A DNA stretch of 64,000 nucleotides, from assembly GCA_016791265.1 (NCBI GenBank), contig JAEUMY010000010.1:1-64000 (forward strand), read 5' to 3'. Of the stretch, positions 1 to 64,000 are shown piece by piece. Source of the DNA: Betaproteobacteria bacterium. Lineage in GTDB: Bacteria; Pseudomonadota; Gammaproteobacteria; Burkholderiales; Usitatibacteraceae. The position numbers and the translations under genes were made by a program. The notes under the pieces are model-generated. The model saw only the letters and a program-made list of their open reading frames with translations. It had not been told where the DNA came from and searched no databases. Position 1 is the first letter of the stretch. Every line of letters begins with the position of its first letter.

Positions 1-72
1 GTTGCACCTTTATGTTGCAGATGGCGTGGTGCGGGGCATTGCTAATATTCGCAATGCCGCGCACCACACACT

Positions 73-1185
73 TCAGCGAGTCCCGAGGATGTCCTCAAGC
101 AGCTTGCGTTTTTGGGCGCAACGCGGCTGATCCCAACACGACTTGAGCTTGAAGCGGATCTCGCCCTCTTCAGTGACGCGCACTTCCCACGGTCGTTTCA
201 TCAGCACGGTGTGGACGTAGGTGACAAAACTCTCCGCGAAATCGTCGCCGGGATTGGTGGCCGCGTAGAGCGTGGGGAAATTCGTGGATTCGATCCAGCG
301 ATACGCGTCGATCATGCGCCTGCCTTCCAGATTCGCGCCGAAGTAGTAGCGCACCTTGCGGCGCTCCGGAAACGCGGCATCGAAGAGCGACACGTGACCC
401 AGCTTTTCATCCCACGTCCATGACAGGTCGTGAAAGGGGTAGGCGCCGCTCTTGAGTTCCTGGCCGTTTGGCCGGTCCCAACGCGAATGGATGCCGCCCT
501 GGGTCGCGAGCGCGTGGCCCAGCTCGTGCAGCAGAATGTACTGGATGGCGTTGACGCGACTGTTTTCCTGATCCCGGCCACGTCCGATGCCAGTCCCCTT
601 GCCTTCCGGCCCCGCGATCACGGCTTCGATTCGCCAACGAGGATCGTCGCGGAAGGGCGTGTTCTCCTTCCAGCTTGCCCACTCGTTCGCGCGGCGGTCT
701 TGCAACTGACGCGGGTCCAGCACGATGAAGCCGACACCTTCCGCAGGACCCCAACGAATGATGTCTGCGAACCCGGAGCCGCCGATGTCTTCGATGAACC
801 AGATTCCGGCGAGGCGCCGATCCAGCAAGTTGCGAATATTCGCCGGAATGCCGTTCAATGCGGCCCGCACGTCGGCCATGAAGTCTGGAGTCAGCGCGGG
901 TGCACGCGGTCTTGCGGGAATACCGAGCTTGATCACATCAAGGGTCAGGTATTCGATCAATTCCGGCGGCGCGGCGCCGATGCGCTCGACAAGCGGTTTC
1001 GCCCGCACCGCGCGCCAGAATTCCAGAGTGCGCACCTTGTGCGAGATCGCCTTCTGATAGGCGCACTCCTTGTCCGTGCGTGCGCAGGGCAAGGCGGGCT
1101 CCTGCGCAATGGCCGCACGCGCGATCATAAGCAGCAGCGGGAGCAGACAATGGCCGAGTGCGAACGCGGCGGCTTGGCGCGTCAC
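73..1185 (-). CDS. secreted HEXXH zinc metalloprotease-like protein
   Basis: A 370-residue protein with a GTG start and an N-terminal hydrophobic signal sequence (about residues 5-27, ending AIAQ). A classical zinc-protease motif HELGH sits at residues 220-224, and a downstream acidic patch (DDFAESF) could supply the third zinc ligand. Function is inferred from the motif only; the substrate is unknown, and it is not an M48-type protein because it lacks the usual membrane context. It is the last gene of a minus-strand series with the ACT-domain gene (19 bp upstream) and the crotonase. One exact GCGAATATTCGC copy at 832-843 lies in the reading frame and encodes A-N-I-R. Confidence 0.75.
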   Translation of the reverse strand: MTRQAAAFALGHCLLPLLLMIARAAIAQEPALPCARTDKECAYQKAISHKVRTLEFWRAVRAKPLVERIGAAPPELIEYLTLDVIKLGIPARPRAPALTPDFMADVRAALNGIPANIRNLLDRRLAGIWFIEDIGGSGFADIIRWGPAEGVGFIVLDPRQLQDRRANEWASWKENTPFRDDPRWRIEAVIAGPEGKGTGIGRGRDQENSRVNAIQYILLHELGHALATQGGIHSRWDRPNGQELKSGAYPFHDLSWTWDEKLGHVSLFDAAFPERRKVRYYFGANLEGRRMIDAYRWIESTNFPTLYAATNPGDDFAESFVTYVHTVLMKRPWEVRVTEEGEIRFKLKSCWDQPRCAQKRKLLEDILGTR

Positions 1186-1204
1186 AAATGCGCCCTCTCA
1201 CCGC

Positions 1205-1729
1205 TCAAGCCGACTTCCGTCCGAACTCCAGATCCACCATGAGATCGTTGGCGAGGCCTTCCAGCCCGCGCCGAATGTCGCCCAGCGCCACCCCTTCAGG
1301 CACGTCGATCTCGGCGTTCATCTCGAACAATTGCTCGCCCGACATGGCGCCGCTCACGATGGCGGTGGTGAGGGTTGCGATGCTGACACCCTGGCGCGTG
1401 AGCTCGGCCGAAATGGTCTGGATGATGCCGGGGCGGTCGTGACCGACGAGGCAAAGCGCCATGCGCCGCGTGGGCGCGGGTTTGGGGCCGCCGGCCACGG
1501 CGACGACGACCTGCATGCCGGGTGCGGCCAGTGCGCGCAGCTCCGCTGACAAGGCCTCGATCTCGTCTGCGTCCACCTGCAAGTGGACGATGCCGGCGAA
1601 CTGCCCGGCCAGATTGGCCATGAGGCTCTCCGCCCAATTGGCGCCGTGCGCCAGCGCGCGCTCGGACACCGCGTTGACCATGCCGGGCCGGTCAGGCCCG
1701 ATCAGCGTGACCACCAGGGATTTGTTCAT
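1205..1729 (-). CDS. ACT-domain protein, GcvR-like
   Basis: 174 residues made of two ACT domains: the first starts at the N-terminus (VVTLIGPDRPGMV) and the second near residue 92 (LCLVGHDRPGII). This two-ACT layout is that of the glycine cleavage system repressor GcvR and related amino-acid-sensing proteins, which act by protein contact rather than by binding DNA. The start was set at the ATG at 1729 because a purine-rich GAGGAG lies just upstream; the frame stays open further upstream to 1804. The gene sits between a crotonase gene and a metalloprotease gene on the same strand, which gives no direct clue to its target. Confidence 0.75.
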   Translation of the reverse strand: MNKSLVVTLIGPDRPGMVNAVSERALAHGANWAESLMANLAGQFAGIVHLQVDADEIEALSAELRALAAPGMQVVVAVAGGPKPAPTRRMALCLVGHDRPGIIQTISAELTRQGVSIATLTTAIVSGAMSGEQLFEMNAEIDVPEGVALGDIRRGLEGLANDLMVDLEFGRKSA

Positions 1730-1861
1730 GTCGCTGTTCTCCTCGCCGGTTGCGGCCGGGTTGCGTTGTTGCATTTCCGTGACCGCGCCTCGGGCGCGCG
1801 CCACGTCCGCATCTTCCGCCGCTTTGCGCGCGTTGTCGATGACGTGTCTGCGCCGCGCCGA

Positions 1862-2689
1862 TCAGCGACCGATCTTGCGCGGCAAATAGGCCGGCGGATC
1901 GCCTTCCGCCAGGTTGCGCTTCGCGGCGATGCGCAGATTGGGCGAGCGAAACATCTGCCGCTGGCGCTTGCGCTCCTCCGCCAGCGCGGCCCACTCGCTG
2001 GATGGCCACGCGCGCTGCAACAGAAACTTGCCCGCCGCGACAGCGTCCGGCGAGCGCTCGCGAATATTCGCAATCAACGGTTGCACCGCCACGAGTGGAT
2101 CGTCGGCGACTTCGGTCACCAGGCCCAGCGCGAGCGCATCCGCGCCCGAGATGACCTCCGCCGTCAGCGTCAATCGCTTGGCGATGTCGATGGGCACCAA
2201 CTCGCGCAGGAGCACCGTGCCGCCCATGTCGGGCACCAGCCCCCATTTCGCCTCCATGACGGCCAGCCGCGCGTCGGGCGTGGTGATACGCAAGTCGGCA
2301 CCCAGCGCGAGCTGCATGCCGGCGCCGAGGCAATTGCCGTGAATGAGCGCCACCACCGGCACCGGCAGATCGCGCCAGCCCAGGCTCCACTGTTGGAAGA
2401 TGTTGCGCGAAGGTGCGAAAAGGCGCACGAATCCCCACAGGGCGGCGCGCTTGTCGCCCAACACGGACTTCACGTCCAGCCCGGCGCAGAAGGACGGTCC
2501 CTCGCCTCGCAGGAGCACCACGCGAATATTCGCGTCTCGGTGAATGCGCGCCTGCGCCGCGACCACCGCCTTCAACATGCGAAAGTCCATCGCATTGTGC
2601 TTGTCCGGTCGGGCAAGCGTCACGTGGGCGATGCCGTCGGCCACATCCAGGCGAACGCGCTCGTCGATCAATTCAGTGGCTGCATTCAT
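1862..2689 (-). CDS. crotonase-family enoyl-CoA hydratase/isomerase
   Basis: 275 residues with the crotonase fold signatures: a CoA-binding loop (SFCAGLDVKS), the oxyanion-hole region (HGNCLGAGMQLALGADLR) and the segment MEAKWGLVPDMGGT that carries the first catalytic glutamate. The position that usually carries the second catalytic glutamate is not an obvious match (AKRLTLTAEVIS), so the reaction may be isomerase or hydrolase rather than hydration; this is inference. Two exact 12-mer palindromes (2060-2071 and 2522-2533) lie in frame as A-N-I-R. It is the first gene of a probable operon with the ACT-domain gene 132 bp downstream. Confidence 0.85.
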   Translation of the reverse strand: MNAATELIDERVRLDVADGIAHVTLARPDKHNAMDFRMLKAVVAAQARIHRDANIRVVLLRGEGPSFCAGLDVKSVLGDKRAALWGFVRLFAPSRNIFQQWSLGWRDLPVPVVALIHGNCLGAGMQLALGADLRITTPDARLAVMEAKWGLVPDMGGTVLLRELVPIDIAKRLTLTAEVISGADALALGLVTEVADDPLVAVQPLIANIRERSPDAVAAGKFLLQRAWPSSEWAALAEERKRQRQMFRSPNLRIAAKRNLAEGDPPAYLPRKIGR

Positions 2690-2806
2690 GTGGCGGGATT
2701 TTTCTTGACTGGAACCGGCACACCAGCGTGCCTCGCCGCGAGTGTCGCACAATCCCCCGCTCGCGCATAATGCGAGACGACAGTCCATGACAACATCACA
2801 CGCGCC

Positions 2807-3364
2807 ATGCTCGACCTCGACGACAACCATTCGCGGCTGCTCCGCCGCACACTCATGTGGGCCGGCTTCAGCATCGTCATCGTCTTCCTGCTCTACCGGG
2901 GCGTGGCGAGAATGACGGTGGAAGCCACCGCCGACTGCCTGGAACGCAAAGCGCACGTCGAGCAGTACCTGACCCGCCTCGCGGCTGTGGAAGGCTACGC
3001 CCGCTGCGTGGCGAAGAATGAGAAGCGGCCGGCCGCGGGTAGCGGGACGCCGCATCCGCGCTGCGCCTATGCAGGCGTGTGGAGTTCCAAGCGGCGCGAT
3101 GTCGAGTACTTCATCACCCTCAACGCCGACGGCACGTTCGTGGCGGAGCCGGGACCAGGCGCATCGTCGAACGCGCAACCTGTGACCGGCGCCTGGACCG
3201 TTGCCAACAACAAGATGGTCTGGGCCTATGACAGCGGGCCAGTCTGGCCTCCGGACATCAATCCCATTTTCGACGAGCGCGCATCGGCGCTGAAGCTGCG
3301 CGAAGTCGACGGCCAAACCACCGAACTCATCCGCCTACCCACCGAAGGAGCCCTGAAATGCTGA
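2807..3364 (+). CDS. membrane-anchored protein of unknown function
   Basis: 185 residues. A single N-terminal membrane segment (about residues 17-32) is followed by a soluble, presumably periplasmic part with several cysteines and a lipocalin-like or beta-rich stretch (YAGVWSSKRRDVEYFITLNADGTF). I do not recognise the family. Its stop overlaps the next start by 7 nt (3358-3364), so the two are translationally coupled. It is divergent from the crotonase gene; the 117-bp gap between them must hold both promoters. Confidence 0.6.
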   Translation: MLDLDDNHSRLLRRTLMWAGFSIVIVFLLYRGVARMTVEATADCLERKAHVEQYLTRLAAVEGYARCVAKNEKRPAAGSGTPHPRCAYAGVWSSKRRDVEYFITLNADGTFVAEPGPGASSNAQPVTGAWTVANNKMVWAYDSGPVWPPDINPIFDERASALKLREVDGQTTELIRLPTEGALKC

Positions 3365-4077
3365 ATACCCTCGCGCGCCGCGTTGGCATCGCCACTCTGC
3401 TCTGCGTTCCCTTGATCGCGGTCGCGATCGAGCCGGGCGAGTACACCACGGAGAAGTCGTGGGGCACGCTCATCGTGAAGCGCGACAAGACCGGCAAGCT
3501 CCTCTTCAACATCGACAGCGTGGGCGACAACGGCCATAGCTGCACGCTGGAAGGCGAGATCAAGCAGGGCAAGGCGACCCTTGAGGGAGACGAGCCGAAG
3601 CAGCCGTGCGTGGTGTCCTTTGCCCAGACCAAGGAGGGCATCAAGGTCGGCCGCAACGAAGGCATGGCCTGCCAGTTCTACTGCGGTGTGCGGGCCATTT
3701 TTGAAGGCGTGTACATGAAGGCCCCGGCGGCCTGTCGCCCGGAGCCTGTCGAGAAGACGCGCGCGGCAGCGCGCAAGGCCTACGACGGCAAGAACTACGA
3801 CAGCGCGCGCAACCTCCTCGGCACGGTGCTGAAGGACTGCAAGCCCTTTCTCGGCACCTTCACCGAAGGCTGGCTACGCAATGATCTCGCCATCACGTTG
3901 CACAAGCTGAAAGATCTGGCGGGCTGCCGCGAAACCCTGAAGCCGCTGGCGGCCGATGCGTCTCAGAAGGACGCGAAGATCCGCGAAGACTATGCACCCA
4001 CGGACGCGGATACCTACCTGCCCATTCTCAAAGCCACGCGCGTCAACCTGAAGCTTTGCGCCGCGCCGAAATCCTGA
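3358..4077 (+). CDS. secreted protein of unknown function
   Basis: 239 residues with a cleavable-looking signal peptide (hydrophobic to about residue 22, IAVA). The mature part has a beta-rich N-terminal half with paired cysteines and a helical C-terminal half that looks TPR-like (ARKAYDGKNYDSARNLLGTVLKDCK). No family is recognised. It overlaps the preceding membrane-anchored gene by 7 nt, so the pair is probably one functional unit in the envelope. Confidence 0.6.
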   Translation: MLNTLARRVGIATLLCVPLIAVAIEPGEYTTEKSWGTLIVKRDKTGKLLFNIDSVGDNGHSCTLEGEIKQGKATLEGDEPKQPCVVSFAQTKEGIKVGRNEGMACQFYCGVRAIFEGVYMKAPAACRPEPVEKTRAAARKAYDGKNYDSARNLLGTVLKDCKPFLGTFTEGWLRNDLAITLHKLKDLAGCRETLKPLAADASQKDAKIREDYAPTDADTYLPILKATRVNLKLCAAPKS

Positions 4078-4102
4078 ACACTCGCCTCCGCCCGCACCCT
4101 GT

Positions 4103-4114
4103 GCGAATATTCGC
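4103..4114. repeat. GCGAATATTCGC, exact copy
   Basis: Lies 26 bp after the stop of the secreted-protein gene and 73 bp before the next start, in a same-strand gap. Confidence 0.95.
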
Positions 4115-4187
4115 ACTCGCCGAGCGCGACCCAGTGCGCGCCGGCGAGACCACGAGCTAGAAAGACAACAACAGAAGGATTGGGGAC

Positions 4188-5087
4188 ATGACATCACACG
4201 CGCGCACCTTCGGCTGCATCCTCCTGGCCTGCCTGTTCGGCCCGCACACCGCGCTCGCCCAGGCACCCGCGACCACGGTGAAGATCGGCAAGGAGACCAA
4301 GAACATCTTCGGCACCGTCGTCAAAATGAGCATGGGCGACATTGCCTGTCTCGTCGAATTCAAGGACGACAAGGGCAACGAGTTTTTCGAATCGGCCGAC
4401 TTCGATCTCTGCACCGACCCGAAGAAATACACCGGCAAGCGCGTTGAACTGGCCTACAAGCTCTCCAAGGTGCAGGCCGAGTCTTGCCAGGGCGATCCCA
4501 ATTGTTCCAAGTCCGACATCGTGCCGCTGGTGGTGGGCATGAAGGTTGTGGGGAAACCGGCCACCTTAGCCAATCCCGTCCAACCCGCCAAGCCAGCCAC
4601 GTCGGCGAAGGCGACCCAGCCGGGACAGACCAGCTTCTGCACCAGCATGGAGGAAGTCGTGTTCGCCTGTCGCACCGGCAAGAAGATGGTGTCGGTGTGC
4701 GCGGACAAGAAGTCCACGAAGACGACGGGCATGTTGCAATACCGCTTCGGCACCCCGGACAGCCGCGACCCGCTGGAACTGATGTGGCCGGAGAACTATG
4801 CCGCGCCCTCCAAGGTGGCCCACGGCGAGAACGTCCCGTTCGCCGGCGGCGGCGGCGCGTGGCTGCGCATTCCCAAAGGGGACCATGCCTATGTGGTCTA
4901 CACCGGCATCGGCAAGTGGGGGCCGAAAGGCGAGACCCGCACCAAGGCCGGCCTGACGGTGGAGAAGAACGGCAAAGCCATCGCGCAGCTGAAATGCAAT
5001 GGCGAACCCATCAGCGAGCTTGGGCCGGACTGGTTCGAGAAGCTCGGCGTCACCAGCGCCGGCAAGGACTTCGAGTTCCCGGATTGA
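4188..5087 (+). CDS. secreted protein of unknown function
   Basis: 299 residues. The signal peptide ends near residue 25 (ALAQ). The N-terminal part (VKIGKETKNIFGTVVKMSMGD) has an OB-fold-like character with a cysteine pair; a Pro/Ala/Thr linker near residues 125-145 leads to a second domain with conserved-looking cysteines and aromatic residues. No family is recognised. It is followed after 7 bp by the M48 lipoprotein gene, suggesting co-transcription. Confidence 0.6.
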   Translation: MTSHARTFGCILLACLFGPHTALAQAPATTVKIGKETKNIFGTVVKMSMGDIACLVEFKDDKGNEFFESADFDLCTDPKKYTGKRVELAYKLSKVQAESCQGDPNCSKSDIVPLVVGMKVVGKPATLANPVQPAKPATSAKATQPGQTSFCTSMEEVVFACRTGKKMVSVCADKKSTKTTGMLQYRFGTPDSRDPLELMWPENYAAPSKVAHGENVPFAGGGGAWLRIPKGDHAYVVYTGIGKWGPKGETRTKAGLTVEKNGKAIAQLKCNGEPISELGPDWFEKLGVTSAGKDFEFPD

Positions 5088-5094
5088 GGCGAAC

Positions 5095-5937
5095 ATGCGC
5101 GCCTTGAGTGTCCCCAGGTTTCTCGGTTTGCGAATATTCGCTTGCGCTGTCGGCGCGGTCGCGGTCGGCGTCCTCTTCTCAGGCTGCGCCACCACCACCC
5201 GCCCTGGCGAAGTGGGTGTTGAGCGACAGCAATTCATGCTCGTGTCCGCGGCCGAAGTCGAGCGCATGTCCGCGACGTCCTACAACAACCAGGCCAACCA
5301 GGCGCGCGCGCAAGGCAAGCTCATCAGCAGCGGTCCCGAGTACGACCGGCTGAGAAAGATCGCCAACCGCATCATCGCGCAGGCCGGCGTGTTTCGCGAC
5401 GACACCAAGCGCTGGAACTGGCAGTTGACGCTCATCGACTCGCCCGCGCTCAACGCATCCTGCATGCCCGGCGGGAAGATCACGTTCTATAGCGGTATCA
5501 TCCGCAGACTGAAGCTCACCGATCCCGAAATCGCCGCCATCATGGGTCATGAGGTTGCCCACGCGCTGCGTGAACACGGCCGCGAAAAAGTCTCTCGCGC
5601 CATGGGCCAGCAATTGCTGCTGGAGCTGGCACTGGGCGGCAAATCCAACTCGGCCGAGCAGATCAAGTTCGCGCAGCAGGTCGGCAATCTGCTCATCACG
5701 CTGCCCAATTCCCGCGAGAACGAATCCGAGGCGGATCGCATCGGCATCGAACTCTCCGCGCGCGCGGGCTACGACCCGATGGGCGCCGTCAACGTCTGGC
5801 GCAAGATGGCCGCGGCCGGAGGCGGCGGAACACCCGAGTTCCTCTCCACCCATCCCTCCCACGCCAACCGCATCAACGAGCTGACCCAGCTTCAAACGGT
5901 GGTGCGGCCGCTGTACGAAGCGGCACCCAAACCGTAG
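5095..5937 (+). CDS. M48-family metalloprotease lipoprotein, LoiP-like
   Basis: 280 residues. A lipoprotein signal peptide ends in FSGC, so the mature protein should be attached to the envelope by lipid. The zinc motif HEVAH is at residues 152-156 and the third ligand lies in ENESEADRIG, the arrangement of periplasmic M48 proteases such as LoiP/YggG that degrade misfolded outer-membrane proteins. An exact 12-mer palindrome (5130-5141) sits inside the signal-peptide coding part and reads R-I-F-A. The start ATG at 5095 follows the previous gene by 7 bp. Confidence 0.88.
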   Translation: MRALSVPRFLGLRIFACAVGAVAVGVLFSGCATTTRPGEVGVERQQFMLVSAAEVERMSATSYNNQANQARAQGKLISSGPEYDRLRKIANRIIAQAGVFRDDTKRWNWQLTLIDSPALNASCMPGGKITFYSGIIRRLKLTDPEIAAIMGHEVAHALREHGREKVSRAMGQQLLLELALGGKSNSAEQIKFAQQVGNLLITLPNSRENESEADRIGIELSARAGYDPMGAVNVWRKMAAAGGGGTPEFLSTHPSHANRINELTQLQTVVRPLYEAAPKP

Positions 5938-6119
5938 ACGTCACACCACCGCCCTGACAAGCTGTCGGGCGGGATGCGTGCCGTTTGATGCCAATCAAAA
6001 CGCCCGTTGAGAATCGGCGCAGGATGGAATCATCCATCCCTGCCGAGAACTCGCCATGCCACCTCGCACCACGCTCATCGCCGAACCCGATCTCGACTCA
6101 CCGTTGCGAGGTCATTGAC

Positions 6120-6512
6120 ATGAATCCCGTGCGGTTTTCGGAGGAAGCGCTGGCCGGTTGGAAGAGCATTCTGCTGGCTGAAGCCGCAGGGCTGCGCAAG
6201 GCCATTGATCTGGATCGTCAGCAGCTGGATGGCCGTGCAGACAGCCTGCCGCCAGCCTTTGATGACGGCCGCGATGACGCGGCCATCGACGCGCTGCGCG
6301 ATATCGATGTGGCGGAACTTGAACGGCGCTCCACCCAGCTCGCCGAAGTCGAGGCCGCGTTGCAGCGGGTCGAGGACGGCACGTTCGGTGTGTGCCTGAG
6401 CTGTGGCGAAGCCATCGACAGCCAGCGCCTGCACGCGGCTCCGCAGAGCGCCCGTTGCATCGGCTGCCAGTCCGCCGCCGAGCCCGGTCGCGCGGAGTTC
6501 TCGTCGCTGTAA
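6120..6512 (+). CDS. DksA/TraR-type C4 zinc-finger protein
   Basis: 130 residues. An N-terminal helical hairpin (to about residue 85) is followed by a four-cysteine zinc finger (CLSCGEAI near residue 90 and CIGC near 109), the pattern of DksA-family proteins that bind the secondary channel of RNA polymerase. It is shorter than typical DksA (about 150 residues), so it may be a DksA-like paralogue rather than the main one. The gap of 182 bp upstream shows no recognised element. The ATG at 6120 was chosen because the finger and hairpin lengths then fit the family. Confidence 0.8.
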   Translation: MNPVRFSEEALAGWKSILLAEAAGLRKAIDLDRQQLDGRADSLPPAFDDGRDDAAIDALRDIDVAELERRSTQLAEVEAALQRVEDGTFGVCLSCGEAIDSQRLHAAPQSARCIGCQSAAEPGRAEFSSL

Positions 6513-6626
6513 ACCTGCGCCTCCGCGCGTGTCAGCGCTCTCCACCACTGCCACCATCCGCTCCAGATCACCAGCGCAGTTCGCATTGCGAACGATCTTG
6601 ACCGAATATGGACGGTCGGCGCATTC

Positions 6627-7172
6627 TCAGAATGAAACGACCACGCTGGCGACAGCGGCGTAGAACACGACGCCGATGATCGCGGCGATGAGGAGGCCAT
6701 GCGCGGTTGCGTAGCCTTCGCGAAGCGTGGAGAGGTAAATCCAGGTGGCGGCAGGGAGAACGAGCGCGATGGCTGTCGCCACGCCGGGAACATAGGCCTG
6801 AAGCGCGACCGCGGCTGCAATGTGAGGGAACAGGGCATTGCTTGCGAAGACGGCAAGGACGGCCAGCAGCGCGTAGACAGCGACGCTACGCCGGCTTGCG
6901 CGAGCGGCCAGGACCGAGAGGGCCAGCAAGGCTAGCGTCAGGCAGAGCAAGGAGAGACGAAATGCTGGTCCAGCCCAAATTGCAGCGAGGTCCATTGTGG
7001 CGTAGCGCTTCAAGAGGTCCACATTCGCAAGAGCCCAGTCACGAGCGAAAAGAGCCTCCTCCGCGTTGTGTGCCGCAAGCGCCAGGAATGCGACGGAACT
7101 CCTGAGCGGCTGGCGGGAGGTCAAGGGCGGCTCTTCTGACACCTGCGAGTGTAAGGGCTGATTGCGTGTCAT
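6627..7172 (-). CDS. HXXEE-domain integral membrane protein
   Basis: 181 residues with an H-N-A-E-E motif near residue 35 and about four or five hydrophobic segments. This fits the HXXEE domain family, whose biochemical role is not known; the conserved His and Glu residues suggest metal binding. It is convergent with the DksA-like gene. It lies just outside the cassette array but on the same strand as the cassettes. Confidence 0.7.
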   Translation of the reverse strand: MTRNQPLHSQVSEEPPLTSRQPLRSSVAFLALAAHNAEEALFARDWALANVDLLKRYATMDLAAIWAGPAFRLSLLCLTLALLALSVLAARASRRSVAVYALLAVLAVFASNALFPHIAAAVALQAYVPGVATAIALVLPAATWIYLSTLREGYATAHGLLIAAIIGVVFYAAVASVVVSF

Positions 7173-7177
7173 CCTGG

Positions 7178-7387
7178 CTACGCGCTCGGTGGATGGCTAC
7201 CGTGCTTTGCCAGATCGCAAGCACGTTCAATCCAGGTGATGCCCTCTGCGAACTGAATTGAAATGCGCACAGGCAGGGTGCCTGGTTCGTCGAAAAATGC
7301 GCTTTGCAGGTCATTCATGCCGGGCAGAACAGCGGCGTCCGCATACAAGAGTCTCGTTCCGTAGTTCGGAACACTGCCGCCAGCCAT
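7178..7387 (-). CDS. possible small protein, uncertain
   Basis: An open frame of about 69 residues beginning MAGGSVPNYG. It is the only plausible coding content in the 7173-7493 stretch on this strand. The composition is protein-like (few Arg/Ala runs) but there is no recognised domain and no clear ribosome site. It could be the remnant of a longer gene cut by the rearrangement at the left edge of the cassette array. Confidence 0.25.
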   Translation of the reverse strand: MAGGSVPNYGTRLLYADAAVLPGMNDLQSAFFDEPGTLPVRISIQFAEGITWIERACDLAKHGSHPPSA

Positions 7388-7485
7388 GCTGCGTTGACTC
7401 GCACGTCCAAGGCTCACCCAAAGTGTGACGCCCAACCCAAGTGCTGCCGGCAAGCACGCGCGACAACAGCCCGAAGCGCGCGTAG

Positions 7486-7620
7486 TCAACCCGTCACAAT
7501 CGCGCCGGAGCCGCTGAGCGTGTTGCGAATATTCGCAAACACTGCGGCCAGCGCAATACACGGCAGCGCCCATCATGCGGTTCCCTCTGGCTGAACGTGG
7601 CCAGTCTGCCACACAGCCCC
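7486..7620. repeat. left flank repeat of the cassette array
   Basis: Shares an ordered set of words with 10494-10632: a GTCACAATCGC block, then the 12-mer palindrome followed by AAACACTG, then GTCTGCCACAC about 111-112 bp from the first block in both copies. The sequence between the words has diverged. The two copies bracket the gene cassettes in the same orientation. Confidence 0.6.
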
Positions 7621-7946
7621 CGCTTCCGCCTCGCGCCCTGAGCGGAAGCTGGCAGATGAGCCTTCGCGTCCCCCGCGACCAGTTGCAGGCGGTCCGCGAG
7701 TCCGCGGTTCCTGGCAGTCTGAAAAGCCTGCTGAAACCCCGCGTCGCTCAAGTCGAGGCCGATGCCAGTGATGGCGCCGTTTGCCTCAAGCAGTCGGGTT
7801 AGCAGTGCTGCCCAGCCGCAACCCACATCCACCACAGTGCCGTCTGCGCGGGCGGCGACGAACTGTACGAGTTCACTCGCACGTTGCCCCGAAAGGGGCG
7901 ACATGAACTCCAAGTAGCGATGGAAGGGGGCGAAATCCGCAGGCAT
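7494..7946 (-). pseudogene. class I SAM methyltransferase, 3' end replaced
   Basis: The first roughly 100 residues look like a genuine class I methyltransferase: motif I VVDVGCGWAALL, then the acidic end of the next strand (GIGLDLS) and a GDA motif. After about residue 97 (nt ~7650) the frame turns into Arg/Cys-rich sequence that runs into the flank repeat and ends at 7494, so the C-terminal half of the fold is missing. Its start lies 22 bp from an attC-like site, so it was probably the last cassette and was truncated when the array recombined. A 12-mer palindrome (7525-7536) is inside the read-through tail. Confidence 0.55.
7525..7536. repeat. GCGAATATTCGC, exact copy
   Basis: In the left flank repeat of the cassette array; the same position is occupied in the right flank copy (10535-10546). 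Confidence 0.95.
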
Positions 7947-7968
7947 GATTGCGGCGTGTTCCTGTGCG

Positions 7969-8028
7969 GCCTAACGCCTGAATTAGGCCGACCCGCGAAG
8001 CGGGTTCGGCTCGAATGAATTGTTAGGC
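7969..8028 (-). other. attC-like recombination site
   Basis: 60 bp bounded by GCCTAAC (7969-7975) and GTTAGGC (8022-8028), with an inner imperfect hairpin (ACCCGC/GCGGGT). This is the R''/R' layout of integron attC sites. The stop codon of the neighbouring cassette gene lies inside the site, as is common in integron cassettes. Confidence 0.8.
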
Positions 8029-8307
8029 CTCTGAGTCATGACTGGGGTCATCAAGGCATTCACAGCACATTGCTTGGCCACCACATTTTGGACAGCGCTC
8101 AACGTCACAGCCAGGATCATGAAGTTGGCCCTTTAGCGCGAGGCAATCGTGGCAAGGTCCATCATTGGCGCCCCAGTCCTCTTCTTCTGAGCCAAATGGT
8201 ATTCGCTTGTACTCTAGCCCGCCGATGGTGTAAGTCGTTTCCTCTTGGGCGGCAAGTAATCTCTCGCGTCTGCCGTGCTCAATTCGTTTGCGAAGCCAGT
8301 TCAGCAT
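8023..8307 (-). CDS. cassette protein with cysteine-rich zinc-binding motif
   Basis: 94 residues. The C-terminal half has [15 protein letters not shown] and CCEC, enough cysteines for one or two zinc sites; the N-terminal part is basic and helical. No functional family is recognised. The TAA stop is part of the GCCTAAC box of the attC site, which supports both the reading frame and its status as a mobile gene cassette. Confidence 0.7.
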
Positions 8308-8323
8308 GTGAGTTTTCCTTGAG

Positions 8324-8380
8324 GCCTAACGGCTTAGGCCAAAGGTGGCCGAAGGCCATCAGCTCTGGGCCGACGAGTCA
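8324..8380 (-). other. degenerate attC-like site
   Basis: Starts with the GCCTAAC box (8324-8330) and contains a GGTGGCC/GGCCATC hairpin, but the expected GTTAGGC partner is not found before the next gene. It may be a decayed or recombined attC belonging to the cassette at 8437-8736. Confidence 0.45.
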
Positions 8381-8436
8381 TGCATGAAATTCTCCGATGA
8401 CTTCAATTTCGCCAACAATATGGGAATTGAGCATAT

Positions 8437-8736
8437 CTAAGTCTTCGGCAGCACCCACCACTCGCTGTGGTGCGATGCACCAACTTGCTCAATCTTGTAA
8501 CGGTCCATGAAGTCTTTTCGCACTTCAAAGCGGGTAACGAAGCCAGAGCCGCTAACCTTTACATTCCAATCACGCGCAATCTCGGTTGCATATTGCTCAT
8601 TCGTGACGGGATAGAAGATAGGTTGGCCCGGCAGTCTTGGCGGCCACTTCTTGAAGCCGCTCTTCCGGACAAGATCCAGCTCTTCAGGCCCGGTGGGTCT
8701 AAACAGCGTGACTGCGGCGTGATTGGATTCAGGCAT
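8437..8736 (-). CDS. cassette protein, ADP-ribosylation/crystallin J1-like
   Basis: 99 residues. The order TLFRPTGPEELDLV, then WPPRLPGQPIFYPVTNEQYA, then IARDWN, then VTRFEV matches proteins I recall as annotated ADP-ribosylation/crystallin J1 in many proteobacteria. The biochemical role of that small family is not established. The start ATG at 8736 was preferred over the longer frame (to 8763) because the longer one would run into the attC site. Confidence 0.65.
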   Translation of the reverse strand: MPESNHAAVTLFRPTGPEELDLVRKSGFKKWPPRLPGQPIFYPVTNEQYATEIARDWNVKVSGSGFVTRFEVRKDFMDRYKIEQVGASHHSEWWVLPKT

Positions 8737-8739
8737 AGC

Positions 8740-8805
8740 GCCTGAGCCAAGCGGCCGCCTCAATCGCGCAGCGATTGATTGGTCCGCTTGAGCGAACTGT
8801 TAGGC
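8740..8805 (-). other. attC-like recombination site
   Basis: 66 bp from GCCTGAG (8740) to GTTAGGC (8799-8805). Inner complementary arms CCAAGCGG / CCGCTTG and a CAATCGC/GCGATTG hairpin give the typical attC fold. Confidence 0.8.
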
Positions 8806-8819
8806 GCACTTCACCGCGG

Positions 8820-9362
8820 CTACTCATTGGCTTCCGCCGGACAAGAAAGTGCTTTGCTGAAGTAACCGGACGGGTCAAAACAACAGACCCGCTTCTTTCC
8901 TTTCTCCAGCATGTCAATCGCAGTCGTTGCCCGTTCCTTTCTCGTGGCTTCTTGCTTCGCCGACTCCATCCAATGCACCCAATCAATCTTTGCCAGCGTG
9001 CTCGTACTCTCCCAAGTGGCTTGAGCACCTGCACTCTTGCTCAAGAGCGCCTTGAAGCTCTTTGGGAGTGGCGGTTCGGGTTGCCGCTCCAACTTACTCA
9101 GAGAAAATGCCGACCGCTTTCTAGCCGAAATCTTCTCTCTTTCCGCAACGTCGGGCGGGACCACGAACCAGTGCCCGAGCTTTCCGTCCGGCTCCATCTG
9201 AGCATCGAAGCTGCTCTCGCCAGTGGCCAAGCGTGCGGTGATTCGTCCCCGCCTCAAGTGCGACTTGCTTAGCTCAGGTGGAACTCTGGCAAAGAGAAAC
9301 TTTTCTGCCTCGGCGACGAGAACCTCGCTTGAGAAATCGGCAGCTTGGTACTCTTTAGGCAT
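8820..9362 (-). CDS. cassette protein, YdeI/OmpD-associated (DUF1905) family
   Basis: 180 residues. The N-terminal part (RITARLATGESSFDAQMEPDGKLGHWFVVPPDV) looks like a DUF1905 barrel; the C-terminal part has the YdeI/OmpD-associated signature (PLPKSFKALLSKS, then WVHWMESAKQEATRKERATTAIDMLEKGKKR). Members of this family are often annotated bacteriocin-protection proteins, but direct biochemical evidence is thin. The gene is 15 bp from one attC-like site and 22 bp from the next, so it fills its cassette. Confidence 0.75.
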   Translation of the reverse strand: MPKEYQAADFSSEVLVAEAEKFLFARVPPELSKSHLRRGRITARLATGESSFDAQMEPDGKLGHWFVVPPDVAEREKISARKRSAFSLSKLERQPEPPLPKSFKALLSKSAGAQATWESTSTLAKIDWVHWMESAKQEATRKERATTAIDMLEKGKKRVCCFDPSGYFSKALSCPAEANE

Positions 9363-9383
9363 GCGTTGTGGCCCTGTTAGCGA

Positions 9384-9455
9384 GCCTAACGTTTGACATG
9401 AGTGGCGGCCAAGGGCGATAGCCCTTGGACGTCGCCCTCGATGGGAAGGTTAGGC
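9384..9455 (-). other. attC-like recombination site
   Basis: 72 bp from GCCTAAC (9384-9390) to GTTAGGC (9449-9455). A strong inner hairpin CCAAGGGC/GCCCTTGG and outer arms GGCG/CGCC are present. It is the clearest attC in the array. Confidence 0.85.
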
Positions 9456-9465
9456 AGCGCCGCGC

Positions 9466-9870
9466 TCACTTGGCGCCTTCTACCCACTTGCCCTCAAGGC
9501 CGGTGCATAGCTGCTTGAGGGACTGCTCACTGTCTTTGAAGCCGGAGCCGCCGTAGTAGAACGTGTTTGCCTGGCCACCCGCAAGAGGCGGCTTTACGCC
9601 AAGGCATCGAGCGACAACAGTTCGGGTGACGACTTCTGCGCCTTCTTTGGCTTTTACCGTAGCAGGGCACTTTGGCGCTGACTTGGGAACATCACCTTTC
9701 ACATGCGACTTGCAGAACCCGCGCTCGAAATCGGGAATGGATACGTTCTCGCTACAGTTACTTGCGCTAATGAGCATCTGGCCCTTGTATTCCCGTTCGT
9801 TCCAGCACGCCTGCGAGAGCGCGCTGGTGGACACGAATACTGAAGCCAAAGCGACGAGGATCTGTTTCAT
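9466..9870 (-). CDS. cassette-encoded secreted protein
   Basis: 134 residues starting MKQILVALAS with a signal peptide ending ALSQ near residue 19. The mature part has six cysteines and no recognised family. The frame is open upstream to 10005, but that part crosses the attC site at 9894-9964, so the signal-peptide ATG at 9870 is the believable start. Confidence 0.65.
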   Translation of the reverse strand: MKQILVALASVFVSTSALSQACWNEREYKGQMLISASNCSENVSIPDFERGFCKSHVKGDVPKSAPKCPATVKAKEGAEVVTRTVVARCLGVKPPLAGGQANTFYYGGSGFKDSEQSLKQLCTGLEGKWVEGAK

Positions 9871-9893
9871 ATGACTCCGATCGGTTCTGTGAT

Positions 9894-9964
9894 ACCTAGC
9901 GTTCGAAATGAGCGGCATCCAAAAGGCACAGCCATTTGGACGCCGCTCGATGGAAGGGTTAGGC
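9894..9964 (-). other. attC-like recombination site
   Basis: 71 bp from ACCTAGC (a variant of the usual R'' box) to GTTAGGC (9958-9964), with complementary inner arms GAGCGGC and GCCGCTC. Confidence 0.75.
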
Positions 9965-10011
9965 CGCACTGCGTGCATGAGGCCAGAGCAATGCATGAAA
10001 CGCACTTGCGA

Positions 10012-10383
10012 CTACGGGCCGACGCAGAGATTCGGCACCGTGAGTCGAGTGAAGAGGTGCGGTGACGCCACGGCGGAAGATGGGTAGTGAGCCAGAGCCT
10101 GCTTGAACTCAGGATGGTTGAACGCTGCGCGGAAGTGCGTGGAAGACTCCCACAGTGCGTAGTTCAAGAAGGTCGTGCTACCAGCGATTCCTTGATGAAG
10201 CTGAGTAGAGATATACCCTGGTTGCTTCTTCATCCAGTTCGCGTCTGCCTCCCAGGCCTCCAGCAGCGCGGGAATGTCTTCCTTCGCGACCTGGAAGACG
10301 TTGATGAGTACGACGGGCGAAACCTCGGCGCCGAGCTGCTGAAAGATAGGAACGTGTTCGTCGAGCGGCTTAAGTTGAAGCAT
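10012..10383 (-). CDS. cassette protein, antibiotic-biosynthesis-monooxygenase (ABM) family
   Basis: 123 residues. The segment VVLINVFQVAKEDIPALLEAWEADANWMKKQPGYIS and the later NYALWES belong to the dimeric alpha/beta-barrel ABM fold, which includes small cofactor-free oxygenases and heme-degrading enzymes. The reaction here cannot be told from the sequence. A very good ribosome site (AAAGGAG) lies 8 bp upstream of the ATG at 10383. It is the cassette nearest the right-hand flank. Confidence 0.75.
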   Translation of the reverse strand: MLQLKPLDEHVPIFQQLGAEVSPVVLINVFQVAKEDIPALLEAWEADANWMKKQPGYISTQLHQGIAGSTTFLNYALWESSTHFRAAFNHPEFKQALAHYPSSAVASPHLFTRLTVPNLCVGP

Positions 10384-10440
10384 GTGACATCTCCTTTCGG
10401 GCTAATGTGGCTGTGAATTGCCGAGGTACTCGTTCGTGCG

Positions 10441-10498
10441 GCCTAACTTAACTTAATCCGCGTTTGCGCGTGATAACACCCCGCGACGCGGGTTATCA
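10441..10498. other. atypical attC-like or terminal array site
   Basis: Begins with GCCTAAC (10441-10447) like the attC sites and contains a strong hairpin (GATAAC ... GCG / CGC ... GTTATC), but the right end is GTTATCA rather than GTTAGGC. It could be a diverged attC, a cassette-array end, or a plain terminator. Confidence 0.4.
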
Positions 10499-10632
10499 AC
10501 TTGTCACAATCGCACCCAAGCAACTAAGTACATTGCGAATATTCGCAAACACTGTATAGGTTTACACGTACAACAACACACACGGTGAGTCTCCTGCTTT
10601 CAGGATGGCCCAAAGTCTGCCACACGGCCAGC
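10494..10632. repeat. right flank repeat of the cassette array
   Basis: Second copy of the arrangement at 7486-7620: GTCACAATCGC, 12-mer palindrome plus AAACACTG, and GTCTGCCACAC in the same order and nearly the same spacing. Confidence 0.6.
10535..10546. repeat. GCGAATATTCGC, exact copy
   Basis: In the right flank repeat of the cassette array, outside any gene. Confidence 0.95.
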
Positions 10633-10828
10633 GCCTCCGCCGCGAACCCTCCCCCGATCCCGTCATCCCACCCCCGGTGACACCCGGCCCGCAATCCCCC
10701 ACAATGCGCGCTCAGCCCGCCGGGCATGGCCGCATCCACAGGTGGCCGGCATCCGTAGCGGACTGGTGCAAGTCCGGAGGGACTGGCACGACTCACCGGC
10801 AGGCCGTCCCGCCCGAGCTGAAGCCATT

Positions 10829-10840
10829 GCGAATATTCGC
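10829..10840. repeat. GCGAATATTCGC, exact copy
   Basis: About 95 bp upstream of the catalase-family start, in the gene-free stretch 10633-10935, where nothing else was recognised with confidence. Confidence 0.95.
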
Positions 10841-10935
10841 AGCCGGCTTTGCCCGGGCAGGCAGAAGCAACAACAGGAAGTCGAACACGGCGGCCGCCAG
10901 ACTTCTCCCTTACAACAGCCATTTCAGGAGACTCC

Positions 10936-11931
10936 ATGAAGCGCATGTCCAAACCCTTGCTGACGGTGCTCGCCGCCGGCATTCTCGCCGGTCTCGCCGG
11001 CCCGGTCGCCGCCCAGACACCCGATCCCGGCCAACTCGTCGACGCGCTGGAAGGCGTGTTCGGCAAGCAGCCCGGCGCCCGCCGTTCCGGCGCCAAGGGC
11101 GTCTGCGCCACCGGCTTCTTCGTCGGCACGCCGGAAGGCCGCGGCCTCTCCACCGCCGCCGTGTTCAAGGGCGCGGAAATCCCGACCGTGATTCGTTTCT
11201 CCGTCGGCGGCGGCAACCCGAAGGCGCCGGACAAAGCGAAGTCGGTGCGCGGCCTCGCCATCAAGGTGAACGGTCCGGGCAAGGAAAGCTGGGAGCAGGC
11301 CAACATTTCCGCCCCGGTGTTCTTCGTGAATTCGCCGGCCAATTTCGTGAAGTTCTTCGAAGCCCGCCGCCCCGTTCCGGGCACGGGCGGACCCGACCCG
11401 GCCAAGGTGAAGGCGTTCAACGACGCGCATCCGGATGTCAAGCCGCAGATCGCGTATCTGGCGTCGGCACCCGTGCCCGCCTCCTACGGCGCGGTGAACT
11501 ACTGGGGCACCAACGCCTTCATCTTCACGGGACCCGACAACAAGAAGCGCGCCGGCAAATGGGTGTTCGAGCCCGCGCGCGGCGTGGAAGGCCTGACCGA
11601 AGATCAGCTGAAGGCGCTGCCCAACGACTTCCTGGTCGATGAGTTGAAGGCCCGCTTGGCCAAGGGCAACGTGGCGTTCAATTTCAATGTGCAGATCGCG
11701 GATGCCGGCGACGTCATCAACGACGCCACCGTGCCGCTGCCCGCCGGTCGCAAGGTCGTGAACGCCGGTCGCCTGGTGGTCGAGAAGCTGGATGAATCCG
11801 GTGCGAGCTGCGACAAGATCACGTTCAACCCCCTCGTGCTGCCGAAGGGCATCGCCCCGTCGGACGACCCGGTGCTGATGGCGCGTCCGGGCGCGTACGC
11901 GGTGTCGCTGGGACGGCGCTTGCAGAAGTAA
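10936..11931 (+). CDS. periplasmic catalase-family protein lacking the distal histidine
   Basis: 331 residues with a signal peptide (to VAAQ, about residue 27). The length and order of motifs (QLVDALEGVFG, PTVIRFSVGGGNP, SVRGLAIKV, and C-terminal ARPGAYAVSLGRR) fit the small catalase-related peroxidase group (SrpA-like). The C-terminal tyrosine expected to coordinate heme is present. The motif that normally reads H-A-K-G near the N-terminus reads G-A-K-G here (Gly52), so the usual catalytic histidine is missing. It may bind heme without normal catalase activity; this is inference. Ribosome site AGGAG at 10926-10930. Confidence 0.8.
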   Translation: MKRMSKPLLTVLAAGILAGLAGPVAAQTPDPGQLVDALEGVFGKQPGARRSGAKGVCATGFFVGTPEGRGLSTAAVFKGAEIPTVIRFSVGGGNPKAPDKAKSVRGLAIKVNGPGKESWEQANISAPVFFVNSPANFVKFFEARRPVPGTGGPDPAKVKAFNDAHPDVKPQIAYLASAPVPASYGAVNYWGTNAFIFTGPDNKKRAGKWVFEPARGVEGLTEDQLKALPNDFLVDELKARLAKGNVAFNFNVQIADAGDVINDATVPLPAGRKVVNAGRLVVEKLDESGASCDKITFNPLVLPKGIAPSDDPVLMARPGAYAVSLGRRLQK

Positions 11932-11952
11932 GCGACGCCTCTGCTGAAAAGA

Positions 11953-11986
11953 AAACGGGGCCGTTCCGGGAGGAACGGCCCCGTTT
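11953..11986 (+). terminator. intrinsic-type terminator hairpin
   Basis: A 15-bp perfect stem (AAACGGGGCCGTTCC with GGAACGGCCCCGTTT) and a 4-nt loop, 21 bp after the catalase-family stop, with a short T run on the 3' side and an A run on the 5' side. Confidence 0.85.
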
Positions 11987-12033
11987 GCATTCGTGGTGGT
12001 GCGGCTGGCGGTGCGACGGGCGGTGCGACTGTT

Positions 12034-12045
12034 GCGAATATTCGC
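12034..12045. repeat. GCGAATATTCGC, exact copy
   Basis: Between the catalase-family terminator and the stop of the convergent OmpA-FecR gene (12061). Confidence 0.95.
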
Positions 12046-12060
12046 GACAGGGCTGTCACT

Positions 12061-13275
12061 TCAGCGCTTCGCCTCCAATAGCGCCGCATCCCCGTCCTGC
12101 GTCGCGAACACCTCCGCCGGGGCGTCACCTTTGCGAGCCGCGGGCGCACTGCCGCCGCCACGCAGCTTCGGCGCTTCGAGTGCGGCCGCCCCCTGCTCGC
12201 CCATCGCGAGATCGACGTTGGAGCCGTCCATCCCGGTCAGCGCGACCGCGCCGCTGTTGACTTTCACGTAGCTGCCGCCAGGCGCGCCGCTGCGGGTGCG
12301 TGGCGCGTGGACGAGCTCGATGTCGGTGCCGCGAATGCCAATGGTGAGCGCGGGCGTCTTGAGCCGCACGCCCTTGGGATTCCGCTTGCCGACATCGCCG
12401 GTGATGTAGCGGATCGCGCCAATGACGAGCTCGATCTTTTGCGCCAGCGCCGCGATTGGGCCGGTCGCCGTCGACTCCGAAATCGTGACCGTCGTGCCGG
12501 GGCGCACCAGCACCTTCGCACCATCGTTCATGCCGACGACGACGGATGCGCCGGGCGCGGTGCTGATCGTGTCGCCGGCGCTGACGATATCGTCGTCCTT
12601 CAGCATGACTTCGCTTGCTTTGCCGTCGCGGCTGCGGCCGATGCGCGCATCGCCGACCAGCCGCGTGACCTTGCCCGCCACGCGGGGCGGGCCGGCGGTC
12701 GCGGACGCGTCGACGGTGGTCGTCGGGGTCGCCGCCACGCCCGCGACCAGGCCGACCACGCGCACGCGCCGATTGACCGCCGCCTTGGGATCGGCGGCAT
12801 CGATGAGCTGCGAACTGCCCTTGCCCTCGGCGGCCAGACGCGCGCCGTCCACGCCTTCGGCGACCAGAATCTGTTTCACGCTGGCCGCGCGCCGCTCGGA
12901 CAGGTTCTGGTTGTAGGCCGCCGTGCCGACCGCGTCCGTATGGCCTTCAATCAAGAATCGACCGGTCGCGAGATCCGGCGTCTGCATCGCCGCAGCCAGC
13001 TTCTTCAATAGCTCGGTACTGGTTGGTGACACCTTGGCGGAGTTGAACTCGAACTGCACCGAGAGCTGCAATTGTCCCGGCTCCGGCGCGGGCGTGGGCT
13101 GCCCGGGCACGAGGCTGCGCGAACGGCCAAGCGCCGGCTTGGGCTTCAGCGCGTCAACCATATCCTGCACGGACGGATTGGCGTTCGGTTGCGATGCGGC
13201 TTGGCCGTGGGCCAGCGTGGCGCCGAGCGCGAACACGGCCAACAGGGATCGGAGCATGTGAGAGAGCGGAATCAT
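12061..13275 (-). CDS. OmpA-domain plus FecR-domain envelope protein
   Basis: 404 residues from the ATG at 13275, with a signal peptide (ATLAHGQ). Two domains follow: an OmpA-like peptidoglycan-binding domain (FNSAKVSP ... EGHTDAVGTAAYNQNLSERRA ... NRRVRV), then a FecR domain (GDARIGRSRDG, DIVSAGDTISTAPGASVVV, GIRGTDIEL) and a low-complexity C-terminus. In known proteins OmpA domains hold the cell wall, and FecR domains occur in periplasmic regulators and adhesin-like proteins. The order OmpA then FecR in one short secreted protein is not a standard architecture to me. Divergent from the Ste24-type protease gene. Confidence 0.8.
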   Translation of the reverse strand: MIPLSHMLRSLLAVFALGATLAHGQAASQPNANPSVQDMVDALKPKPALGRSRSLVPGQPTPAPEPGQLQLSVQFEFNSAKVSPTSTELLKKLAAAMQTPDLATGRFLIEGHTDAVGTAAYNQNLSERRAASVKQILVAEGVDGARLAAEGKGSSQLIDAADPKAAVNRRVRVVGLVAGVAATPTTTVDASATAGPPRVAGKVTRLVGDARIGRSRDGKASEVMLKDDDIVSAGDTISTAPGASVVVGMNDGAKVLVRPGTTVTISESTATGPIAALAQKIELVIGAIRYITGDVGKRNPKGVRLKTPALTIGIRGTDIELVHAPRTRSGAPGGSYVKVNSGAVALTGMDGSNVDLAMGEQGAAALEAPKLRGGGSAPAARKGDAPAEVFATQDGDAALLEAKR

Positions 13276-13308
13276 GGTGGTCTGCCTGCCAGGTGAAGGT
13301 GAGACGAT

Positions 13309-13320
13309 GCGAATATTCGC
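13309..13320. repeat. GCGAATATTCGC, exact copy
   Basis: In the 109-bp gap between two divergent genes (starts 13275 and 13385), where both promoters must lie. Confidence 0.95.
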
Positions 13321-13384
13321 ATAGACGGCGCACCAAGACTGCGAACTCAAGCACAATGCCGGCTTTCGTCCCGCGGAGTCCGCC

Positions 13385-14692
13385 ATGCGCGCGCTGCTGT
13401 TCTGTCTTGGCTTGCTGCTTTCACCGATCGTTGGCGCGGACACCCCCGCACCCACGCCGCCACCGCCCGCCGCACCACAGGCCGCAGCGTCCGCCGGGTC
13501 CAAGATGGCCGTCCAGACCGCGAAGCTCGACCCCGTCGCCGCCACGCGCGAATACATGAACCGGCTCACCGGCGAGAAGCGCGCGAAGTCGAACGCGTAT
13601 TTCGAGGGCCGCTACTGGCTCTTGCTGTGGAATCTCGTCTATGGTCTCGCAGTCGCTTGGCTGCTGCTGGCTTCACGCGTGTCGGCGCGCGTGCGCGACG
13701 CCATCGAACGCAAGGTGAATCAGCCAAGCGTCAGGGTGCTTCTGTACGCGCTGTTCTACCTCGCGATCGTCACCTTGCTGTCGCTGCCGCTGACACTGTA
13801 CGAAGACTTCTTCCGCGAGCATCAATACGGACTCTCCAACCTCTCACTCGTCGCCTTCCTCGGCGAGGCGGCCACCGGGCTGCTCGTGAACCTGGTGCTG
13901 GGCGGCGTGGCCATCACAGGCCTCTACGCGCTGCTGCGCCGATTGCCGAACACATGGTGGGCGTGGGGCACGCTGGCGGGCTGCGGCTTCATCATGCTGG
14001 TGATCATGGTGGCGCCGGTGTTCATCGCCCCGCTCTTCAACACCTACAAGCCGCTTCCCGACGGGCCGCTCCGCGACGACATCCTCGCCATGGCGCGCGC
14101 CAACAACATCCCGGCGGACAACGTGTACTGGTTCGATGCGTCCAAGCAGACCACACGCATCAGCGCCAATGTGAGCGGCCTCTTCGGCACGACGCGCATT
14201 TCACTCAACGACAACTTGCTGAACCGCACCTCGCCGGCGGAAATCCGCGCCGTGATGGGCCACGAGATGGGCCACTACGTCCTGAATCACGTACAGAAGT
14301 CGGTCATCTTCTTGTCGCTGGTGCTGCTGGGCGGCATGCTGTTCCTGCGCTTCGGCTGGGCCTGGGCGCATGCGCGGTTCGGCGCACGGTTCGGAGTGCG
14401 CGACATCAGCGACCCCGCCGGCTTGCCGCTCTTGGCCGCGTTGTTCTCGGTCTACTTTTTTTTCGCCACGCCGGTGACCAACACCATCACCCGCGTGCAG
14501 GAGATCGAAGCGGACTACTTCGGCCTGAACGCGTCACGCGAACCCGATGGCTTCGCCGAAGCGATCTTCAAATTGTCGGAGTACCGCAAGCTGGAGCCCG
14601 CGCCACTCGAAGAGGCCCTCTTCTACACCCACCCCAGCGGCTACAACCGCATTCTGGCCGCCATGCGCTGGAAGGCCGAAGTGATGAAGTGA
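13385..14692 (+). CDS. M48 metalloprotease, Ste24/CAAX-protease type
   Basis: 435 residues. An N-terminal signal and a Pro/Ala stretch are followed by several membrane segments, the zinc motif HEMGH at residues 293-297, further membrane segments, and the third-ligand motif EIEADYFGL. The order and the segment DASKQTTRISANVSGLFGTTRI are those of the M48A Ste24 group, which in bacteria cleaves membrane-associated proteins; bacterial substrates are mostly unknown. Convergent with the DUF4337 gene across a shared terminator. Confidence 0.88.
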   Translation: MRALLFCLGLLLSPIVGADTPAPTPPPPAAPQAAASAGSKMAVQTAKLDPVAATREYMNRLTGEKRAKSNAYFEGRYWLLLWNLVYGLAVAWLLLASRVSARVRDAIERKVNQPSVRVLLYALFYLAIVTLLSLPLTLYEDFFREHQYGLSNLSLVAFLGEAATGLLVNLVLGGVAITGLYALLRRLPNTWWAWGTLAGCGFIMLVIMVAPVFIAPLFNTYKPLPDGPLRDDILAMARANNIPADNVYWFDASKQTTRISANVSGLFGTTRISLNDNLLNRTSPAEIRAVMGHEMGHYVLNHVQKSVIFLSLVLLGGMLFLRFGWAWAHARFGARFGVRDISDPAGLPLLAALFSVYFFFATPVTNTITRVQEIEADYFGLNASREPDGFAEAIFKLSEYRKLEPAPLEEALFYTHPSGYNRILAAMRWKAEVMK

Positions 14693-14728
14693 GTGCGGGA
14701 CGCCTGCGAATGCTGTCCGGTGACGCTT

Positions 14729-14761
14729 AAGGCGGCCTCCGCTTCCCTTCGGGGCCGCCTT
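14729..14761. terminator. bidirectional hairpin terminator
   Basis: A 9-bp stem AAGGCGGCC / GGCCGCCTT with a 15-nt loop, lying between the convergent Ste24-type and DUF4337 genes; it can serve both directions. Confidence 0.7.
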
Positions 14762-14786
14762 CGGCGTCGATGCAGGCGGCAGCCGG

Positions 14787-15359
14787 TCAGAACACCAGCA
14801 GAAATCCATTGGCGGTGAAGGCGATGCCGACGATACCCAGCACGCCGGCCGCGGCGAATAGCGACTTTCTCAGCGTGATGATGGCCACCGACGCCAGCAC
14901 GATGCCGATTTGCAGCAGCGCGCCCGCGTAGTCGAACCACGGGTCCTTCTTCATCGCCGTGTCGCGTGCCGCCTCGTGCGCCTTGGCGGTGGCCATCAGC
15001 TCCTTCTTGCCTTCCTTGGTTTCCGGTTCGCTTTCATAGCGCGCGATGGTCTTCTTGTAGTCGGCAAGCTTCTTTTCCAGGAACGCACCGTGCTCGGGCT
15101 CAAGCTTGCCGCGCTTCAGCTCGGCCTCCAGATCGTCCGCCGCGATCTTGTACGCGGTCTGGCGCACATTCTTGGCCTGGTAGAAGTTGTAGGCATTGGC
15201 GGCGAGGATATTGCTCATCGCCGCATCTTTGCCGGCGTTGCTGCCACCGAGCCCGGAAATGGCGAGCGCGAGCGCCAGCACCGAGATCAGTAGTGCGCAG
15301 CGGGTCTTGAACGGGTCGTCGTTGCTCTCTTCAACGCTTTCGTGCGGTTCCACATTCAC
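14787..15359 (-). CDS. DUF4337 membrane protein
   Basis: 190 residues. An N-terminal membrane segment (ALLISVLALALAISGL) is followed by ANAYNFYQAKNVRQTAYKIAADDLEAEL, a charged coiled-coil-like part, and two C-terminal membrane segments. This matches DUF4337 by motif order as I recall it. Function is unknown. A 12-mer palindrome lies 46 bp upstream of its start. Confidence 0.75.
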   Translation of the reverse strand: MNVEPHESVEESNDDPFKTRCALLISVLALALAISGLGGSNAGKDAAMSNILAANAYNFYQAKNVRQTAYKIAADDLEAELKRGKLEPEHGAFLEKKLADYKKTIARYESEPETKEGKKELMATAKAHEAARDTAMKKDPWFDYAGALLQIGIVLASVAIITLRKSLFAAAGVLGIVGIAFTANGFLLVF

Positions 15360-15404
15360 TCCTTTCTGGTTGGGGACTGAGACAAACGAATGTCCGCGCC
15401 TACT

Positions 15405-15416
15405 GCGAATATTCGC
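15405..15416. repeat. GCGAATATTCGC, exact copy
   Basis: Between the stop of the peptide-binding protein gene (15434) and the start of the DUF4337 gene (15359), both on the minus strand. The next exact copy is 6.4 kb away. Confidence 0.95.
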
Positions 15417-15433
15417 AACAGGATTTCAGCGCG

Positions 15434-17032
15434 TCAGCGCACGCTGAACCGGTAAAAGTACGGAATGTTGTTGGTCGCGAATGGTGCCGTCACGTTCTGC
15501 TTGAACGCCCAGGCCGTCACCACCTGCAACAGCGGCAGCACGCCAATGTCATTCCGCTGAATGGCAAGCGCCTCCTTGATGAGCGCGTCGCGCTTCTTCA
15601 TGTCGGCCTCGGTCTTGATCCGGTCGATGAGCGCGTCCAGCTTGGTATTGCTGTAGCGGCCAAAATTGGCGTCGCCGTCGCCCGACTTTTCCACGCCGCG
15701 AGAGCGCACCAGCGCCTGCATCACATAAAGCGAATCCACCGTCACCGAGCCCCAGCCCCAGATGTAGAAGCTGGAATCGAACTTCTCCAGTTTCGGGCTG
15801 TAGCTCGGGTTGGGAATGATGTTGGGGGTGACCTTGATGCCGATCTGCGCCAGCATCGGCGCGATGGCTTGCGCGACCTCGCCGAAGGGCACCTGGTTGG
15901 TGCTGTCCAGCGTGACCTCGAAGCCATTGGGATAGCCGGCGTCGGCGAGGAGCTTCTTCGCCTTGGCAACGTCCACCTTGCGAATTGCGTCGAGGTCGGC
16001 CGACCAGCCCTGCACTTCTTTCGCGACGATGAGCCCGGTCGGGCGGCCATAGCCGCGCATGACCTTGTTGATGATGCCGTTGATGTCGATGGCCAGCGCC
16101 ACCGCTTCGCGCACCCGCTGATCCTTGAACGGGTTCTTGCCCTTCACGTTGCCGTGAAGCAGCTCGTCGCGAAACGCGTCGAACGCGAGGTAGTACACAC
16201 GCGGCTCGTTGCCGATCTGCAACTTCACGCCCGCTGTCTTCTTCAACCGCTCGCGGTCCTGAATGGGCGGATCGATGACCATGTCCAGCTCGCCCGACAG
16301 CAGCGCGGCGATGCGTGTGGATGGCGCCTTCACCGGCGTCCAGATGACTTCCTTCACATTGCCGCGATCGGGTGCGGCCTTGTTCCACCAGTCGGGGTTG
16401 TCGCTGAGCACCGTCTTCACATCCGGCTGGCGCAGCGTCACCTTGAACGGGCCCGTGCCGTTGGTGTTCCGCGCGGCGAAGGTCTCTTCTTTCTCCTTGT
16501 GATTCTGCGGGGTGAGCACGTTGTGCTTGGTCGCCCACGCCTTGGACATGATGCGAAAGTTGACGAGGTGCAGGATCAGGACCGGATTCGGCTCACCCAT
16601 GACGAGGTCGACGGTGAGGTCATCGATTTTCTTCGCCGAACCGACCCCCTGCACCGATGACTTCAGGTTGGACAGTGGATGCAGCACCCGCTCCAGCGAA
16701 AACACCACATCGTCCGCCGTGAACGGCGAGCCATCGTGGAATTTCACGTTCGGCCGCAGCTTGAAGCGCCAGGTCTTCGCATCGGGTTGCGACCACGACA
16801 GCGCCAGCGCCGGCGCGATTTTGAAGTCCTTGTCGCGCGTGACCAAGCCCTCGTACACGCTGTGCAGGATGCGCGAGTTGCCGAGGATGTTGGCCGAGTG
16901 CGGGTCCAGCGTGGTCGCGTCGTCGGCAATGCCCATGCGCAGCGTTTTCGCCTGTGCGGAAAAGGCGGCGGCAACGGCGAAGCACAACACGAACACCGTG
17001 GCGATGCGGGAAAAGCAGGTGGGAACGCGCAT
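15434..17032 (-). CDS. peptide-type ABC transporter substrate-binding protein
   Basis: 532 residues with a signal peptide (FSAQA). It is a family-5 extracellular solute-binding protein (DppA/OppA type): TLDPHSANILGNSRILHSVYEGLV, LRPNVKFHDGSPFTADDVVFSLER, and DNPDWWNKA are the usual conserved blocks. It would deliver di- or oligopeptides, or another small ligand, to an inner-membrane ABC permease, but no permease gene is adjacent, so it is an orphan binding protein here. Confidence 0.88.
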   Translation of the reverse strand: MRVPTCFSRIATVFVLCFAVAAAFSAQAKTLRMGIADDATTLDPHSANILGNSRILHSVYEGLVTRDKDFKIAPALALSWSQPDAKTWRFKLRPNVKFHDGSPFTADDVVFSLERVLHPLSNLKSSVQGVGSAKKIDDLTVDLVMGEPNPVLILHLVNFRIMSKAWATKHNVLTPQNHKEKEETFAARNTNGTGPFKVTLRQPDVKTVLSDNPDWWNKAAPDRGNVKEVIWTPVKAPSTRIAALLSGELDMVIDPPIQDRERLKKTAGVKLQIGNEPRVYYLAFDAFRDELLHGNVKGKNPFKDQRVREAVALAIDINGIINKVMRGYGRPTGLIVAKEVQGWSADLDAIRKVDVAKAKKLLADAGYPNGFEVTLDSTNQVPFGEVAQAIAPMLAQIGIKVTPNIIPNPSYSPKLEKFDSSFYIWGWGSVTVDSLYVMQALVRSRGVEKSGDGDANFGRYSNTKLDALIDRIKTEADMKKRDALIKEALAIQRNDIGVLPLLQVVTAWAFKQNVTAPFATNNIPYFYRFSVR

Positions 17033-17473
17033 GAGTCACTCCAGAAAATCGGGACCACGCATTGTGCGCCAAGTTGGGGCGCGACCCGGTTGGCCGGACG
17101 CCAACCTGCCGCCAGACCACCGCCGCGCCATTGGTCTTGATTCGCGTCATGGAAGAGCCAATGCCACTTCCGCGCCACCCCGCCGTTCCCTCTCAAGCAG
17201 CCACACCGGTGCGGAATTCAGCGCGCGGTCATGGGACGGAAATATTTCTTTCGGATCGGCGCGATCCCTGATTTACAAGCCGGAAACATTTCACTAGCCT
17301 TCGCCTGGTCTTGCTTTGGTATTTGATTGGTATTTAAGGAAACGCTAATGGATTGATGGGGCCGCGCCTGGCGAAAAAACCGCGCGGCCCGCATGAAAAG
17401 GACTACAGCGCAATCACGACATTCGGCGCCTCACCCAGAAGGAGGCCCGCCCAAAAAGAGAGAGGAGACTTCG
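17033..17473. other. 441-bp intergenic region between divergent genes
   Basis: Separates the peptide-binding protein gene from the chitosanase-like gene. The right half (about 17240-17350) is AT-richer than its surroundings and is the likely promoter zone for the rightward gene, but I could not assign a confident -35/-10 pair. A ribosome site GAGAGGAG (17460-17467) precedes the ATG at 17474. Confidence 0.4.
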
Positions 17474-19165
17474 ATGTGGCATGACTCGGCTGTCCAGTCG
17501 TCAGGTGCGCGGACCTTCCGGTTTCGCGCGATGGGTGTGTGGATGATCGGCGCCATCGCGCTGCTGCTCTGCGCGACGCGTCCGGCGGCGGCGGCGCTGC
17601 TCTCGGCGCCGGCCAACGGCGCCACCGTCGTGAACGGCGTGACCTTCGCCGGCACACCGCCCGCCAACACCCAGCGCATTGAACTCACGGCCAACGGATT
17701 CGCGTTCGGCACCCTGAACGCGGCCAACAGCTGGTCGACCCGCTACACCTTCACCACCATCGGCCAGCGCGCCCTGGTCGCCACCGCCTATGACGCCGGC
17801 GGCGCGACCCTCGCCACACAAAACCTGACCGTCACCATCGTCGAGGTGCGTCTGCTCGACATCGCAGCCAGTTCGAATTTTCTGAACGGCACACCGGTCG
17901 CCATCGCGGCCGGGCCCGCGGCCACGCGCGTGGTGCTGAAGGCGGAGACGTTTGAAATCGGCCGTAGCGATTCGCGCGACATTTCGGGCGAATTCGACGT
18001 GACACCCGCGATCATGGGCACCCTGGGCAGCCGCACCTTGGTCGCGGAGGCGTACAACGCGGCGGGCACTTTGCTCGGCAGCCACAGCGTGCCGGTGAGC
18101 GTCGTCAACGTGGACTTTGTCACCCCGCCCACCGGCGCGCACTTCACCTCCGGCGCGGAAATCACGGCCCAGGTGCAGGCCGTTGCCGGCACGGCGCGCG
18201 TCGACTATCTCGTCGACAATGTCATGATCGGCAGCGCCACTGATGCGACGAGCCAGTTCCGCCGCATGTTCACATTGGTCAACAGCGGCACGCGCAATCT
18301 GAAGGCCATCGCCTACACCGGCGGCGGCGCCAAGCTGGGTGAAGACGCGAGCAGCATCGTCATCGACGCCGTGTCGTGTACACCGCCCAAGGTGTTGCAA
18401 AACGGCCAATGCGTCGACCCGCCACCCGCGACCTGCCAGTTCGGCGCGTGGACGAGTTACAAGGGCGTCGCACTGCGTCGCCACGCCAGCGGCGCGTATC
18501 TCTACAAGACCGCCAACAAGCACATCGACGCCGACGGCGCGCCCAACGCGTACCACCCGGCGGATGTGGGCAAGCCCTGCTCCGCGAGCGCCGGGCTGAA
18601 GGGTCTCGACTGCCCGGCCAATGCGGGCTATCCCAGCACGAGCTGGTGGCCCAGCGTGCTGGCGGTGGATCCCGCCAACACCAGCAAGCCCTATGTGCAA
18701 AAGACGGGGGCGTACGCGGGGTACTTCGTGTCGATGACCTCGCTCTTCGATGCGAGCAAAGCCAGCACCGACCCCGCGCGCTACGTGAGCTCCACCGCCT
18801 TCCCGTACATCGTGTTCCCCGGCAACTTCTACGCGATGTCGGGCACGGGCAAGCGCGGCGATCTGGGCTACGCCATCAATCTCGGCAACAACAAGAAGTC
18901 GCACTTCGTCGTCGCTGAAACCGGCCCGGCCAATGCCGACCTGGGTGAAATGTCCATCCAGCTTGCGACGGCGATGGGCGGCACCAATCCCAACCCCATC
19001 AATGGCGCCGGCGCCCCGTCGGGCACGATCCTGTACGTGTCGTTCCCCAACTCGACCTCCACCTATCCGTGGCCGATGAGCAACGCGCAGATGGCCGCGA
19101 ACGCGCAGCAATTGCTGGCGGGCGTGGGCGGCGAGGCCGGCATCCTGGCCTGCAAGGACCTCTGA
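17474..19165 (+). CDS. secreted chitosanase-like protein (GH75 type) with Ig-like domains
   Basis: 563 residues. A signal/membrane segment near residues 18-40 is followed by three Ig-like beta domains of about 90 residues (beginning SAPANGATVVNG; LDIAASSNFLNG; and VTPPTGAHFTSG) and a cysteine-bounded linker. The C-terminal domain has ADGAPNAYHPAD, GLDCPANAGYPS, YFVSMTSLFD, FPYIVFPG and AETGPANADLGEMSIQLA, which match by pattern the GH75 chitosanases known mainly from fungi. The acidic residues of the last motif would be the catalytic ones. It would cut chitosan outside the cell; the Ig domains may bind carbohydrate. No 12-mer palindrome occurs here. Confidence 0.65.
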   Translation: MWHDSAVQSSGARTFRFRAMGVWMIGAIALLLCATRPAAAALLSAPANGATVVNGVTFAGTPPANTQRIELTANGFAFGTLNAANSWSTRYTFTTIGQRALVATAYDAGGATLATQNLTVTIVEVRLLDIAASSNFLNGTPVAIAAGPAATRVVLKAETFEIGRSDSRDISGEFDVTPAIMGTLGSRTLVAEAYNAAGTLLGSHSVPVSVVNVDFVTPPTGAHFTSGAEITAQVQAVAGTARVDYLVDNVMIGSATDATSQFRRMFTLVNSGTRNLKAIAYTGGGAKLGEDASSIVIDAVSCTPPKVLQNGQCVDPPPATCQFGAWTSYKGVALRRHASGAYLYKTANKHIDADGAPNAYHPADVGKPCSASAGLKGLDCPANAGYPSTSWWPSVLAVDPANTSKPYVQKTGAYAGYFVSMTSLFDASKASTDPARYVSSTAFPYIVFPGNFYAMSGTGKRGDLGYAINLGNNKKSHFVVAETGPANADLGEMSIQLATAMGGTNPNPINGAGAPSGTILYVSFPNSTSTYPWPMSNAQMAANAQQLLAGVGGEAGILACKDL

Positions 19166-19189
19166 TCTCACGCGGCGCGGAGCACGCGC

Positions 19190-20131
19190 ATGCAACCCGA
19201 CGTGAACAGTGCCCCCGCCGCGCCGCGCCTCCACGCGCGGCGGGCGGTGATCGGCGTCGCCATCCTCGTCGCGCTCGCGGCAGCGGGCTATGTGCTTTGG
19301 CCGCAACCGCCAAGACTCGTTGTCGACGCCCCCAACGCCGCGGCAAAGGTGCTGGCGGATGCGAAGACGAAGGCGGCCCAACCCGCGGCCGCAACGAAAC
19401 CGGCCGGCCACGCGCACAGCCACGATCTGCCGCCATCGCTGGCGACTGACGCGCCCAATGCGCTGAAACTCGCCAACCACTGGTGGACCGGCGCGAAGCC
19501 CAACGCCGATGGCAAGTTCGAGGCGAAGGCGACACCGCTGGATCGCGCGCCGCAATGCGTGAACCATCCCCTGCTTCGCGCGGCGACACTGGAAGACGCG
19601 GTGAAACGCTCGGCCGGTTTCGATCCCGCGCAGGCCACACCGGTCGATGCGCAAATCCAGGACATGGCGCAGTTCTGGCGGCTGGGCAACACCCATTACA
19701 AGTTGACCGGCCGCTGGGAGCGCGACCAGCCGGCGACGTTTCGCGTGACGCTCTTCAGCGCGCGCGAGCCGGACTTCACCGGGACGCTCCGCGTGCTGCC
19801 GCTGCCCGAGGGGCTCTCCAATCCCACCGACGCGATGTCGCTCGGCGACGCGATGGATCGCGAAGTCGCCAAAGTCGAGGCGGCGGGCGGGCAACGCGGC
19901 GCACGGCTGGTCCAGGCTTTTCACGCGAGCGCGGACGGCAAGACCACGCACGAGGTGCGCACCCTGAACGGCCAACTCGTGTCCTGGACTTTCGGCGACG
20001 GCCGCTGCCAGACCCTCGCCAATGGCGTGGCCAGTTGCCGCTGCCAATCGGAAGACGATTCCCACCCCCAAGCCGCCGGCCAGAGCGGTCATCAACATCC
20101 ACACAAGGAGGAGCACCGTGTCAAAGACTAG
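19190..20131 (+). CDS. membrane-anchored protein of unknown function
   Basis: 313 residues. A short cytoplasmic N-terminus, one membrane segment (about residues 19-36), an Ala/Pro/His-rich linker, and a periplasmic domain with a few cysteines and a C-terminal His-rich tail (HPQAAGQSGHQHPHKEEH). No family is recognised. It lies 24 bp after the chitosanase-like gene and overlaps the M23 peptidase start by 14 nt, so all three are probably one transcript. The His-rich stretches could bind metal. Confidence 0.6.
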   Translation: MQPDVNSAPAAPRLHARRAVIGVAILVALAAAGYVLWPQPPRLVVDAPNAAAKVLADAKTKAAQPAAATKPAGHAHSHDLPPSLATDAPNALKLANHWWTGAKPNADGKFEAKATPLDRAPQCVNHPLLRAATLEDAVKRSAGFDPAQATPVDAQIQDMAQFWRLGNTHYKLTGRWERDQPATFRVTLFSAREPDFTGTLRVLPLPEGLSNPTDAMSLGDAMDREVAKVEAAGGQRGARLVQAFHASADGKTTHEVRTLNGQLVSWTFGDGRCQTLANGVASCRCQSEDDSHPQAAGQSGHQHPHKEEHRVKD

Positions 20132-21821
20132 ATTCTTTTCGCACTGCATCCGTGGCCGCTTCATTCAGGCGCCCGCGCTGCTGGCCGTGTCGCTCGCGTT
20201 CGCGATGCCGCCGGCCAACGCCGCGCAACTGCTCATCGACGCCGACACGTTTCTGAAAAGCAGCACCGCGCAAGCTTCCACGCTGCCGGCGGCGAGCAAG
20301 TGCGCATTCACGCGTGGCCAGTCGTTCGAGATCACCAGTCTCGTCGACGGCGGCTCGGACCATCACAAGGTCACGCTGCAACGCGCCCTGCCCGGCTGCG
20401 CCCTCACAGTCGGTTACGTCTACAAGCCGCATTCATCGACCGAGGCCAACGTGCTGTCGGTGCGCGTGGCGACCCTGTTCAAGCTTTCCACGGCGGATTC
20501 AAGCACGCTGCCCGCGTCAAGCAAATGCGACATCCCCGCGGGCGTGTACGCGTCGTCGGCCGCGATCAGCACCAGCACCGGCCACTTCAAGGCGACCTTG
20601 AAGACCGCGCTGCCCGGCTGCGGCTTCACCACCGGCTACGTGTTCGACGATTTCGCCGCCAGCGGCATCGTGCAGGTGAGCACGTCGGCCGACACCTGGT
20701 TCAAGAAGACGACCGCCGACGCGGCCACGCTGCCGGCGGCCGACAAGTGTCTCGTCGCCAAGGGCAACTACACGCTCACCCAGAAGGCGAGCATCACCGG
20801 CACGCACTACGCGATGACGTTCGTCGCCGCACCGGTCGGCTGCGGCTTCACCACCGGATACATGAGCCACGAGCTCACCTATCTCTCCGGTCCCGCGTTC
20901 AATCCGGCCAGCTACACCAAGCCGCTTGCCAGCGGCATCGCGGGCGGCGGCGGCCAGGCATGGTGCGTGTGCCGCGACGTGGGCACCAGCCCGCACGTGG
21001 GTCAGGACTGGAATGCGAGCGGCGCGGAGAACTCGGTGGCCATCGCCAACGGCAGCATCGTCGAGAAGACCTTCAGCTCCACCTGCGGTCACGCCGTGAA
21101 GCTGCGCGATTCCGGCGGCGCGGATTGGATCTACCGCCATCTCAACTCCAACAGCCTCGCGGTGGGACAGAACGTGACCAAGGGCCAGTTCCTTGGTGCG
21201 CACTCGGCCTATCCCACCTCCAGCTGCGGCACCGGGCCCCACCTGCACATCGAGCGGCGGAGCGCTGGCGCGTTCGGCGACAGCGCGCGCTTCAAGTCGT
21301 GCGAAGCCGGTCCCGAGGCGTGCAACTTCAATCCCAACTCGCCGTTCGAAACGACCGCGACGATGAAAGCGCCGGTGGAAGACATGACCGTCACCGGCGA
21401 GATGACAGGCAACAGCGCAGCCGACAGCGCCTGCCGCGTGGAGCCGGCCCGCTTCGGCCGCGTCGAGGCCGCGCAGCTTGCGCGCTGGCCGGTCACCGCC
21501 GCGTCGCGCGGCCTCATGCTGGCCGGTGAAGTCGTCGCCCGCGATGGCGCGCGCGTCGTCGGCATCGCCGCGAGCGCGGGCGCCAACGGCGACAACGTCT
21601 GCGCCGGCGATGCGGGCTGCCTCACCTCGTGGAGCCTGGTGGTGGAAACCGCCGGCGGCGATTGGGTGCGCGTGTTCCATGACGGCGCGCTGCGCGACCG
21701 TCCGGCGGCGGTGCTGGCCGATGAAGGCCACTGCCTGCCCGCCGATGCCACGGGCCGCGCGCTGCTGCTCGTCACCGATGCGGCAGGGCAACGCTATCGC
21801 AAGGCGTTCAGCTTGAAGTGA
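20118..21821 (+). CDS. secreted M23-family peptidase with three N-terminal repeats
   Basis: 567 residues from a GTG start chosen because AAGGAGG precedes it by 7 bp. After the signal peptide (PPANA) come three tandem units of about 70 residues, each with STLPA-x-x-KC and a later PGCG/VGCG-F-T-T-G-Y motif (starts near nt 20236, 20464 and 20674). The central domain has HVGQDW and GPHLHIE, the zinc-binding pattern of M23 (lysostaphin-type) endopeptidases that cut peptidoglycan cross-bridges. The C-terminal part (from about residue 415) is unassigned, with cysteine pairs. Gene order with the chitosanase-like gene suggests a secreted wall-lytic set (inference). Confidence 0.8.
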   Translation: MSKTRFFSHCIRGRFIQAPALLAVSLAFAMPPANAAQLLIDADTFLKSSTAQASTLPAASKCAFTRGQSFEITSLVDGGSDHHKVTLQRALPGCALTVGYVYKPHSSTEANVLSVRVATLFKLSTADSSTLPASSKCDIPAGVYASSAAISTSTGHFKATLKTALPGCGFTTGYVFDDFAASGIVQVSTSADTWFKKTTADAATLPAADKCLVAKGNYTLTQKASITGTHYAMTFVAAPVGCGFTTGYMSHELTYLSGPAFNPASYTKPLASGIAGGGGQAWCVCRDVGTSPHVGQDWNASGAENSVAIANGSIVEKTFSSTCGHAVKLRDSGGADWIYRHLNSNSLAVGQNVTKGQFLGAHSAYPTSSCGTGPHLHIERRSAGAFGDSARFKSCEAGPEACNFNPNSPFETTATMKAPVEDMTVTGEMTGNSAADSACRVEPARFGRVEAAQLARWPVTAASRGLMLAGEVVARDGARVVGIAASAGANGDNVCAGDAGCLTSWSLVVETAGGDWVRVFHDGALRDRPAAVLADEGHCLPADATGRALLLVTDAAGQRYRKAFSLK

Positions 21822-21837
21822 TGCGAGACTGAGTGCG

Positions 21838-21875
21838 TTGCCGCGCGCTTGCGAATATTCGCAAGCGCGCGGCAA
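21838..21875. terminator. perfect 38-bp palindrome between convergent genes
   Basis: Perfect inverted repeat whose centre is the 12-mer at 21851-21862. As RNA it would form a 19-bp GC-rich hairpin without a long loop. It fills most of the 57-bp gap between the M23 peptidase stop (21821) and the S9 peptidase stop (21879). It may end transcription from both sides, though there is no U tract. Confidence 0.7.
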
Positions 21876-21878
21876 GCC

Positions 21879-23897
21879 TCAACGCTTTCCGCCCCCGCCC
21901 GGCGCGAACCGGGCCAGCCAGGCGAAGAACTCGCGATACCAGAGTCGCGAATTCTGCGGCTTCAATATCCAGTGGTTCTCATTGTCGAAATGCACGAGCC
22001 GCGTGGCAACACCCTTGGCCTTCAGCGTGTTGTAGTACATCAGGCCTTGCGCATCCGGCACGCGGTAGTCGAGCAGGCCGTGAATGACCAGCGTTGGCGT
22101 CTTCATGTGCTTCACGTGCGTCACCGGATTCTGTTCAGCGATCTTGTCCGGATCGTCCCAATAGAACGCGCCGAGCTGCTGCGCGCGCGCCAAGAAGGCG
22201 TCGTCGGAAAACTTGCCGATCCAGTCCAGGATGCCGGCGTGGCAGACGTACGCCTTGTAGCGGTCGCCGCCGCGCTTGGCGCCGTTGCGGCCGTTCATGA
22301 AGGCGACCATGAAGCCGCCGTAGCTGCCGCCGGTGGCGACCAGGCGGTCCGGGTCGATGAAGCCACGCGTGAGCATGAAGTCGGTCGCGGCTTCGATGTC
22401 GGCGTGCTCCTTCATCCCTCGGCAGCCGTGGATGGATTCGGTGAACGCGGCGCCGAAACTGGTCGAGCCGTGATAGTTCACATGCAGCACCACGTAGCCT
22501 TGCGCGGCGAAGACGTGATTGTTCCAGCGATAGCCGATGCCATCAGCCGCCGGCAGATGCGGGCCGCCGTGAATGACATGCAGGAGCGGCCATTTCTTCT
22601 TTGGATCGAAGTTGGGCGGATAGAACACCCAGCCATGCACCGGTTCGTTGTTCCAGCCCGGAAAAGTGATTTCCTCGACTCTGCCCAAGCGAATATTCGC
22701 AAACGCTGCATCGTTGAATCGCTCGATGCGCCGCGGCGCGGACTGCGTGTCAGCGAGATCGGCGGTCACGATCATCTGCGGCGTGCTGACAAAACTCAGC
22801 GTCGCGACGACCGTGTCCCCCGCCACCGCGAAATCGCTCACCGTGCCGCCACGCACGACGACATCCGGATTGCCGCCCCCCAGGGGCACGCGCACGACAT
22901 GCGTGCGCGCGTTGTCCTCCGCCGTGGTGTAAAGGCTCGCGCTGTCATCGGCCCACACCAGCGGCGCATTCACCGAGCGATCCCAGCGTTTCGCCAAGCG
23001 CCGCTTCTCGCCCGTGGCACGGTCCACGATCACCGCGTCGGTCGGCGCCATCGGATTGGCCACCACCTCCTGCTCGATGCAAGCCAGCCAGCGGCCGTCC
23101 GGCGAATAGCTGGGTGAGGCGAACGAGCGCGATGTCGCCGGCGCCAGCGTGCGCGACTTGCCCGACTTCAACTTGAGGACAACCAGCGACTCGGCGTCGA
23201 TGAGGCGCGGGTCCGGGTTCGGATTGAAGCCGAATGCGATCTCGTCCCCGGCCGGCGCGATGTCGTAACTTGTCTTGCCGGGGTCCGCGAGATTCAATTG
23301 AAGGCGCGTCCCCTCGAAGAGGTCGTGAACCTTGCCGCTTTCAATGCTCACCGTGAAAAGATGCGGCACGCGCCCATCCGACAACCAGTGATCCCAATAG
23401 CGATACGTCGTGTGTTCGACGACATGCGCCTTGACCTTGGAGTCGTTCAGCGCCTTCAAGCGCTTCGCCTGCGCTTTGGCGCCCTTTTCATCCGGCCAGA
23501 CCCAGGAGATGAACGCGACGCGCTTCGAATCGGGAAACCACTTGATGCCGGCCACACCGGTCGCGAGATTTGTGACGCGTCTCGCCTCGCCGCCATCCGG
23601 CGCGATGAGGTGGAGCTGCGGCGCGGCATCCTTCGCTTCCGCTCCTTCGCGTTTGGCCACGAACGCGATCCAGCGGCCGTCGGGTGACCAGACCGGCTCG
23701 CCGTCGCGTTCGCCGCACTGGGTCAGCCGTCGCGGCGCGCCGCCCAACGTCGACAGCAGCCACAGGCTGGCGCCGCCCTGGTTGGCCGCCATGTCGTAGG
23801 TGGTGACGGCGCATACCGCTTGCGCGCCGTCGGGAGACAGCGAGAGGCTGGTGGGCCGGGCGAGACGCCAGAGATCTTCATCAGTGAGTGTGCGCAT
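21879..23897 (-). CDS. S9-family prolyl-oligopeptidase-like serine peptidase
   Basis: 672 residues: a beta-propeller N-terminal part (repeats such as SPDGRWIAFVAKREG) followed by an alpha/beta-hydrolase domain with the nucleophile motif GGSYGGFM (Ser525), Asp in LLDYRVP and His in NENHW. No signal peptide is seen, so it is likely cytoplasmic; acylaminoacyl-peptidase or dipeptidyl-peptidase activity is typical of the group. A 12-mer palindrome (22689-22700) is in frame as A-N-I-R. Its start is 4 bp from the stop of the transducer gene, so the two are co-transcribed. Confidence 0.88.
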   Translation of the reverse strand: MRTLTDEDLWRLARPTSLSLSPDGAQAVCAVTTYDMAANQGGASLWLLSTLGGAPRRLTQCGERDGEPVWSPDGRWIAFVAKREGAEAKDAAPQLHLIAPDGGEARRVTNLATGVAGIKWFPDSKRVAFISWVWPDEKGAKAQAKRLKALNDSKVKAHVVEHTTYRYWDHWLSDGRVPHLFTVSIESGKVHDLFEGTRLQLNLADPGKTSYDIAPAGDEIAFGFNPNPDPRLIDAESLVVLKLKSGKSRTLAPATSRSFASPSYSPDGRWLACIEQEVVANPMAPTDAVIVDRATGEKRRLAKRWDRSVNAPLVWADDSASLYTTAEDNARTHVVRVPLGGGNPDVVVRGGTVSDFAVAGDTVVATLSFVSTPQMIVTADLADTQSAPRRIERFNDAAFANIRLGRVEEITFPGWNNEPVHGWVFYPPNFDPKKKWPLLHVIHGGPHLPAADGIGYRWNNHVFAAQGYVVLHVNYHGSTSFGAAFTESIHGCRGMKEHADIEAATDFMLTRGFIDPDRLVATGGSYGGFMVAFMNGRNGAKRGGDRYKAYVCHAGILDWIGKFSDDAFLARAQQLGAFYWDDPDKIAEQNPVTHVKHMKTPTLVIHGLLDYRVPDAQGLMYYNTLKAKGVATRLVHFDNENHWILKPQNSRLWYREFFAWLARFAPGGGGKR

Positions 23898-23901
23898 CGT
23901 T

Positions 23902-25593
23902 CTACTTGGCTCCGTCCGTGTTCCATCCCATCAGCACCGCGCCCCAGCGCTGGCCCTTCACGAAAAGCGGCACGGTGAGCGCGGTCACGATGGCGCCGGT
24001 GTCGCGCGCGTAGGTCTGCACAAGGAACTCCGCCGCATCGCTGGCGCGCTGGTTGAGCTCGCAGCCGGCGCGAGCGAAGTCCGCGCGGGTGGCTTGATTG
24101 GGCAGGCGCTCGGCCTGCCGCAACCCGACGCGCGCGCCGCGCACCAGCACTCGCTGGTCGGTGAAAAAGCGCTTCACGCGATTGCCCACCAGATCGTCGG
24201 CCGCCACACCCGTCCAGTCCTTGCAGTACTCGCGATTGTGGATGGGGCCATAGGAATTGAGATCGATGACCAGCGCGAAGATCAGCGCCGGCTCGCGCGC
24301 CCTGGTGGCGTCCATGGCGCGCATGAGATCGACGTCCACGAGATGGTCGTAGCGGGTGCGGAACTTGGGCGGCGTGAAACCCGAGGCCGGCACGCGGCTC
24401 ACATCGAAGAGATGGGCCAACGTGCGAATCTCGGCGCCCTTGATTTCGCGGTATTCCAGCGCGAGCACGTCATCCAGGGTGCCGCGCCGCGTGTCGATGA
24501 CACGCTCGAAAATCGCGCCGCTCTCCTCGGCCAGCTCGCGCGCGAGGCGGAGCGTGCGATGGAACACGGTGCCCGTGTCGACGGCCACGAAATGATGAAA
24601 GGTGTGTTCGGTGAGTTCGGACAGCGCGAATGTCGCGGCGGTCATCGCCTCCGCGTCACCGCTGATGGTCTCGGAGGACTCGGTCGCAGCCTTCAATTTG
24701 GCGAACACCTCGGCCACGCCCTCGCGCTGCTGCTCCACGGCGGTGGTGATGGACTGCATGTGCGACTCCACCGAGTCGGCGAGATCGGCCAACCGGTTCA
24801 TCGCCGCACCCGCCGCCTGCACCTGCTCGGCCGTTGCGTCGACCAGCGTGGCGCTCTCCTCCACGGCCTTGCGCGCCGGATGCAACTCGTCGGTGACACG
24901 GTTGAGCAGCGCCTTGATCTCGCTGGTCCGTTGCGCCGTGAGCTCGGCCAGCGTGCCGATCTCCTTGGCGACAACCGCGAAGCCGCGCCCCTGGTGGCCG
25001 GCCCGCGCGGCCTCGATGGCGGCGTTGAACGACAGGAGCTTGGTCTGGCGCGCGATGTCGTCGATGATCTGGCTCACCTGCGAAATCGATTCCACACCCT
25101 GGGCCAACCGGTCGATGCGCAGCACCGTCTCCCGCATCTGCGACTCCAGCCGCGCCGCCGAGTCCGCGCCGCGCGCGCTGAGCGCGCGGCCTTCGTCGGT
25201 GACCTCGTTCATCGCATGCGCCGCCTCGCGCGTGTGCGCCGATGAGGTCGCGATGCGTTTGATGTCGTCGTTCAAGCGGCCGCTGGTGCCCAGCATCTCC
25301 GTGAGCGCGGTGTTGATGCGCTTCAACTGCACCGTGACCGAGCCAAGACGCAGCGACGTGCGCGCGGCGCCCACCGCGGTGCGCGTGATGGCTTCCTGCA
25401 GCGCCTTCAGCACGCCTGTCGATGCGCCGGCGCGGCGGGACACGTGAAACAGCAGGCGAGAGAGCCAGCTCGGCGCTTCGTTCGACTCGGCGCGGGACTC
25501 GTCGACGACTCGCGCCGGCGACGCGGCCGACGGCGCCACCGTCGGGGCGGCCTGCGCAGGCCGACGCGCGGGCAAGTCGCGGCGGTCGCTCAT
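23902..25593 (-). CDS. soluble methyl-accepting-type transducer
   Basis: 563 residues with no membrane segment. The central part (about residues 140-290) carries the chemoreceptor signalling signature [46 protein letters not shown]-terminal region (about 400-563) with [26 protein letters not shown] ... [17 protein letters not shown] resembles a Cache/PAS-like sensor module placed after the signalling domain. Lacking an N-terminal receptor domain, it likely senses cytoplasmic cues. It precedes the S9 peptidase gene on the same strand. Confidence 0.8.
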
Positions 25594-25662
25594 GGGGACA
25601 GGGGTGGCGAGGTCGGCATCAGCCGAGTGTAGGCGCGACGCGTCGCTTTGTCATGATGCGGT

Positions 25663-25674
25663 GCGAATATTCGC
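25663..25674. repeat. GCGAATATTCGC, exact copy
   Basis: Between the transducer start (25593) and the permease stop (25699), both on the minus strand. Confidence 0.95.
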
Positions 25675-25698
25675 AAACGCAGGATCCACGGCGCGGGC

Positions 25699-26553
25699 TC
25701 AGCGTGTCATCCACCGTCGCGCGAGATAGCTCGCGATGTCGACCAAAGCCACCAGCGCGATCATGGCCATGAGAATCGTGGCTGTCTTGCCCATGTGGAA
25801 AAGACCCATGTGAAACGCGAGCAACTGCCCCAGGCCGCCCGCGCCCACGACACCCAGCACGGCGGCGGCGCGAATGTTGTTCTCCCAGCGATAGAGCGAG
25901 TACGACATCACCTGCGGCAGGATCTGCGGCAACGTGGTGTAAAGAAACACGCGCACCGGGCCGACGCCTTGCGCGCGAAGGGCGAACGCAGGCGCCGGGT
26001 CGGCGTTCTCGATGGCCTCGGCAAAGAGTCGGCCCAGCACGCCGGTGGTGTGGAACGCCAACGCCAGCGTGCCGGCAAAGGGGCCGAGGCCGGCGGAGAT
26101 GAGCAGCAGTGCCGCCCACACCAGTTCCGGAATCGAGCGCAGCGCGTTCAGCACGAGCCGCGTCGGCGTGCGTGCCAGCGCGGCATCGCCGGCATGGGTG
26201 CGCGCGGCGGGCAGCGCCAAGAGCAGTCCCCAAACCGCCGCGATCACCGTGCCCAGCAGCGACATGGCGAGAGTTTCGAGGGTGCCGATGGCGACCTTTT
26301 TCATGAATGGCGCCGAGAAATCCGGCGGAAAGAATTCGCTCACGAACCGCAGCATCGATTGGCGCGAGTCGGCGCTGAACAGGGCGGCGAAGTCGAGATC
26401 GAGGCTCCAGAAACTGGCGATCGTGAGCAGGACTAGCCCGGCCACCATCCAGCAGGCGCGACAGCGCGCGTCGAAGAGCGCGGGCGGCAGCGGGGGCGCT
26501 GTCGTGTTCGCGTCTGGCCGCGAGTCCATCAGCCCAGCTCCTTTCTCAGCCAC
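25699..26553 (-). CDS. phnE: phosphonate/selenate-type ABC permease (second subunit)
   Basis: 284 residues, about six membrane segments, with the ABC permease loop (EAIENADPAPAFALRAQGVGPVRVFLYTTLPQILPQVMSY). The PhnE family handles phosphonate, phosphite or related oxyanions. It overlaps the upstream permease gene by 25 nt (26529-26553), and the operon continues with the ATPase and binding protein genes further upstream. Confidence 0.85.
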   Translation of the reverse strand: MAEKGAGLMDSRPDANTTAPPLPPALFDARCRACWMVAGLVLLTIASFWSLDLDFAALFSADSRQSMLRFVSEFFPPDFSAPFMKKVAIGTLETLAMSLLGTVIAAVWGLLLALPAARTHAGDAALARTPTRLVLNALRSIPELVWAALLLISAGLGPFAGTLALAFHTTGVLGRLFAEAIENADPAPAFALRAQGVGPVRVFLYTTLPQILPQVMSYSLYRWENNIRAAAVLGVVGAGGLGQLLAFHMGLFHMGKTATILMAMIALVALVDIASYLARRWMTR

Positions 26554-27353
26554 GCACTCGCCGCATCGGCCAAGGCCACCAACGCGATGAACACCAGCAG
26601 CATCGTGGCGACCTCACCGCCATTGAACATCTTCATCGAGTTGTCCATCTGCTGACCCAGCCCGCCCGCGCCGACGAAACCCAGCACGACCGACGAACGG
26701 ATGGCGCACTCCCAGCGATACACGGTGTAGGACGTGAGCTCGGCCGCGTTTTGCGGGAGGATGCCGTAGAAGAAAGTCTGCAACCGCCCCGCGCCATTGC
26801 GCAGCAGCGTCGCGGAGGCATGGGTCTCCGAACTCTCCAGGATTTCGCCATACACCTTGCCCAGCATGCCGGCGTAGGTGAGCGCGATGGCGAGCACGCC
26901 TGCCGTGGGGCCCAGCCCCACGACGCGCACGAAGATCAACGCCCAGACCAGCTCGGGAACGCTACGCAAGACCACCAGCGCCATGCGCAGTGTCTGCCGC
27001 AGCACGAACGGCAGCGCGGCCATCCGCCCCGACAGCGCGGAGATCGAGAGCACGCGTGTCGACAGCAAGGTGAGCGGAATCGCCAGCACCAGGGCCAGCG
27101 CGATGCCGGCCGTGGCGATGGCCACGGTGCGCCAGGTTTCCTTCGCCACCATGATGAGGAATTCACCTGACGCGACCAGGGGAAAGAAATCAGCGAGGAA
27201 TCTCAGCGTCGACTTGCGGCTCTGTTCGTCGAACAGCAACCACGGCTTGAACTCGGTCGCCACCAGGAGTGGGTAGAGCATCACCACCGCCGCCAGCGTC
27301 CAGAAGACGCGCGGCATCCAGGCGGGGTCGCGGGTGGCGGGGTGGGCCGTCAT
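26529..27353 (-). CDS. phnE: phosphonate/selenate-type ABC permease (first subunit)
   Basis: 274 residues, about six membrane segments, with the permease loop GEILESSETHASATLLRNGAGRLQTFFYGILPQNAAELTSY. The ATG at 27353 is preferred over an upstream in-frame start at 27425, because the added segment is encoded by the GC-rich repeat 27402-27492 and the 12-mer at 27370-27381. Two PhnE-type subunits in one operon imply a heterodimeric channel. Confidence 0.82.
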   Translation of the reverse strand: MTAHPATRDPAWMPRVFWTLAAVVMLYPLLVATEFKPWLLFDEQSRKSTLRFLADFFPLVASGEFLIMVAKETWRTVAIATAGIALALVLAIPLTLLSTRVLSISALSGRMAALPFVLRQTLRMALVVLRSVPELVWALIFVRVVGLGPTAGVLAIALTYAGMLGKVYGEILESSETHASATLLRNGAGRLQTFFYGILPQNAAELTSYTVYRWECAIRSSVVLGFVGAGGLGQQMDNSMKMFNGGEVATMLLVFIALVALADAASAWLRKELG

Positions 27354-27369
27354 CTCAGACGCAGCCAAA

Positions 27370-27381
27370 GCGAATATTCGC
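27370..27381. repeat. GCGAATATTCGC, exact copy
   Basis: 17 bp upstream of the first-subunit permease start, in the leader of that gene. Confidence 0.95.
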
Positions 27382-27401
27382 GACCCAGGCAGACTGCACG
27401 T

Positions 27402-27492
27402 TCCCCCCTTTGCAAAGGGGGGCAAGGGGGGATTTCAGTCGGCCACAGGCGCGGAAAAAATCCCCCTCGATCCCCCTTTTTCAAAGGGGGAG
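27402..27492. repeat. inverted repeat with C/G-run arms (copy 1)
   Basis: 91 bp with arms such as CCCCCCTTTGCAAAGGGGGG and CCCCCTTTTTCAAAGGGGGA and an inner AATCCCCCTCGATCCCCC word. A second copy is at 46753-46847. It lies between the ATPase gene and the permease gene of the ABC operon. Confidence 0.85.
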
Positions 27493-27519
27493 GACCACCG
27501 GAAGAGGCCCGTGGCGTGC

Positions 27520-28350
27520 TCACCGGCAGTGCATCACCGCCGGCTGCTTGGCCGGCACAGGATCGATCAACTCGGGCGCCGGCCCGCCCAACTCTTCGGG
27601 ATGTTCGGCATAGAGGCGCTCAAGCATCTCGCGGGTCACGTCCTTCGCCGGCAGGTCGAACGTGAGCTTGCCGTTCGCAAGGCCGATGATGCGTTGATAG
27701 CGGGTCAACGCGACATCAACCTGATGCAGCGTGGTCACCAGCGTCACCCCGCGTTCACGGGCCTGGCCGGTGAGCGTGGTGATGGCGAGCTCGGCGCGGC
27801 GCGGATCGAGCGCGGACAGCGGCTCATCCACCAGCCAGAGCGATGCTGGCGCGAGCAGCGCGCGCGCCAGCCCGACACGCTGGCGTTCGCCTCCGGACAA
27901 GCGATCCACGCGCTCGAAAATCTTCTCGGCGAGATCGAACGCGGTCAGCGCATGATGGGCGGCGGGAATGTCATACGGATAAAAAAGCGAGGCGACGCTT
28001 TTCCAGAATCCAAGCGCCGGCAAGCGCCCGGCGAGCACAGCCGTGACCACGCGTTGGCGCGGCGGCAGCGGCGGCACTTGCGGCGCCAGGAACAGCTGGC
28101 CACGCAGGCGCTGCAGTTCGGCTCTCGGCAATTGCCAGGGTGCAACACCATCCAGCGTGACCGTGCCGGCGGCCGGCGGCAGCGCGCAGGCCAGCGCGTG
28201 CAGGAGCGTGGTCTTGCCGGCTCCGGACGCACCGATGATGGCCACCTGTTCACCCGGTTCAATGGTGAAGCTGGCCTCCGCCAGCGCAGGCGGCGCGTCG
28301 GCCTTCGCCGCGGGATGGCGGGCACTCAAACGCTCAGCGAATATTCGCAA
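27520..28350 (-). CDS. phnC: phosphonate/selenate-type ABC ATPase
   Basis: 276 residues with Walker A GASGAGKTT, signature LSGGERQR, Walker B LWLVDEP and a switch histidine (TTLHQVD). It powers the two permeases downstream. The TTG at 28350 is chosen as start because CAGGAG lies 7 bp upstream; the 12-mer palindrome at 28337-28348 then forms codons 1-5 (with R-I-F-A at residues 2-5), an unusual place for a repeat. Confidence 0.85.
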   Translation of the reverse strand: MRIFAERLSARHPAAKADAPPALAEASFTIEPGEQVAIIGASGAGKTTLLHALACALPPAAGTVTLDGVAPWQLPRAELQRLRGQLFLAPQVPPLPPRQRVVTAVLAGRLPALGFWKSVASLFYPYDIPAAHHALTAFDLAEKIFERVDRLSGGERQRVGLARALLAPASLWLVDEPLSALDPRRAELAITTLTGQARERGVTLVTTLHQVDVALTRYQRIIGLANGKLTFDLPAKDVTREMLERLYAEHPEELGGPAPELIDPVPAKQPAVMHCR

Positions 28351-28381
28351 AAGAAGACTCCTGCCCGCCGCGCGCCGTGCC

Positions 28382-28437
28382 GTTCGCCCTGAGGGGTATC
28401 GAAGGGCGCGTGCTTCGATACCTCAGCACGAACGGTG
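28382..28437. repeat. hairpin repeat (GGTATCGAAG arms)
   Basis: Between the ATPase and binding-protein genes; arms GGTATCGAAG and CTTCGATACC with an 8-nt loop, inside CGCCCTGAG ... flanks. A related half-copy (CGCCCTGAGGTATCGAAGG) is at 41528-41552, near the second dehalogenase gene. Confidence 0.75.
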
Positions 28438-28471
28438 CCGCGCGCGGCGAGACGGAACAGTTGTCAGGCGA

Positions 28472-29347
28472 TCAGATCAGACCGGCGCTGCGGCCCGCGG
28501 CTTCCAGACCCTTGTAGTTCTCGGGCTTGGTCGGGATGTACTTGGTCGCGCGGTTCAACTGCAGGATTTCCTTGCCTTCAGGCGTGGCGGGGTCAAGATC
28601 GAGCAGCGCCTTGGTCACCTTCTCACGCAGTGCCGCCGGCATGTCGGCATGCACGGCCCAGTTGTAGTTGAAGAACGTGGGCGTGGTGTAGAAGACATCG
28701 ACATCGTTGGTGTCGACCTTCTTCTCGTTGACGAATTTCTTCCACACGGTGATGTCCAGCGCGGCGGCATCAACCTTGCCGCTCACCACCGACGCGATGG
28801 TCGCGTCATGCGCGCCGGAGTAGGCGACGCGCTTGAAATCCTTTTCCGGGTCGATCTTCGCTTCCAGGAGGAAGTTGCGCGGCATGAGGTGGCCGGAGGT
28901 CGACGACTGCGAGCCGAACGACACCTGCTTGCCCTTGAGGTCCTGCAGCGACTTGATGCCCGAATTCTTCTTGGCGATGAACACCGACTGGAAGCGGGTG
29001 TCCTCTTCACGCTGGGCGATCGGAATGACCTTGCCGCCGGACCGCAGCGACGCCTGCACGAACGTGAAACCGCCAAACCACACCAGATCGACCTTCTTGC
29101 CGACCATGGCTTCCACCGCCGCCGGGTAATCCGTCACCGGCGTGAACTCCACCTTCATGCCCAGCTTCTTTTCCAGATACGCCGCGATGGGCGTGAACTT
29201 GCGGATCTGCTCCGTCGCCGCCTCTTCGGGAATGGTGGTGACGCGGAAGGTTTGTTGCGCAGTGGCCGACAGGGCGGTCAGGCCGGCGACCAGTGCGGCG
29301 CAGGACATGAGGCAACGCACGGTTCGGGAACGGGACAGGCTGATCAT
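28472..29347 (-). CDS. phnD: PhnD-family binding protein, selenate-transporter subgroup
   Basis: 291 residues with a signal peptide (LSATAQ). The blocks TIPEEAATEQIRKFTPIAAYLEKKLGMKVEF, TDYPAAVEAMVGKKVDLVWFGGFTFVQ, SSTSGHLMPRNFLL and VAYSGAHDATIASVVSGKVDAAAL are those of the PhnD fold. The overall pattern is closest, as I recall it, to the subgroup annotated as putative selenate ABC transporter binding proteins; that ligand is a genomic-context assignment and is not proved. It is the first gene of the operon with phnC and the two permease genes. Confidence 0.8.
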   Translation of the reverse strand: MISLSRSRTVRCLMSCAALVAGLTALSATAQQTFRVTTIPEEAATEQIRKFTPIAAYLEKKLGMKVEFTPVTDYPAAVEAMVGKKVDLVWFGGFTFVQASLRSGGKVIPIAQREEDTRFQSVFIAKKNSGIKSLQDLKGKQVSFGSQSSTSGHLMPRNFLLEAKIDPEKDFKRVAYSGAHDATIASVVSGKVDAAALDITVWKKFVNEKKVDTNDVDVFYTTPTFFNYNWAVHADMPAALREKVTKALLDLDPATPEGKEILQLNRATKYIPTKPENYKGLEAAGRSAGLI

Positions 29348-29486
29348 GAATGTCTCCAGGGATCGAAGGGGTTGGGAAACGGCAAGGAAGCCGGCATCGC
29401 AATCGGGCAGTACCCCGGTTCGATGCTGTCGGCGTAGTTTAGTCGAGCTTTGCCGGTGAGACTTTCAACTCCCCGGCCGGCCGGAC

Positions 29487-30119
29487 TTAACCGCGAGTGG
29501 ACACCACGCGATAAGCCGCGTTCGCGCCCGGCGGCGTGATATCCAGCCGCTCGAAATCCACGCCGGCCAAGCCGCCCGCCACCGCCCGCACGGAATCGGT
29601 CACCAGGATTTCCCACGAGTCGGCGCGATCCTCGCCCAGCTTGCAGGCGGCATTCACCTCCGCGCCGAACACATCCTGGTCCCCGATGGTGAGAATGCGG
29701 CCGTAGCCGATGCCTACGCAGAGCAGGATCTGGTCCTCCGGCGCCCGGCCCGCGTTGTATTCACGCGCGCAATCCTGCATGTCCAGCGCGCACTGGATGG
29801 CCTTGGTCGGCTGGCGGAAGAGGATGAGCATGCTGTCGCCCTCCACCTTCACCAGCACGCCATCATGGTTGTCGATGCAGGGTTCGAATATTCGCTGCGA
29901 TTCGAGGATGTTCTGCAGGAAATGGATGATTCCGTACTCGGCCGCGAGCCGGGAGAAGCCGGAGAGATCGGTGTACATCACCGCCCAGCTCTCGCCGAAA
30001 ATGTCCCAGATGCGCGCGTCGATGGACGCCTTGTCCGAACCGGGCTTCAACCGCTCGTTGATGAGTGACTGCAGGCGCTGCATGTAGGCGGAGGAATGGA
30101 CCTTGCTGATGGGGTGCAT
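29487..30119 (-). CDS. class III nucleotide-cyclase-domain protein
   Basis: 210 residues, nearly all one adenylate/guanylate cyclase catalytic domain: VMYTDLSGFSRLA (first metal aspartate), VEGDSMLILF (second metal aspartate), and IGYGRILTIGDQDVFGAEVNAACKLGE. There is no membrane segment or sensor domain, so it may act alone or in a complex. A near-copy of the 12-mer (TCGAATATTCGC, 29884-29895) lies in frame and reads R-I-F-E. Confidence 0.8.
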   Translation of the reverse strand: MHPISKVHSSAYMQRLQSLINERLKPGSDKASIDARIWDIFGESWAVMYTDLSGFSRLAAEYGIIHFLQNILESQRIFEPCIDNHDGVLVKVEGDSMLILFRQPTKAIQCALDMQDCAREYNAGRAPEDQILLCVGIGYGRILTIGDQDVFGAEVNAACKLGEDRADSWEILVTDSVRAVAGGLAGVDFERLDITPPGANAAYRVVSTRG

Positions 30120-30196
30120 GGCGGCGCGTCCGGCGGAGGGAATGGCGACATGCTAAACAAAGTGGGCGCGCAGTGTTGAGCCGAGAACTCAGAAAT

Positions 30197-30670
30197 TCAA
30201 TTGGTGACCGTGGGAAGCCCGCCTTGACCGCGAGCGCCCGCCAAAAAACAAGGGAGAACGATGGCGAAGCCGACGACCTGGGTCAACACCGGAAGCGGCG
30301 AACCGATCACGCCCAAGTAGGCGATGGCGCCGATCAGGATGCAGATTCCACCGCCGGCGGCCGCATGGGCCATCGGCCTCGACGGCGCCAGGATGGCTGC
30401 GAGTCTGCCGCCGAAAAAGAAACCTGCGGCATTGAGGACAACGACAATCAGATTGAATCCGAAAGCAGAAAACATCAATTGATATAGCTGATTCTCATCC
30501 GCAAGGCCTCGCGCATAGAAGCGTTGGATGAGGGGGCTGAGCAGCATTCCTGCGAGATATGACGAACCTGTGCCAGCGGACGCGACCACGAAGGCAATCG
30601 ACCAGGAAAACTCCTCCTCTCTGGGATCACCCACCGGTGAATTCGGCGGCGCATAGATGGAATCAGACAT
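30197..30670 (-). CDS. small multi-pass membrane protein
   Basis: 157 residues with about four membrane segments (from WSIAFVVASAGTGSSYLAGMLL onward) and a short charged N-terminus. No family is recognised. It is on the same strand as the S9 peptidase upstream (46 bp away) and the cyclase gene downstream. Confidence 0.55.
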   Translation of the reverse strand: MSDSIYAPPNSPVGDPREEEFSWSIAFVVASAGTGSSYLAGMLLSPLIQRFYARGLADENQLYQLMFSAFGFNLIVVVLNAAGFFFGGRLAAILAPSRPMAHAAAGGGICILIGAIAYLGVIGSPLPVLTQVVGFAIVLPCFLAGARGQGGLPTVTN

Positions 30671-30716
30671 TTTCCGGCCCTACCTGTCTTGCAAATGATC
30701 ACTCAACGCAATACTC

Positions 30717-32759
30717 CTATTTCAAATGCTTCTCAAAAAACTTCTCCACTCTCGTGTAGAAGTCCACAACATTCTCATGCTTGTTGAACCCATGCGCCTC
30801 GTCGTTGTAGACGACATACTCCACCGGCTTGCCGGCGCGCTGCAGTGCATCGCGCATCGTTGTGCCATGGATGATGGGCACGCGAATGTCTTCAGCCCCC
30901 ATGACCAGCAGCACGGGCGCCTTGATCTTGTCGGCATTCTTGGCCGGTGAGGTCTTCTGGAACTGCTCACGGTCCGCGTCCTTGTCGCCGACGCGGCGCT
31001 TGAAGTCGGTTTCGTAAAAGTCGGTGAAGCGCGCCGTGTCGGACCACTGCACGGTCTGCATCAGTTCCAGGTCAGTCACGGCCACGTAGGCCACACCGCA
31101 GCGCCAGAGGTCGGGGTCCTTCACCAGTCCCTGCAGCGTGGCGTAGCCACCATAGCTGCCGCCATAGAGACACATGCGGTCCTTGTCGACCAGGCCTTCC
31201 TTGACCAGATGCATCGCGCCATCGGTGATGTCGTCCTGCATGGCGAGACCCCACTGCTTCATCGACGCCATGTAGTGCTTGCGACCGAAGCCGGTTGAGC
31301 CGCGCGGCTCGGGCTCCAGCACGGCATAGCCGCGCGAAGCGAGGAACTGCGCCACCGGCCATCTGCCCCACGCCGTGCCGTGATACGAACGCACCCAGGG
31401 ACCGCCATGGATATGCACCACCAGCGGCAGTTTCTTGCCCTCGCTGCCGCGTGGAATCGTGACCCAGGCGGGAATCTCCAGCCCGTCGCGCGCCTTGTAC
31501 TTGATGAACCGGCGCGTGGCCATCAGCTCGGGTTGGATCCAATCTCGCGTGCGGGCCACGACTTGCAGGTTCTGGCTCTGGGCATCGTAGAGGTAGTAGA
31601 TGCCCGGCTGCGTATCGGAGTGTGAATGGATCAACGTATAGCGCTCGCTGTCCGGTGCGTAACTGATCGAGTTGACCGCGTTGGGCAGCGTGCGGTCCAT
31701 GGTGGCCTGGAAGCGCGCCATGTCCTCGTCAAACCACGCCGTCTGCTCGCTGTCCGCGCTGAAGCGGATGCCGACCAGCGCCTTTTTCGCGCGGCTGAAC
31801 ACCAGACCGCCTTCCAGATCGATCAGCGGGTGGGCCACCAGCTTTTCGCCGAGCTTTTTGCCAGCGATGTCGTATTTGAAAATCGCCCGTTTGTCCAGGC
31901 CGATGTTGCTCGACACGTAAAGCGTTTGGTTGTCGTAATCGAAGCCAAGCGGCGTGATGCCACCGGCCACATCGGAATTGGAGGCCGCGCCAATCTGCTC
32001 GTAGGGCTTGCCCTCGCCAGGGCGATGCCACAGCGTGCTTTGGCGCGGCTTGGTCGGGTCGGTGCGCTCTTCAAGTCGGACGGCGATGCGCGGCACCAGG
32101 TCGCGGTCCACCACCCAACGGATCACCTTGCCTGGCGTGTCGAACGTGAGCAGCTTGCCCGCGCCCGTCTTGGTGTTGTAACGATACACGTCGGCGGAAT
32201 CGTTGCTGCGCCCGTAAATTTGCGCGATTACATCGCCACTTTCATCAAGCGTCCGGGAAAGAATGGTCAGGGTCGCGCCGCGTCCGCTCAGGCTGACAGA
32301 GTCGCGCCGCGCGGCGCGCGCCATGCCCCGCTCAAGAGGCCATGACATGTCGCGGAGGTTCGTCCCATCCGCGTCCACCGCATAAACGCCGCGAAGCGTG
32401 ATGCTCCCCGTTGCTTCAGAGAGATCGGCCGTGGAAAGGTAGATCCGGCTGTTGTTGATCCACTGGAAGTTTGAGACATCCATTTCCTTGAAGGAGGAAA
32501 TGACCGTCGATTTCAGCGTCTTCAGGTCGATCACCACCAAATTGCCCCGGCCGTGCAGGGGCACCACCGCCGCCAGCTTCGACCCATCGGGCGACAGCGA
32601 CACGTCGGCATACTGCGCCCGGCGGAAGAAAACATCGACCGGAATGTCCGCGGCCTTTTCAAATTTCTTCGCCAAGGCGGCAGGCTGCGCAGCGACTGTC
32701 GACATGGAGAGAAAACCCAGCAGGGTGGCTGCGGCGAAGCGGGCGAAGGTGAGGTGCAT
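30717..32759 (-). CDS. secreted S9-family serine peptidase
   Basis: 680 residues from the ATG at 32759 (an in-frame GTG lies 18 bp further up). A signal peptide (STVAAQ) places it outside the cytoplasm. After the beta-propeller part come the catalytic motif GGSYGGYA (Ser535), Asp in GAEDIRVP and His in NDEAHGF. It is a second prolyl-oligopeptidase-type enzyme in the window and unlike the first is exported. Confidence 0.88.
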   Translation of the reverse strand: MHLTFARFAAATLLGFLSMSTVAAQPAALAKKFEKAADIPVDVFFRRAQYADVSLSPDGSKLAAVVPLHGRGNLVVIDLKTLKSTVISSFKEMDVSNFQWINNSRIYLSTADLSEATGSITLRGVYAVDADGTNLRDMSWPLERGMARAARRDSVSLSGRGATLTILSRTLDESGDVIAQIYGRSNDSADVYRYNTKTGAGKLLTFDTPGKVIRWVVDRDLVPRIAVRLEERTDPTKPRQSTLWHRPGEGKPYEQIGAASNSDVAGGITPLGFDYDNQTLYVSSNIGLDKRAIFKYDIAGKKLGEKLVAHPLIDLEGGLVFSRAKKALVGIRFSADSEQTAWFDEDMARFQATMDRTLPNAVNSISYAPDSERYTLIHSHSDTQPGIYYLYDAQSQNLQVVARTRDWIQPELMATRRFIKYKARDGLEIPAWVTIPRGSEGKKLPLVVHIHGGPWVRSYHGTAWGRWPVAQFLASRGYAVLEPEPRGSTGFGRKHYMASMKQWGLAMQDDITDGAMHLVKEGLVDKDRMCLYGGSYGGYATLQGLVKDPDLWRCGVAYVAVTDLELMQTVQWSDTARFTDFYETDFKRRVGDKDADREQFQKTSPAKNADKIKAPVLLVMGAEDIRVPIIHGTTMRDALQRAGKPVEYVVYNDEAHGFNKHENVVDFYTRVEKFFEKHLK

Positions 32760-32807
32760 GGTGCGTATCCTGTTCACTGATAGTCAGTCGCCACCGGCGG
32801 CGAGATT

Positions 32808-32819
32808 GCGAATATTCGC
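32808..32819. repeat. GCGAATATTCGC, exact copy
   Basis: 49 bp upstream of the secreted S9 peptidase start, with GTCTGCCACA 23 bp further on (on the plus strand); the same word follows the 12-mer in the two cassette-array flank repeats. Confidence 0.95.
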
Positions 32820-32917
32820 ACCGCCCGGAAGCGTGCGGAGTCTGCCACAAACCGCAAAGGGCTCGCAGCGCCCGCGGCGGCCGACACCCGCGCCCAGCCG
32901 CACAGTGAAAGAGCCGC

Positions 32918-34078
32918 CTATGTCGACGCGCGCGCGAGCCGCCAGAGCGACGTCACCTCCGCCGCGCGTGCGGCGTGCAGCGCATCGGTGCTGTCGCACG
33001 CTCGCGGATGGCTGGGCCGGGCATCGATGCGGTCCAGCACGATCAATCCGGCCGCCGCGAACTCACCCAGCAGCGCCGCGCGCGAGCGCAACCCGAGATG
33101 CTCGGCGAGGTCGGACAAGATGAGCCAGCCTTCGCCCTGCGCCGTGAGGCGCGCGGCGAGCCCGGACAGAAATCCTTTCAGCATCCGGCCGCCCTCGTCG
33201 TACACCGCTCGCTCCAGGGCGGAGCTGGGCCGCGCAGGCAGCCACGGCGGATTGCACACGATGAGCGGCGCTTTGCCGAGCGGATAGAGATCGGCATTGA
33301 CCAGCTCGATACGATCGGCGAGACCGAGCCGCCGCGCATTGTCGGCCGCGCAGGCGAGCACCCGCGCATCCAGCTCCGTCGCCACGACCCGGCCGATGCC
33401 ACGCCGGGCCAGCACGGCCGCGAGCACGCCCGTGCCGGTGCCGATGTCGAACGCGGTCGCGTCGGCAGGCGCTGTCGCGACGACCGGTGGCAGGGGCGCC
33501 GTGGCCACCAGGTCCACGTACTCGCCGCGCACCGGCGCGAAGACACCGTAGTGCGGATGCACGCTGGCGCCGAGTGCCGGCACCGGCACGCCCTTCTTCC
33601 GCCATTCATGCGCGCCGATGACGCCGAGCAGCTCGCGCAGCGTGACCACGTAGGGTTCTCGCGCCGCGCCATACGCTTCAGTGCATGCGAGCTTCAAGTC
33701 CGGCGCGCGCGGGAGCGGCACGACATGCCCCGCATCCACCGGCAGCAACACCATGCCCAACGTGCGCGCACGCTGCGCCTGCGCCTGACGATGAAGGTGA
33801 AACGCCTGCGCCGGATCGGTGTTCTCGGCGGGCTTCACCTTGCCGCGATGGGCGCGCTCATCGATCCGCTTCGCCAGCGCGACCAGCAACTGCTTGGCCT
33901 GGTGATAATCGCCGCGCCAGAGGAGCGCCGTGCCTTCGCTCGCGAGCGGAAAGGCCTTGTCCGCCGTGATGGCCTCCACCACCGTGACGCGCTTCGGCGG
34001 CGGGAGGCCGGCCTCGGATTGCCAGCGCGCGCGCCGCGCCGCACCGCCTTCTTCCCATTGAATGGTCGCTGGCGTCAT
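32918..34078 (-). CDS. class I SAM-dependent methyltransferase with NPPW motif
   Basis: About 386 residues. The C-terminal half has motif I FDIGTGTGVLAAVLARRG, ATELDARVLACAADNARRLG, and the catalytic-type motif CNPPW, the pattern of RsmC/HemK-like enzymes that methylate amino groups on RNA, DNA or glutamine side chains. The N-terminal half is unassigned. The substrate cannot be told. It follows the MazG-like gene on the same strand with almost no gap. Confidence 0.75.
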   Translation of the reverse strand: MTPATIQWEEGGAARRARWQSEAGLPPPKRVTVVEAITADKAFPLASEGTALLWRGDYHQAKQLLVALAKRIDERAHRGKVKPAENTDPAQAFHLHRQAQAQRARTLGMVLLPVDAGHVVPLPRAPDLKLACTEAYGAAREPYVVTLRELLGVIGAHEWRKKGVPVPALGASVHPHYGVFAPVRGEYVDLVATAPLPPVVATAPADATAFDIGTGTGVLAAVLARRGIGRVVATELDARVLACAADNARRLGLADRIELVNADLYPLGKAPLIVCNPPWLPARPSSALERAVYDEGGRMLKGFLSGLAARLTAQGEGWLILSDLAEHLGLRSRAALLGEFAAAGLIVLDRIDARPSHPRACDSTDALHAARAAEVTSLWRLARAST

Positions 34079-34081
34079 CAA

Positions 34082-34429
34082 CTACTTCGCGTCACGTTTC
34101 GTGAAGCTGCCACGCGACGTCTCCACCGGGTACTTCTCGGCATTCAGTTTCATCTTCTCCAGGCCGGCGGCGAAGAGGTCCACCTCCAGCCGGTCCGCCA
34201 GCCGCACGAGGTAGAGCAGCACATCGGCCATCTCGTGCGCCGCCTCCCGCTTCGCGGCCGCGGGGAGCGCGAGGCTCTGCGCCTCGGTGAGCCACTGGAA
34301 GTGCTCCATCAACTCGGCGGCCTCGACGGCCAGCGCCATGGAGAGATTTTTCGGGGAGTGGAATTGTTCCCACTCGCGTTCGTGGGCGAATTGGCGCATC
34401 GCATCGCGCAGCTGATGAAGGTCGGACAT
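34082..34429 (-). CDS. MazG-like nucleotide pyrophosphohydrolase
   Basis: 115 residues: FHSPKNLSMALAVEAAELMEHFQWLTEAQ followed by KREAAHEMADVLLYLVRLADRLEVDL. These carry the E-x-x-E and E-x-x-D metal-binding pairs of the RS21-C6/dCTPase-type MazG fold, which removes non-canonical nucleotides such as dCTP analogues. The start ATG is at 34429; the open frame continues upstream but crosses a 12-mer palindrome and the divergent leader. Confidence 0.82.
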   Translation of the reverse strand: MSDLHQLRDAMRQFAHEREWEQFHSPKNLSMALAVEAAELMEHFQWLTEAQSLALPAAAKREAAHEMADVLLYLVRLADRLEVDLFAAGLEKMKLNAEKYPVETSRGSFTKRDAK

Positions 34430-34489
34430 GGATGCTCCCGTTGAATGGACCGGATGGTAGCGCGATTGCGAAGGCGGGATTGCGCCGCT

Positions 34490-34501
34490 GCGAATATTCG
34501 C
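34490..34501. repeat. GCGAATATTCGC, exact copy
   Basis: In the gap between the divergent MazG-like and MOSC genes, about 60 bp upstream of a possible -10 box for the MOSC transcript. Confidence 0.95.
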
Positions 34502-34562
34502 AAGCTCACCTGGCCGCCGACGCGATGCGCCCTCATTCGCCTTCCCGCCTGCCGACGCGCGT

Positions 34563-34568
34563 GATAAT
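34563..34568 (+). promoter_or_regulatory. possible -10 box for the MOSC transcript
   Basis: GATAAT preceded by a G-T dinucleotide; the transcript would start near 34575, ahead of a GC-rich hairpin (34584-34608) and the SAH-riboswitch-like leader. No clear -35 box is seen. Confidence 0.35.
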
Positions 34569-34612
34569 CTCCCGCCCCTGACCGTGACGCGGCACAAGGC
34601 CGCGTCACCCTT

Positions 34613-34682
34613 CGTCGAGGGGCGCTGCAGCGGATGTCCATCCGTCACGCTCGACGCGGGTCTCTCATGCAAGGGCGCCTCC
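34613..34682 (+). promoter_or_regulatory. SAH-riboswitch-like leader element
   Basis: Three helices can be drawn with the topology of the S-adenosylhomocysteine riboswitch. P1 pairs CGTCGAG (34613-34619) with CTCGACG (34650-34656). A hairpin CGGAT/ATCCG (34631-34635, 34640-34644) sits inside it. A pseudoknot pairs GGGCGC (34620-34625) with GCGCCT (34675-34680). The word GCGCTGCA just before the hairpin and the GCTCG part of P1 match the SAH class; the stretch that normally reads CCAGGCTCG reads TCACGCTCG here. A ribosome site AGGAGG follows at 34689-34694. Confidence 0.55.
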
Positions 34683-34701
34683 CCACCAGGAGGATGCTCT
34701 C

Positions 34702-35460
34702 ATGCATGACTCTCGTTCAAGCTCGTCCGCAAGTTCCAATCCGTCCCCATCCACCGCCCACCTTGTCGGCCGCGTCGTGGGCCTGTGGCGTTATCCGGTC
34801 AAATCCATGGCGGCGGAGCCGCTGACGCGCATCGACGTGTCCTGGCACGGCTTCGCGGGAGATCGCCGCTGGGCCTTTGTCCGCGATGGCACGGCGCAGA
34901 GCGACTTTCCCTGGCTCACGCTGCGCGAGCGGTTTGACCTGAACCACTTCAAGCCGTCGTTCGTCGATCCCGCGCAACCCGACAAATCGAGAACGCTGGT
35001 CCGCACACCCGGCGGCGCGGAGTACGACGTCACCGACCCGGCGCTCGCCGCCGAGCTCTGGCCGCAGGGCGCGCGGGTCATCCGCCAGCAGCGCGGCGTG
35101 TTCGACACGTTTCCCCTGTCGCTTGTCAGCGTGCAATCCATCGCCGCGCTCGGCGCGCGCGTCGGCAAGCCGCTGGCGATGAATCGCTTCCGGCCGAACC
35201 TGCTCATCGACACGGGCGGCGGCGCGCCGTTTCAGGAAGACGAGTGGGTGGGGCGCGTGCTGTCAGTCGGCGGCGTGCGAATGCGCGTCGACAAACGCGA
35301 CGGCCGCTGCGCGGTGATCACCGTCGACCCACTCACCGCTGAACGCGACGCGGACGTGCTGCGTGTCGTGGCGCAGGAACGGGCGGGCTGCCTTGGCGTG
35401 TATGCGTCGACGGTGCTGCCGGGCCGCATCGCGCTCAATGATGCGGTGACCGTCGGCTGA
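34702..35460 (+). CDS. MOSC-domain protein
   Basis: 252 residues. It has an N-terminal MOSC beta-barrel (VVGLWRYPVKSMAAEPLTRIDVSWHGFAGDRRWAF) and a C-terminal MOSC domain (MNRFRPNLLIDTG, EDEWVGRVLSVGGVRMRVDKRDGRCAVITVDP with its conserved cysteine). Proteins of this family bind the molybdenum cofactor or carry sulfur. It is preceded by a structured leader that resembles a SAH riboswitch, an uncommon companion for a MOSC gene. Confidence 0.85.
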   Translation: MHDSRSSSSASSNPSPSTAHLVGRVVGLWRYPVKSMAAEPLTRIDVSWHGFAGDRRWAFVRDGTAQSDFPWLTLRERFDLNHFKPSFVDPAQPDKSRTLVRTPGGAEYDVTDPALAAELWPQGARVIRQQRGVFDTFPLSLVSVQSIAALGARVGKPLAMNRFRPNLLIDTGGGAPFQEDEWVGRVLSVGGVRMRVDKRDGRCAVITVDPLTAERDADVLRVVAQERAGCLGVYASTVLPGRIALNDAVTVG

Positions 35461-35475
35461 GCCGCGCGACTTCGC

Positions 35476-35499
35476 GGCGATCCGCGGCGGCGGATCGCC
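35476..35499 (+). terminator. GC-rich hairpin after the MOSC gene
   Basis: A perfect 10-bp stem GGCGATCCGC / GCGGATCGCC with a 4-nt loop, 16 bp after the stop. There is no U tract, so termination is only likely. Confidence 0.6.
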
Positions 35500-35612
35500 A
35501 CAACGGGACCGCAACGCACTGCGGCAACCACGGCGGGGCGTTCCATTCGGTGTCGAGGAAGATGCGGCGGGTCATGGACTGTGTGCGAAGAACGTCAGCG
35601 CACGAGTCAACC

Positions 35613-36059
35613 CTACAGCCGATGGAGCGGCGTTTCCAGCGCCCGAGTCAGCGGATGGTCGGGGCCGCCGTGCGCGAGGGCCAGTTCATGCAGACCCGCG
35701 AGATCTTTCGTATCGATGGCGATCCAGTATGAGCGGCCCTGTGCGTCGCGCAGCCTGAGAGAAGGCTGCACCCAGTACATCCGGCCAAAGACAACCGACT
35801 GCACGTCCGTCCAGGCCAGAAGACGACGGAAGCCCCACGAGTTCATCACGTTCAATCCGCGTTCGCCCGCTTCAGTCGGCTGCAGGTGGTGGACGATCAG
35901 CACCATGATCGCCGTGGCGGCCATCGTCTTCAACGTGCCCGGCGTGCTGAAGGGTTGTCCCTGCATCCAGTGCAACGCCTGCGCTAGCAGCCCCCCCAGC
36001 ATGGCGGCGGGAAACATCTGGCGCCAGAGCGTCGGCAACTTGATCGGGAAGTCCTTCAT
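35613..36059 (-). CDS. membrane protein of unknown function
   Basis: 148 residues. The N-terminal part has a membrane segment (MFPAAMLGGLLAQAL) and a second one (MAATAIMVLIVHHL); the C-terminal part (SVVFGRMYWVQPSLRLRDAQGRSYWIAI) is soluble and beta-rich, like a PH-type domain. No family is recognised. Its upstream region carries two 12-mer palindromes 40 bp apart. Confidence 0.55.
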   Translation of the reverse strand: MKDFPIKLPTLWRQMFPAAMLGGLLAQALHWMQGQPFSTPGTLKTMAATAIMVLIVHHLQPTEAGERGLNVMNSWGFRRLLAWTDVQSVVFGRMYWVQPSLRLRDAQGRSYWIAIDTKDLAGLHELALAHGGPDHPLTRALETPLHRL

Positions 36060-36127
36060 CGAGAATCCTCATGTGGCAGTCGGACAGTGCCGCGTTGGAG
36101 CGGTTGGACACGCCGGAGGCACTGGGA

Positions 36128-36139
36128 GCGAATATTCGC
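36128..36139. repeat. GCGAATATTCGC, exact copy
   Basis: First of a close pair in the 350-bp gap 36060-36409; preceded by AG. Confidence 0.95.
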
Positions 36140-36167
36140 ACACGGGGCAGCGCTGCGATGTCGGATA

Positions 36168-36179
36168 GCGAATATTCGC
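36168..36179. repeat. GCGAATATTCGC, exact copy
   Basis: Second of the pair, exactly 40 bp after the first, about four helical turns, so both would face the same side of the DNA. Nothing else was recognised in this gap. Confidence 0.95.
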
Positions 36180-36409
36180 AGGCGGGGCGGATGCACCCGG
36201 CCGGCAACCGCTCAAGTCAAAGGCGAGTCCGGGCTCAGGCCCAGCCCCAGCCCATCACCCGTTGTCATATTCCGGCGGACGTGCCACGCTAAAGCCCATG
36301 CCGGTAGCAGATGCGTCCACGCGAACCGGCTGGCGATTGTCGATCCGGTCAATGTCTCCGGCCTCAATCGAAGATCGCACGACAACAACACAGCACAGGG
36401 GGAAGTCCG

Positions 36410-36793
36410 ATGAAAGCAGTCATCTTGACGTTTGGCGCGATGTTTTTCCTCTCGGGTATCGGCGCGATCGGGGGGGCGATCATCAGCGACGACCCCATGT
36501 TCTTCCGTGTCGTGCAGAGTATTTTCGGGCTTCCCTTCGCCCTCGTCGGTGGCGGCCTCCTGTGCTACGCCATCGGCTGGCTGCCTGAATCATGGCTCAG
36601 CCGTCTGCCCGCAGGGTCGGCCACTCAAGCGTCCGATCCGCAATCGGACCACAGGGACGCCTACATCCGCATGCGCATTAATGAGAGCAACAACACCCAT
36701 GCGCCCGCGCCCGCCTGTGACCCCAGCCCGCCCACATTCAGCGGCGCGGACAGCTGCAGCGTCGGCCCCAGTTCCCCCTCGAACGACACCTGA
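36410..36793 (+). CDS. small membrane protein of unknown function
   Basis: 127 residues: two membrane segments (residues 4-27 and about 35-55), then a hydrophilic, Ser/Pro/Ala-rich C-terminus with no conserved pattern. AGGGGGAAG lies just upstream of the ATG at 36410. No family is recognised. Confidence 0.5.
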   Translation: MKAVILTFGAMFFLSGIGAIGGAIISDDPMFFRVVQSIFGLPFALVGGGLLCYAIGWLPESWLSRLPAGSATQASDPQSDHRDAYIRMRINESNNTHAPAPACDPSPPTFSGADSCSVGPSSPSNDT

Positions 36794-36797
36794 AGCG

Positions 36798-36816
36798 GCA
36801 CCGGCCGATCCGGTGC
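36798..36816. terminator. small hairpin between convergent genes
   Basis: Stem GCACCGG/CCGGTGC with a 5-nt loop, directly between the stops of the small membrane protein and the DUF1653 gene. Confidence 0.45.
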
Positions 36817-37058
36817 TAGGTGCCTTTAACGCCTGCCGGCACGAAGCGGAAAACTGACTTTCCGTCCACGACAATCGTCTCGCAGAACATCGCATACGGC
36901 CGCACCCATAGGCCGCCTTCGCCATACAGCGCGCGGTAGACGACGACGGGCTCCAGCGTCTCGCTGTGGCGGGCGACGGCGATCACTTCGTACTCACCAC
37001 CCTTGTAGTGGCGGTAGCGGCCGGGGGTGAGTTCGGGCAGCGGGGCGAGATCGGACAT
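36816..37058 (-). CDS. DUF1653 protein
   Basis: 80 residues: PGRYRHYKGGEYEVIAVARHSETLEPVVVYRALYGEGGLWVRP is the family signature as I recall it. Function is unknown. Convergent with the small membrane protein gene. Confidence 0.8.
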   Translation of the reverse strand: MSDLAPLPELTPGRYRHYKGGEYEVIAVARHSETLEPVVVYRALYGEGGLWVRPYAMFCETIVVDGKSVFRFVPAGVKGT

Positions 37059-37090
37059 GAGCGGTGCGCTATCAGACGGTTGAGGAGATT

Positions 37091-37102
37091 GCGAATATTC
37101 GC
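37091..37102. repeat. GCGAATATTCGC, exact copy
   Basis: 81 bp upstream of the first dehalogenase gene. The equivalent position upstream of the paralogue also has a copy (41451-41462), and both are followed by ATGCGCCGACG. Confidence 0.95.
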
Positions 37103-37182
37103 ATGCGCCGACGGATCCGCAATAACGTGCCCAGCGCCTTTGATCCTCAATATGATGGACGTCCGTTCACGAGGTCCTGACC

Positions 37183-37842
37183 ATGTCCCTGCCACCCGCC
37201 CTCCTCTTTGACGCCTACGGCACCTTGTTCGACGTCCAATACGCCACGGCACAACTGAACGTCCACTTTCCCGGCAAGGGCGCGCAGTTGGCGCAAAGCT
37301 GGCGCACGAAGCAGCTGGAATACACCTGGCAGCGAACACTCATGGGCCGCTACGCGGATTTCGAGGAAGTCACCGCGGAGTCGCTGCGCTACGCCTGCGC
37401 GCTGCATCAATGCGAATATTCGCCCGCACTGTGGGCGACGCTGCGCGAACTTTATGGTCGTCTCGCGACCTTTCCCGAGGTGCCCGCGACCCTTGCCGCG
37501 CTGCGAGACCGAGGCGTCCGGCTGGGCATTCTCTCCAACGGGTCGCCCTCCATGCTCGACGAACTCATTACCCATCACAGCCTCACGGACACCTTTGAAG
37601 CGGTGATCAGTGTCGACCCGCTGCGCCGCTACAAGCCCGACCCTGCCGTGTATCAGCTGGCGGTGGACCGCCTCAAGCTGGGCCTTGAAAGCATCGGATT
37701 CGTGTCCGCCAACGGTTGGGACACAAGCGGCGCAAAGTCTTTCGGGTTTAACGTGTTCTGGATCAATCGCGGCGGACTGCCTGCGGAGACCTCCGGCTTT
37801 GCACCGGAACATGTGCTGAGCGATCTCTCCGGGTTGTTGTAG
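37183..37842 (+). CDS. HAD-family haloacid dehalogenase, type II (copy 1)
   Basis: 219 residues. Nucleophile motif FDAYGTLFDV (Asp10), SNGSP (motif II Ser), lysine in RRYKPDPAVY, and SANGWDTSGAKSFGF as motif IV: the pattern of L-2-haloacid dehalogenases, which hydrolyse 2-haloacids. A near-identical paralogue lies at 41670-42329. An in-frame 12-mer palindrome (37412-37423) reads E-Y-S within H-Q-C-E-Y-S, and the paralogue has it at the same position. Confidence 0.85.
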   Translation: MSLPPALLFDAYGTLFDVQYATAQLNVHFPGKGAQLAQSWRTKQLEYTWQRTLMGRYADFEEVTAESLRYACALHQCEYSPALWATLRELYGRLATFPEVPATLAALRDRGVRLGILSNGSPSMLDELITHHSLTDTFEAVISVDPLRRYKPDPAVYQLAVDRLKLGLESIGFVSANGWDTSGAKSFGFNVFWINRGGLPAETSGFAPEHVLSDLSGLL

Positions 37843-37957
37843 CGCGAAGGCATGCGTGGGTGGGAGCAGCTCGATTTGATCGGCCAGGGCTTTGGCGAGG
37901 GTTGAATCGGGATACCTCACCAAAGTCATTGCTGCCTTTGGCGATCCGGAAGCGGGG

Positions 37958-37969
37958 GCGAATATTCGC
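37958..37969. repeat. GCGAATATTCGC, exact copy
   Basis: Midway between the first dehalogenase stop (37842) and the HicB-like stop (38060). Confidence 0.95.
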
Positions 37970-38059
37970 ATGCGGACGGCGGCCGTATGAAAGATTGTGG
38001 TGCGGCCCCTGTTATTCGAATACTTGCATGGGCTCGCCGTTCACGAAGCGCGCCCCTTC

Positions 38060-38284
38060 TTACCGGCTCCTCTTTTGCGACCTGGGGGCCGGGACCGGCA
38101 GCTTCACTGCCTTGAGCGCAGCAATGGTGGATTTCAAGGCGTCATTCCCGTTGGCGAGCGCCTCTTCCACCGTCTCGCCGTCAGACAGGCAATCCGAAAA
38201 GTCCGGGTATGAAATCAGAAACCCGCCACCTTCTTCAGGCGAGAGCGGTCTGAGTTCAAACGGGTAGTCAATCTTCTTCGACAT
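38060..38284 (-). CDS. HicB-like antitoxin domain protein without adjacent hicA
   Basis: 74 residues: FELRPLSPEEGGGFLISYPDFSDCLSDGETVEEALANGNDALKSTIAAL has the RNase-H-like HicB fold pattern. A HicB antitoxin usually follows a hicA gene, but I find no HicA-like frame next to it and no C-terminal DNA-binding domain, so it looks like an orphan or a remnant. Confidence 0.65.
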   Translation of the reverse strand: MSKKIDYPFELRPLSPEEGGGFLISYPDFSDCLSDGETVEEALANGNDALKSTIAALKAVKLPVPAPRSQKRSR

Positions 38285-38376
38285 GATTCAGACTCTTCCA
38301 CGACAATGAATTTGTGGTGCATCGCCTATTGACTATCGGGTGGCGCTGCACGCAACTGGCGTTTGCGGCAACCGAT

Positions 38377-38388
38377 GCGAATATTCGC
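38377..38388. repeat. GCGAATATTCGC, exact copy
   Basis: Upstream of both the HicB-like gene (minus) and the K+ channel gene (plus); extends to a 16-bp palindrome ATGCGAATATTCGCAT. Confidence 0.95.
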
Positions 38389-38501
38389 ATGGCTTCACGA
38401 CCGCGTGAAAGCGAGCCCCGCCCCTCGCAGCCGCCGCGAACCCGACAACACACTTTGAGCAAGGTCAAGTCCGCCCCGCGGCGCGGCGATATGCTTGATC
38501 C

Positions 38502-39065
38502 ATGAGTACTGAGGCCCTTCTCCAACTCCCACTCAGCCTGCACCTTCAGGTCGCCGCGGCGACCCCGACAGCGTCGGCCGCGCAGCCCACCTTGTCCAGC
38601 CTCGCGCTCTACGCCAACTGGCCGGTCAATCTGGCGGTGGTGCTGGCAACGGCCTGCGCCGTGATGCTGGCCGTGCTCATCCACTACGAGGGCCTGCAAT
38701 TCTTCACCTCGATGCAAGCAGCGAAACGGGAATCGTCACGCCCCGGCCGGCGCACCGTGCTCTATGTCGTCTTCTGGCTGCTCGGGCTGCACATCGCGGA
38801 AATCTGGACCTTCGGCCTGGCCTACCACTTCCTGTTGCAGTGGCCGGAGACGGGGCGCATCGTCGGCCTGCCCAGCACGCACATCTTCGATCACATCTAC
38901 TTTTCCGCCACCGTCTTCACCACGGTCGGCTTCGGCGACCTCTCGCCCGTCGGCCCCATCCGCTTCATGGCGGGCACCGAAGGGCTGACCGGCTTCCTGC
39001 TCATCGGCTGGTCGGCCTCATTCACCTATCTGGAGATGGAGACGCTCTGGCGGAGGCGGGGGTGA
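38502..39065 (+). CDS. two-TM type potassium channel
   Basis: 187 residues with three hydrophobic segments, a pore helix and the selectivity filter TVGFGD (in ATVFTTVGFGDLSP), the hallmark of K+-channel Ion_trans_2 domains. There is no cytoplasmic gating domain. The 3' 300 bp are copied at 40243-40539. It would be an inner-membrane K+-selective pore. Confidence 0.82.
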   Translation: MSTEALLQLPLSLHLQVAAATPTASAAQPTLSSLALYANWPVNLAVVLATACAVMLAVLIHYEGLQFFTSMQAAKRESSRPGRRTVLYVVFWLLGLHIAEIWTFGLAYHFLLQWPETGRIVGLPSTHIFDHIYFSATVFTTVGFGDLSPVGPIRFMAGTEGLTGFLLIGWSASFTYLEMETLWRRRG

Positions 39066-39160
39066 GGCGTGTCGCGCGGCGTTGCAATGCGTTGCGCGGT
39101 GTCGCGGGTTGTTAAGGCATGGGGCAGATGGCCTGATGCGGTTGGTTAGAAGATGCGGGT

Positions 39161-39172
39161 GCGAATATTCGC
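39161..39172. repeat. GCGAATATTCGC, exact copy
   Basis: In the gap between the channel gene and the DUF5694 gene, on the upstream side of the latter. Confidence 0.95.
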
Positions 39173-39261
39173 GCACAGTGGCTCGACCTCAAGTTGTGCA
39201 ATCCAAATCAAGGCGCGACGACGTCATAGCCCAACAATTCACCAACTCGGAGGAGACCTAC

Positions 39262-40107
39262 ATGTTCAACGCACATTCGGCACTGCGTGCTGCAACCGGT
39301 TTTGCCTGCTTGCTCGTGATCAATGCTGTGCATATGGCTCACGCCGCGGCTGCGGACATCGAGGTGATGGTGCTCGGCTCTTACCACATGGCGAATCCAG
39401 GACGGGACGTTGTGAACTCGAAGACAGACGACGTCACAACACCGGCACGCCAGCAGCAGCTGGCCGATGTGGCGCGCCGCCTGGCAGCATTCAAGCCAAC
39501 CAAGATCGTCGTCGAGATGGTGCCGGACGGGGAAGGATTCACGGTGCCTGCGTACCGCGACTTCACGCCCGAAAAGCTCATGCAGGACCGCAGCGAGATC
39601 ACGCAGATCGCCTACCGCCTCGCGCATCAGCTGGGCCATCGCGAGGTCTATGCCATTGACGAAAAGAGCAAGACCATCGACTACTTCCCGTATGGGAAAG
39701 TCCAGGAGTACGCGAAGTCGACCGGCCGCGATGCAGAATTGGGTGCACTCATGGGCGGCGCAAGAGTCTTCGCAAAAGACCTGGAAACGCGTCAGGCAAC
39801 CCAGACCGTCGCACAGTTGCTGGCCCACATGAATGAACCCGCAACCATTCGTGGCGCGCAAAAGCTGTACACGGGAATGCTTCGCTTCGGCGGTCGGGAA
39901 AGCGGAGAGCGCTGGCCCGGGGCTGAACTCAATGCTGCGTGGTATCTGCGCAATGCAAAGATTTTCTCGAAATTGACACGCATCGTCGAGCCCGGTGATC
40001 GGGTCGTGGTGCTCTTCGGCGCCGGCCACAGCTACCAATTGCGCGAGTTTGTGGCTTCGACAAACGGATTTCGCCTGATCGAACCGAATGCCTTCCTGCT
40101 TCCCTGA
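39262..40107 (+). CDS. DUF5694 secreted protein
   Basis: 281 residues with a signal peptide (MAHAAA). VLGSYHMANPGRDVVNSKTDDVTTPARQQQLADVARRLAAFKPTKIVVE and the C-terminal GDRVVVLFGAGHSYQLREFV resemble the DUF5694/TraB-type fold, members of which include putative metalloproteases. The function is not known here. GGAGGAG lies 10 bp upstream of the ATG. Confidence 0.7.
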   Translation: MFNAHSALRAATGFACLLVINAVHMAHAAAADIEVMVLGSYHMANPGRDVVNSKTDDVTTPARQQQLADVARRLAAFKPTKIVVEMVPDGEGFTVPAYRDFTPEKLMQDRSEITQIAYRLAHQLGHREVYAIDEKSKTIDYFPYGKVQEYAKSTGRDAELGALMGGARVFAKDLETRQATQTVAQLLAHMNEPATIRGAQKLYTGMLRFGGRESGERWPGAELNAAWYLRNAKIFSKLTRIVEPGDRVVVLFGAGHSYQLREFVASTNGFRLIEPNAFLLP

Positions 40108-40242
40108 CCCGACCGGGGATTGAAAGTGGCGCACAAGTCAAAGGGCCAATCCAAGGGGCCGGGTTTGTACTTCTCCCGAATGTCGGCCCCGGCCGCCTGG
40201 ATTTTCGCTGATGCCGCTTTGCTACATTGCAAGACCTGACCG

Positions 40243-40539
40243 CGCTTTGTGCTGCTCTGCCTGCACATCGCGGAGATCTGGACCTTCGGCCTCGCCTACC
40301 ACTTCCTGCTGCAGTGGCCGGAGGCCGGGCACATCGCCGGGCTGCCCAGCACGCACCTCTTTGACCGTGTCTACTTTTCCGCCACCGTCTTCAGCACGGT
40401 CGGGTTCGGCGACCTGTCGCCCGTCGGCCCCATCCGCTTCATGGCCGGCACCGAAGGGCTGACCGGCTTCCTGCTCATCGGCTGGTCGGCGTCATTCACC
40501 TATCTGGAGATGGAGACACTCTGGCGGAGGCGGGGGTGA
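40243..40539 (+). pseudogene. 3' fragment of the potassium channel gene
   Basis: About 300 bp closely matching the 3' part of 38502-39065 (same filter TVGFGDLSP and the same C-terminus to METLWRRRG). The N-terminal membrane segment is missing and no good start or ribosome site is present. It is a broken duplicate, not a working channel. Confidence 0.8.
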
Positions 40540-40580
40540 GGCGGGGATGAGCAGGCGGGGATGAGGCGTGGGTGGCGAGT

Positions 40581-40592
40581 GCGAATATTCGC
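40581..40592. repeat. GCGAATATTCGC, exact copy
   Basis: Between the channel fragment and the stop of the next minus-strand gene. Confidence 0.95.
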
Positions 40593-40662
40593 AGGCGTGA
40601 AGTCGCCGCAATGGAAACAGCGGCAAGTACCCAATTGCTCGTCCCCGATTGCCGCGACCGGA

Positions 40663-41325
40663 TCAGCTTGCGTCTTCGATTTTGCTGACCTTGTGGATGC
40701 CGACGATTTCGATCACGGCTGCCGGGTCCAGAATGATTCGGTGATTGTCGAAGTGGCCCGTCGTGACCTGGACGTCTGTCACAGTGCCTGAGGCGCCGGC
40801 GGGCACCTCAATCGATTGCAACGCGCAAATGACACAGCGCGCGCGCCTGCCATCGGGGAAGTCGAAAATCAGCGTCGCCTCCCCCTCGACATCGTCGCGC
40901 GACCACTCCACGAAGCGGCTGCCGTGCAACTCGTCCCAGGTTTTCATCATGCGCGACGCGGGGCGCGGCTTCTTGGCTTTCTCGGGCGTGGTGAAGCCCG
41001 CGTCCTGCGGGTCCACACAGCGACAGCCCTGGGATTCGAACCACGTCACGACGCGCTGGATGGCATCCATGTCGTAGTCACCGCCGTGCAGGCTCCAGTA
41101 AAGCTCTCCCGGCCGCACGTCCAATGAGCCGGAGGGAAAGTCCTCGAAATGGCCCTGGCCCGGCTGGGTTGAGGAGGACACCAGCCGCGCGCCCTTGAAC
41201 TTCGCCTGGATGGCCTCGTGCAATGCGGCCTGGCTGCGCTCGACAGCCTTGGTCGGGACATAGTCTTTGCGCGCTGCCTTTTTCGGGTCAGCGCCTTTGG
41301 GGTAGAAGAAGAGGTCGAATGCCAT
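40663..41325 (-). CDS. hypothetical cytoplasmic protein
   Basis: 220 residues with no signal or membrane segment. MAFDLFFYPKGADPKKAARKDYVP and the later SLHGGDYDMDAIQRVVTWFESQGCRCVDPQDAGF give a fold of mixed alpha/beta but no family I can name. Flanked by 12-mer palindromes on both sides (40581 and 41451). Confidence 0.6.
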   Translation of the reverse strand: MAFDLFFYPKGADPKKAARKDYVPTKAVERSQAALHEAIQAKFKGARLVSSSTQPGQGHFEDFPSGSLDVRPGELYWSLHGGDYDMDAIQRVVTWFESQGCRCVDPQDAGFTTPEKAKKPRPASRMMKTWDELHGSRFVEWSRDDVEGEATLIFDFPDGRRARCVICALQSIEVPAGASGTVTDVQVTTGHFDNHRIILDPAAVIEIVGIHKVSKIEDAS

Positions 41326-41450
41326 GGAAGTGGATGTGCCCTGAAACGGTTGGATTGTGGGTTGGTGGATCGCCGATGAGCCGCGTGCAGATCCAATCGG
41401 CTCAGCAGGGTGATGCGCCCTGCCCCTGCCATTGCCAGACGTTGCCAGAT

Positions 41451-41462
41451 GCGAATATTCGC
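41451..41462. repeat. GCGAATATTCGC, exact copy
   Basis: Upstream region of the second dehalogenase gene; shares the following ATGCGCCGACG with the copy at 37091. Confidence 0.95.
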
Positions 41463-41669
41463 ATGCGCCGACGCATCAGCAATATCGTGGCAATTGAGTT
41501 TTCCGGAAATCACGTCAGCCATGTTCCCGTTCGCCCTGAGGTATCGAAGGGTGAACGGGCCACGAAACAGCCAAACTTGCCGGTGTCATCAATTCTGGAA
41601 TTCTGAATAGCCCCCTTGATTCCCAATATGATGGACGACCGCTCACAATGACCTGACGAGGTCCTGACC

Positions 41670-42329
41670 ATGTCCCTGCCACCCGCCCTACTCTTTGACG
41701 CGTACGGCACCATGTTTGACGTGCAATCCGTCACCGCAGCACTGAATGCGCACTTTCCCGGCAAGGGCGCGCAGTTGGCGCAAAGCTGGCGCACCAAACA
41801 GCTGGAGTACACCTGGCAACGCACGCTCATGGGCCGCTACGCGGATTTCGAGGCCGTCACGGCGGAGTCCCTGCGCTACGCTTGCGCGCTGCATCAATGC
41901 GAATATTCGCAAGCGCTGTGGGCGACACTGCGCGAACGCTATGGGCGTCTCGCGACCTTTCCCGAGGTGCCCGCGACCCTTGCCGCGCTGCGTGAACGCG
42001 GCGTCCGGCTGGGCATTCTCTCCAACGGTTCGCCCGCCATGCTCGATGAACTCATTGCCCATCACCGCCTCACGGACACCTTTGAAGCGGTGATCAGCGT
42101 CGACCCGCTGCGCCGCTACAAACCCGACCCGGCCGTGTATCAGCTGGCGGTGGACCGCCTCAAGCTGGGCAGCGATGGGATTGGATTCGTGTCCGCCAAC
42201 GGTTGGGACGCGAGCGGCGCAAAGTCTTTCGGGTTTCGAGTTTTCTGGATCAATCGCGGCGGACTGCCTGCTGAGACCTCCGGCTTTGCGCCGGATCATG
42301 TGCTGGGTGATCTCTCGGGGTTGTTGTAG
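41670..42329 (+). CDS. HAD-family haloacid dehalogenase, type II (copy 2)
   Basis: 219 residues, clearly a duplicate of 37183-37842: same length, same motifs (FDAYGT, SNGSP, RRYKPDP), with scattered substitutions. The 12-mer palindrome at 41899-41910 is kept at the same codons. Both copies keep all catalytic motifs, so both may be active. The last 45 bp before the ATG also align with the first copy. Confidence 0.85.
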   Translation: MSLPPALLFDAYGTMFDVQSVTAALNAHFPGKGAQLAQSWRTKQLEYTWQRTLMGRYADFEAVTAESLRYACALHQCEYSQALWATLRERYGRLATFPEVPATLAALRERGVRLGILSNGSPAMLDELIAHHRLTDTFEAVISVDPLRRYKPDPAVYQLAVDRLKLGSDGIGFVSANGWDASGAKSFGFRVFWINRGGLPAETSGFAPDHVLGDLSGLL

Positions 42330-42380
42330 CGCAAAGGCGCGCGTGGGCGAGATTCGGGCTCGGCTTGATCGGTCATAGCC

Positions 42381-42926
42381 CTAGGCATCTTTGATCAACT
42401 CGCTCGCATCCCGGATGCAGGCATCACACATCGATGCGGTCATCGACGCGACCATCCTGTTCACCTCCAGCCTGCTTCGACCACAAAAGGAACAGCACTT
42501 GGTGACTTCATCATAGGGATCACTCGGACTCAGTTCCCCCAATTGCTCCGCAGCTTGCTGAAGCTCGGCAAGTGCCACCTTCCGATGATGCGCAGCCTGC
42601 TGATCCTCCAGTTGGGCCAACGCAAGCGCGAGTTCTGACTCGCCCTCCACACTAGGCAAAGGTACCGCCGCATCGGGCGGATCAAAGCGATCAGTCAAGC
42701 CCGCATTGGTCATCGAGATCATCTCGATGGTGGAGCCCACTGGCAGCTCGTTGAAATCCCAGCGTACGTGGTCAATGACTGCGTGGCCCCCCTCCAGCTT
42801 TGCCTCTGCACTGAGTTGCAGGGTATCTCGCTGGTTGTGTGCCTCCAGACGAATCACAAGGCTTGAGCAATTTGGAAGTCCGATCATGCGGACCTCGTCG
42901 GGTGTTTGCACGCGTATGCGGGGCAT
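42381..42926 (-). CDS. protein with C-terminal ClpX-type C4 zinc finger
   Basis: 181 residues. The last 40 residues (KCCSFCGRSRLEVNRMVASM ... CDACI) are the C4 zinc-binding domain known from ClpX, where it serves in dimer formation and adaptor or substrate contact. The preceding part is acidic and helical without a known domain, and there is no ATPase module. It is divergent from the KAP NTPase gene. Confidence 0.7.
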   Translation of the reverse strand: MPRIRVQTPDEVRMIGLPNCSSLVIRLEAHNQRDTLQLSAEAKLEGGHAVIDHVRWDFNELPVGSTIEMISMTNAGLTDRFDPPDAAVPLPSVEGESELALALAQLEDQQAAHHRKVALAELQQAAEQLGELSPSDPYDEVTKCCSFCGRSRLEVNRMVASMTASMCDACIRDASELIKDA

Positions 42927-43115
42927 ATTAGTGTCTCTGTGACTATCCAATGAAAAGGAACGAACCTGGCCCCTTAGATTTTGATTTTTGCTATTACTAC
43001 ATTGCGAAGGCCAACCACCATGTTTCTTTACATTTTGGGAACATAATTCAGAACTAAGAAGAACTCCTGCATCAGTTCTTGCACATGATGGCTCAGAGTA
43101 TTTGGGAGGCCCAAG

Positions 43116-45431
43116 GTGACGAAAGTACCTCAGATTCAGGCGAGCGAAGCTCCAACTACCAACTCAGTTCTTTCATTCATTACCGCTGATCGAGCCATCG
43201 ATTCTCGTTCCAATGACCGCTTGAATCGGGCTGTCTTCGCAAGCCAGCTAGCAACCGTAATTCAACGGTGGCGCCAAAGGGACAGTTTGGTCATAGGACT
43301 ATGCGGACCTTGGGGTAGCGGTAAATCATCAGTCAAGAATATGGTTCTTGAGTACTTGAGGGAAGGCCAAGAGCAGCCCTTGATTATCGAATTTAACCCT
43401 TGGCAGTGGGCAGGAAATGAGCAGCTAACCGTGGCCTACTTCAACGAGGTCAAGAAAATTGTCGGGGTGAAGGACAAGAGTAAAAAAGCCAAAAAGGCGG
43501 CCCAACTACTAAAGGCCTACTCAGCGTTCCTGTCAGCCACTCAAGAGGTAGTAAAGGGTATCCCGGATGTACTGTTTGGCATATTGGCAATCCTACTAGT
43601 TGCGGGTGCGGCCTCACCACTTCTTCCTCTGCTAGCTCAGTACACAGACATTCTGACTCCCCTTGCGGGGGCAGGCGCACTCATTGTCTTACTGCTCAGC
43701 AGATCTCAAAAGCTCTTGGACGCGCTAGCGAAGCGGAGTGAGGAACGTGCTCAACTTGAACTGAAGACCCTAGTTGAAATAAAGAACGAACTATCTAGCG
43801 CATTGCGCCAACTCGATCGGCAACTCCTAGTAGTCATAGATGATATTGACCGCCTCTCTCCGAAGGAAATGCGGGAAGTATTTCAGTTGGTTAAAGCTAA
43901 CGCTGACTTTCCGAACTTCATCTACCTACTTCCCTTTCAGCGGTCTTCTGTCATTGCCGCAAATAACGCCTTGGACTCTGATGGTGATGCCTTCCTAGAG
44001 AAGATCGTCCAAGTTACTTTCGAGATTCCCCCCTTAGATAGTGAAGCCGTTGTTACTCATCTTACCGAGCATCTGAACGCGCTATTTGCGCCTGAATTGG
44101 CACGCGGAGATTTTGATCACGAAAGGTGGTTCGAGGTGCTGCACGCTGGATTGCAGACCCATTTCCAAAACTTGCGGACGGTAAATCGTTTTGTTGCCAT
44201 GCTGGCTTTTCGTGTGGAAGCGTTGCGGAAGCATGGAATGCTGGAGGTAAATTCAATTGACTTCATTGCGCTGGAAGTTCTGCGAGAGTTTGAGCCTCAA
44301 CTTTTCTTAAGACTTAGAAACTCAAAGCAGCTACTAACGCACTATTCATCTGGAGACCAAAAGGACCGCGATCGCATTCAGCAAGAACTGGAGCAGCTAC
44401 TCCAATTCGTCACAGAAGAAAAGAGAGAAAGTGCCAAGGCAGTACTTAGAGAACTTTTCCCAAACCGGGAATGGGTGTTTGGCTGGGGGAGCAGCTCCCA
44501 CAGTCGCACTGAGTGGCAGAAGACGCTAAGGATATGCTGCGGGGAGTACTTTGACCGGTACTTCCTGCTTCAGCTAGCCACCCAAGAAATTTCTGCTGTG
44601 GAGGTTGAAAGACTGTTCATCGCCACATCAGATATATCAAAGCTAAAGCAGATCTTTATCTCTCTATCGGAGCAGGGTCGACTTATTGCAATGATGAGAA
44701 GAATCGAACCTAAGATTGATCAGATTGCACCAGAACACCTGCCAGTGATGCTCACCGCACTTTGCTCATGTAGCCCCTTACTCCCGGAAGAATTGCCTGA
44801 TGCTCTCTCAGAGCGCTCAGACTGGATATTGACTCGCTTGGTCCGAATTCTTTTGAAGAATGCGCCAGATTCTACGACCCGCTTTCACGCACTGAAATCC
44901 GCAATCTCAGATGCTAGTGAAGTGAGCCTCCCGGTAGCAGTGGTCGCCGGAGAGAGTCGTCGCGCAGAGACAGGCGATGAAAACGAACTGATTTCGGCTA
45001 CTGAGCTTAGAAAGCTAAAGGATGCGTGCATTGGCCGAATCAGAGAATTTGCAAACAACGGGCAGCTGCATGCGGAGGTCCAATTGCCGCACGTGTTGTA
45101 TCGATGGAAGGAATGGGCATCTTTGAGTGAGGTTCAGGCTTGGGCTTTGCTATGCATGATCAATGCAAAGCAGTTTCTATCCCTAATTGTTGGGTTTACA
45201 CACCGATCTACCGTATTCAGCTCCGCATCAAGGAAGCCCCAAATTCGCAACTTCATCACTTTGCACGAGATTGAGAGTTTTGTTGCGTTGTCAGCTCTTA
45301 AGGAGGCATTGTCTCAATTCGAGCATGTCGCAGAGCAAGGGAGCGAACTGGTTGCAGTTGAGTGCCTGTATCGAGCAATTGAACGAAGAGAGGCAGGAAA
45401 GCCCGACTATTCAATTCCATTTGATGAATAG
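43116..45431 (+). CDS. KAP-family P-loop NTPase
   Basis: 771 residues. Walker A GPWGSGKS at residues 64-71, Walker B VVIDDIDRLSP near 239-249, and two membrane segments inserted between them (about 151-173 and 176-196), as in KAP-domain proteins that work at the membrane. The gene is clearly AT-richer than all neighbours and has different codon use, pointing to recent transfer. Some KAP NTPases have been linked to phage defence; that role here is only a guess. No 12-mer palindrome occurs from 41.9 to 46.4 kb. Confidence 0.85.
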   Translation: MTKVPQIQASEAPTTNSVLSFITADRAIDSRSNDRLNRAVFASQLATVIQRWRQRDSLVIGLCGPWGSGKSSVKNMVLEYLREGQEQPLIIEFNPWQWAGNEQLTVAYFNEVKKIVGVKDKSKKAKKAAQLLKAYSAFLSATQEVVKGIPDVLFGILAILLVAGAASPLLPLLAQYTDILTPLAGAGALIVLLLSRSQKLLDALAKRSEERAQLELKTLVEIKNELSSALRQLDRQLLVVIDDIDRLSPKEMREVFQLVKANADFPNFIYLLPFQRSSVIAANNALDSDGDAFLEKIVQVTFEIPPLDSEAVVTHLTEHLNALFAPELARGDFDHERWFEVLHAGLQTHFQNLRTVNRFVAMLAFRVEALRKHGMLEVNSIDFIALEVLREFEPQLFLRLRNSKQLLTHYSSGDQKDRDRIQQELEQLLQFVTEEKRESAKAVLRELFPNREWVFGWGSSSHSRTEWQKTLRICCGEYFDRYFLLQLATQEISAVEVERLFIATSDISKLKQIFISLSEQGRLIAMMRRIEPKIDQIAPEHLPVMLTALCSCSPLLPEELPDALSERSDWILTRLVRILLKNAPDSTTRFHALKSAISDASEVSLPVAVVAGESRRAETGDENELISATELRKLKDACIGRIREFANNGQLHAEVQLPHVLYRWKEWASLSEVQAWALLCMINAKQFLSLIVGFTHRSTVFSSASRKPQIRNFITLHEIESFVALSALKEALSQFEHVAEQGSELVAVECLYRAIERREAGKPDYSIPFDE

Positions 45432-45591
45432 ACTGATTTCTTGCTGCAACTCTTTTATGTGCCGTTCTTATGTGATTGTTCGAATCTCCCGTTTCCTGCC
45501 CCCACCCCCTCCCGTGCTACTCTTTTGCATTGCAACAGACCCGTCCGAGGTCTGAGCCAAATCTTCCCCCTCTCGCTACAAGGATTTCGCC

Positions 45592-46722
45592 ATGCCCGGC
45601 CTGCTGCCTTCCGTCGATCCGGACGGACTGCTTGAATATTCCGTCGTCTACACCGACCGTTCGCTGAACCACATGTCGCAGCGGTTCCAGGGCGTGATGC
45701 GCGAGATTTCGCGCATCCTGAAGACCGTCTACCACGCGAAGTCGTCCATCCTGGTGCCGGGCAGCGGGACGTTCGGCATGGAGGCGGTGGCGCGGCAATT
45801 CGCCACGGGCAAAAACGTGGTCGTGATCCGCAATGGCTGGTTCAGCTATCGCTGGACGCAGATTTTCGAGCAGGGGAACATTCCGGCGAAGTGTACGGTG
45901 CTGAAGGCGCGGCGGGTGAGTGATGCGAAAGATGCGCAGTGGACGCCCTGCCCCATCGCCGAAGTCGTTGCCACCATTGCGAGCGAGAAGCCGGCCGCGG
46001 TGTTCGCGCCGCATGTGGAAACCTCCGCCGGGATGATCCTGCCGGACGATTACCTGAAGCAGGTGGCCGACGCGGTACACGCGGTGGGCGGCCTCTTCGT
46101 GCTGGACTGCATCGCGTCGGGTGCCGCTTGGGTGGACATGGCCGCCACGGGTGTGGACGTGCTCGTGTCCGCGCCGCAGAAGGGCTGGTCGTCCTCGCCC
46201 TGCTGCGCGATGGTGATGCTCTCCGAGCGCGCCCGCGCGGCCATCGACGCGACGCAGAGCACGAGTTTCTCCTGCGACCTCAAGAAGTGGCTCTCGATCA
46301 TGGAGACGTATGAAGGCGGCGGGCACGTGTACCACACGACCATGCCGACCGACGCGCTGACGCGGCTTTGCGCCGTGATGCAGGAAACGGAGTCACAGGG
46401 CTTTGCGAATATTCGCGATCTGCAATGGGAGCTGGGCAAGAAGGCGCGCGCGCTGCTGGAAAGCCGCGGCTTCAAGAGCATCGCAGCCGAAGGCTTCCAG
46501 GCGCCGGGTGTCGTGGTGAGCTACACCAGCGACCCGGAGATCAAGAGCGGCAAGAAGTTCATTGCGGTGGGCATCCAGAGCGCATCGGGCGTGCCGCTGC
46601 AGTGTGACGAGCCGGCGGATTTCTCGACGTTCCGCATCGGGCTCTTTGGCCTGGAGAAGCTCTCCAATGTGGACCGCACGGTGAAGAATCTCTCGGACGC
46701 GCTGGACAAGATGGGCGTGTAA
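45592..46722 (+). CDS. class V PLP-dependent aminotransferase
   Basis: 376 residues. The lysine binding PLP is in SAPQKGWSS (Lys197). ILVPGSGTFGMEAVARQFATGKNVVVIRNGWFSYRW and VETSAGMILPDDYLKQVADAVHAVGGLFVLDCIAS fit the alanine-glyoxylate/serine-pyruvate group of the class V fold, but the substrate pair cannot be fixed. An in-frame 12-mer (46405-46416) reads A-N-I-R. The 3' end is copied downstream. Confidence 0.85.
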   Translation: MPGLLPSVDPDGLLEYSVVYTDRSLNHMSQRFQGVMREISRILKTVYHAKSSILVPGSGTFGMEAVARQFATGKNVVVIRNGWFSYRWTQIFEQGNIPAKCTVLKARRVSDAKDAQWTPCPIAEVVATIASEKPAAVFAPHVETSAGMILPDDYLKQVADAVHAVGGLFVLDCIASGAAWVDMAATGVDVLVSAPQKGWSSSPCCAMVMLSERARAAIDATQSTSFSCDLKKWLSIMETYEGGGHVYHTTMPTDALTRLCAVMQETESQGFANIRDLQWELGKKARALLESRGFKSIAAEGFQAPGVVVSYTSDPEIKSGKKFIAVGIQSASGVPLQCDEPADFSTFRIGLFGLEKLSNVDRTVKNLSDALDKMGV

Positions 46723-46752
46723 CGCGGGGTCTCACCTCGCGCACGGTGCTCA

Positions 46753-46847
46753 CATCCCCCCTTTGACAAAGGGGGCTTGGGGGGATTTGGATTGACGGCA
46801 AATTCGTAGCGAAATCCCCCTCGATCCCCCTTTTGCAAAGGGGGAGG
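46753..46847. repeat. inverted repeat with C/G-run arms (copy 2)
   Basis: 95 bp resembling 27402-27492: CCCCCCTTTGACAAAGGGGG, AATCCCCCTCGATCCCCC and CAAAGGGGGAGG words in the same order. It separates the aminotransferase gene from its duplicated 3' fragment. Confidence 0.85.
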
Positions 46848-46869
46848 CTGTTGCCACTCATCGCTGGCA

Positions 46870-46996
46870 TGCGCAGTGCGACGAGCTGGAGCACGTCTCG
46901 ACGCTCCACGTCGGGCTATTCGGGCTGGAGACGCTGCGAAATGTGGATCGCAAGGTGAAGAATTTCTCGGACGCACAGGACAAGATGGGTGTGTGA
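46870..46996 (+). pseudogene. duplicated 3' fragment of the aminotransferase gene
   Basis: About 125 bp whose translation ends VGLFGLETLRNVDRKVKNFSDAQDKMGV, clearly derived from the C-terminus of 45592-46722 (IGLFGLEKLSNVDRTVKNLSDALDKMGV). It has no start and is a remnant. Confidence 0.75.
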
Positions 46997-47016
46997 AGGT
47001 TGCGCAATGCGGGCTT

Positions 47017-47028
47017 GCGAATATTCGC
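47017..47028. repeat. GCGAATATTCGC, exact copy
   Basis: Between the aminotransferase fragment and the stop of the adenylate cyclase gene; a second copy follows at 47078 inside that gene. Confidence 0.95.
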
Positions 47029-47041
47029 AACCCACGAGCGA

Positions 47042-48592
47042 TCAGACCGCGAACAACTTCACCGATTCCGAGCGCCCGCGAATATTCGCAACCCCCTTCT
47101 CCGCATACGGCCCGCAATCGGGCGCCAGTGCGACCGTCGTCCCGGTGAGCAGAATCGCGGTGCCAAACTCCTTGTTCATGCCCTCCACCCGCGCCGCCAC
47201 GTTCACCGCGTCGCCGTACACCGTGTAGCCCATGCGGTCGGCGCTGCCGACGAGGCCGGCGCACACGGTGCCGGTGTTGATGCCGATGCGGGTGGGCAGC
47301 GTCGCGCCGTGCGCGAATATTCGCGTGGAGAGCGCCGACTGAATGGCGCGCGCCGCGCGGATGGCGCGGGCGGCGTGATCGGCCTGCGGCGCGGGCACGT
47401 TGAACACCGCCACCACGGCGTCGCCGATGAAGTTGTTGATGTAGCCGCCTTCGGCGTGGATGGCCTCGTTGACGACGGCGAAGTAGTCGTTCAACAGCTT
47501 CACCGTGTCGTCTGGCGAGAGCTTTTCCGAAATCGCGGTGAACCCGGTGATGTCGGTGAACATGACGGTGGCTTCCAGCATGCGGCTATCCAGCTTGCCG
47601 CCGCCCTTGATGAGCTCGCCCACGACGTCGGGATTGAGATAGCGGCCGAAGGTGTCGCGGATGAGCGCCCGTTCGCGCAAGCCCACGACCATGCCGTTGA
47701 AGCTCGCGGTGAGGCGGCCGATCTCGTCGTTGCTCACCACCGGCACACGCGCGTCGAGGTCGCCTCGCCCCACGGCTTGTTGCGCGCGGTCCAGGAGCGC
47801 GACCGGGCGCAGGATGCTGCGCGCCGCGAACGCGAGCGAGATGCTGATGGTGAAGAGGGACGCCACCATGTCGAGCGCGATGGTCTGCGTGGGGGACAGA
47901 CCCTGCACGCGGCGGAGCTCGGCGAAAATCGACAGGTCCAGCCCAACCAGCGTCGCGGGCAGGAAGGCCAGCACGAAGAAAATCGCGCCCAGCTTCACCT
48001 CCAGCCGTGAATCCAGCGGCGGCACGCTGATGCCGGCGGCGGCGCCGTCCTTCGCGCGAAAGCGCGCGACGACATCATCGACCAGGAAGTAGACGCAGAA
48101 CGCGTAGTTGGCCGCGTAGACAAAGCCGTACCACGGCAGCGCCAGCACGCGAACGGGCAGGCTGATGGCCTCCATGTTGGCGTCCTTGGGCGAGAAGACG
48201 CCGCTGTAGAACGCGGCGAAGCAGTAGATCAACGTGACCACGAACGCCCAGCGGCCCGACATCGCGGGCAGGCGCTGCAGCCGCGTGATGCCGCGCGGGT
48301 CGGCGGTGGCGCGGGCGAGCCGGGCCACGGGCGCGAAGAGGAACGCGGCGGCCGCGAGATTCACCAGCCCCAGGATCAAGATGTTCAGCGACACCGCCTG
48401 CAAAGCCACGTCGCCGCGGCCCGCGACAAAAATGAAAATGCCGGTGATGCCGGAGTCGATCAGCATCAGCATGCCCATCGCGATGAGGTAGCTGCGGCGC
48501 AAATCGCCGATCGCCGACGCGGCGTCCGCCGCGCGAGGCATGGCGTGGGGCGCGGAGTGCGGCGTGGATGGCGTTGGAAGAGGCGTGGACAT
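47042..48592 (-). CDS. membrane adenylate cyclase with HAMP domain
   Basis: 516 residues from the ATG at 48592 (an alternative ATG lies 9 bp upstream). Six or so membrane segments, a HAMP linker (ILRPVALLDRAQQAVGRGDLDARVPVVSNDEIGRL), and a class III cyclase domain with VMFTDITGFTAISE, NNFIGDAVVAVFN and TRIGINTGTVCAGLVGS. The aspartates for the two metal ions are present. Two 12-mer palindromes lie in the coding part (47078-47089 as A-N-I-R and 47313-47324 as R-I-F-A). Divergent from gspC. Confidence 0.85.
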   Translation of the reverse strand: MSTPLPTPSTPHSAPHAMPRAADAASAIGDLRRSYLIAMGMLMLIDSGITGIFIFVAGRGDVALQAVSLNILILGLVNLAAAAFLFAPVARLARATADPRGITRLQRLPAMSGRWAFVVTLIYCFAAFYSGVFSPKDANMEAISLPVRVLALPWYGFVYAANYAFCVYFLVDDVVARFRAKDGAAAGISVPPLDSRLEVKLGAIFFVLAFLPATLVGLDLSIFAELRRVQGLSPTQTIALDMVASLFTISISLAFAARSILRPVALLDRAQQAVGRGDLDARVPVVSNDEIGRLTASFNGMVVGLRERALIRDTFGRYLNPDVVGELIKGGGKLDSRMLEATVMFTDITGFTAISEKLSPDDTVKLLNDYFAVVNEAIHAEGGYINNFIGDAVVAVFNVPAPQADHAARAIRAARAIQSALSTRIFAHGATLPTRIGINTGTVCAGLVGSADRMGYTVYGDAVNVAARVEGMNKEFGTAILLTGTTVALAPDCGPYAEKGVANIRGRSESVKLFAV

Positions 48593-48668
48593 GGCTTTCA
48601 TTCTAGGCGCTACGCAAGTCGCCAGCGAGATGGATGTCCCCGCCCCCGGTTCCGCTACACTCGTGCCC

Positions 48669-49511
48669 ATGACTGCCCACGCCTCCACTGGCGCCCCGCC
48701 CTCCACCCCGCCTGTCGGCAAGCCGCTGCGCCTCGCCGCCACACTGCTCACGGCCGCGCTGCTCGGCGTGCTGGCCTGGCGCGTGGCCGGCGTGATCTGG
48801 AGCATCGCAACACCTGCGCCGACCGCCACCGCGCCCGCGACGCGTGATGCCGCCGGCGACTGGGAGCGCGCGCGCAACCTGTTCGGCGACGCCGATGCCG
48901 CGGCGGCCACTCCCACCGCCACCGCATCGGGCATCCGCCTGCGCGGCGTCTACGCGGTGGATGGCAAGACCCTGTCCGCCGCAGTCGTGAACACCGGCGG
49001 CAAGCGCGACATCGCGGTGCGTGTCGGTGATGAAATTGAAAAAGGCGTGACGCTGGCGGCCGTCGAGGCGAACCACATCGAGGTGAGCCGTGGCGGCGTG
49101 CGCGAGCGCATCGCGCTGGATCGCCGCGTCGCCCTGCATTCCAGCGGCGCGGGCGGTGCGAATATTCGCGGGTTCAAGCTGAACGTGACCCGCACCGGCC
49201 CCAACGCGGTGAGCCTCTCCCGGAGCGAGCTCAACACCACGCTGCAAGACCCTGGTCAGCTCGCCTTCACCGGCCGCATCGGCGCGGGATCAGGCGGCGG
49301 CGTGCGCATCGACAGCGCGCCGACCGGCAGCCTGCCGCAAAAGCTGGGACTGCTCGAAGGCGATGTCATCAAGAGCCTGAACGGCCAGGCTGTGAATTCG
49401 GCGGGCGATCTGGCGCGGCTCTACGGTCAGTTCGGCACCCTGTCCAGCCTGCGCGCGGAGGTGTCGCGCGGCGGGCAGGTGGTGGTGATGAATCTGCAGA
49501 TCACGCCGTGA
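48669..49511 (+). CDS. gspC: type II secretion protein GspC
   Basis: 280 residues: one N-terminal membrane segment (AATLLTAALLGVLAWRVAGVIW), a homology-region domain (GIRLRGVYAVDGKTLSAAVVNTGGKRDIAVRVGDEI) and a C-terminal PDZ-like domain (APTGSLPQKLGLLEGDVIKSLNGQAVNS). GspC links the secretin GspD in the outer membrane to the inner-membrane platform. An in-frame 12-mer (49158-49169) reads A-N-I-R. Unlike the usual order, gspC is separated from gspD by the reverse-strand nadR and pnuC genes. Confidence 0.85.
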   Translation: MTAHASTGAPPSTPPVGKPLRLAATLLTAALLGVLAWRVAGVIWSIATPAPTATAPATRDAAGDWERARNLFGDADAAAATPTATASGIRLRGVYAVDGKTLSAAVVNTGGKRDIAVRVGDEIEKGVTLAAVEANHIEVSRGGVRERIALDRRVALHSSGAGGANIRGFKLNVTRTGPNAVSLSRSELNTTLQDPGQLAFTGRIGAGSGGGVRIDSAPTGSLPQKLGLLEGDVIKSLNGQAVNSAGDLARLYGQFGTLSSLRAEVSRGGQVVVMNLQITP

Positions 49512-49542
49512 CGGCACCCGCCGATCCGCAGCTCCAACCGGC

Positions 49543-50661
49543 TCAAGCCACTTCCACCTGACCAGCCTCCGCAAGCATCGGCCACGGCTCGGCGAACATT
49601 GCCGCCGTCGCGTGAATGGCCATGCGCAACCGTTCCGACGGCGAACCGTTCATGAGCTGAAATTTCAGCCCGCGCTCGGCCAGCACATCGAGAAACCGCT
49701 GGGTCATCCAGGCGCGAATGTGTTCACCGTCGCGCACGCCATCCTGTTCGAACGGCACGCCTTCGTGGTTGGTGACCAGATACAGCACCGGCGGTCGAGC
49801 GGCCGCGATGTCCAGCACCTCGGGCGACACGGTGCCGACATAGCGCTCGTGCCAGATGGCGGTCGCCAGCGCGTCGGTGTCGCAGATGAGGAGCGGGCCG
49901 CCCTGGCTCGCCGCGGCCTCCTCCCATGCGGTCTGCACGTTCGCGATGTGGATGAATTCGTCGGTGGCCCACACGAGGTCGCGCATGCCCGGCGTGGGCT
50001 TGCCGTCCAATTGCGCCTGGGCGCGCGCCTGGGCGAGCTTCTCGACGGTGAACGCGCGGCCGTATTCGCCGATCCAGCGGGTTTCGTGATGGGGCGGCCC
50101 CTGGCGGCGCCAGTAGTCGGCGAGGCTTTGCGACAGCGTCGTGGTGCCGGTCGACTCGGCGCCGACGACGATGACGCGCCGGGCGAGCCCCGCGCGAACG
50201 GGCGGCGCGAGATGATGCCAATAGCGCACCGGGTCGCCGCGCACCAGCGTGCCGGAGATGGGAAAGCAGTCGCGCGCCGGATCCAGGCTCACCGGCGTCG
50301 CATTGAAGTGCCGGGCCAGCTCCGCGCCATAGGGCTCGGACGTGAACACCGCGGTGACGGGGCCGGCGTCGCTCTGTCGCAGCGCCTCCCGCATCAAGCC
50401 CACATGCTGGCGCCAAATGTTGGCGTCCTCATAGTCCACCGGCACATCGTCGCGGATACCCAGGACGTCCACGTTCGCGAGATCGTGATGCACCGCCTTC
50501 AGCCAGGCCACGCGCTTCGCGAGCGGCAAGGCCTCGTGCGACGCCGCCATCACGATGACGCTGACGCGCGCCGAGACGGCGGCCGCGGTGCGAATGAGGA
50601 AGTGATGACCCTCGTGCGGCGGATAGAACTTGCCGATCACAAGACCGTGCGCGCTTTTCAT
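49543..50661 (-). CDS. nadR: NadR: NMN adenylyltransferase and ribosylnicotinamide kinase
   Basis: 372 residues. The N-terminal adenylyltransferase part has GKFYPPHEGHHF (HxGH-type motif) and ISGTLVRGDP. The C-terminal kinase part has a P-loop-like GAESTGTTTLS near the middle, with Thr where the usual lysine is expected, so it is a variant nucleotide-binding loop. Together the two activities convert nicotinamide riboside to NMN and NAD. No N-terminal DNA-binding domain is present, so it is not a repressor. Its start overlaps the pnuC stop by 4 nt. Confidence 0.85.
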   Translation of the reverse strand: MKSAHGLVIGKFYPPHEGHHFLIRTAAAVSARVSVIVMAASHEALPLAKRVAWLKAVHHDLANVDVLGIRDDVPVDYEDANIWRQHVGLMREALRQSDAGPVTAVFTSEPYGAELARHFNATPVSLDPARDCFPISGTLVRGDPVRYWHHLAPPVRAGLARRVIVVGAESTGTTTLSQSLADYWRRQGPPHHETRWIGEYGRAFTVEKLAQARAQAQLDGKPTPGMRDLVWATDEFIHIANVQTAWEEAAASQGGPLLICDTDALATAIWHERYVGTVSPEVLDIAAARPPVLYLVTNHEGVPFEQDGVRDGEHIRAWMTQRFLDVLAERGLKFQLMNGSPSERLRMAIHATAAMFAEPWPMLAEAGQVEVA

Positions 50662-51305
50662 GCCGCCACCTTCGCCTTTCTTGCGGGGTCCGCGAAAGCG
50701 TCGGGCGAAAGCCGCGCCCGCCACTCGGCAAGCCCCATGATGCACATCACGAGAAAAATCGCGTACAGCACGCTGGTGAGGCCGAGGTCGCGCGACCAAT
50801 AGAACGGAATGGAAATCACGTCGACCAGGATCCACAGCCACCAGCATTCCAACACCTTGCGCGCCTGCCACCAGAGCGCCCCGAGGCTGATGGCGAGAAT
50901 GGCCGCGTCGATCACCGGGGCCGGGCTGTCGGTGAAATGCTTGAGGTAGAGCGCCACGGCCACACCACCGGCCAGCACCATGATCAGCACCCCCACACCG
51001 CCGCGCAGCGTGGCGCGGGTGACGCCGGCCGCCGCCTCGGTCTCGCCCCTGCGCCAGCACCACCAGCCATACAGCGCGAAGGCGAAAAACACGCCCTGCA
51101 GCACGGCATCCGCGTAAAGCTTGGCGTTGAAGAACAGCACCGAGTAGCAGGCCACGCTGACCATGCTCATCGGCCAGTTGGCGATGTGCATTTTGACGGC
51201 CAACCAGACGCAGGCGAGGCCGGTGACAAAGGCGGCGATTTCGAGCGGCGTGACCGGTTGACCGAGCAGCGTGAAGGCGGGTAGAAACAGGACGTTGACG
51301 GGCAT
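50658..51305 (-). CDS. pnuC: PnuC nicotinamide riboside transporter
   Basis: 215 residues with about seven membrane segments. VSVACYSVLFFNAKLYADAVLQGVFFAFALYGWWCW and WLWILVDVISIPFYWSRDLGLTSVLYAIFL are typical of PnuC. It imports nicotinamide riboside; trapping comes from NadR kinase, encoded by the overlapping next gene. The ATG at 51305 is the best start; the open frame extends upstream into the gspD promoter region. Confidence 0.88.
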   Translation of the reverse strand: MPVNVLFLPAFTLLGQPVTPLEIAAFVTGLACVWLAVKMHIANWPMSMVSVACYSVLFFNAKLYADAVLQGVFFAFALYGWWCWRRGETEAAAGVTRATLRGGVGVLIMVLAGGVAVALYLKHFTDSPAPVIDAAILAISLGALWWQARKVLECWWLWILVDVISIPFYWSRDLGLTSVLYAIFLVMCIMGLAEWRARLSPDAFADPARKAKVAA

Positions 51306-51524
51306 GCTCGGGATGAAAGGCGGGGCGATCCGGCGGGCGGTGGCGAGGAGAATCAGCCGGGAGTCTAGCGCACCCGGTTCGCCCGGATGGCCGGGGCGCT
51401 TTTGCAACACCGGATTCACATGCGCCTGTCATACTTCCGTCATTGCCAACGACCCCGGGGCCAGCAGGTAGAATCCCGGCACACGCCGGCCCCCCCACCA
51501 ACCCGCCGAATCGATTTCCCGCCA

Positions 51525-53618
51525 ATGCCCGCCAACGCACCCAGACTGTCCCAGCTCTCCCTTGCCTGCGCACTCGCCTGCTCGCTGGCCCTCGCCTCGC
51601 CGCTGACGACGCTTGCGCAAGGCACCGCGCCCGCCGCCCCGGCTGCCAAGTCGGGCGAAGACCAGATCACGCTCAACTTCGTCAATGCCGACATCCCGTC
51701 CGTGGCCAAGGCCATCGGTGGCCCGCTGGGCAAGACGTTCATCTTCGACCCCAACGTCACCGGCAGCGTGAACATCGTGTCCGACAAGCCGGTATCGAAG
51801 GACCTGGCGTATCACATCTTCCTCGCCGCCATTCGCCTGCAGGGCTTCACTGCCGTGGAAGGCAACGGCTTCGTCAAGATCGTGAAGGAAGCCGACGCCA
51901 AGCTGACCGGCGGGGCAAACGACGGGAAGGATGCCAAGTCAGCGAGTCAAGTGATGGGCGACCGCATCATCACCCAGGTCTTCCAGCTGCAGAACGAATC
52001 GGCGGCGCAACTCGCCACCGTGCTGCGCCCGCTCATCTCGCCCAACAACTACCTTGCCGCGTATCCCGGCAACAACACGCTGGTCATCACCGACTACGCC
52101 GAGAATGTGCGCCGCATCAGCCGCATCATCGCCAGCATCGACGTGCCCGCCTCGACCGACGTGCAGGTCATCCGCCTGCAGTACGCCTCCGCCGTTGACG
52201 TCGGCAACCTGCTGCAGCGCCTGATGCCGGAAACCAACGTCAATCCCGCCTCGCCCGGCACGCCACCCAAGCTGGTGATCGGCGTCGATCCCCGCTCCAA
52301 CAGCCTGCTCGTGCGCGCCGATTCGCCGGCCATCACCACGCGATTGAAAGCATTGGTCGCGGGCATGGACATCCCGACCGCCGCCAACGGCAACATCCAC
52401 GTCGTGTATTTGCGCAATGCCGAGGCCACCAAGCTGGCCGAGACGCTGCGCAGCCTCATGGCTGGCGAACAGAAATCGGTGACGCAGCCCACGACCACGA
52501 CAGCTACCGCCGGCACCGCCACGGCCAGCGGCACCACCCAGCAGACTGTCGCCGCACCCGCCAGCACCATCCAGGCCTATGCTGCGACCAACTCGCTCGT
52601 CATCACCGCGCCCGACCATGTGTACAACTCGCTCCGCGCCGTGATCGACAAGCTGGACACGCGTCGCGCACAGGTGGCGATCGAAGCGCTCATCGTCGAA
52701 GTCAGCACCACCATGGCCACCGAGTTCGGCATCCAGTGGCAGGATCTGTCCGGCTTGAACCGCACCAACGGCGCACAGATCATCGGTGGCACCAACTTCG
52801 GCGGCCCGGGTCAGAACATCATCTCGTCTGCAGCCAACCTGGCCACGCTGGGTCAGGGCCTGAATCTCGGCATCGTGCGCGGCACAGTCAAGATCGGGGA
52901 CACCGAATTCCTTTCGCTGGGCGCTCTGGCACGCGCATTCGAAGGCGACACTCGCGCGAACATCCTCTCCAAGCCGGTCATCACCACGCTGGACAACGAG
53001 GAAGGCAAAATCATCGTGGGCCAGAACGTGCCCTTCGTCACCGGCAGCTTCACCCAGACCGCCAACTCCTCCACCAATCCGTTCCAGACCATCGAGCGCA
53101 GGGACATCGGCCTCACCCTCAAAGTCACGCCGCAAGTGGCGGAGGGCGGCGCGGTCAAAATGAAGGTGTTCCAGGAAGTTTCCAGTGTGGCGCCGGCCAA
53201 CAACACTGTGAAGTCGGCCGACCTCATCACCAACAAGCGCTCCATCGAGAACACGGTGCTGGTCGACGATGGCGACATCGTGGTCATCGGGGGGCTCATT
53301 TCCGATGACACCAAGAACAACGACACCCAGGTGCCTATCCTCGGTGACATCCCGGTCCTGGGCAATTTGTTCAAGTACAAGTCCAAGTCACGCGACAAGA
53401 CCAACCTGATGGTGTTCCTGCGGCCTGTCGTCCTGCGCGACGGAAAGGCTGCCGCACAGCTCACTGGCGAGCGATACGAGTACATCCGCAACCAGCAGGG
53501 CGCGTTCAACAAGGAAAACTCGGGCGTGCTGGCCCCGCTCGGGGGGGCTGAACTGCCGGCCTTCACGGCACCGGCTGCGGCCTCCACTGCCCCTGCGCCC
53601 AAAGCGGGCGGCAAGTAA
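51525..53618 (+). CDS. gspD: type II secretion secretin GspD
   Basis: 697 residues: signal peptide (LTTLAQG), N0 domain (ITLNFVNADIPSVAKAIGGPLGKTFIFDPNVTGSVNI), three N-domains, and a secretin core (VPFVTGSFTQTANSSTNPFQTIERRDIGLTLKVTPQVAEGGAVKMKVFQEVSSV). It forms the outer-membrane channel. Its stop overlaps the gspE start by one base. No 12-mer palindrome occurs between 49169 and 55835. Confidence 0.95.
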   Translation: MPANAPRLSQLSLACALACSLALASPLTTLAQGTAPAAPAAKSGEDQITLNFVNADIPSVAKAIGGPLGKTFIFDPNVTGSVNIVSDKPVSKDLAYHIFLAAIRLQGFTAVEGNGFVKIVKEADAKLTGGANDGKDAKSASQVMGDRIITQVFQLQNESAAQLATVLRPLISPNNYLAAYPGNNTLVITDYAENVRRISRIIASIDVPASTDVQVIRLQYASAVDVGNLLQRLMPETNVNPASPGTPPKLVIGVDPRSNSLLVRADSPAITTRLKALVAGMDIPTAANGNIHVVYLRNAEATKLAETLRSLMAGEQKSVTQPTTTTATAGTATASGTTQQTVAAPASTIQAYAATNSLVITAPDHVYNSLRAVIDKLDTRRAQVAIEALIVEVSTTMATEFGIQWQDLSGLNRTNGAQIIGGTNFGGPGQNIISSAANLATLGQGLNLGIVRGTVKIGDTEFLSLGALARAFEGDTRANILSKPVITTLDNEEGKIIVGQNVPFVTGSFTQTANSSTNPFQTIERRDIGLTLKVTPQVAEGGAVKMKVFQEVSSVAPANNTVKSADLITNKRSIENTVLVDDGDIVVIGGLISDDTKNNDTQVPILGDIPVLGNLFKYKSKSRDKTNLMVFLRPVVLRDGKAAAQLTGERYEYIRNQQGAFNKENSGVLAPLGGAELPAFTAPAAASTAPAPKAGGK

Positions 53619-55135
53619 TGGATCTGTCCGGACTGACCCCACCCGTGCAGCTTGATCCCCGCATCGTCCGCCTGTTGCCCTACCACTTCGCGCGCGCAAA
53701 GGGAGTCATTGCAGCGCGCGAGGTGAGCGGCCTGCACGGACCGGAGATCGAAGTCTGGCTGCGCCCCGATCCGGAATCCGCCACGTTGGCCGAAGTGCGC
53801 CGCATGGCAGGCAAGCCGTTGAAGACGGTGCTGCTATCGAAGGAAGAATTCGAGAAGCGCCTCGCGGCCGCCTACACCGGCGATGAAATCGTTACCGAGC
53901 AGCTAATTGACGACATCGGCCAGGACGTGAGCCTCGCCGAGCTCACACAGTCGCTGCCGGAAATCACCGACCTCCTCGAAACCGAGAACGACGCGCCCAT
54001 CATCAAGCTGGTCAACGCGCTGCTGACCCAGGCGGTGAAGGAAGGCGCCTCCGACATTCACCTCGAAGCGTTCGAGCGCCGCTCGCTGGTGCGCTTCCGC
54101 ATCGATGGCGCGCTGCGTGATGTGGTCGAGCCGAAGCGTTCTCTTCATGCCGCGCTGGTATCGCGCATCAAGGTGATGGCGCAGCTCGACATCGCCGAAA
54201 AACGCCTGCCGCAGGACGGCCGCATCACGCTGCGCATTGCCGGCCGCCCGGTCGATGTGCGCGTGTCCACGCTGCCCACCGGCCATGGCGAGCGCGTGGT
54301 GATGCGTCTCCTCGACAAGCAGGCGGGCCGCCTGTCGCTGGATGGTCTCGGCATGAGCAAGCCGACGCTGGCGCAGCTGGATCAACTCATCCAGGCGCCG
54401 CACGGCATCCTGCTCGTCACCGGCCCCACCGGCTCGGGCAAGACGACGACGCTGTACGCCGCGCTCTCCCGCCTCGACCACCGCACGCGCAACATGATGA
54501 CGGTGGAAGACCCGATCGAATACGACCTGGACGGCATCGGCCAGACCCAGGTCAACCACAAGATTGAGCTCACCTTCGCCCGGGCGCTGCGCGCCATCCT
54601 TCGCCAGGACCCGGACGTGGTGATGATCGGCGAAATCCGCGACCTGGAGACGGCGCAGATCGCCGTGCAGGCCTCACTCACCGGCCACCTCGTGCTGGCC
54701 ACGCTGCACACCAATTCGGCCGCCGGTGCCGTGACCCGATTGATCGACATGGGCATCGAGCCGTATCTGCTCTCGTCCACGTTGATCGGCGTGCTGGCCC
54801 AGCGCCTGGTGCGCAAGCTCTGCCCGGAATGCAAGGCGCCGCACACGCCGGACGATACCGAGCGGAATATCCTCAACGAATCGCTGTTCCCGGTGTACGG
54901 CCCGGTCGGCTGCGCCGCCTGCGGCTGGAACGGCTTCAAGGGCCGCACCGGCATCTATGAACTGCTGCCGGTCGATGACGGCATCAGGAAGCAGATTCAC
55001 GACGGCGCATCTGAAGCCAGCATCGCCAAGGCCGCGAAGAAAGCCGGCATGCTCACCCTACGCGAGGATGGACTGCGCTGGGTGAATGACGGCGTGACCT
55101 CGCTCGATGAAGTGCTGCGCGTCACGCGGGACTGA
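53618..55135 (+). CDS. gspE: type II secretion ATPase GspE
   Basis: 505 residues: N-terminal GspE domain, then the ATPase core with Walker A GPTGSGKTTT, LRQDPDVVMIGEIRD, and AQIAVQASLTGHLVLATLHTN, and a four-cysteine zinc element (CPEC ... CAAC). It powers pseudopilus assembly from the cytoplasmic face. In normal order gspF follows immediately, but here a hicAB pair lies in between. Confidence 0.95.
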   Translation: MDLSGLTPPVQLDPRIVRLLPYHFARAKGVIAAREVSGLHGPEIEVWLRPDPESATLAEVRRMAGKPLKTVLLSKEEFEKRLAAAYTGDEIVTEQLIDDIGQDVSLAELTQSLPEITDLLETENDAPIIKLVNALLTQAVKEGASDIHLEAFERRSLVRFRIDGALRDVVEPKRSLHAALVSRIKVMAQLDIAEKRLPQDGRITLRIAGRPVDVRVSTLPTGHGERVVMRLLDKQAGRLSLDGLGMSKPTLAQLDQLIQAPHGILLVTGPTGSGKTTTLYAALSRLDHRTRNMMTVEDPIEYDLDGIGQTQVNHKIELTFARALRAILRQDPDVVMIGEIRDLETAQIAVQASLTGHLVLATLHTNSAAGAVTRLIDMGIEPYLLSSTLIGVLAQRLVRKLCPECKAPHTPDDTERNILNESLFPVYGPVGCAACGWNGFKGRTGIYELLPVDDGIRKQIHDGASEASIAKAAKKAGMLTLREDGLRWVNDGVTSLDEVLRVTRD

Positions 55136-55197
55136 AGGCTAGTCATCGCAGACACTCGCAGATGAGCAAAGCGCTCGATGCTGAACGCATGGCGCAT

Positions 55198-55215
55198 ATA
55201 AACAATATTGCTTAT
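55198..55215 (+). promoter_or_regulatory. probable hicAB operator overlapping a -10 box
   Basis: An 18-bp near-perfect palindrome (ATAAACAATATTGCTTAT) in an AT-rich patch. Its right end overlaps a TATACT box (55213-55218), 6 bp before the hicA start, so binding of HicB would block transcription. The start would then lie very close to the ATG, giving a leaderless or nearly leaderless transcript. Confidence 0.55.
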
Positions 55216-55223
55216 ACTGGCCC

Positions 55224-55400
55224 ATGAACAGCAAGGCGTTCAAGCGCTGGTTGACCAAGCAAGGCGCCACGTTTGGCACCATGCGCGGTTCGCACCTGAA
55301 GGTCTATTTAAACGGAAAGCAGTCCATCCTGCCCATGCACAACACCGAATTGAAGACCGGCACGGTGGAAGCCATCAAGAAGCAACTGGGCCTGAAGTAG
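55224..55400 (+). CDS. hicA: HicA toxin
   Basis: 58 residues: KAFKRWLTKQGATFGTMRGSHLKVYLNGKQSILPMHNTELKTGTVEAIKKQLGLK. It is the double-stranded-RNA-binding-like fold of HicA mRNA interferases with the catalytic histidine in GSHLK. The length matches typical HicA. The hicB gene starts 13 bp later. Confidence 0.85.
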   Translation: MNSKAFKRWLTKQGATFGTMRGSHLKVYLNGKQSILPMHNTELKTGTVEAIKKQLGLK

Positions 55401-55413
55401 CAAGGAGACTCTC

Positions 55414-55833
55414 ATGCGCTATCCCGTGACCCTGACGCCCGACAAAAAAAGTGGAGGATTTGTCGTCACCTTCCGCGATCTGCCTGAAGCGATCACCCAG
55501 GGCGACACCTTCGAGGAAGCCTTGGCGATGGCGCAAGAAGCGCTGGAGTTGGCGCTCGAATTCTATTTCGAGGACAAGCGTCTCGTGCCCGAGCCATCAC
55601 GCCCCAAGCGCGGCCAGCACGTGGTGGAACTTCCTGCGAGTCTGGCGGCGAAAGTATTGCTACTCAACGAAATGATCGCCCAGAACGTGCGTCCGGCCGA
55701 GTTGGCGCGGCGCCTCAACACCACGCCACAGGAAGTGAACAGGCTCACCAATCTGCGTCACACCACCCGCATTGACGGCATCGAAGCGGCGCTCCGCGCG
55801 CTGGGTCGGCAATTGGAACTCCGGGTGGCCTGA
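55414..55833 (+). CDS. hicB: HicB antitoxin with C-terminal DNA-binding domain
   Basis: 139 residues: an N-terminal HicB fold (YPVTLTPDKKSGGFVVTFRDLPEAITQGDTFEEALAMAQEALELAL) and a C-terminal helix-turn-helix (RPAELARRLNTTPQEVNRLTNLRHTTRIDGIEAAL). It should neutralise HicA and repress the pair through the upstream palindrome. The pair sits between gspE and gspF, with a 12-mer palindrome immediately after hicB. Confidence 0.88.
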   Translation: MRYPVTLTPDKKSGGFVVTFRDLPEAITQGDTFEEALAMAQEALELALEFYFEDKRLVPEPSRPKRGQHVVELPASLAAKVLLLNEMIAQNVRPAELARRLNTTPQEVNRLTNLRHTTRIDGIEAALRALGRQLELRVA

Positions 55834-55834
55834 T

Positions 55835-55846
55835 GCGAATATTCGC
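55835..55846. repeat. GCGAATATTCGC, exact copy
   Basis: Starts 2 bp after the hicB stop codon and ends 15 bp before the gspF start. Confidence 0.95.
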
Positions 55847-55860
55847 AGTGGCTTAACTCC

Positions 55861-57072
55861 ATGCCCGGATACCGCTACAAAGCCGTTGATGCCGAGGGCC
55901 GCGAAACCCGCGGCGTGCTCGAAGTCGACAGCCCACGCCAGGCGCGTGCGCAGTTGCGCGAGCAGGGACTGTTTCCCGTCGACGTCACCGCGATTGAAGC
56001 GGCCAACGACGCCAGCTCGCCGCAGCGCACCTTGCGCATGGCGAGCGCTGACCTCGCCAACCTCACCCGCCAACTCTCCACGCTGCTGAACGCCGGCCTC
56101 ACGGTCGAGGCCACGCTGTCCGCGCTCATCGAACAGGCCGACACCGACCGCGACAAGCAGATCCTCGCGGGGCTGCGCGGTGACGTGCTCGCGGGCCAGT
56201 CGCTGGCGACCGCGATGGGCCGTTTCCCGCGCGTGTTCGACGAGCTCTATCGCACGCTGGTCAATGCCGGCGAGACCTCCGGCAAACTGGCTGAGGTGCT
56301 GTCCCGCCTCGCGGATCACGTCGAGGAACAGCACGCGCTGAAGCAGAAGCTGATGATGGCGATGATCTATCCCGCCATCGTGCTGGTGGTGTCGCTCGCG
56401 GTGGTGCTTGCGATGATGGTGTACGTCGTGCCGCAGGTCGTCGGGGTGTTCGACCGCACCAGCCAGACCTTGCCGCTGCTCACCCGCGCGCTGCTCGGAC
56501 TCTCCAAATTCATCCAGGCCACCGGCGTGTATTGGCTCGTGGCTGGCGTGATCGGCGTGTGGTTCGCCCGCCGGTCGCTCAAGAACGAAGCCGTGCGCCG
56601 CCGCTGGCATTTCTGGCTGCTCGGCCTGCCGCTCATCGGACGGCTGGAGCGGTCACGCAATGCCGCGCAGCTCGCCTCGACGCTGGCCATTCTCGGCGGC
56701 AGCGGCGTGCCGATTCTCACGGCCATGGATGCCGCGGCAGGTGTGGTGTCCAGCCTGCCCATGCGCGATGCGGTCGAACGCGCCGCCAAGGCCGTGCAGG
56801 AAGGTGCTGCACTCTCCCGCGCGCTGGGCGCATCCGGTCTTTTTCCGCCGGTGATGGTTCACCTGATCGCCTCTGGCGAAGCCAGCGGCCGCCTGCCCGA
56901 AACGCTGGCTTCCGCCGCGCGCCAGCAGCAAAACGAGGTCAGCCTCAAGGTCGCCGCCTTCGCCGCGCTGGCCGAACCGGCGCTGATCCTCTTCATGGCA
57001 GGTGTGGTGCTGCTGATCGTGCTGGCGGTGCTGCTGCCGATCTTCCAACTCAATCAACTCGTGGGACGCTGA
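55861..57072 (+). CDS. gspF: type II secretion inner-membrane platform GspF
   Basis: 403 residues with the two T2SSF domains (first LTRQLSTLLNAGLTVEATLSALIEQA, second ARNAAQLASTLAILGGSGVPILTAMDAAAGV) and membrane segments such as MIYPAIVLVVSLAVVLAMMVYVVPQVV. It forms the platform that works with GspE. Confidence 0.95.
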   Translation: MPGYRYKAVDAEGRETRGVLEVDSPRQARAQLREQGLFPVDVTAIEAANDASSPQRTLRMASADLANLTRQLSTLLNAGLTVEATLSALIEQADTDRDKQILAGLRGDVLAGQSLATAMGRFPRVFDELYRTLVNAGETSGKLAEVLSRLADHVEEQHALKQKLMMAMIYPAIVLVVSLAVVLAMMVYVVPQVVGVFDRTSQTLPLLTRALLGLSKFIQATGVYWLVAGVIGVWFARRSLKNEAVRRRWHFWLLGLPLIGRLERSRNAAQLASTLAILGGSGVPILTAMDAAAGVVSSLPMRDAVERAAKAVQEGAALSRALGASGLFPPVMVHLIASGEASGRLPETLASAARQQQNEVSLKVAAFAALAEPALILFMAGVVLLIVLAVLLPIFQLNQLVGR

Positions 57073-57074
57073 GC

Positions 57075-57605
57075 ATGACCTTTACTCGCCATCCATCCAT
57101 CCGTCGCAGTGCTGCATGGTTTGAACTTGGGCCCCGGCCCGTCATTCCCGCGAAGGCGGGAACGGGGCGACGCTGCGCGCGCGCACTGCGCGCTGGCAGC
57201 GTCGGCTTCACGCTGATCGAGATCATGATCGTGGTGGTGATTCTCGGCATTCTCGCCGCGGTCATCGTGCCCAATGTCATGGATCGACCCGACATGGCCC
57301 GCGTCGCCGCGGCCAAGCAGGACATCGCACAGATCAGCCAGGCGCTGAAGCTCTATCGCCTCGACAACCAGGCCTATCCCAGCACCGACCAGGGCCTGCA
57401 GGCGTTGATCGCAAAGCCCGCCACCAATCCGGTGCCCGGCAACTGGCGCAAGTATCTCGAGCGCCTGCCCAAGGACCCGTGGGGCAACGACTACCAGTAC
57501 CTCAATCCCGGCGTGAAGGGCGAGTTCGATGTCTTCAGCCTCGGCGCGGACAAGGCCCCAGGTGGTGAGGGCAACAACGCCGATATCGGCAACTGGAATC
57601 TGTGA
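57075..57605 (+). CDS. gspG: major pseudopilin GspG with repeat-extended leader
   Basis: 176 residues. The cleavage motif GFTLIEIMIVVVILGILAA starts near residue 44; after cleavage the mature pseudopilin (to about 133 residues) has the C-terminal GspG calcium-binding-type end (EGNNADIGNWNL). The leader of about 43 residues is far longer than the usual 5-10 because a hairpin repeat (57125-57192) is translated in it (ELGPRPVIPAKAGTGRR...). No better start lies closer to the motif. Starts 2 bp after gspF. Confidence 0.85.
   Translation: MTFTRHPSIRRSAAWFELGPRPVIPAKAGTGRRCARALRAGSVGFTLIEIMIVVVILGILAAVIVPNVMDRPDMARVAAAKQDIAQISQALKLYRLDNQAYPSTDQGLQALIAKPATNPVPGNWRKYLERLPKDPWGNDYQYLNPGVKGEFDVFSLGADKAPGGEGNNADIGNWNL
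57125..57192 (+). repeat. hairpin repeat inside the gspG leader
   Basis: Word order: GAACTTGGGCCCC, then the arms CCCGTCATTCCCGC/GCGGGAACGGGG around GAAG, then CGACGCTGCGCGCGCG. Related units lie in gspH (57626, 57689, 57773) and gspI (58331). Confidence 0.8.
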
Positions 57606-58270
57606 GGGATGTCGTCTCGCTGAGAGAACTTGGGCCCCGTTCTCCAACGGGGCGACTGCGCATGACGGCGCTGCACGCCGAATGGTTTGAACTTAGGCCC
57701 CGGCCCGTCATTCTCGCGAAGGCGGGAACGGGGCGACGCTGCGCGCGCGCACTGCGCGTGAATGGGTGTCCGGAACTTGGGCCCCGTTCTTCAACGGGGC
57801 GACTGCCCGAGCGGGCAGTCGGCTTCACCCTCATCGAACTCCTCGTCGTCACGGTCATCATCGGTATCGGGCTGGCACTGGCACTGGCCAATCTGCAACC
57901 GGATGACTCGCAGGCTGCACGACGCGATGCCCACGCACTTGCAGGACAGCTCGAACGTATCCAGGAGCGCGCGCTCTTCGGCGGCCAGGCCATCGGCGTG
58001 ACCTTTGGCGCGGACGGTCCGCAGACCTGGCAGCGCGATCCCAAGGGCGAGTGGGTCGCGGTCACGTTCGATGCGAATATTCGTAAAGCGGACATCGCGG
58101 TGGAAGCCTTGAAGCTCGGCGCCAAAGTGATGGAGACCGATGCGCGCATGGTCTTCCTGCCGGACGGCATGAGCCTGCCCTTCGAGCTCACCGTGAGTCG
58201 CAACGGGCATCGCTTCCTCATCACCGGCGACCCGCTGGGGCGGATCAGCGTGAGCGCGGTGCAGTCATGA
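57602..58270 (+). CDS. gspH: minor pseudopilin GspH with repeat-extended leader
   Basis: 222 residues from a GTG that overlaps the gspG stop (GTGA). The cleavage motif GFTLIELLVVTVIIG begins at residue 74 if this start is used; a GTG at 57758 would shorten the leader to about 22. The leader contains three hairpin units (see repeats) read in frame. A near-copy of the 12-mer (58073-58084, last base T) is in frame as A-N-I-R, the change being synonymous. Confidence 0.8.
   Translation: MRDVVSLRELGPRSPTGRLRMTALHAEWFELRPRPVILAKAGTGRRCARALRVNGCPELGPRSSTGRLPERAVGFTLIELLVVTVIIGIGLALALANLQPDDSQAARRDAHALAGQLERIQERALFGGQAIGVTFGADGPQTWQRDPKGEWVAVTFDANIRKADIAVEALKLGAKVMETDARMVFLPDGMSLPFELTVSRNGHRFLITGDPLGRISVSAVQS
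57626..57660 (+). repeat. short hairpin unit in the gspH leader
   Basis: GAACTTGGGCCCC with arms CCCCGTT/AACGGGG and GGCGACTGC; shares its start with the gspG unit. Confidence 0.7.
57689..57757 (+). repeat. long hairpin unit in the gspH leader
   Basis: Nearly identical to the gspG unit (CCCGTCATT ... GGCGGGAACGGGGCGACGCTGCGCGCGCG); differs by a few bases (ACTTAGG, TTCTCGC). Confidence 0.8.
57773..57820 (+). repeat. second short hairpin unit in the gspH leader
   Basis: Same start as the other units, followed by CCCCGTT/AACGGGG arms and a second hairpin GACTGCCCG/CGGGCAGTC immediately before GGCTTCACC, the codons of the cleavage motif. Confidence 0.7.
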
Positions 58271-58749
58271 AAGTGCTTGCTCGACATTGCTGGCAGTCGC
58301 GCACTTGCAAACGTGCTGCAACTTGTCGTGGCGAACTTGGGCCCCCGCCTACGCGGGGGCGACGCTGCGCGCGCGCACTGCACGCTCACAGCGTCGGCTT
58401 CACCCTCATCGAAGTGCTGGTGGCGCTGGCCATTCTCGGCATTGCGTTGGCGGCATCGATGCGCACGCTGAATCTCTCCATCGATACCGCGCGCGAAACC
58501 CGAGAGCGCCTCGCCGCCACCTGGGTGCTGCAGAACCGGCTGGCGGAGATCGAGGCGCGACGGCTCTTCCCCGAAGCCGGCGAGACCCGCGGCGAGCTGG
58601 TGTACGCCGGTTTGCGCCTGCAGTGGAAGCAGCGCGTGGTGGAGACACCCAACGCCGCCTTCCGCCGCATTGAACTCTCCGCCGCGCTTGCAGACCAGCC
58701 GGACTATGCGCTGGCCAAGTTGAATGGCTACGCGGTGCAGACGCCATGA
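58267..58749 (+). CDS. gspI: minor pseudopilin GspI with repeat-extended leader
   Basis: 160 residues. The start ATG overlaps the gspH stop (ATGA). GFTLIEVLVALAILGIALA begins near residue 45, giving a leader of about 44 residues that includes a hairpin unit (58331-58390) read as ELGPPPTRGRR. The mature part is short, as in GspI. Confidence 0.82.
   Translation: MKVLARHCWQSRTCKRAATCRGELGPPPTRGRRCARALHAHSVGFTLIEVLVALAILGIALAASMRTLNLSIDTARETRERLAATWVLQNRLAEIEARRLFPEAGETRGELVYAGLRLQWKQRVVETPNAAFRRIELSAALADQPDYALAKLNGYAVQTP
58331..58390 (+). repeat. hairpin unit in the gspI leader
   Basis: GCGAACTTGGGCC with arms CCCCCGC/GCGGGGG around CTAC, then CGACGCTGCGCGCGCGCACTG; the same order as in gspG. 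Confidence 0.8.
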
Positions 58750-59390
58750 GGAACCCATTCGTTCGCAGCGGCATGAAGCACCAACAGGCCTTCACCCTCA
58801 TCGAAGTCCTGGCCGCCATGGTCATCTTCGCCATCATGGCGGTGATGTCCTATCGCGCGCTGGCCGGCGTGCTCGACTCACGCGAACGGCTGGAGGCTGA
58901 AGCGACCAAATGGCGCAACCTCGCCATCTTCTTCGCCCGCCTGGAGCAGGATCTTGGCGCGACGCTGAATCGCCCGGTGCGGAGCATCGACGACATTTTC
59001 CAGCCCGCGCTGGCGGTGAACCCGGATACCGGCGCCGAGGCCGCACTGGCGTTCACGCGCAGCGGCTACGTCGGTGCCGAGGGCACGCTGGCCGCGCCGC
59101 AACGCATCGCTTACCGGCTGAAGGACAACAAGCTGGAACTCATGGTGTGGCCGCATCTCGACATGCCACCGCGAGGCAGCGCCACGGCCTACGCCGCGCT
59201 GGATGGCGTCACTGCCTTCAGCGTGCGCGCGCTGGACGCTGCCGGCAACTGGCAGCCGATCTGGCCGGTGCCCGGCACGGCGGCACAAGGCGGCGCCACC
59301 GCTGGCGCACTGCCCAACGGTATCGAGGTCACCGTCACCCTGGAAAGCGGCGAACTCTTTGCGCGAATATTCGCGTTACGGGGGCAGTAA
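58746..59390 (+). CDS. gspJ: minor pseudopilin GspJ
   Basis: 214 residues. The start ATG overlaps the gspI stop (ATGA). The leader is MRNPFVRSGMKHQQA, then FTLIEVLAAMVIFAIMAVMSYRAL; it has no hairpin insert, unlike its neighbours. A 12-mer palindrome (59363-59374) lies in the last codons (R-I-F-A). In the Gsp system GspI, J and K form the pseudopilus tip. Confidence 0.85.
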   Translation: MRNPFVRSGMKHQQAFTLIEVLAAMVIFAIMAVMSYRALAGVLDSRERLEAEATKWRNLAIFFARLEQDLGATLNRPVRSIDDIFQPALAVNPDTGAEAALAFTRSGYVGAEGTLAAPQRIAYRLKDNKLELMVWPHLDMPPRGSATAYAALDGVTAFSVRALDAAGNWQPIWPVPGTAAQGGATAGALPNGIEVTVTLESGELFARIFALRGQ

Positions 59391-59392
59391 GC

Positions 59393-60457
59393 ATGGAGAC
59401 CGTTGCCATGGGAGGCGGGAGGCGGAAGGCGGGAGGCGGTTGCTTCGCAATCGATCCACATGCGCCGAAGCCTCTGTCACCAGCGCTTTCCGCCTGCCGC
59501 CTACCGCCTGCCGCCTGCCGTCAGCGCCAGCAAGGCGCGGCCATCATCGCCGCGCTGCTCGTCGTGGCGCTCGTCGCCATCACCGCCACCACCCTGCTCG
59601 CGCGGCAATCGCAGGCGCTGACCCGCGTCGAGGCCACGCTGTCGCGGGCGCAGGCGACAACTTTCGCCAACACCGGCATCCACTGGGCGCGCGGCATCCT
59701 CGCCGACGACGCGAAGCGCAATGCCGTCGATCACCTCGGCGAATCCTGGGCCAAACCGCTCGCCGCACTGCCGGTGGATGATGCGGTCGTGAGCGGGCGC
59801 ATCACCGATGCGCAAAGCCAGTTCAACCTCAACAATCTGGTGCGCAACAACCAGGCGAGCCCGAATGACATCCAGCTCCTGCGCCGTCTGCTGGACAAGC
59901 TGGAACTGAATCCCGAGCTCGCCTACGCCATCGCCGACTGGATCGATCCGGACAGCGAGGTGAACACGGCGGCCGGTGCGGAGGACGCCTTCTACCTCGC
60001 GCAGCGCGATCCCTACCGCGCCGCCAACCGCCCGCTGCAATCGGTGGACGAGCTGGCGCGCGTGCGCGGCTTCACGCCGGTGATGGTGGCAAAACTGAAG
60101 CCCTACGTCACAGCACTGCCTGCCATCACCCGCATCAATCTCAACACCGCCGACCCGCTGCTGATCGAGGCCACGCTGCCCGAGCTGGATGCGTCCGAGC
60201 GGCAGAAGCTGGTGAAAGAGCGCGAGAGCAAACCCTTCGAGCAGCTCGCCGACATCGCGGCGCGCTACCCCAAGGCGCCGCCCACGGTGGTGAACAACGA
60301 CCTCGACGTGAAGAGCCAGTTCTTCACCGTCACCGTGGCCATCTCGGCCGGCACGCGCGAGCATCCGGTCACGCTGGCGTCCGAGGCGCTGCTGCGCCGC
60401 GATGGTGGCGGGGCCAACCAGGGGTGGCCCGCTATAATTCGCGTCAATCCTTTCTGA
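59393..60457 (+). CDS. gspK: minor pseudopilin GspK with repeat-extended leader
   Basis: 354 residues. A hydrophobic segment (GAAIIAALLVVALVAITATTLLARQ) begins near residue 49. GspK pseudopilins are known to lack the Glu at position 5, and no FTLIE motif is present here. The long leader encodes Gly/Arg- and Cys/Pro-rich sequence because of an inverted repeat (59411-59519). The mature domain has the GspK features SLHAA-free helical core and DWIDPDSE. gspL follows after 49 bp. Confidence 0.82.
   Translation: METVAMGGGRRKAGGGCFAIDPHAPKPLSPALSACRLPPAACRQRQQGAAIIAALLVVALVAITATTLLARQSQALTRVEATLSRAQATTFANTGIHWARGILADDAKRNAVDHLGESWAKPLAALPVDDAVVSGRITDAQSQFNLNNLVRNNQASPNDIQLLRRLLDKLELNPELAYAIADWIDPDSEVNTAAGAEDAFYLAQRDPYRAANRPLQSVDELARVRGFTPVMVAKLKPYVTALPAITRINLNTADPLLIEATLPELDASERQKLVKERESKPFEQLADIAARYPKAPPTVVNNDLDVKSQFFTVTVAISAGTREHPVTLASEALLRRDGGGANQGWPAIIRVNPF
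59411..59519 (+). repeat. long imperfect inverted repeat in the gspK leader
   Basis: Left arm of GGCGGGAGGCGGAAGGCGGG type (59411-59439), right arm of CCGCCTGCCGCCTACCGCC type (59490-59519), with about 50 bp between. The arms differ from the ELGP-type units of gspG-I. Confidence 0.75.
60433..60438 (+). promoter_or_regulatory. possible internal -10 box for gspLMN
   Basis: TATAAT preceded by GC in the last codons of gspK, 70 bp before the gspL start. No clear -35 box is seen. Confidence 0.3.
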
Positions 60458-60506
60458 GTCTCCGATCGCGGCGCGTCGTCAGTGCGCGCAGCCTTCCACC
60501 ACCACC

Positions 60507-61697
60507 TTGCACCTCATCCTCCAACTCCCGGACAGCGTTCCCGGCAGCACCCCGCTCGGGGCCTGCCGCTGGTGGCTGCTCGACCGCAGCGGCGCGTTGC
60601 TGCGCGAGGGCACGAGCGCGCCCACAGAGGCACCGAAGGGGGAGCGGGTCACGGTCACTATTCCCGCCAACCGCGTGCTGTTCACCGAGCTGAAGCTACC
60701 GCCGGTGTCGGCCGCGCGGCTGGCCACGCTGCTGCCCTTCGCCATTGAAGACAAACTGATGAGCGACCCGGTGACCATTCTCGCGCTGGCTGGCCCGGCG
60801 AGTGCATCCGGCGAGCGAACCGTCGCAGTGGTCGACAAGCCCTGGCTCCTGCAATCGCTCTCCGCGTTGAAAGCGGTCGGGCTCAACCCCGATGCCGTCG
60901 TGCCGCAAAGCGAGCTGGTGCCGCGCACGGCAGGCGCTTGGTCCGCACTGCTGCCGCCCGGCGGGCGCGAAGGCGTATTGGTGCGCGAGGACGGATTCGC
61001 GCTGGCGTTCGATGTGTCGTCCGATCCCACGCCGCCGCTCGCTGTCGTGCTCGCGGTGAAGGAAGCCGGTGACAAGGCGCCGAAGAGCATCCTGGCGCTG
61101 GCCGCGAGCGAAGCCGAGGTGAGCGGCTGGAGCGCCGCGCTGAACCTCCCCGTCACGTGGCGCGCGCCGGCCTTGCGCGTCGACCAGAAATCCAGCTTCG
61201 ATTTTCTCGACCACGATGCCTTGCGAATATTCGCGAAGCGTTCCGACTGGGAGACGCTGTGGCCCGTGTTCAAGCCGGCCGCCGTCGTGGCCGGCCTCAT
61301 CGTGCTGTTCCACTTCGCCTCACTCGGCGTGTCCGTGTGGCAACTGAATCGCCAGGATGCGGCGGTGCGCAAAGAGATGGTCGCGACATTCCAATCCGCG
61401 TTTCCAGATGCCAAGGCCATTGTCGATCCGGCATTGCAGATGTCGCGCAACCTCGCCGATCTTCGCCGCGAACGCGGCCAGGCCACCGATCCCGTCGTGC
61501 CCGGCCTCGCCGCCATGCAGGGCTGGGCGCGAGCCGCGGGCGGCGAGGTGCGGCGCGTGCAGTTTGATGGCCGCAAACTGGTGGCGGAGATTGCATTCGC
61601 TTCCGGCGCGCCGAGCGCACCCGCGCCGGCCGGTCTCACCTGGGCGGCGAACGCAGATGGCAAATCCGGCCAACTGAGCTGGGAGGCCGCAAAATGA
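60507..61697 (+). CDS. gspL: type II secretion protein GspL
   Basis: 396 residues from a TTG start. A cytoplasmic actin-like N-terminal domain that contacts GspE (LPFAIEDKLMSDPVTI and the following beta-rich part), one membrane segment (about residues 255-275), and a periplasmic ferredoxin-like domain. Overlaps gspM by 4 nt. A 12-mer (61223-61234) is in frame as R-I-F-A. Confidence 0.85.
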   Translation: MHLILQLPDSVPGSTPLGACRWWLLDRSGALLREGTSAPTEAPKGERVTVTIPANRVLFTELKLPPVSAARLATLLPFAIEDKLMSDPVTILALAGPASASGERTVAVVDKPWLLQSLSALKAVGLNPDAVVPQSELVPRTAGAWSALLPPGGREGVLVREDGFALAFDVSSDPTPPLAVVLAVKEAGDKAPKSILALAASEAEVSGWSAALNLPVTWRAPALRVDQKSSFDFLDHDALRIFAKRSDWETLWPVFKPAAVVAGLIVLFHFASLGVSVWQLNRQDAAVRKEMVATFQSAFPDAKAIVDPALQMSRNLADLRRERGQATDPVVPGLAAMQGWARAAGGEVRRVQFDGRKLVAEIAFASGAPSAPAPAGLTWAANADGKSGQLSWEAAK

Positions 61698-62191
61698 GCG
61701 CGGCACTTGCAAGCGTCACCGCACGCTGGGCTGCGCTGAACACGCGCCAGCAACGCATGGTGATCGGCGGCGGCGCGCTGCTCGCGGTGGCCCTGCTGTT
61801 CGCACTGGTATGGCTACCGCTGCAGCGCGCGGAGCGGAGTCTCGCCGCGCGCCTGCCCACGCTGCAGGCGCAACACGCCGCCATGCAGCGCGACGCAGAA
61901 GAAGTGAAGCGACTGCGCAGCCTGCCCGCGACGCTGACTGCGTCAGGCAACGCCGGCGCGCGCGCGCCCGATGCCAATGCATTGCGCACGCTGTTCCCGG
62001 GTGCGGAAGTCACCGCGCTCGGCAACAACCGCTATCGCATCGTGCTGGCCGATGGCCGGTTCGGCCGCTGGCTGGATGGCGTGCGCGGGTTGAATGGTCA
62101 ACTGGTGATCGCGGAGCTGAATGTCGTGCGCACGACAGGCGAAGCGCTGCGCATCGAGGCTGTATTGCAGCCGCCGAAAGCAGGCACCTGA
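61694..62191 (+). CDS. gspM: type II secretion protein GspM
   Basis: 165 residues: a short cytoplasmic start, one membrane segment (about residues 17-38), a coiled-coil-like stretch (LAARLPTLQAQHAAMQRDAEEVKRL) and a small periplasmic domain. Overlaps gspL (ATGA) and lies 2 bp before gspN. Confidence 0.85.
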   Translation: MSAALASVTARWAALNTRQQRMVIGGGALLAVALLFALVWLPLQRAERSLAARLPTLQAQHAAMQRDAEEVKRLRSLPATLTASGNAGARAPDANALRTLFPGAEVTALGNNRYRIVLADGRFGRWLDGVRGLNGQLVIAELNVVRTTGEALRIEAVLQPPKAGT

Positions 62192-62193
62192 CC

Positions 62194-62922
62194 ATGTGGC
62201 GCTGGGTTCTCTTTTTCCTTGCGGTGCTACTGATCGCTTTGGCCGCACGGTTGCCGGCATCATGGGCCGTATCGCAAGTACAAGATCGACTGAAGGCGAA
62301 GGTCGACATCGATAATGTGAAGGGAACAATCTGGCAGGGCAGCGCCGACCTGAAGCTCCCACAAGGCATCGTTATTGAACAGGCAACCTGGGAAGTTGCC
62401 CCGATTCCGCTGCTGTTCCTTTCACCGCGATTTACCTTGCAGTCGGCCTCGCCGGACCTCAAGGGCCGGACCAGTGTCGCGCTTGGATTCCGAAGTGTCG
62501 AGATCAATGAACTTGATGCAACGGTAACCGCAAGACTGGTCAGCGCCATAGAACCAAGGATCGGGGCGCTGGCTCCGGAAGGCAGCCTGCGGATCATGGT
62601 CTATCAGATGGACTGCTTCAATGATGGCTGTGAAGGCCAGACTCGACTGCAGTGGGAAAACGCTGCGGTTGCGTTGAGCGAACTGCGCCCCTTGGGGGAC
62701 TACCTCGGGATTCTCGATCTGAAACGCACCAAGGCTCACTACGAACTTAAGACGATGAAAGGCACGTTGCGTGCAGCGGGCCGGGGAAACTGGGAGCAGG
62801 GCAAGCTACCGACCTTCACCGGCGAACTCTCCGCCCCGCCCGATCAACTGTCGAAGGTGCAGGGCCTCATGCGCCTGCTCGGCACACCCGACGAACGCGG
62901 CGTGCTGCGCATCAATCGTTGA
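62194..62922 (+). CDS. gspN: type II secretion protein GspN
   Basis: 242 residues: one N-terminal membrane segment and a periplasmic part with GTIWQGSADLKLPQGIVIEQATWEVAPIPLL, the GspN pattern. GspN is optional in many T2SS operons. The gene is somewhat AT-richer than its neighbours. It ends the gsp operon. Confidence 0.85.
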   Translation: MWRWVLFFLAVLLIALAARLPASWAVSQVQDRLKAKVDIDNVKGTIWQGSADLKLPQGIVIEQATWEVAPIPLLFLSPRFTLQSASPDLKGRTSVALGFRSVEINELDATVTARLVSAIEPRIGALAPEGSLRIMVYQMDCFNDGCEGQTRLQWENAAVALSELRPLGDYLGILDLKRTKAHYELKTMKGTLRAAGRGNWEQGKLPTFTGELSAPPDQLSKVQGLMRLLGTPDERGVLRINR

Positions 62923-62932
62923 CGACGACACC

Positions 62933-63961
62933 ATGAGCACCGTTCCCACCGACGCGAATATTCGCAATGACAACCGCAGCGAGGAATCGCCGCATGCGTA
63001 CCGCGCGCCGTGGTGGCTGCCGGGCGGCCATCTGCAGACGGTGTACGCCTCTCTGTACGCCCCCAAGGCCGAGACCACCTATCGCCGCGAGCGCTGGGAC
63101 TGCACGCCGAACGGCCAGCCGGATGGTGATTTCATCGATGTCGATTTCGTCGATGGCGATGCCGACAAGCCGGTGCTGGTGCACTTCCATGGGCTGGAGG
63201 GCTCGTCGCAAAGCCAATACGCGCTGGGCTTCATGGCGCGTTGCAAGGAGCTGGGCTGGACCGGCCTCGTCGCGCACTTTCGCGGCTGCTCGGGCGAGCT
63301 GAATCGCCTGCCGCGGGCGTACCACTCGGGCGATTCGACCGAGATCGACTGGATCGTGCGGCGGGTCGCGGCGCGCTATCCGCAACAGCGAATATTCGCA
63401 GTCGGCGTGTCGCTGGGCGGCAACGCCACGCTGAAGTGGCTGGGCGAACGCAACAGCGAGGCCGCAGGCTTGCTTCATGCTGCCGTCGCCGTCTCCGCCC
63501 CTGTCGACCTCATGGCCGCGGGCGAGGCGCTGGGCCGCGGTTTCAGCCTCAACTACGCGAAGCATTTCCTGTCGACCATGCAGGCCAAGGCCGAGCGCAT
63601 GCACGCCAACCATCCCGGCGTGTTCGATCTCGCCGCCATGCGCACGGCACGCAACCTGCGCGAATACGACAACGTGGTCACCGCCCCCGTGCACGGCTAT
63701 CGCGACACGGACGATTACTGGACCCGCGCCTCGTCCAAACCCGGTCTCGCCGATGTCGCCGTGCCGACGCTGGTGCTGAACGCGAAGAACGACCCCTTCC
63801 TGCCTGCCAGCGCGCTGCCGACCAAGGCTCAGGTGTCGTCGCACGTCACCCTGCATTTCCCTGAGCACGGCGGCCATGTCGGCTGGCCCGCACCCGCTTT
63901 CCCCGGCCGCACCACCTGGCTCACGGATCGGGTCTTCAACTTCCTGCAACACGGCACCTGA
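62933..63961 (+). CDS. YheT-family alpha/beta hydrolase
   Basis: 342 residues. PWWLPGGHLQTVYASL is the YheT start; VLVHFHGLEGSSQSQYALGFM, the nucleophile motif GVSLGGN, Asp in NAKNDPFLP and His in HGGHVGW follow. The substrate is unknown. Two 12-mer palindromes: 62954-62965 in codons 8-11 (A-N-I-R) and 63388-63399 (R-I-F-A). The alternate upstream frame is not used because GspN ends only 10 bp before this ATG. Confidence 0.88.
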   Translation: MSTVPTDANIRNDNRSEESPHAYRAPWWLPGGHLQTVYASLYAPKAETTYRRERWDCTPNGQPDGDFIDVDFVDGDADKPVLVHFHGLEGSSQSQYALGFMARCKELGWTGLVAHFRGCSGELNRLPRAYHSGDSTEIDWIVRRVAARYPQQRIFAVGVSLGGNATLKWLGERNSEAAGLLHAAVAVSAPVDLMAAGEALGRGFSLNYAKHFLSTMQAKAERMHANHPGVFDLAAMRTARNLREYDNVVTAPVHGYRDTDDYWTRASSKPGLADVAVPTLVLNAKNDPFLPASALPTKAQVSSHVTLHFPEHGGHVGWPAPAFPGRTTWLTDRVFNFLQHGT

Positions 63962-63963
63962 AC

Positions 63964-64000
63964 ATGACCATTGCTCCTGAAATCTTCAAGGCCTACGACA
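63964..64000 (+). CDS. start of a phosphomannomutase/phosphoglucomutase-like gene (partial)
   Basis: Only 12 residues are visible (MTIAPEIFKAYD), cut by the window end. The start fits the phosphohexomutase family, whose members often begin with IFKAYDIRG. It follows the hydrolase by 2 bp. Confidence 0.6.
   Translation, partial: MTIAPEIFKAYD

Follow-up and report, generated by a model that had tools for sequence, protein, structure and literature searches.

The short chromosomal signals parS, Noc-binding sites, KOPS, Chi and matS are exact and bound by proteins, and the elements of the REP, BIME and MITE type are dispersed and palindromic, often lie in spacers, spread by insertion, have flanks that are homologous to one another and exceed the motif described here in length. 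For the palindrome HIP1, PMC3025956 gives mutation of the resident sequence as the presumed origin, and Elhai 2015 (PMC4390886) describes methylases that correspond to HIP1 and to other, alternate HIPs (highly iterated palindromes), an excess of deviations at the outer positions and a frequency of about one site per kb. DNA uptake signals, the DUS of Neisseriaceae and the USS of Pasteurellaceae, measure 9-12 bp and occur in about 900-3,300 copies per genome, and all DUS dialects covered in the relevant section keep a CTG core (PMC3630211). For DUS, Treangen et al. (PMC2397512, in part) report a place in the core genome, permissive positions, high conservation and a spacing tied to recombination.

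Here we describe a 12-bp palindrome, GCGAATATTCGC, which is HIP1-like and, on our best reading, behaves much like a DNA uptake signal, with a putative role in uptake.

Copy number, exactness and flanks

The window, that is, the whole 64-kb stretch of DNA analysed, contains 38 exact copies of GCGAATATTCGC against 0.01 expected from dinucleotide shuffles, and every one of the 38 positions picked out by a sequence-only reading is indeed an exact copy. The whole genome of 3,937,828 bases (3.94 Mb) holds 1,624, and the motif read backwards, as a control, has 0 copies genome-wide. A genome sample of 849,212 bases (21.6% of the genome, window included) gave 346 copies, where Markov models of order 1-5 with the copies masked expect 0.07-0.66; without masking, the order-5 model expects 54.8, a high value because the copies themselves feed the model. 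The iteration first noticed in the window therefore extends over the genome, far above Markov expectation, as is characteristic of a HIP, and it is no artefact of assembly, since related lineages retain the encoded peptides at the orthologous positions (see below). Among 778 other genomes searched the maximum was 9 copies in any, and 27 genomes of the same family have 0-4 copies each. The sequence-only reading knew of no description of the motif, and the listings of the literature searches showed none.

Most copies are exact: in the genome sample, exact copies make up 88% of exact plus one-mismatch copies (346 versus 46), and the change falls on the outermost position in 27 of the 46, against 0.25 of 3.0 expected, so that one-off variants are concentrated at the first and last position as in a HIP. 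Three one-mismatch copies noted earlier in the window, GCTAATATTCGC (41-52), TCGAATATTCGC (29884-29895) and GCGAATATTCGT (58073-58084), are present. Around the 346 sampled copies the flanks extend the palindrome, graded outward (T 64%, T 40%, not-T, C 46%), to a site of approximately CVTTGCGAATATTCGCAABG, a graded palindrome of 20 bp; a 60% consensus returns only TGCGAATATTCGCA. The view that the exact 12-mer is what is kept was slightly off, because the graded symmetric flanks widen the conserved site to about 20 bp.

Distribution of the copies and their orthologous positions

Genes in the window were called with our own simple gene caller, and 24 of the 38 copies lie outside them. Three of these, at 7525-7536, 10535-10546 and 10829-10840 (the last upstream of a catalase-domain gene), fall in a 4-kb stretch without a called gene (6950-10936) that holds one ORF with a Pfam domain, so the earlier estimate of about 22 copies between genes was a fair one. 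Convergent spacers contain the copies at 12034-12045, 21851-21862 (the centre of a long hairpin), 40581-40592 and 47017-47028, and divergent spacers those at 13309-13320 and 34490-34501, the latter upstream of a SAH riboswitch. Further spacer copies are found at 4103-4114, 5130-5141, 15405-15416, 25663-25674, 27370-27381, 28337-28348, 32808-32819, 36128-36139 and, 40 bp on, 36168-36179, at 37091-37102 (upstream of a HAD hydrolase gene), 37958-37969, 38377-38388, 39161-39172 and 41451-41462, and at 55835-55846 in a short spacer (55833-55861) between two genes. Inside genes, copies occur at 832-843 in the called gene 73-1185(-), at 2060-2071 and 2522-2533 in an enoyl-CoA hydratase gene (1862-2689(-)), at 22689-22700 in an S9 peptidase gene (21879-23897(-)), at 37412-37423 in the HAD hydrolase gene (37183-37842(+)) and at 41899-41910 in its second copy (41670-42329(+)), at 46405-46416 in an aminotransferase-V gene (45592-46722(+)), at 47078-47089 and 47313-47324 in an adenylate/guanylate cyclase gene (47042-48541(-)), at 49158-49169, 59363-59374 and 61223-61234 in gspC-like (48630-49511(+)), gspJ-like (58773-59390(+)) and gspL-like (60507-61697(+)) genes, and at 62954-62965 and 63388-63399 in an alpha/beta hydrolase gene (62933-63961(+)).

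Over the genome sample spacers are favoured: they make up 18.5% of the bases and hold 152 of the 346 copies, the other 194 lying inside genes. Short spacings are deficient in the sampled parts, 34 of 319 being at most 400 bp where the null model predicts 62.7 (range 50-77); the shortage concerns 60-400 bp, as spacings of at most 60 bp are not deficient (10 versus 12.7). Counts per 20-kb segment (42 sampled) are near-Poisson, with mean 8.2 and variance 10.3. AT-richer windows are poorer in copies (85 in 61 windows versus 259 in 108), and copy density is lowest, at 0.185 per kb, in genes with the most adapted codons, versus 0.31-0.36 for the bottom three quintiles. At 0.334 per kb, the genes whose codons are least adapted are not poor in copies.

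Comparable orthologs were available for 13 of the 194 sampled gene sites; at none do relatives show a 4-codon gap, and they differ there by 3-9 bases. Site 300 of NuoG is ungapped in 23/23 relatives. At NuoG site 454, 17 of 22 rows are ungapped and five relatives of genus g4 are gapped over the motif, one of them by 5 residues, exactly TANIR, and these rows may leave room for an insertion. No target-site duplication was detected, direct flank repeats of 3 nt occurring in 2/346 copies and of 4 nt in 0/346, and no homology was seen in the flanks beyond the site. As judged from these alignments, the copies apparently arose by base substitution in place and not by insertion, and at the comparable gene sites they would have formed by mutation in place, as HIPs do. 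The relative G001 has repeats of at least 70 bp, in contrast to the motif copies.

The encoded peptides are kept, at the protein level only, in 66 of 71 site-lineage cases though the flanks change (NuoG 8/8, ThiL 34/36, MnmC 24/27). Windows with equally variable flanks are as conserved in 2/42 cases for ThiL site 275, 6/78 for ThiL site 230, 0/16 for MnmC site 416 and 2/37 for MnmC site 426. These four of the six ThiL/MnmC sites have variable flanks; the other two, ThiL 113 and MnmC 190, fall within regions that are themselves conserved (29/109 and 39/285 windows as conserved) and are uninformative on their own. At the protein level, then, the motif appears to be conserved at orthologous, otherwise permissive positions, as are DUS and USS. 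Among the names of the protein relatives are Burkholderiales bacterium and Usitatibacter sp., and the motif peptides ANIR, RIFA and EYS offer an inexpensive way to pick out the clade in protein databases.

Candidate roles

A dedicated DNA-binding protein is likely to use the motif as a signal, because there are 1,624 copies, their sampled spacing is evener than chance and the peptides recur at the same positions; this reader would be a dimer, since the site is symmetric. We tentatively take GCGAATATTCGC for a substitution-born signal probably read by such a protein and, as the likeliest single reading, for a self-DNA tag that may bias DNA uptake and recombination; the reading protein, and a driving step of preferential uptake or recombination of tagged DNA, are both inferred. 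In the driving step, DNA carrying the tag would be preferentially taken up or recombined; recombination with such DNA would repair a mutated site and also fix new ones. Because a single site on each imported fragment would suffice, the spacing would become even; the process would also outweigh weak amino-acid costs and let copies settle in enzyme genes too, at permissive positions. The self-DNA tag is favoured by the copy number against the reversed control, by the ungapped orthologs (the 13 gene sites and NuoG 300) and the lack of target-site duplication, by the kept peptides, the deficit of short spacings and the preference for spacers, and by the scarcity of copies in most-adapted-codon genes and AT-richer windows. 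ComEC and two DprA-family genes are open frames in this genome; however, both are widespread, matched in 10 and 11, respectively, of 14 control genomes. The parallels with DUS as partly reported by Treangen et al. (PMC2397512) also speak for it, but known uptake signals, in the portions of PMC1939737 and PMC12616744 that concern them, are non-palindromic, so that a pilin-type receptor would not need the symmetry. The ratio of exact to one-mismatch copies is stricter than expected of a graded uptake bias, the density in least-adapted-codon genes fits poorly with absence from recently acquired genes, and the gaps at NuoG 454, the normal number of spacings of at most 60 bp and the two ThiL/MnmC sites in conserved stretches weigh against the tag as well.

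An intracellular chromosome or repair protein would suit the features too. The motif might thus be the binding site of an abundant homodimer that organises, segregates or repairs the chromosome, each site being selected, as suggested for HIP1, a reading that we regard as doubtful though a real contender. The perfect symmetry with symmetric, graded flanks over about 20 bp is operator-like for a dimer, mismatches are mostly outermost, spacing is even, counts are near-Poisson over the 20-kb segments, and the sites persist over long times. However, the protein is putative, each of some 1,600 sites, more than half of those sampled being in genes and altering amino acids, would need an advantage of its own, and the 21.6% sampled, from unordered contigs, showed no copy-rich region hinting at ori or ter. 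It is unlikely that the sites are generated and maintained by methylation-directed mismatch repair after a DNA methyltransferase has modified the palindrome, or the core of it, as in the ratchet proposed by Elhai for HIP1, even though the outer-position bias and non-random spacing are found here too. Type II methylases are not known to read more than about 8 bp, nor type I sites to be palindromes. Our search covered five Pfam families in an assembly 90% complete, so that a methylase could be missed; PF01555 and PF02086 had no match in the genome, and PF07669 had two, one an HsdM-like gene and the other the ribosomal protein L3 methylase (TIGR03533). The former, a resident, type-I-like N-6 methylase with an HsdM N-terminal domain, lies in a 60%-GC locus holding 2 motif copies and speaks for methylation. 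The sole C5 methylase found has a GmrSD-type gene as its neighbour, and their locus, with 49% GC, contains no motif copy, so that this enzyme looks recent while the motif is old. The earlier suggestion of a lone-methylase target is weakened by these results.

A role of the copies at the RNA level, for instance as terminators of transcription or as processing sites, is very improbable. Copy density does peak in convergent spacers (2.72 per kb) and is lowest in divergent ones (1.12 per kb), the first 20 nt 3' of stop codons hold 52 copies versus 37 expected, and stem extensions of at least 6 pairs, though few, are commoner at spacer copies (5/150) than at random spacer positions (19/5400); yet 194 of the 346 copies are intragenic, a stem of that length is missing from 145 of the 150 spacer copies classified, and the motif alone forms a hairpin of 4 pairs. 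We give still less credence to a tiny mobile or REP-like element copying itself to new places, which is already largely refuted. Many copies, the preference for spacers, a few copies within long hairpins (e.g. 21851) and the NuoG 454 gaps would fit it, but the other orthologous positions point to substitution, target-site duplications are lacking, and the flanks share no homology beyond the TGCGAATATTCGCA consensus, in contrast to the long repeats of G001. The self-spreading inserted sequence proposed from the window alone is not supported by the ungapped orthologs and the flanks.

If the self-DNA tag holds, this might be, rather more doubtfully, a third independent bacterial system of self-DNA recognition and the first with a palindromic tag, in which a clade of Burkholderiales, apparently uncultured, would mark its genome with about 1,600 copies and, through a putative dimeric receptor, selectively take up and recombine the DNA of its kin. 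The clade is unrelated to the hosts of HIP1, its sisters can be compared and family members lack the motif, which makes it a test bed for the origin of such signals; how they arise, whether they need methylation and which protein reads them are questions opened directly.

Comparison with known systems

The likeness to cyanobacterial HIP1, with a different sequence, is borne out: like HIP1 (GCGATCGC) and the alternate HIPs, GCGAATATTCGC is a frequent, exact, GC-ended palindrome, hugely over-represented genome-wide and sporadic among lineages, with deviations mostly at the ends and roughly one site per one to two kb. It is not HIP1 proper, which reads GCGATCGC and has a cyanobacterial host. Where HIP1 and its alternates have 8-10 bp, the core here has 12 bp and its graded flanks extend the site to about 20 bp. 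The motif also differs in that it probably belongs to a betaproteobacterial clade and clearly prefers spacers, and the search of five Pfam families identified no methylase matched to it.

With DUS and USS the motif shares the length range and strong enrichment, retention at orthologous permissive positions, non-random spacing and enrichment in non-coding DNA; unlike them (both are non-palindromic, and DUS have the CTG core) it is a perfect palindrome without CTG. Like REP, BIME and MITE elements it is dispersed, palindromic and often in spacers, but the homologous flanks and target duplications of inserted repeats were not seen here. Finally, parS, Noc-binding sites, KOPS, Chi and matS have far fewer copies, or are shorter, skewed or regional, whereas GCGAATATTCGC occurs about 1,600 times and is near-Poisson over the sampled segments.

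Copy number and distribution of the palindrome

All 38 coordinates at which the sequence-only reading had placed exact copies of the palindrome GCGAATATTCGC in the window are correct (0.01 copies expected), and its three one-mismatch copies are present as well. The whole-genome count that it had proposed gives 1,624 copies, or one every 2.4 kb, in the draft genome (3,937,828 bases in 24 contigs, 89.9% complete), whose contig C4 begins with the window; the reversed pattern of the 12-mer, used as a control, does not occur in this genome. The proposed Markov comparison also bears out the excess, with 346 copies in the sample analysed in detail (849,212 bases, 21.6% of the genome) against 0.07-0.66 expected under masked models of order 1-5. 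An assembly artefact was rejected on the grounds that the encoded peptides are found again in independently assembled proteins. Elsewhere, contig C9 has stretches of 109 and 96 C at its start (L044 1-210), an assembly artefact of the contig end.

Within the GTDB family (28 genomes, the source genome being the sole representative of its genus), each of the 27 other genomes, from three other genera, has 0-4 copies. The next-highest 12-mer count is 9 in a sample of the order (399 genomes including our own) and 4 in a sample of the phylum (398 including our own), the three samples comprising 778 other genomes altogether. A scan of genome contigs gave, among the matches listed and with own-genome records possibly omitted, at least 86 stretches with one or two copies each. 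No comparable short palindrome, as a dialect of the motif, was found in DNA of five relatives (G001, 540 kb; G009, 120 kb; G005, 200 kb; G004, 145 kb; G002, 16 kb, partly N). The repeats of G001 are long, with a dispersed repeat of at least 70 bp that contains GGCAAACACGG and GTACCCAGTGTACGG (L289-L295, L306-L325), and those of G005 are tandem arrays with the unit GTAGACCGGTTCC (L327-L336).

A search of viral contigs with the 14-mer TGCGAATATTCGCA returned 102 stretches, none with more than two copies of the 12-mer, and a phage-borne signal was set aside. One 46.8-kb viral contig, IMGVR_UViG_3300022666_000335, contributed three separate stretches (L140, L158, L177; 56-58% GC) with one copy each and may be a phage whose host bears the motif; a second viral contig contributed two stretches.

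Form and placement of the sites

Outward from the 12-mer, with the two halves folded together, the flanks read T (64%), T (40%), not-T (T 11%) and C (46%), with little further out, so that the whole site forms a palindrome of about 20 bp with graded conservation, CVTTGCGAATATTCGCAABG. The core is strict: the 346 exact copies of the sample compare with 46 one-mismatch copies (3.0 expected by chance), 27 of which differ at the outermost base. Few copies are surrounded by a long stem, yet such stems are commoner there (5 of the 150 spacer copies classified) than at random spacer positions (19 of 5400).

Genes were called with a simple purpose-built caller (coding share 81.6%) that overlooks some genes, the window's KAP NTPase gene among them; by these calls, 152 of the 346 copies lie in spacers, which make up 18.5% of the bases, and 194 in genes. 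The genic copies are read as Ala-Asn-Ile-Arg in 109 cases and in the other two frames in 39 and 46. Density per kb falls from convergent (2.72) through tandem (1.71) to divergent (1.12) spacers of up to 1 kb, and is 0.28 in genes. A spacer of whatever length from 50 to 800 bp holds about 0.3 copies. Compared with 200 randomisations that preserved genic and spacer numbers, the 319 spacings include fewer short ones than expected: 20 of up to 200 bp (36 expected, 27-47), 34 of up to 400 bp (63, 50-77) and 84 of up to 800 bp (107, 94-122), with no deficit among the closest pairs of up to 60 bp (10 versus 12.7). Counts per 20 kb are near Poisson (mean 8.2, variance 10.3, 42 segments). The 61 5-kb windows with GC below 62% hold 85 copies and the remaining 108 hold 259. 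Density is lowest in genes with the most adapted codons (0.185 per kb); genes with the least adapted codons are not depleted (0.334 per kb), which counts against a simple rule that the motif is absent from foreign genes.

Four palindromes are clustered in 190 bp at C2:66571-66759 (L033 6571-6759), in partly repeated surroundings, and a search for an autoregulated gene at this cluster gave nothing clear. On the same stretch (L033 8663-8875) a glucose-6-phosphate isomerase gene ends in codons for ANIRN. Within the window, a HAD hydrolase gene is present twice (37183-37842 and 41670-42329, 92% identical over 505 bases), with a palindrome at the identical intragenic place in both copies. The type II secretion cluster at 48630-61697 (gspC, D, E, J and L-like genes) has palindromes inside gspC, gspJ and gspL. 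The KAP-family P-loop NTPase gene at 43116-45431 has none and was possibly acquired. A SAH riboswitch (RF01057, 34611-34687, forward strand, 45.8 bits) lies directly upstream of a MOSC-domain gene (34702-35460); the usual partners of this riboswitch are genes of the SAH or methionine cycle, among which the MOSC gene does not figure.

Origin and retention of the sites

A recent burst of an inserted element was rejected from ortholog alignments, the lack of target duplication and the age of the sites. No target-site duplication was found around the 346 copies, direct flank matches of 3 nt occurring in two and of 4 nt in none, nor do the copies share homology beyond the site. The retrieved DNA of G001 or G009 supplied an ortholog with 45% identity or more for 13 of the 194 gene sites in the sample. 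None of the 13 shows a four-residue gap at the motif, three have one-residue indels near it, and the 12 corresponding bases of the relative depart from the motif at 3-9 positions. For example, methionine synthase reads TGSRIFAK here and TGSRVFAK in the relative, and a gene resembling, by eye, tyrosyl-tRNA synthetase reads WVANIRKQV versus WVAKIRLQV. Among the orthologs excluded for identity below 45%, two have a one-residue gap at or a few residues from the motif and one has larger gaps alongside. In NuoG, all 23 relatives align without a gap at the motif of site 300, and two of them have one directly beside it, one or two residues long. Site 454 aligns gap-free in 17 of 22; the remaining five, all of genus g4, have gaps from five residues (just TANIR) up to the entire stretch. 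The g4 rows would be compatible with an insertion at site 454, and the other genera g2 and g3 argue against one. At the sites that could be compared, the copies thus apparently arose in place by substitution.

Protein searches found metagenomic relatives nearer than any of the sampled genomes, with source names including Burkholderiales bacterium and Usitatibacter sp., names that suggest Burkholderiales as the order. Conservation in these sisters was scored on proteins only, in rows selected after the peptides were seen. Among 7 of 120 listed NuoG sequences, ANIR stands at both sites in four lineages of 91-97% identity; the next lineage (76%) has ANIK at the first site and nothing similar at the second. 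The ThiL alignment (20 of 120 listed rows) retains 34 of 36 motif peptides in 12 lineages of 63-70% identity outside the sites, the exceptions being ASIR in P0131 and AGIE in P0134; P0133, 64% identical outside the sites, has none of the three peptides, while the lower-ranked P0134 keeps two. MnmC retains 24 of 27 in nine lineages of 68-76% identity, the losses (EYL, KFS, RIFG) involving one or two changed residues. At MnmC site 416, where flank identity is 37%, not one of 16 similarly flanked windows is equally conserved; comparable-flank windows match the site in 2 of 37 cases at MnmC 426, 2 of 42 at ThiL 275 and 6 of 78 at ThiL 230. Sites with conserved flanks are unremarkable alone (29 of 109 windows as conserved at ThiL 113, 39 of 285 at MnmC 190). 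The motif bearers form one clade in the MnmC tree (built from 16 of the 120 rows listed; support 100/100) and one group in the ThiL tree (64/82), which weakly supports their single origin. The MnmC-tree sisters P0246 and P0247 have an extra ANIR at position 119, absent from the other 14 aligned rows and likely a later gain in place. Judged at the protein level, the motif sites are old and held in place across related lineages.

Candidate readers and known systems

The genome, 89.9% complete, has no match to the methylase families PF01555 and PF02086. PF02384 finds one type-I-like N-6 methylase with an HsdM N-terminal domain, below NCBIfam cut-offs, in a locus of 60% GC with two motif copies; PF07669 matches this gene and a ribosomal protein L3 methylase. 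PF00145 finds one C5 methylase, adjoining GmrSD-type (GmrSD N-terminal domain) and NOV_C-domain genes on contig C21 (L258, about 117-122 kb). Given its 49% GC and lack of motif copies, this locus is probably a defence island of recent origin. ComEC and two DprA-family genes are present as open frames; both families also have matches in most of 14 control genomes.

Three known kinds of system fit the palindrome: HIP1, the uptake signals DUS and USS, and sites of chromosomal proteins. In its symmetry and in the decay at outer positions it resembles HIPs, and both features suggest that the reader is dimeric. Our tentative choice, to which we would give slightly less than an even chance, is a self-DNA tag: a dimeric protein would read the palindrome as a mark of own DNA, and biased uptake or recombination would maintain the tagged sites. 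We prefer it because over half the sites in the sample are genic and amino-acid-altering, a cost that drive pays more easily. The main rival, that a chromosome protein binds the sites inside the cell, is a real if rather doubtful possibility, but it would need about 1,600 small advantages, one for each site.

The sequence-only reading knew of no description of the motif, and our literature searches likewise brought up none, whether on iterated or over-represented palindromes, HIP1, uptake sequences (including those of Burkholderiales and palindromic dialects) or Usitatibacter, nor any for the 10-mer core; among the texts searched, the 12-mer string occurs in four, listed as a single work on colibactin. 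Selection on HIP1 has reportedly been studied by Xu, Lawrence and Durand. Our palindrome differs from HIP1 in sequence and host, and the search of five methylase families identified no matching enzyme. With DUS as described by Treangen et al. (2008; PMC2397512) it shares origin in place, a non-random spacing, a preference for spacers and retention where the sequence is permissive. Neisseriaceae DUS (PMC3630211) have a CTG core and are not palindromic, whereas the present motif is a palindrome without that core. The palindrome belongs to neither HIP1 nor Neisseriaceae DUS, and would behave like both.
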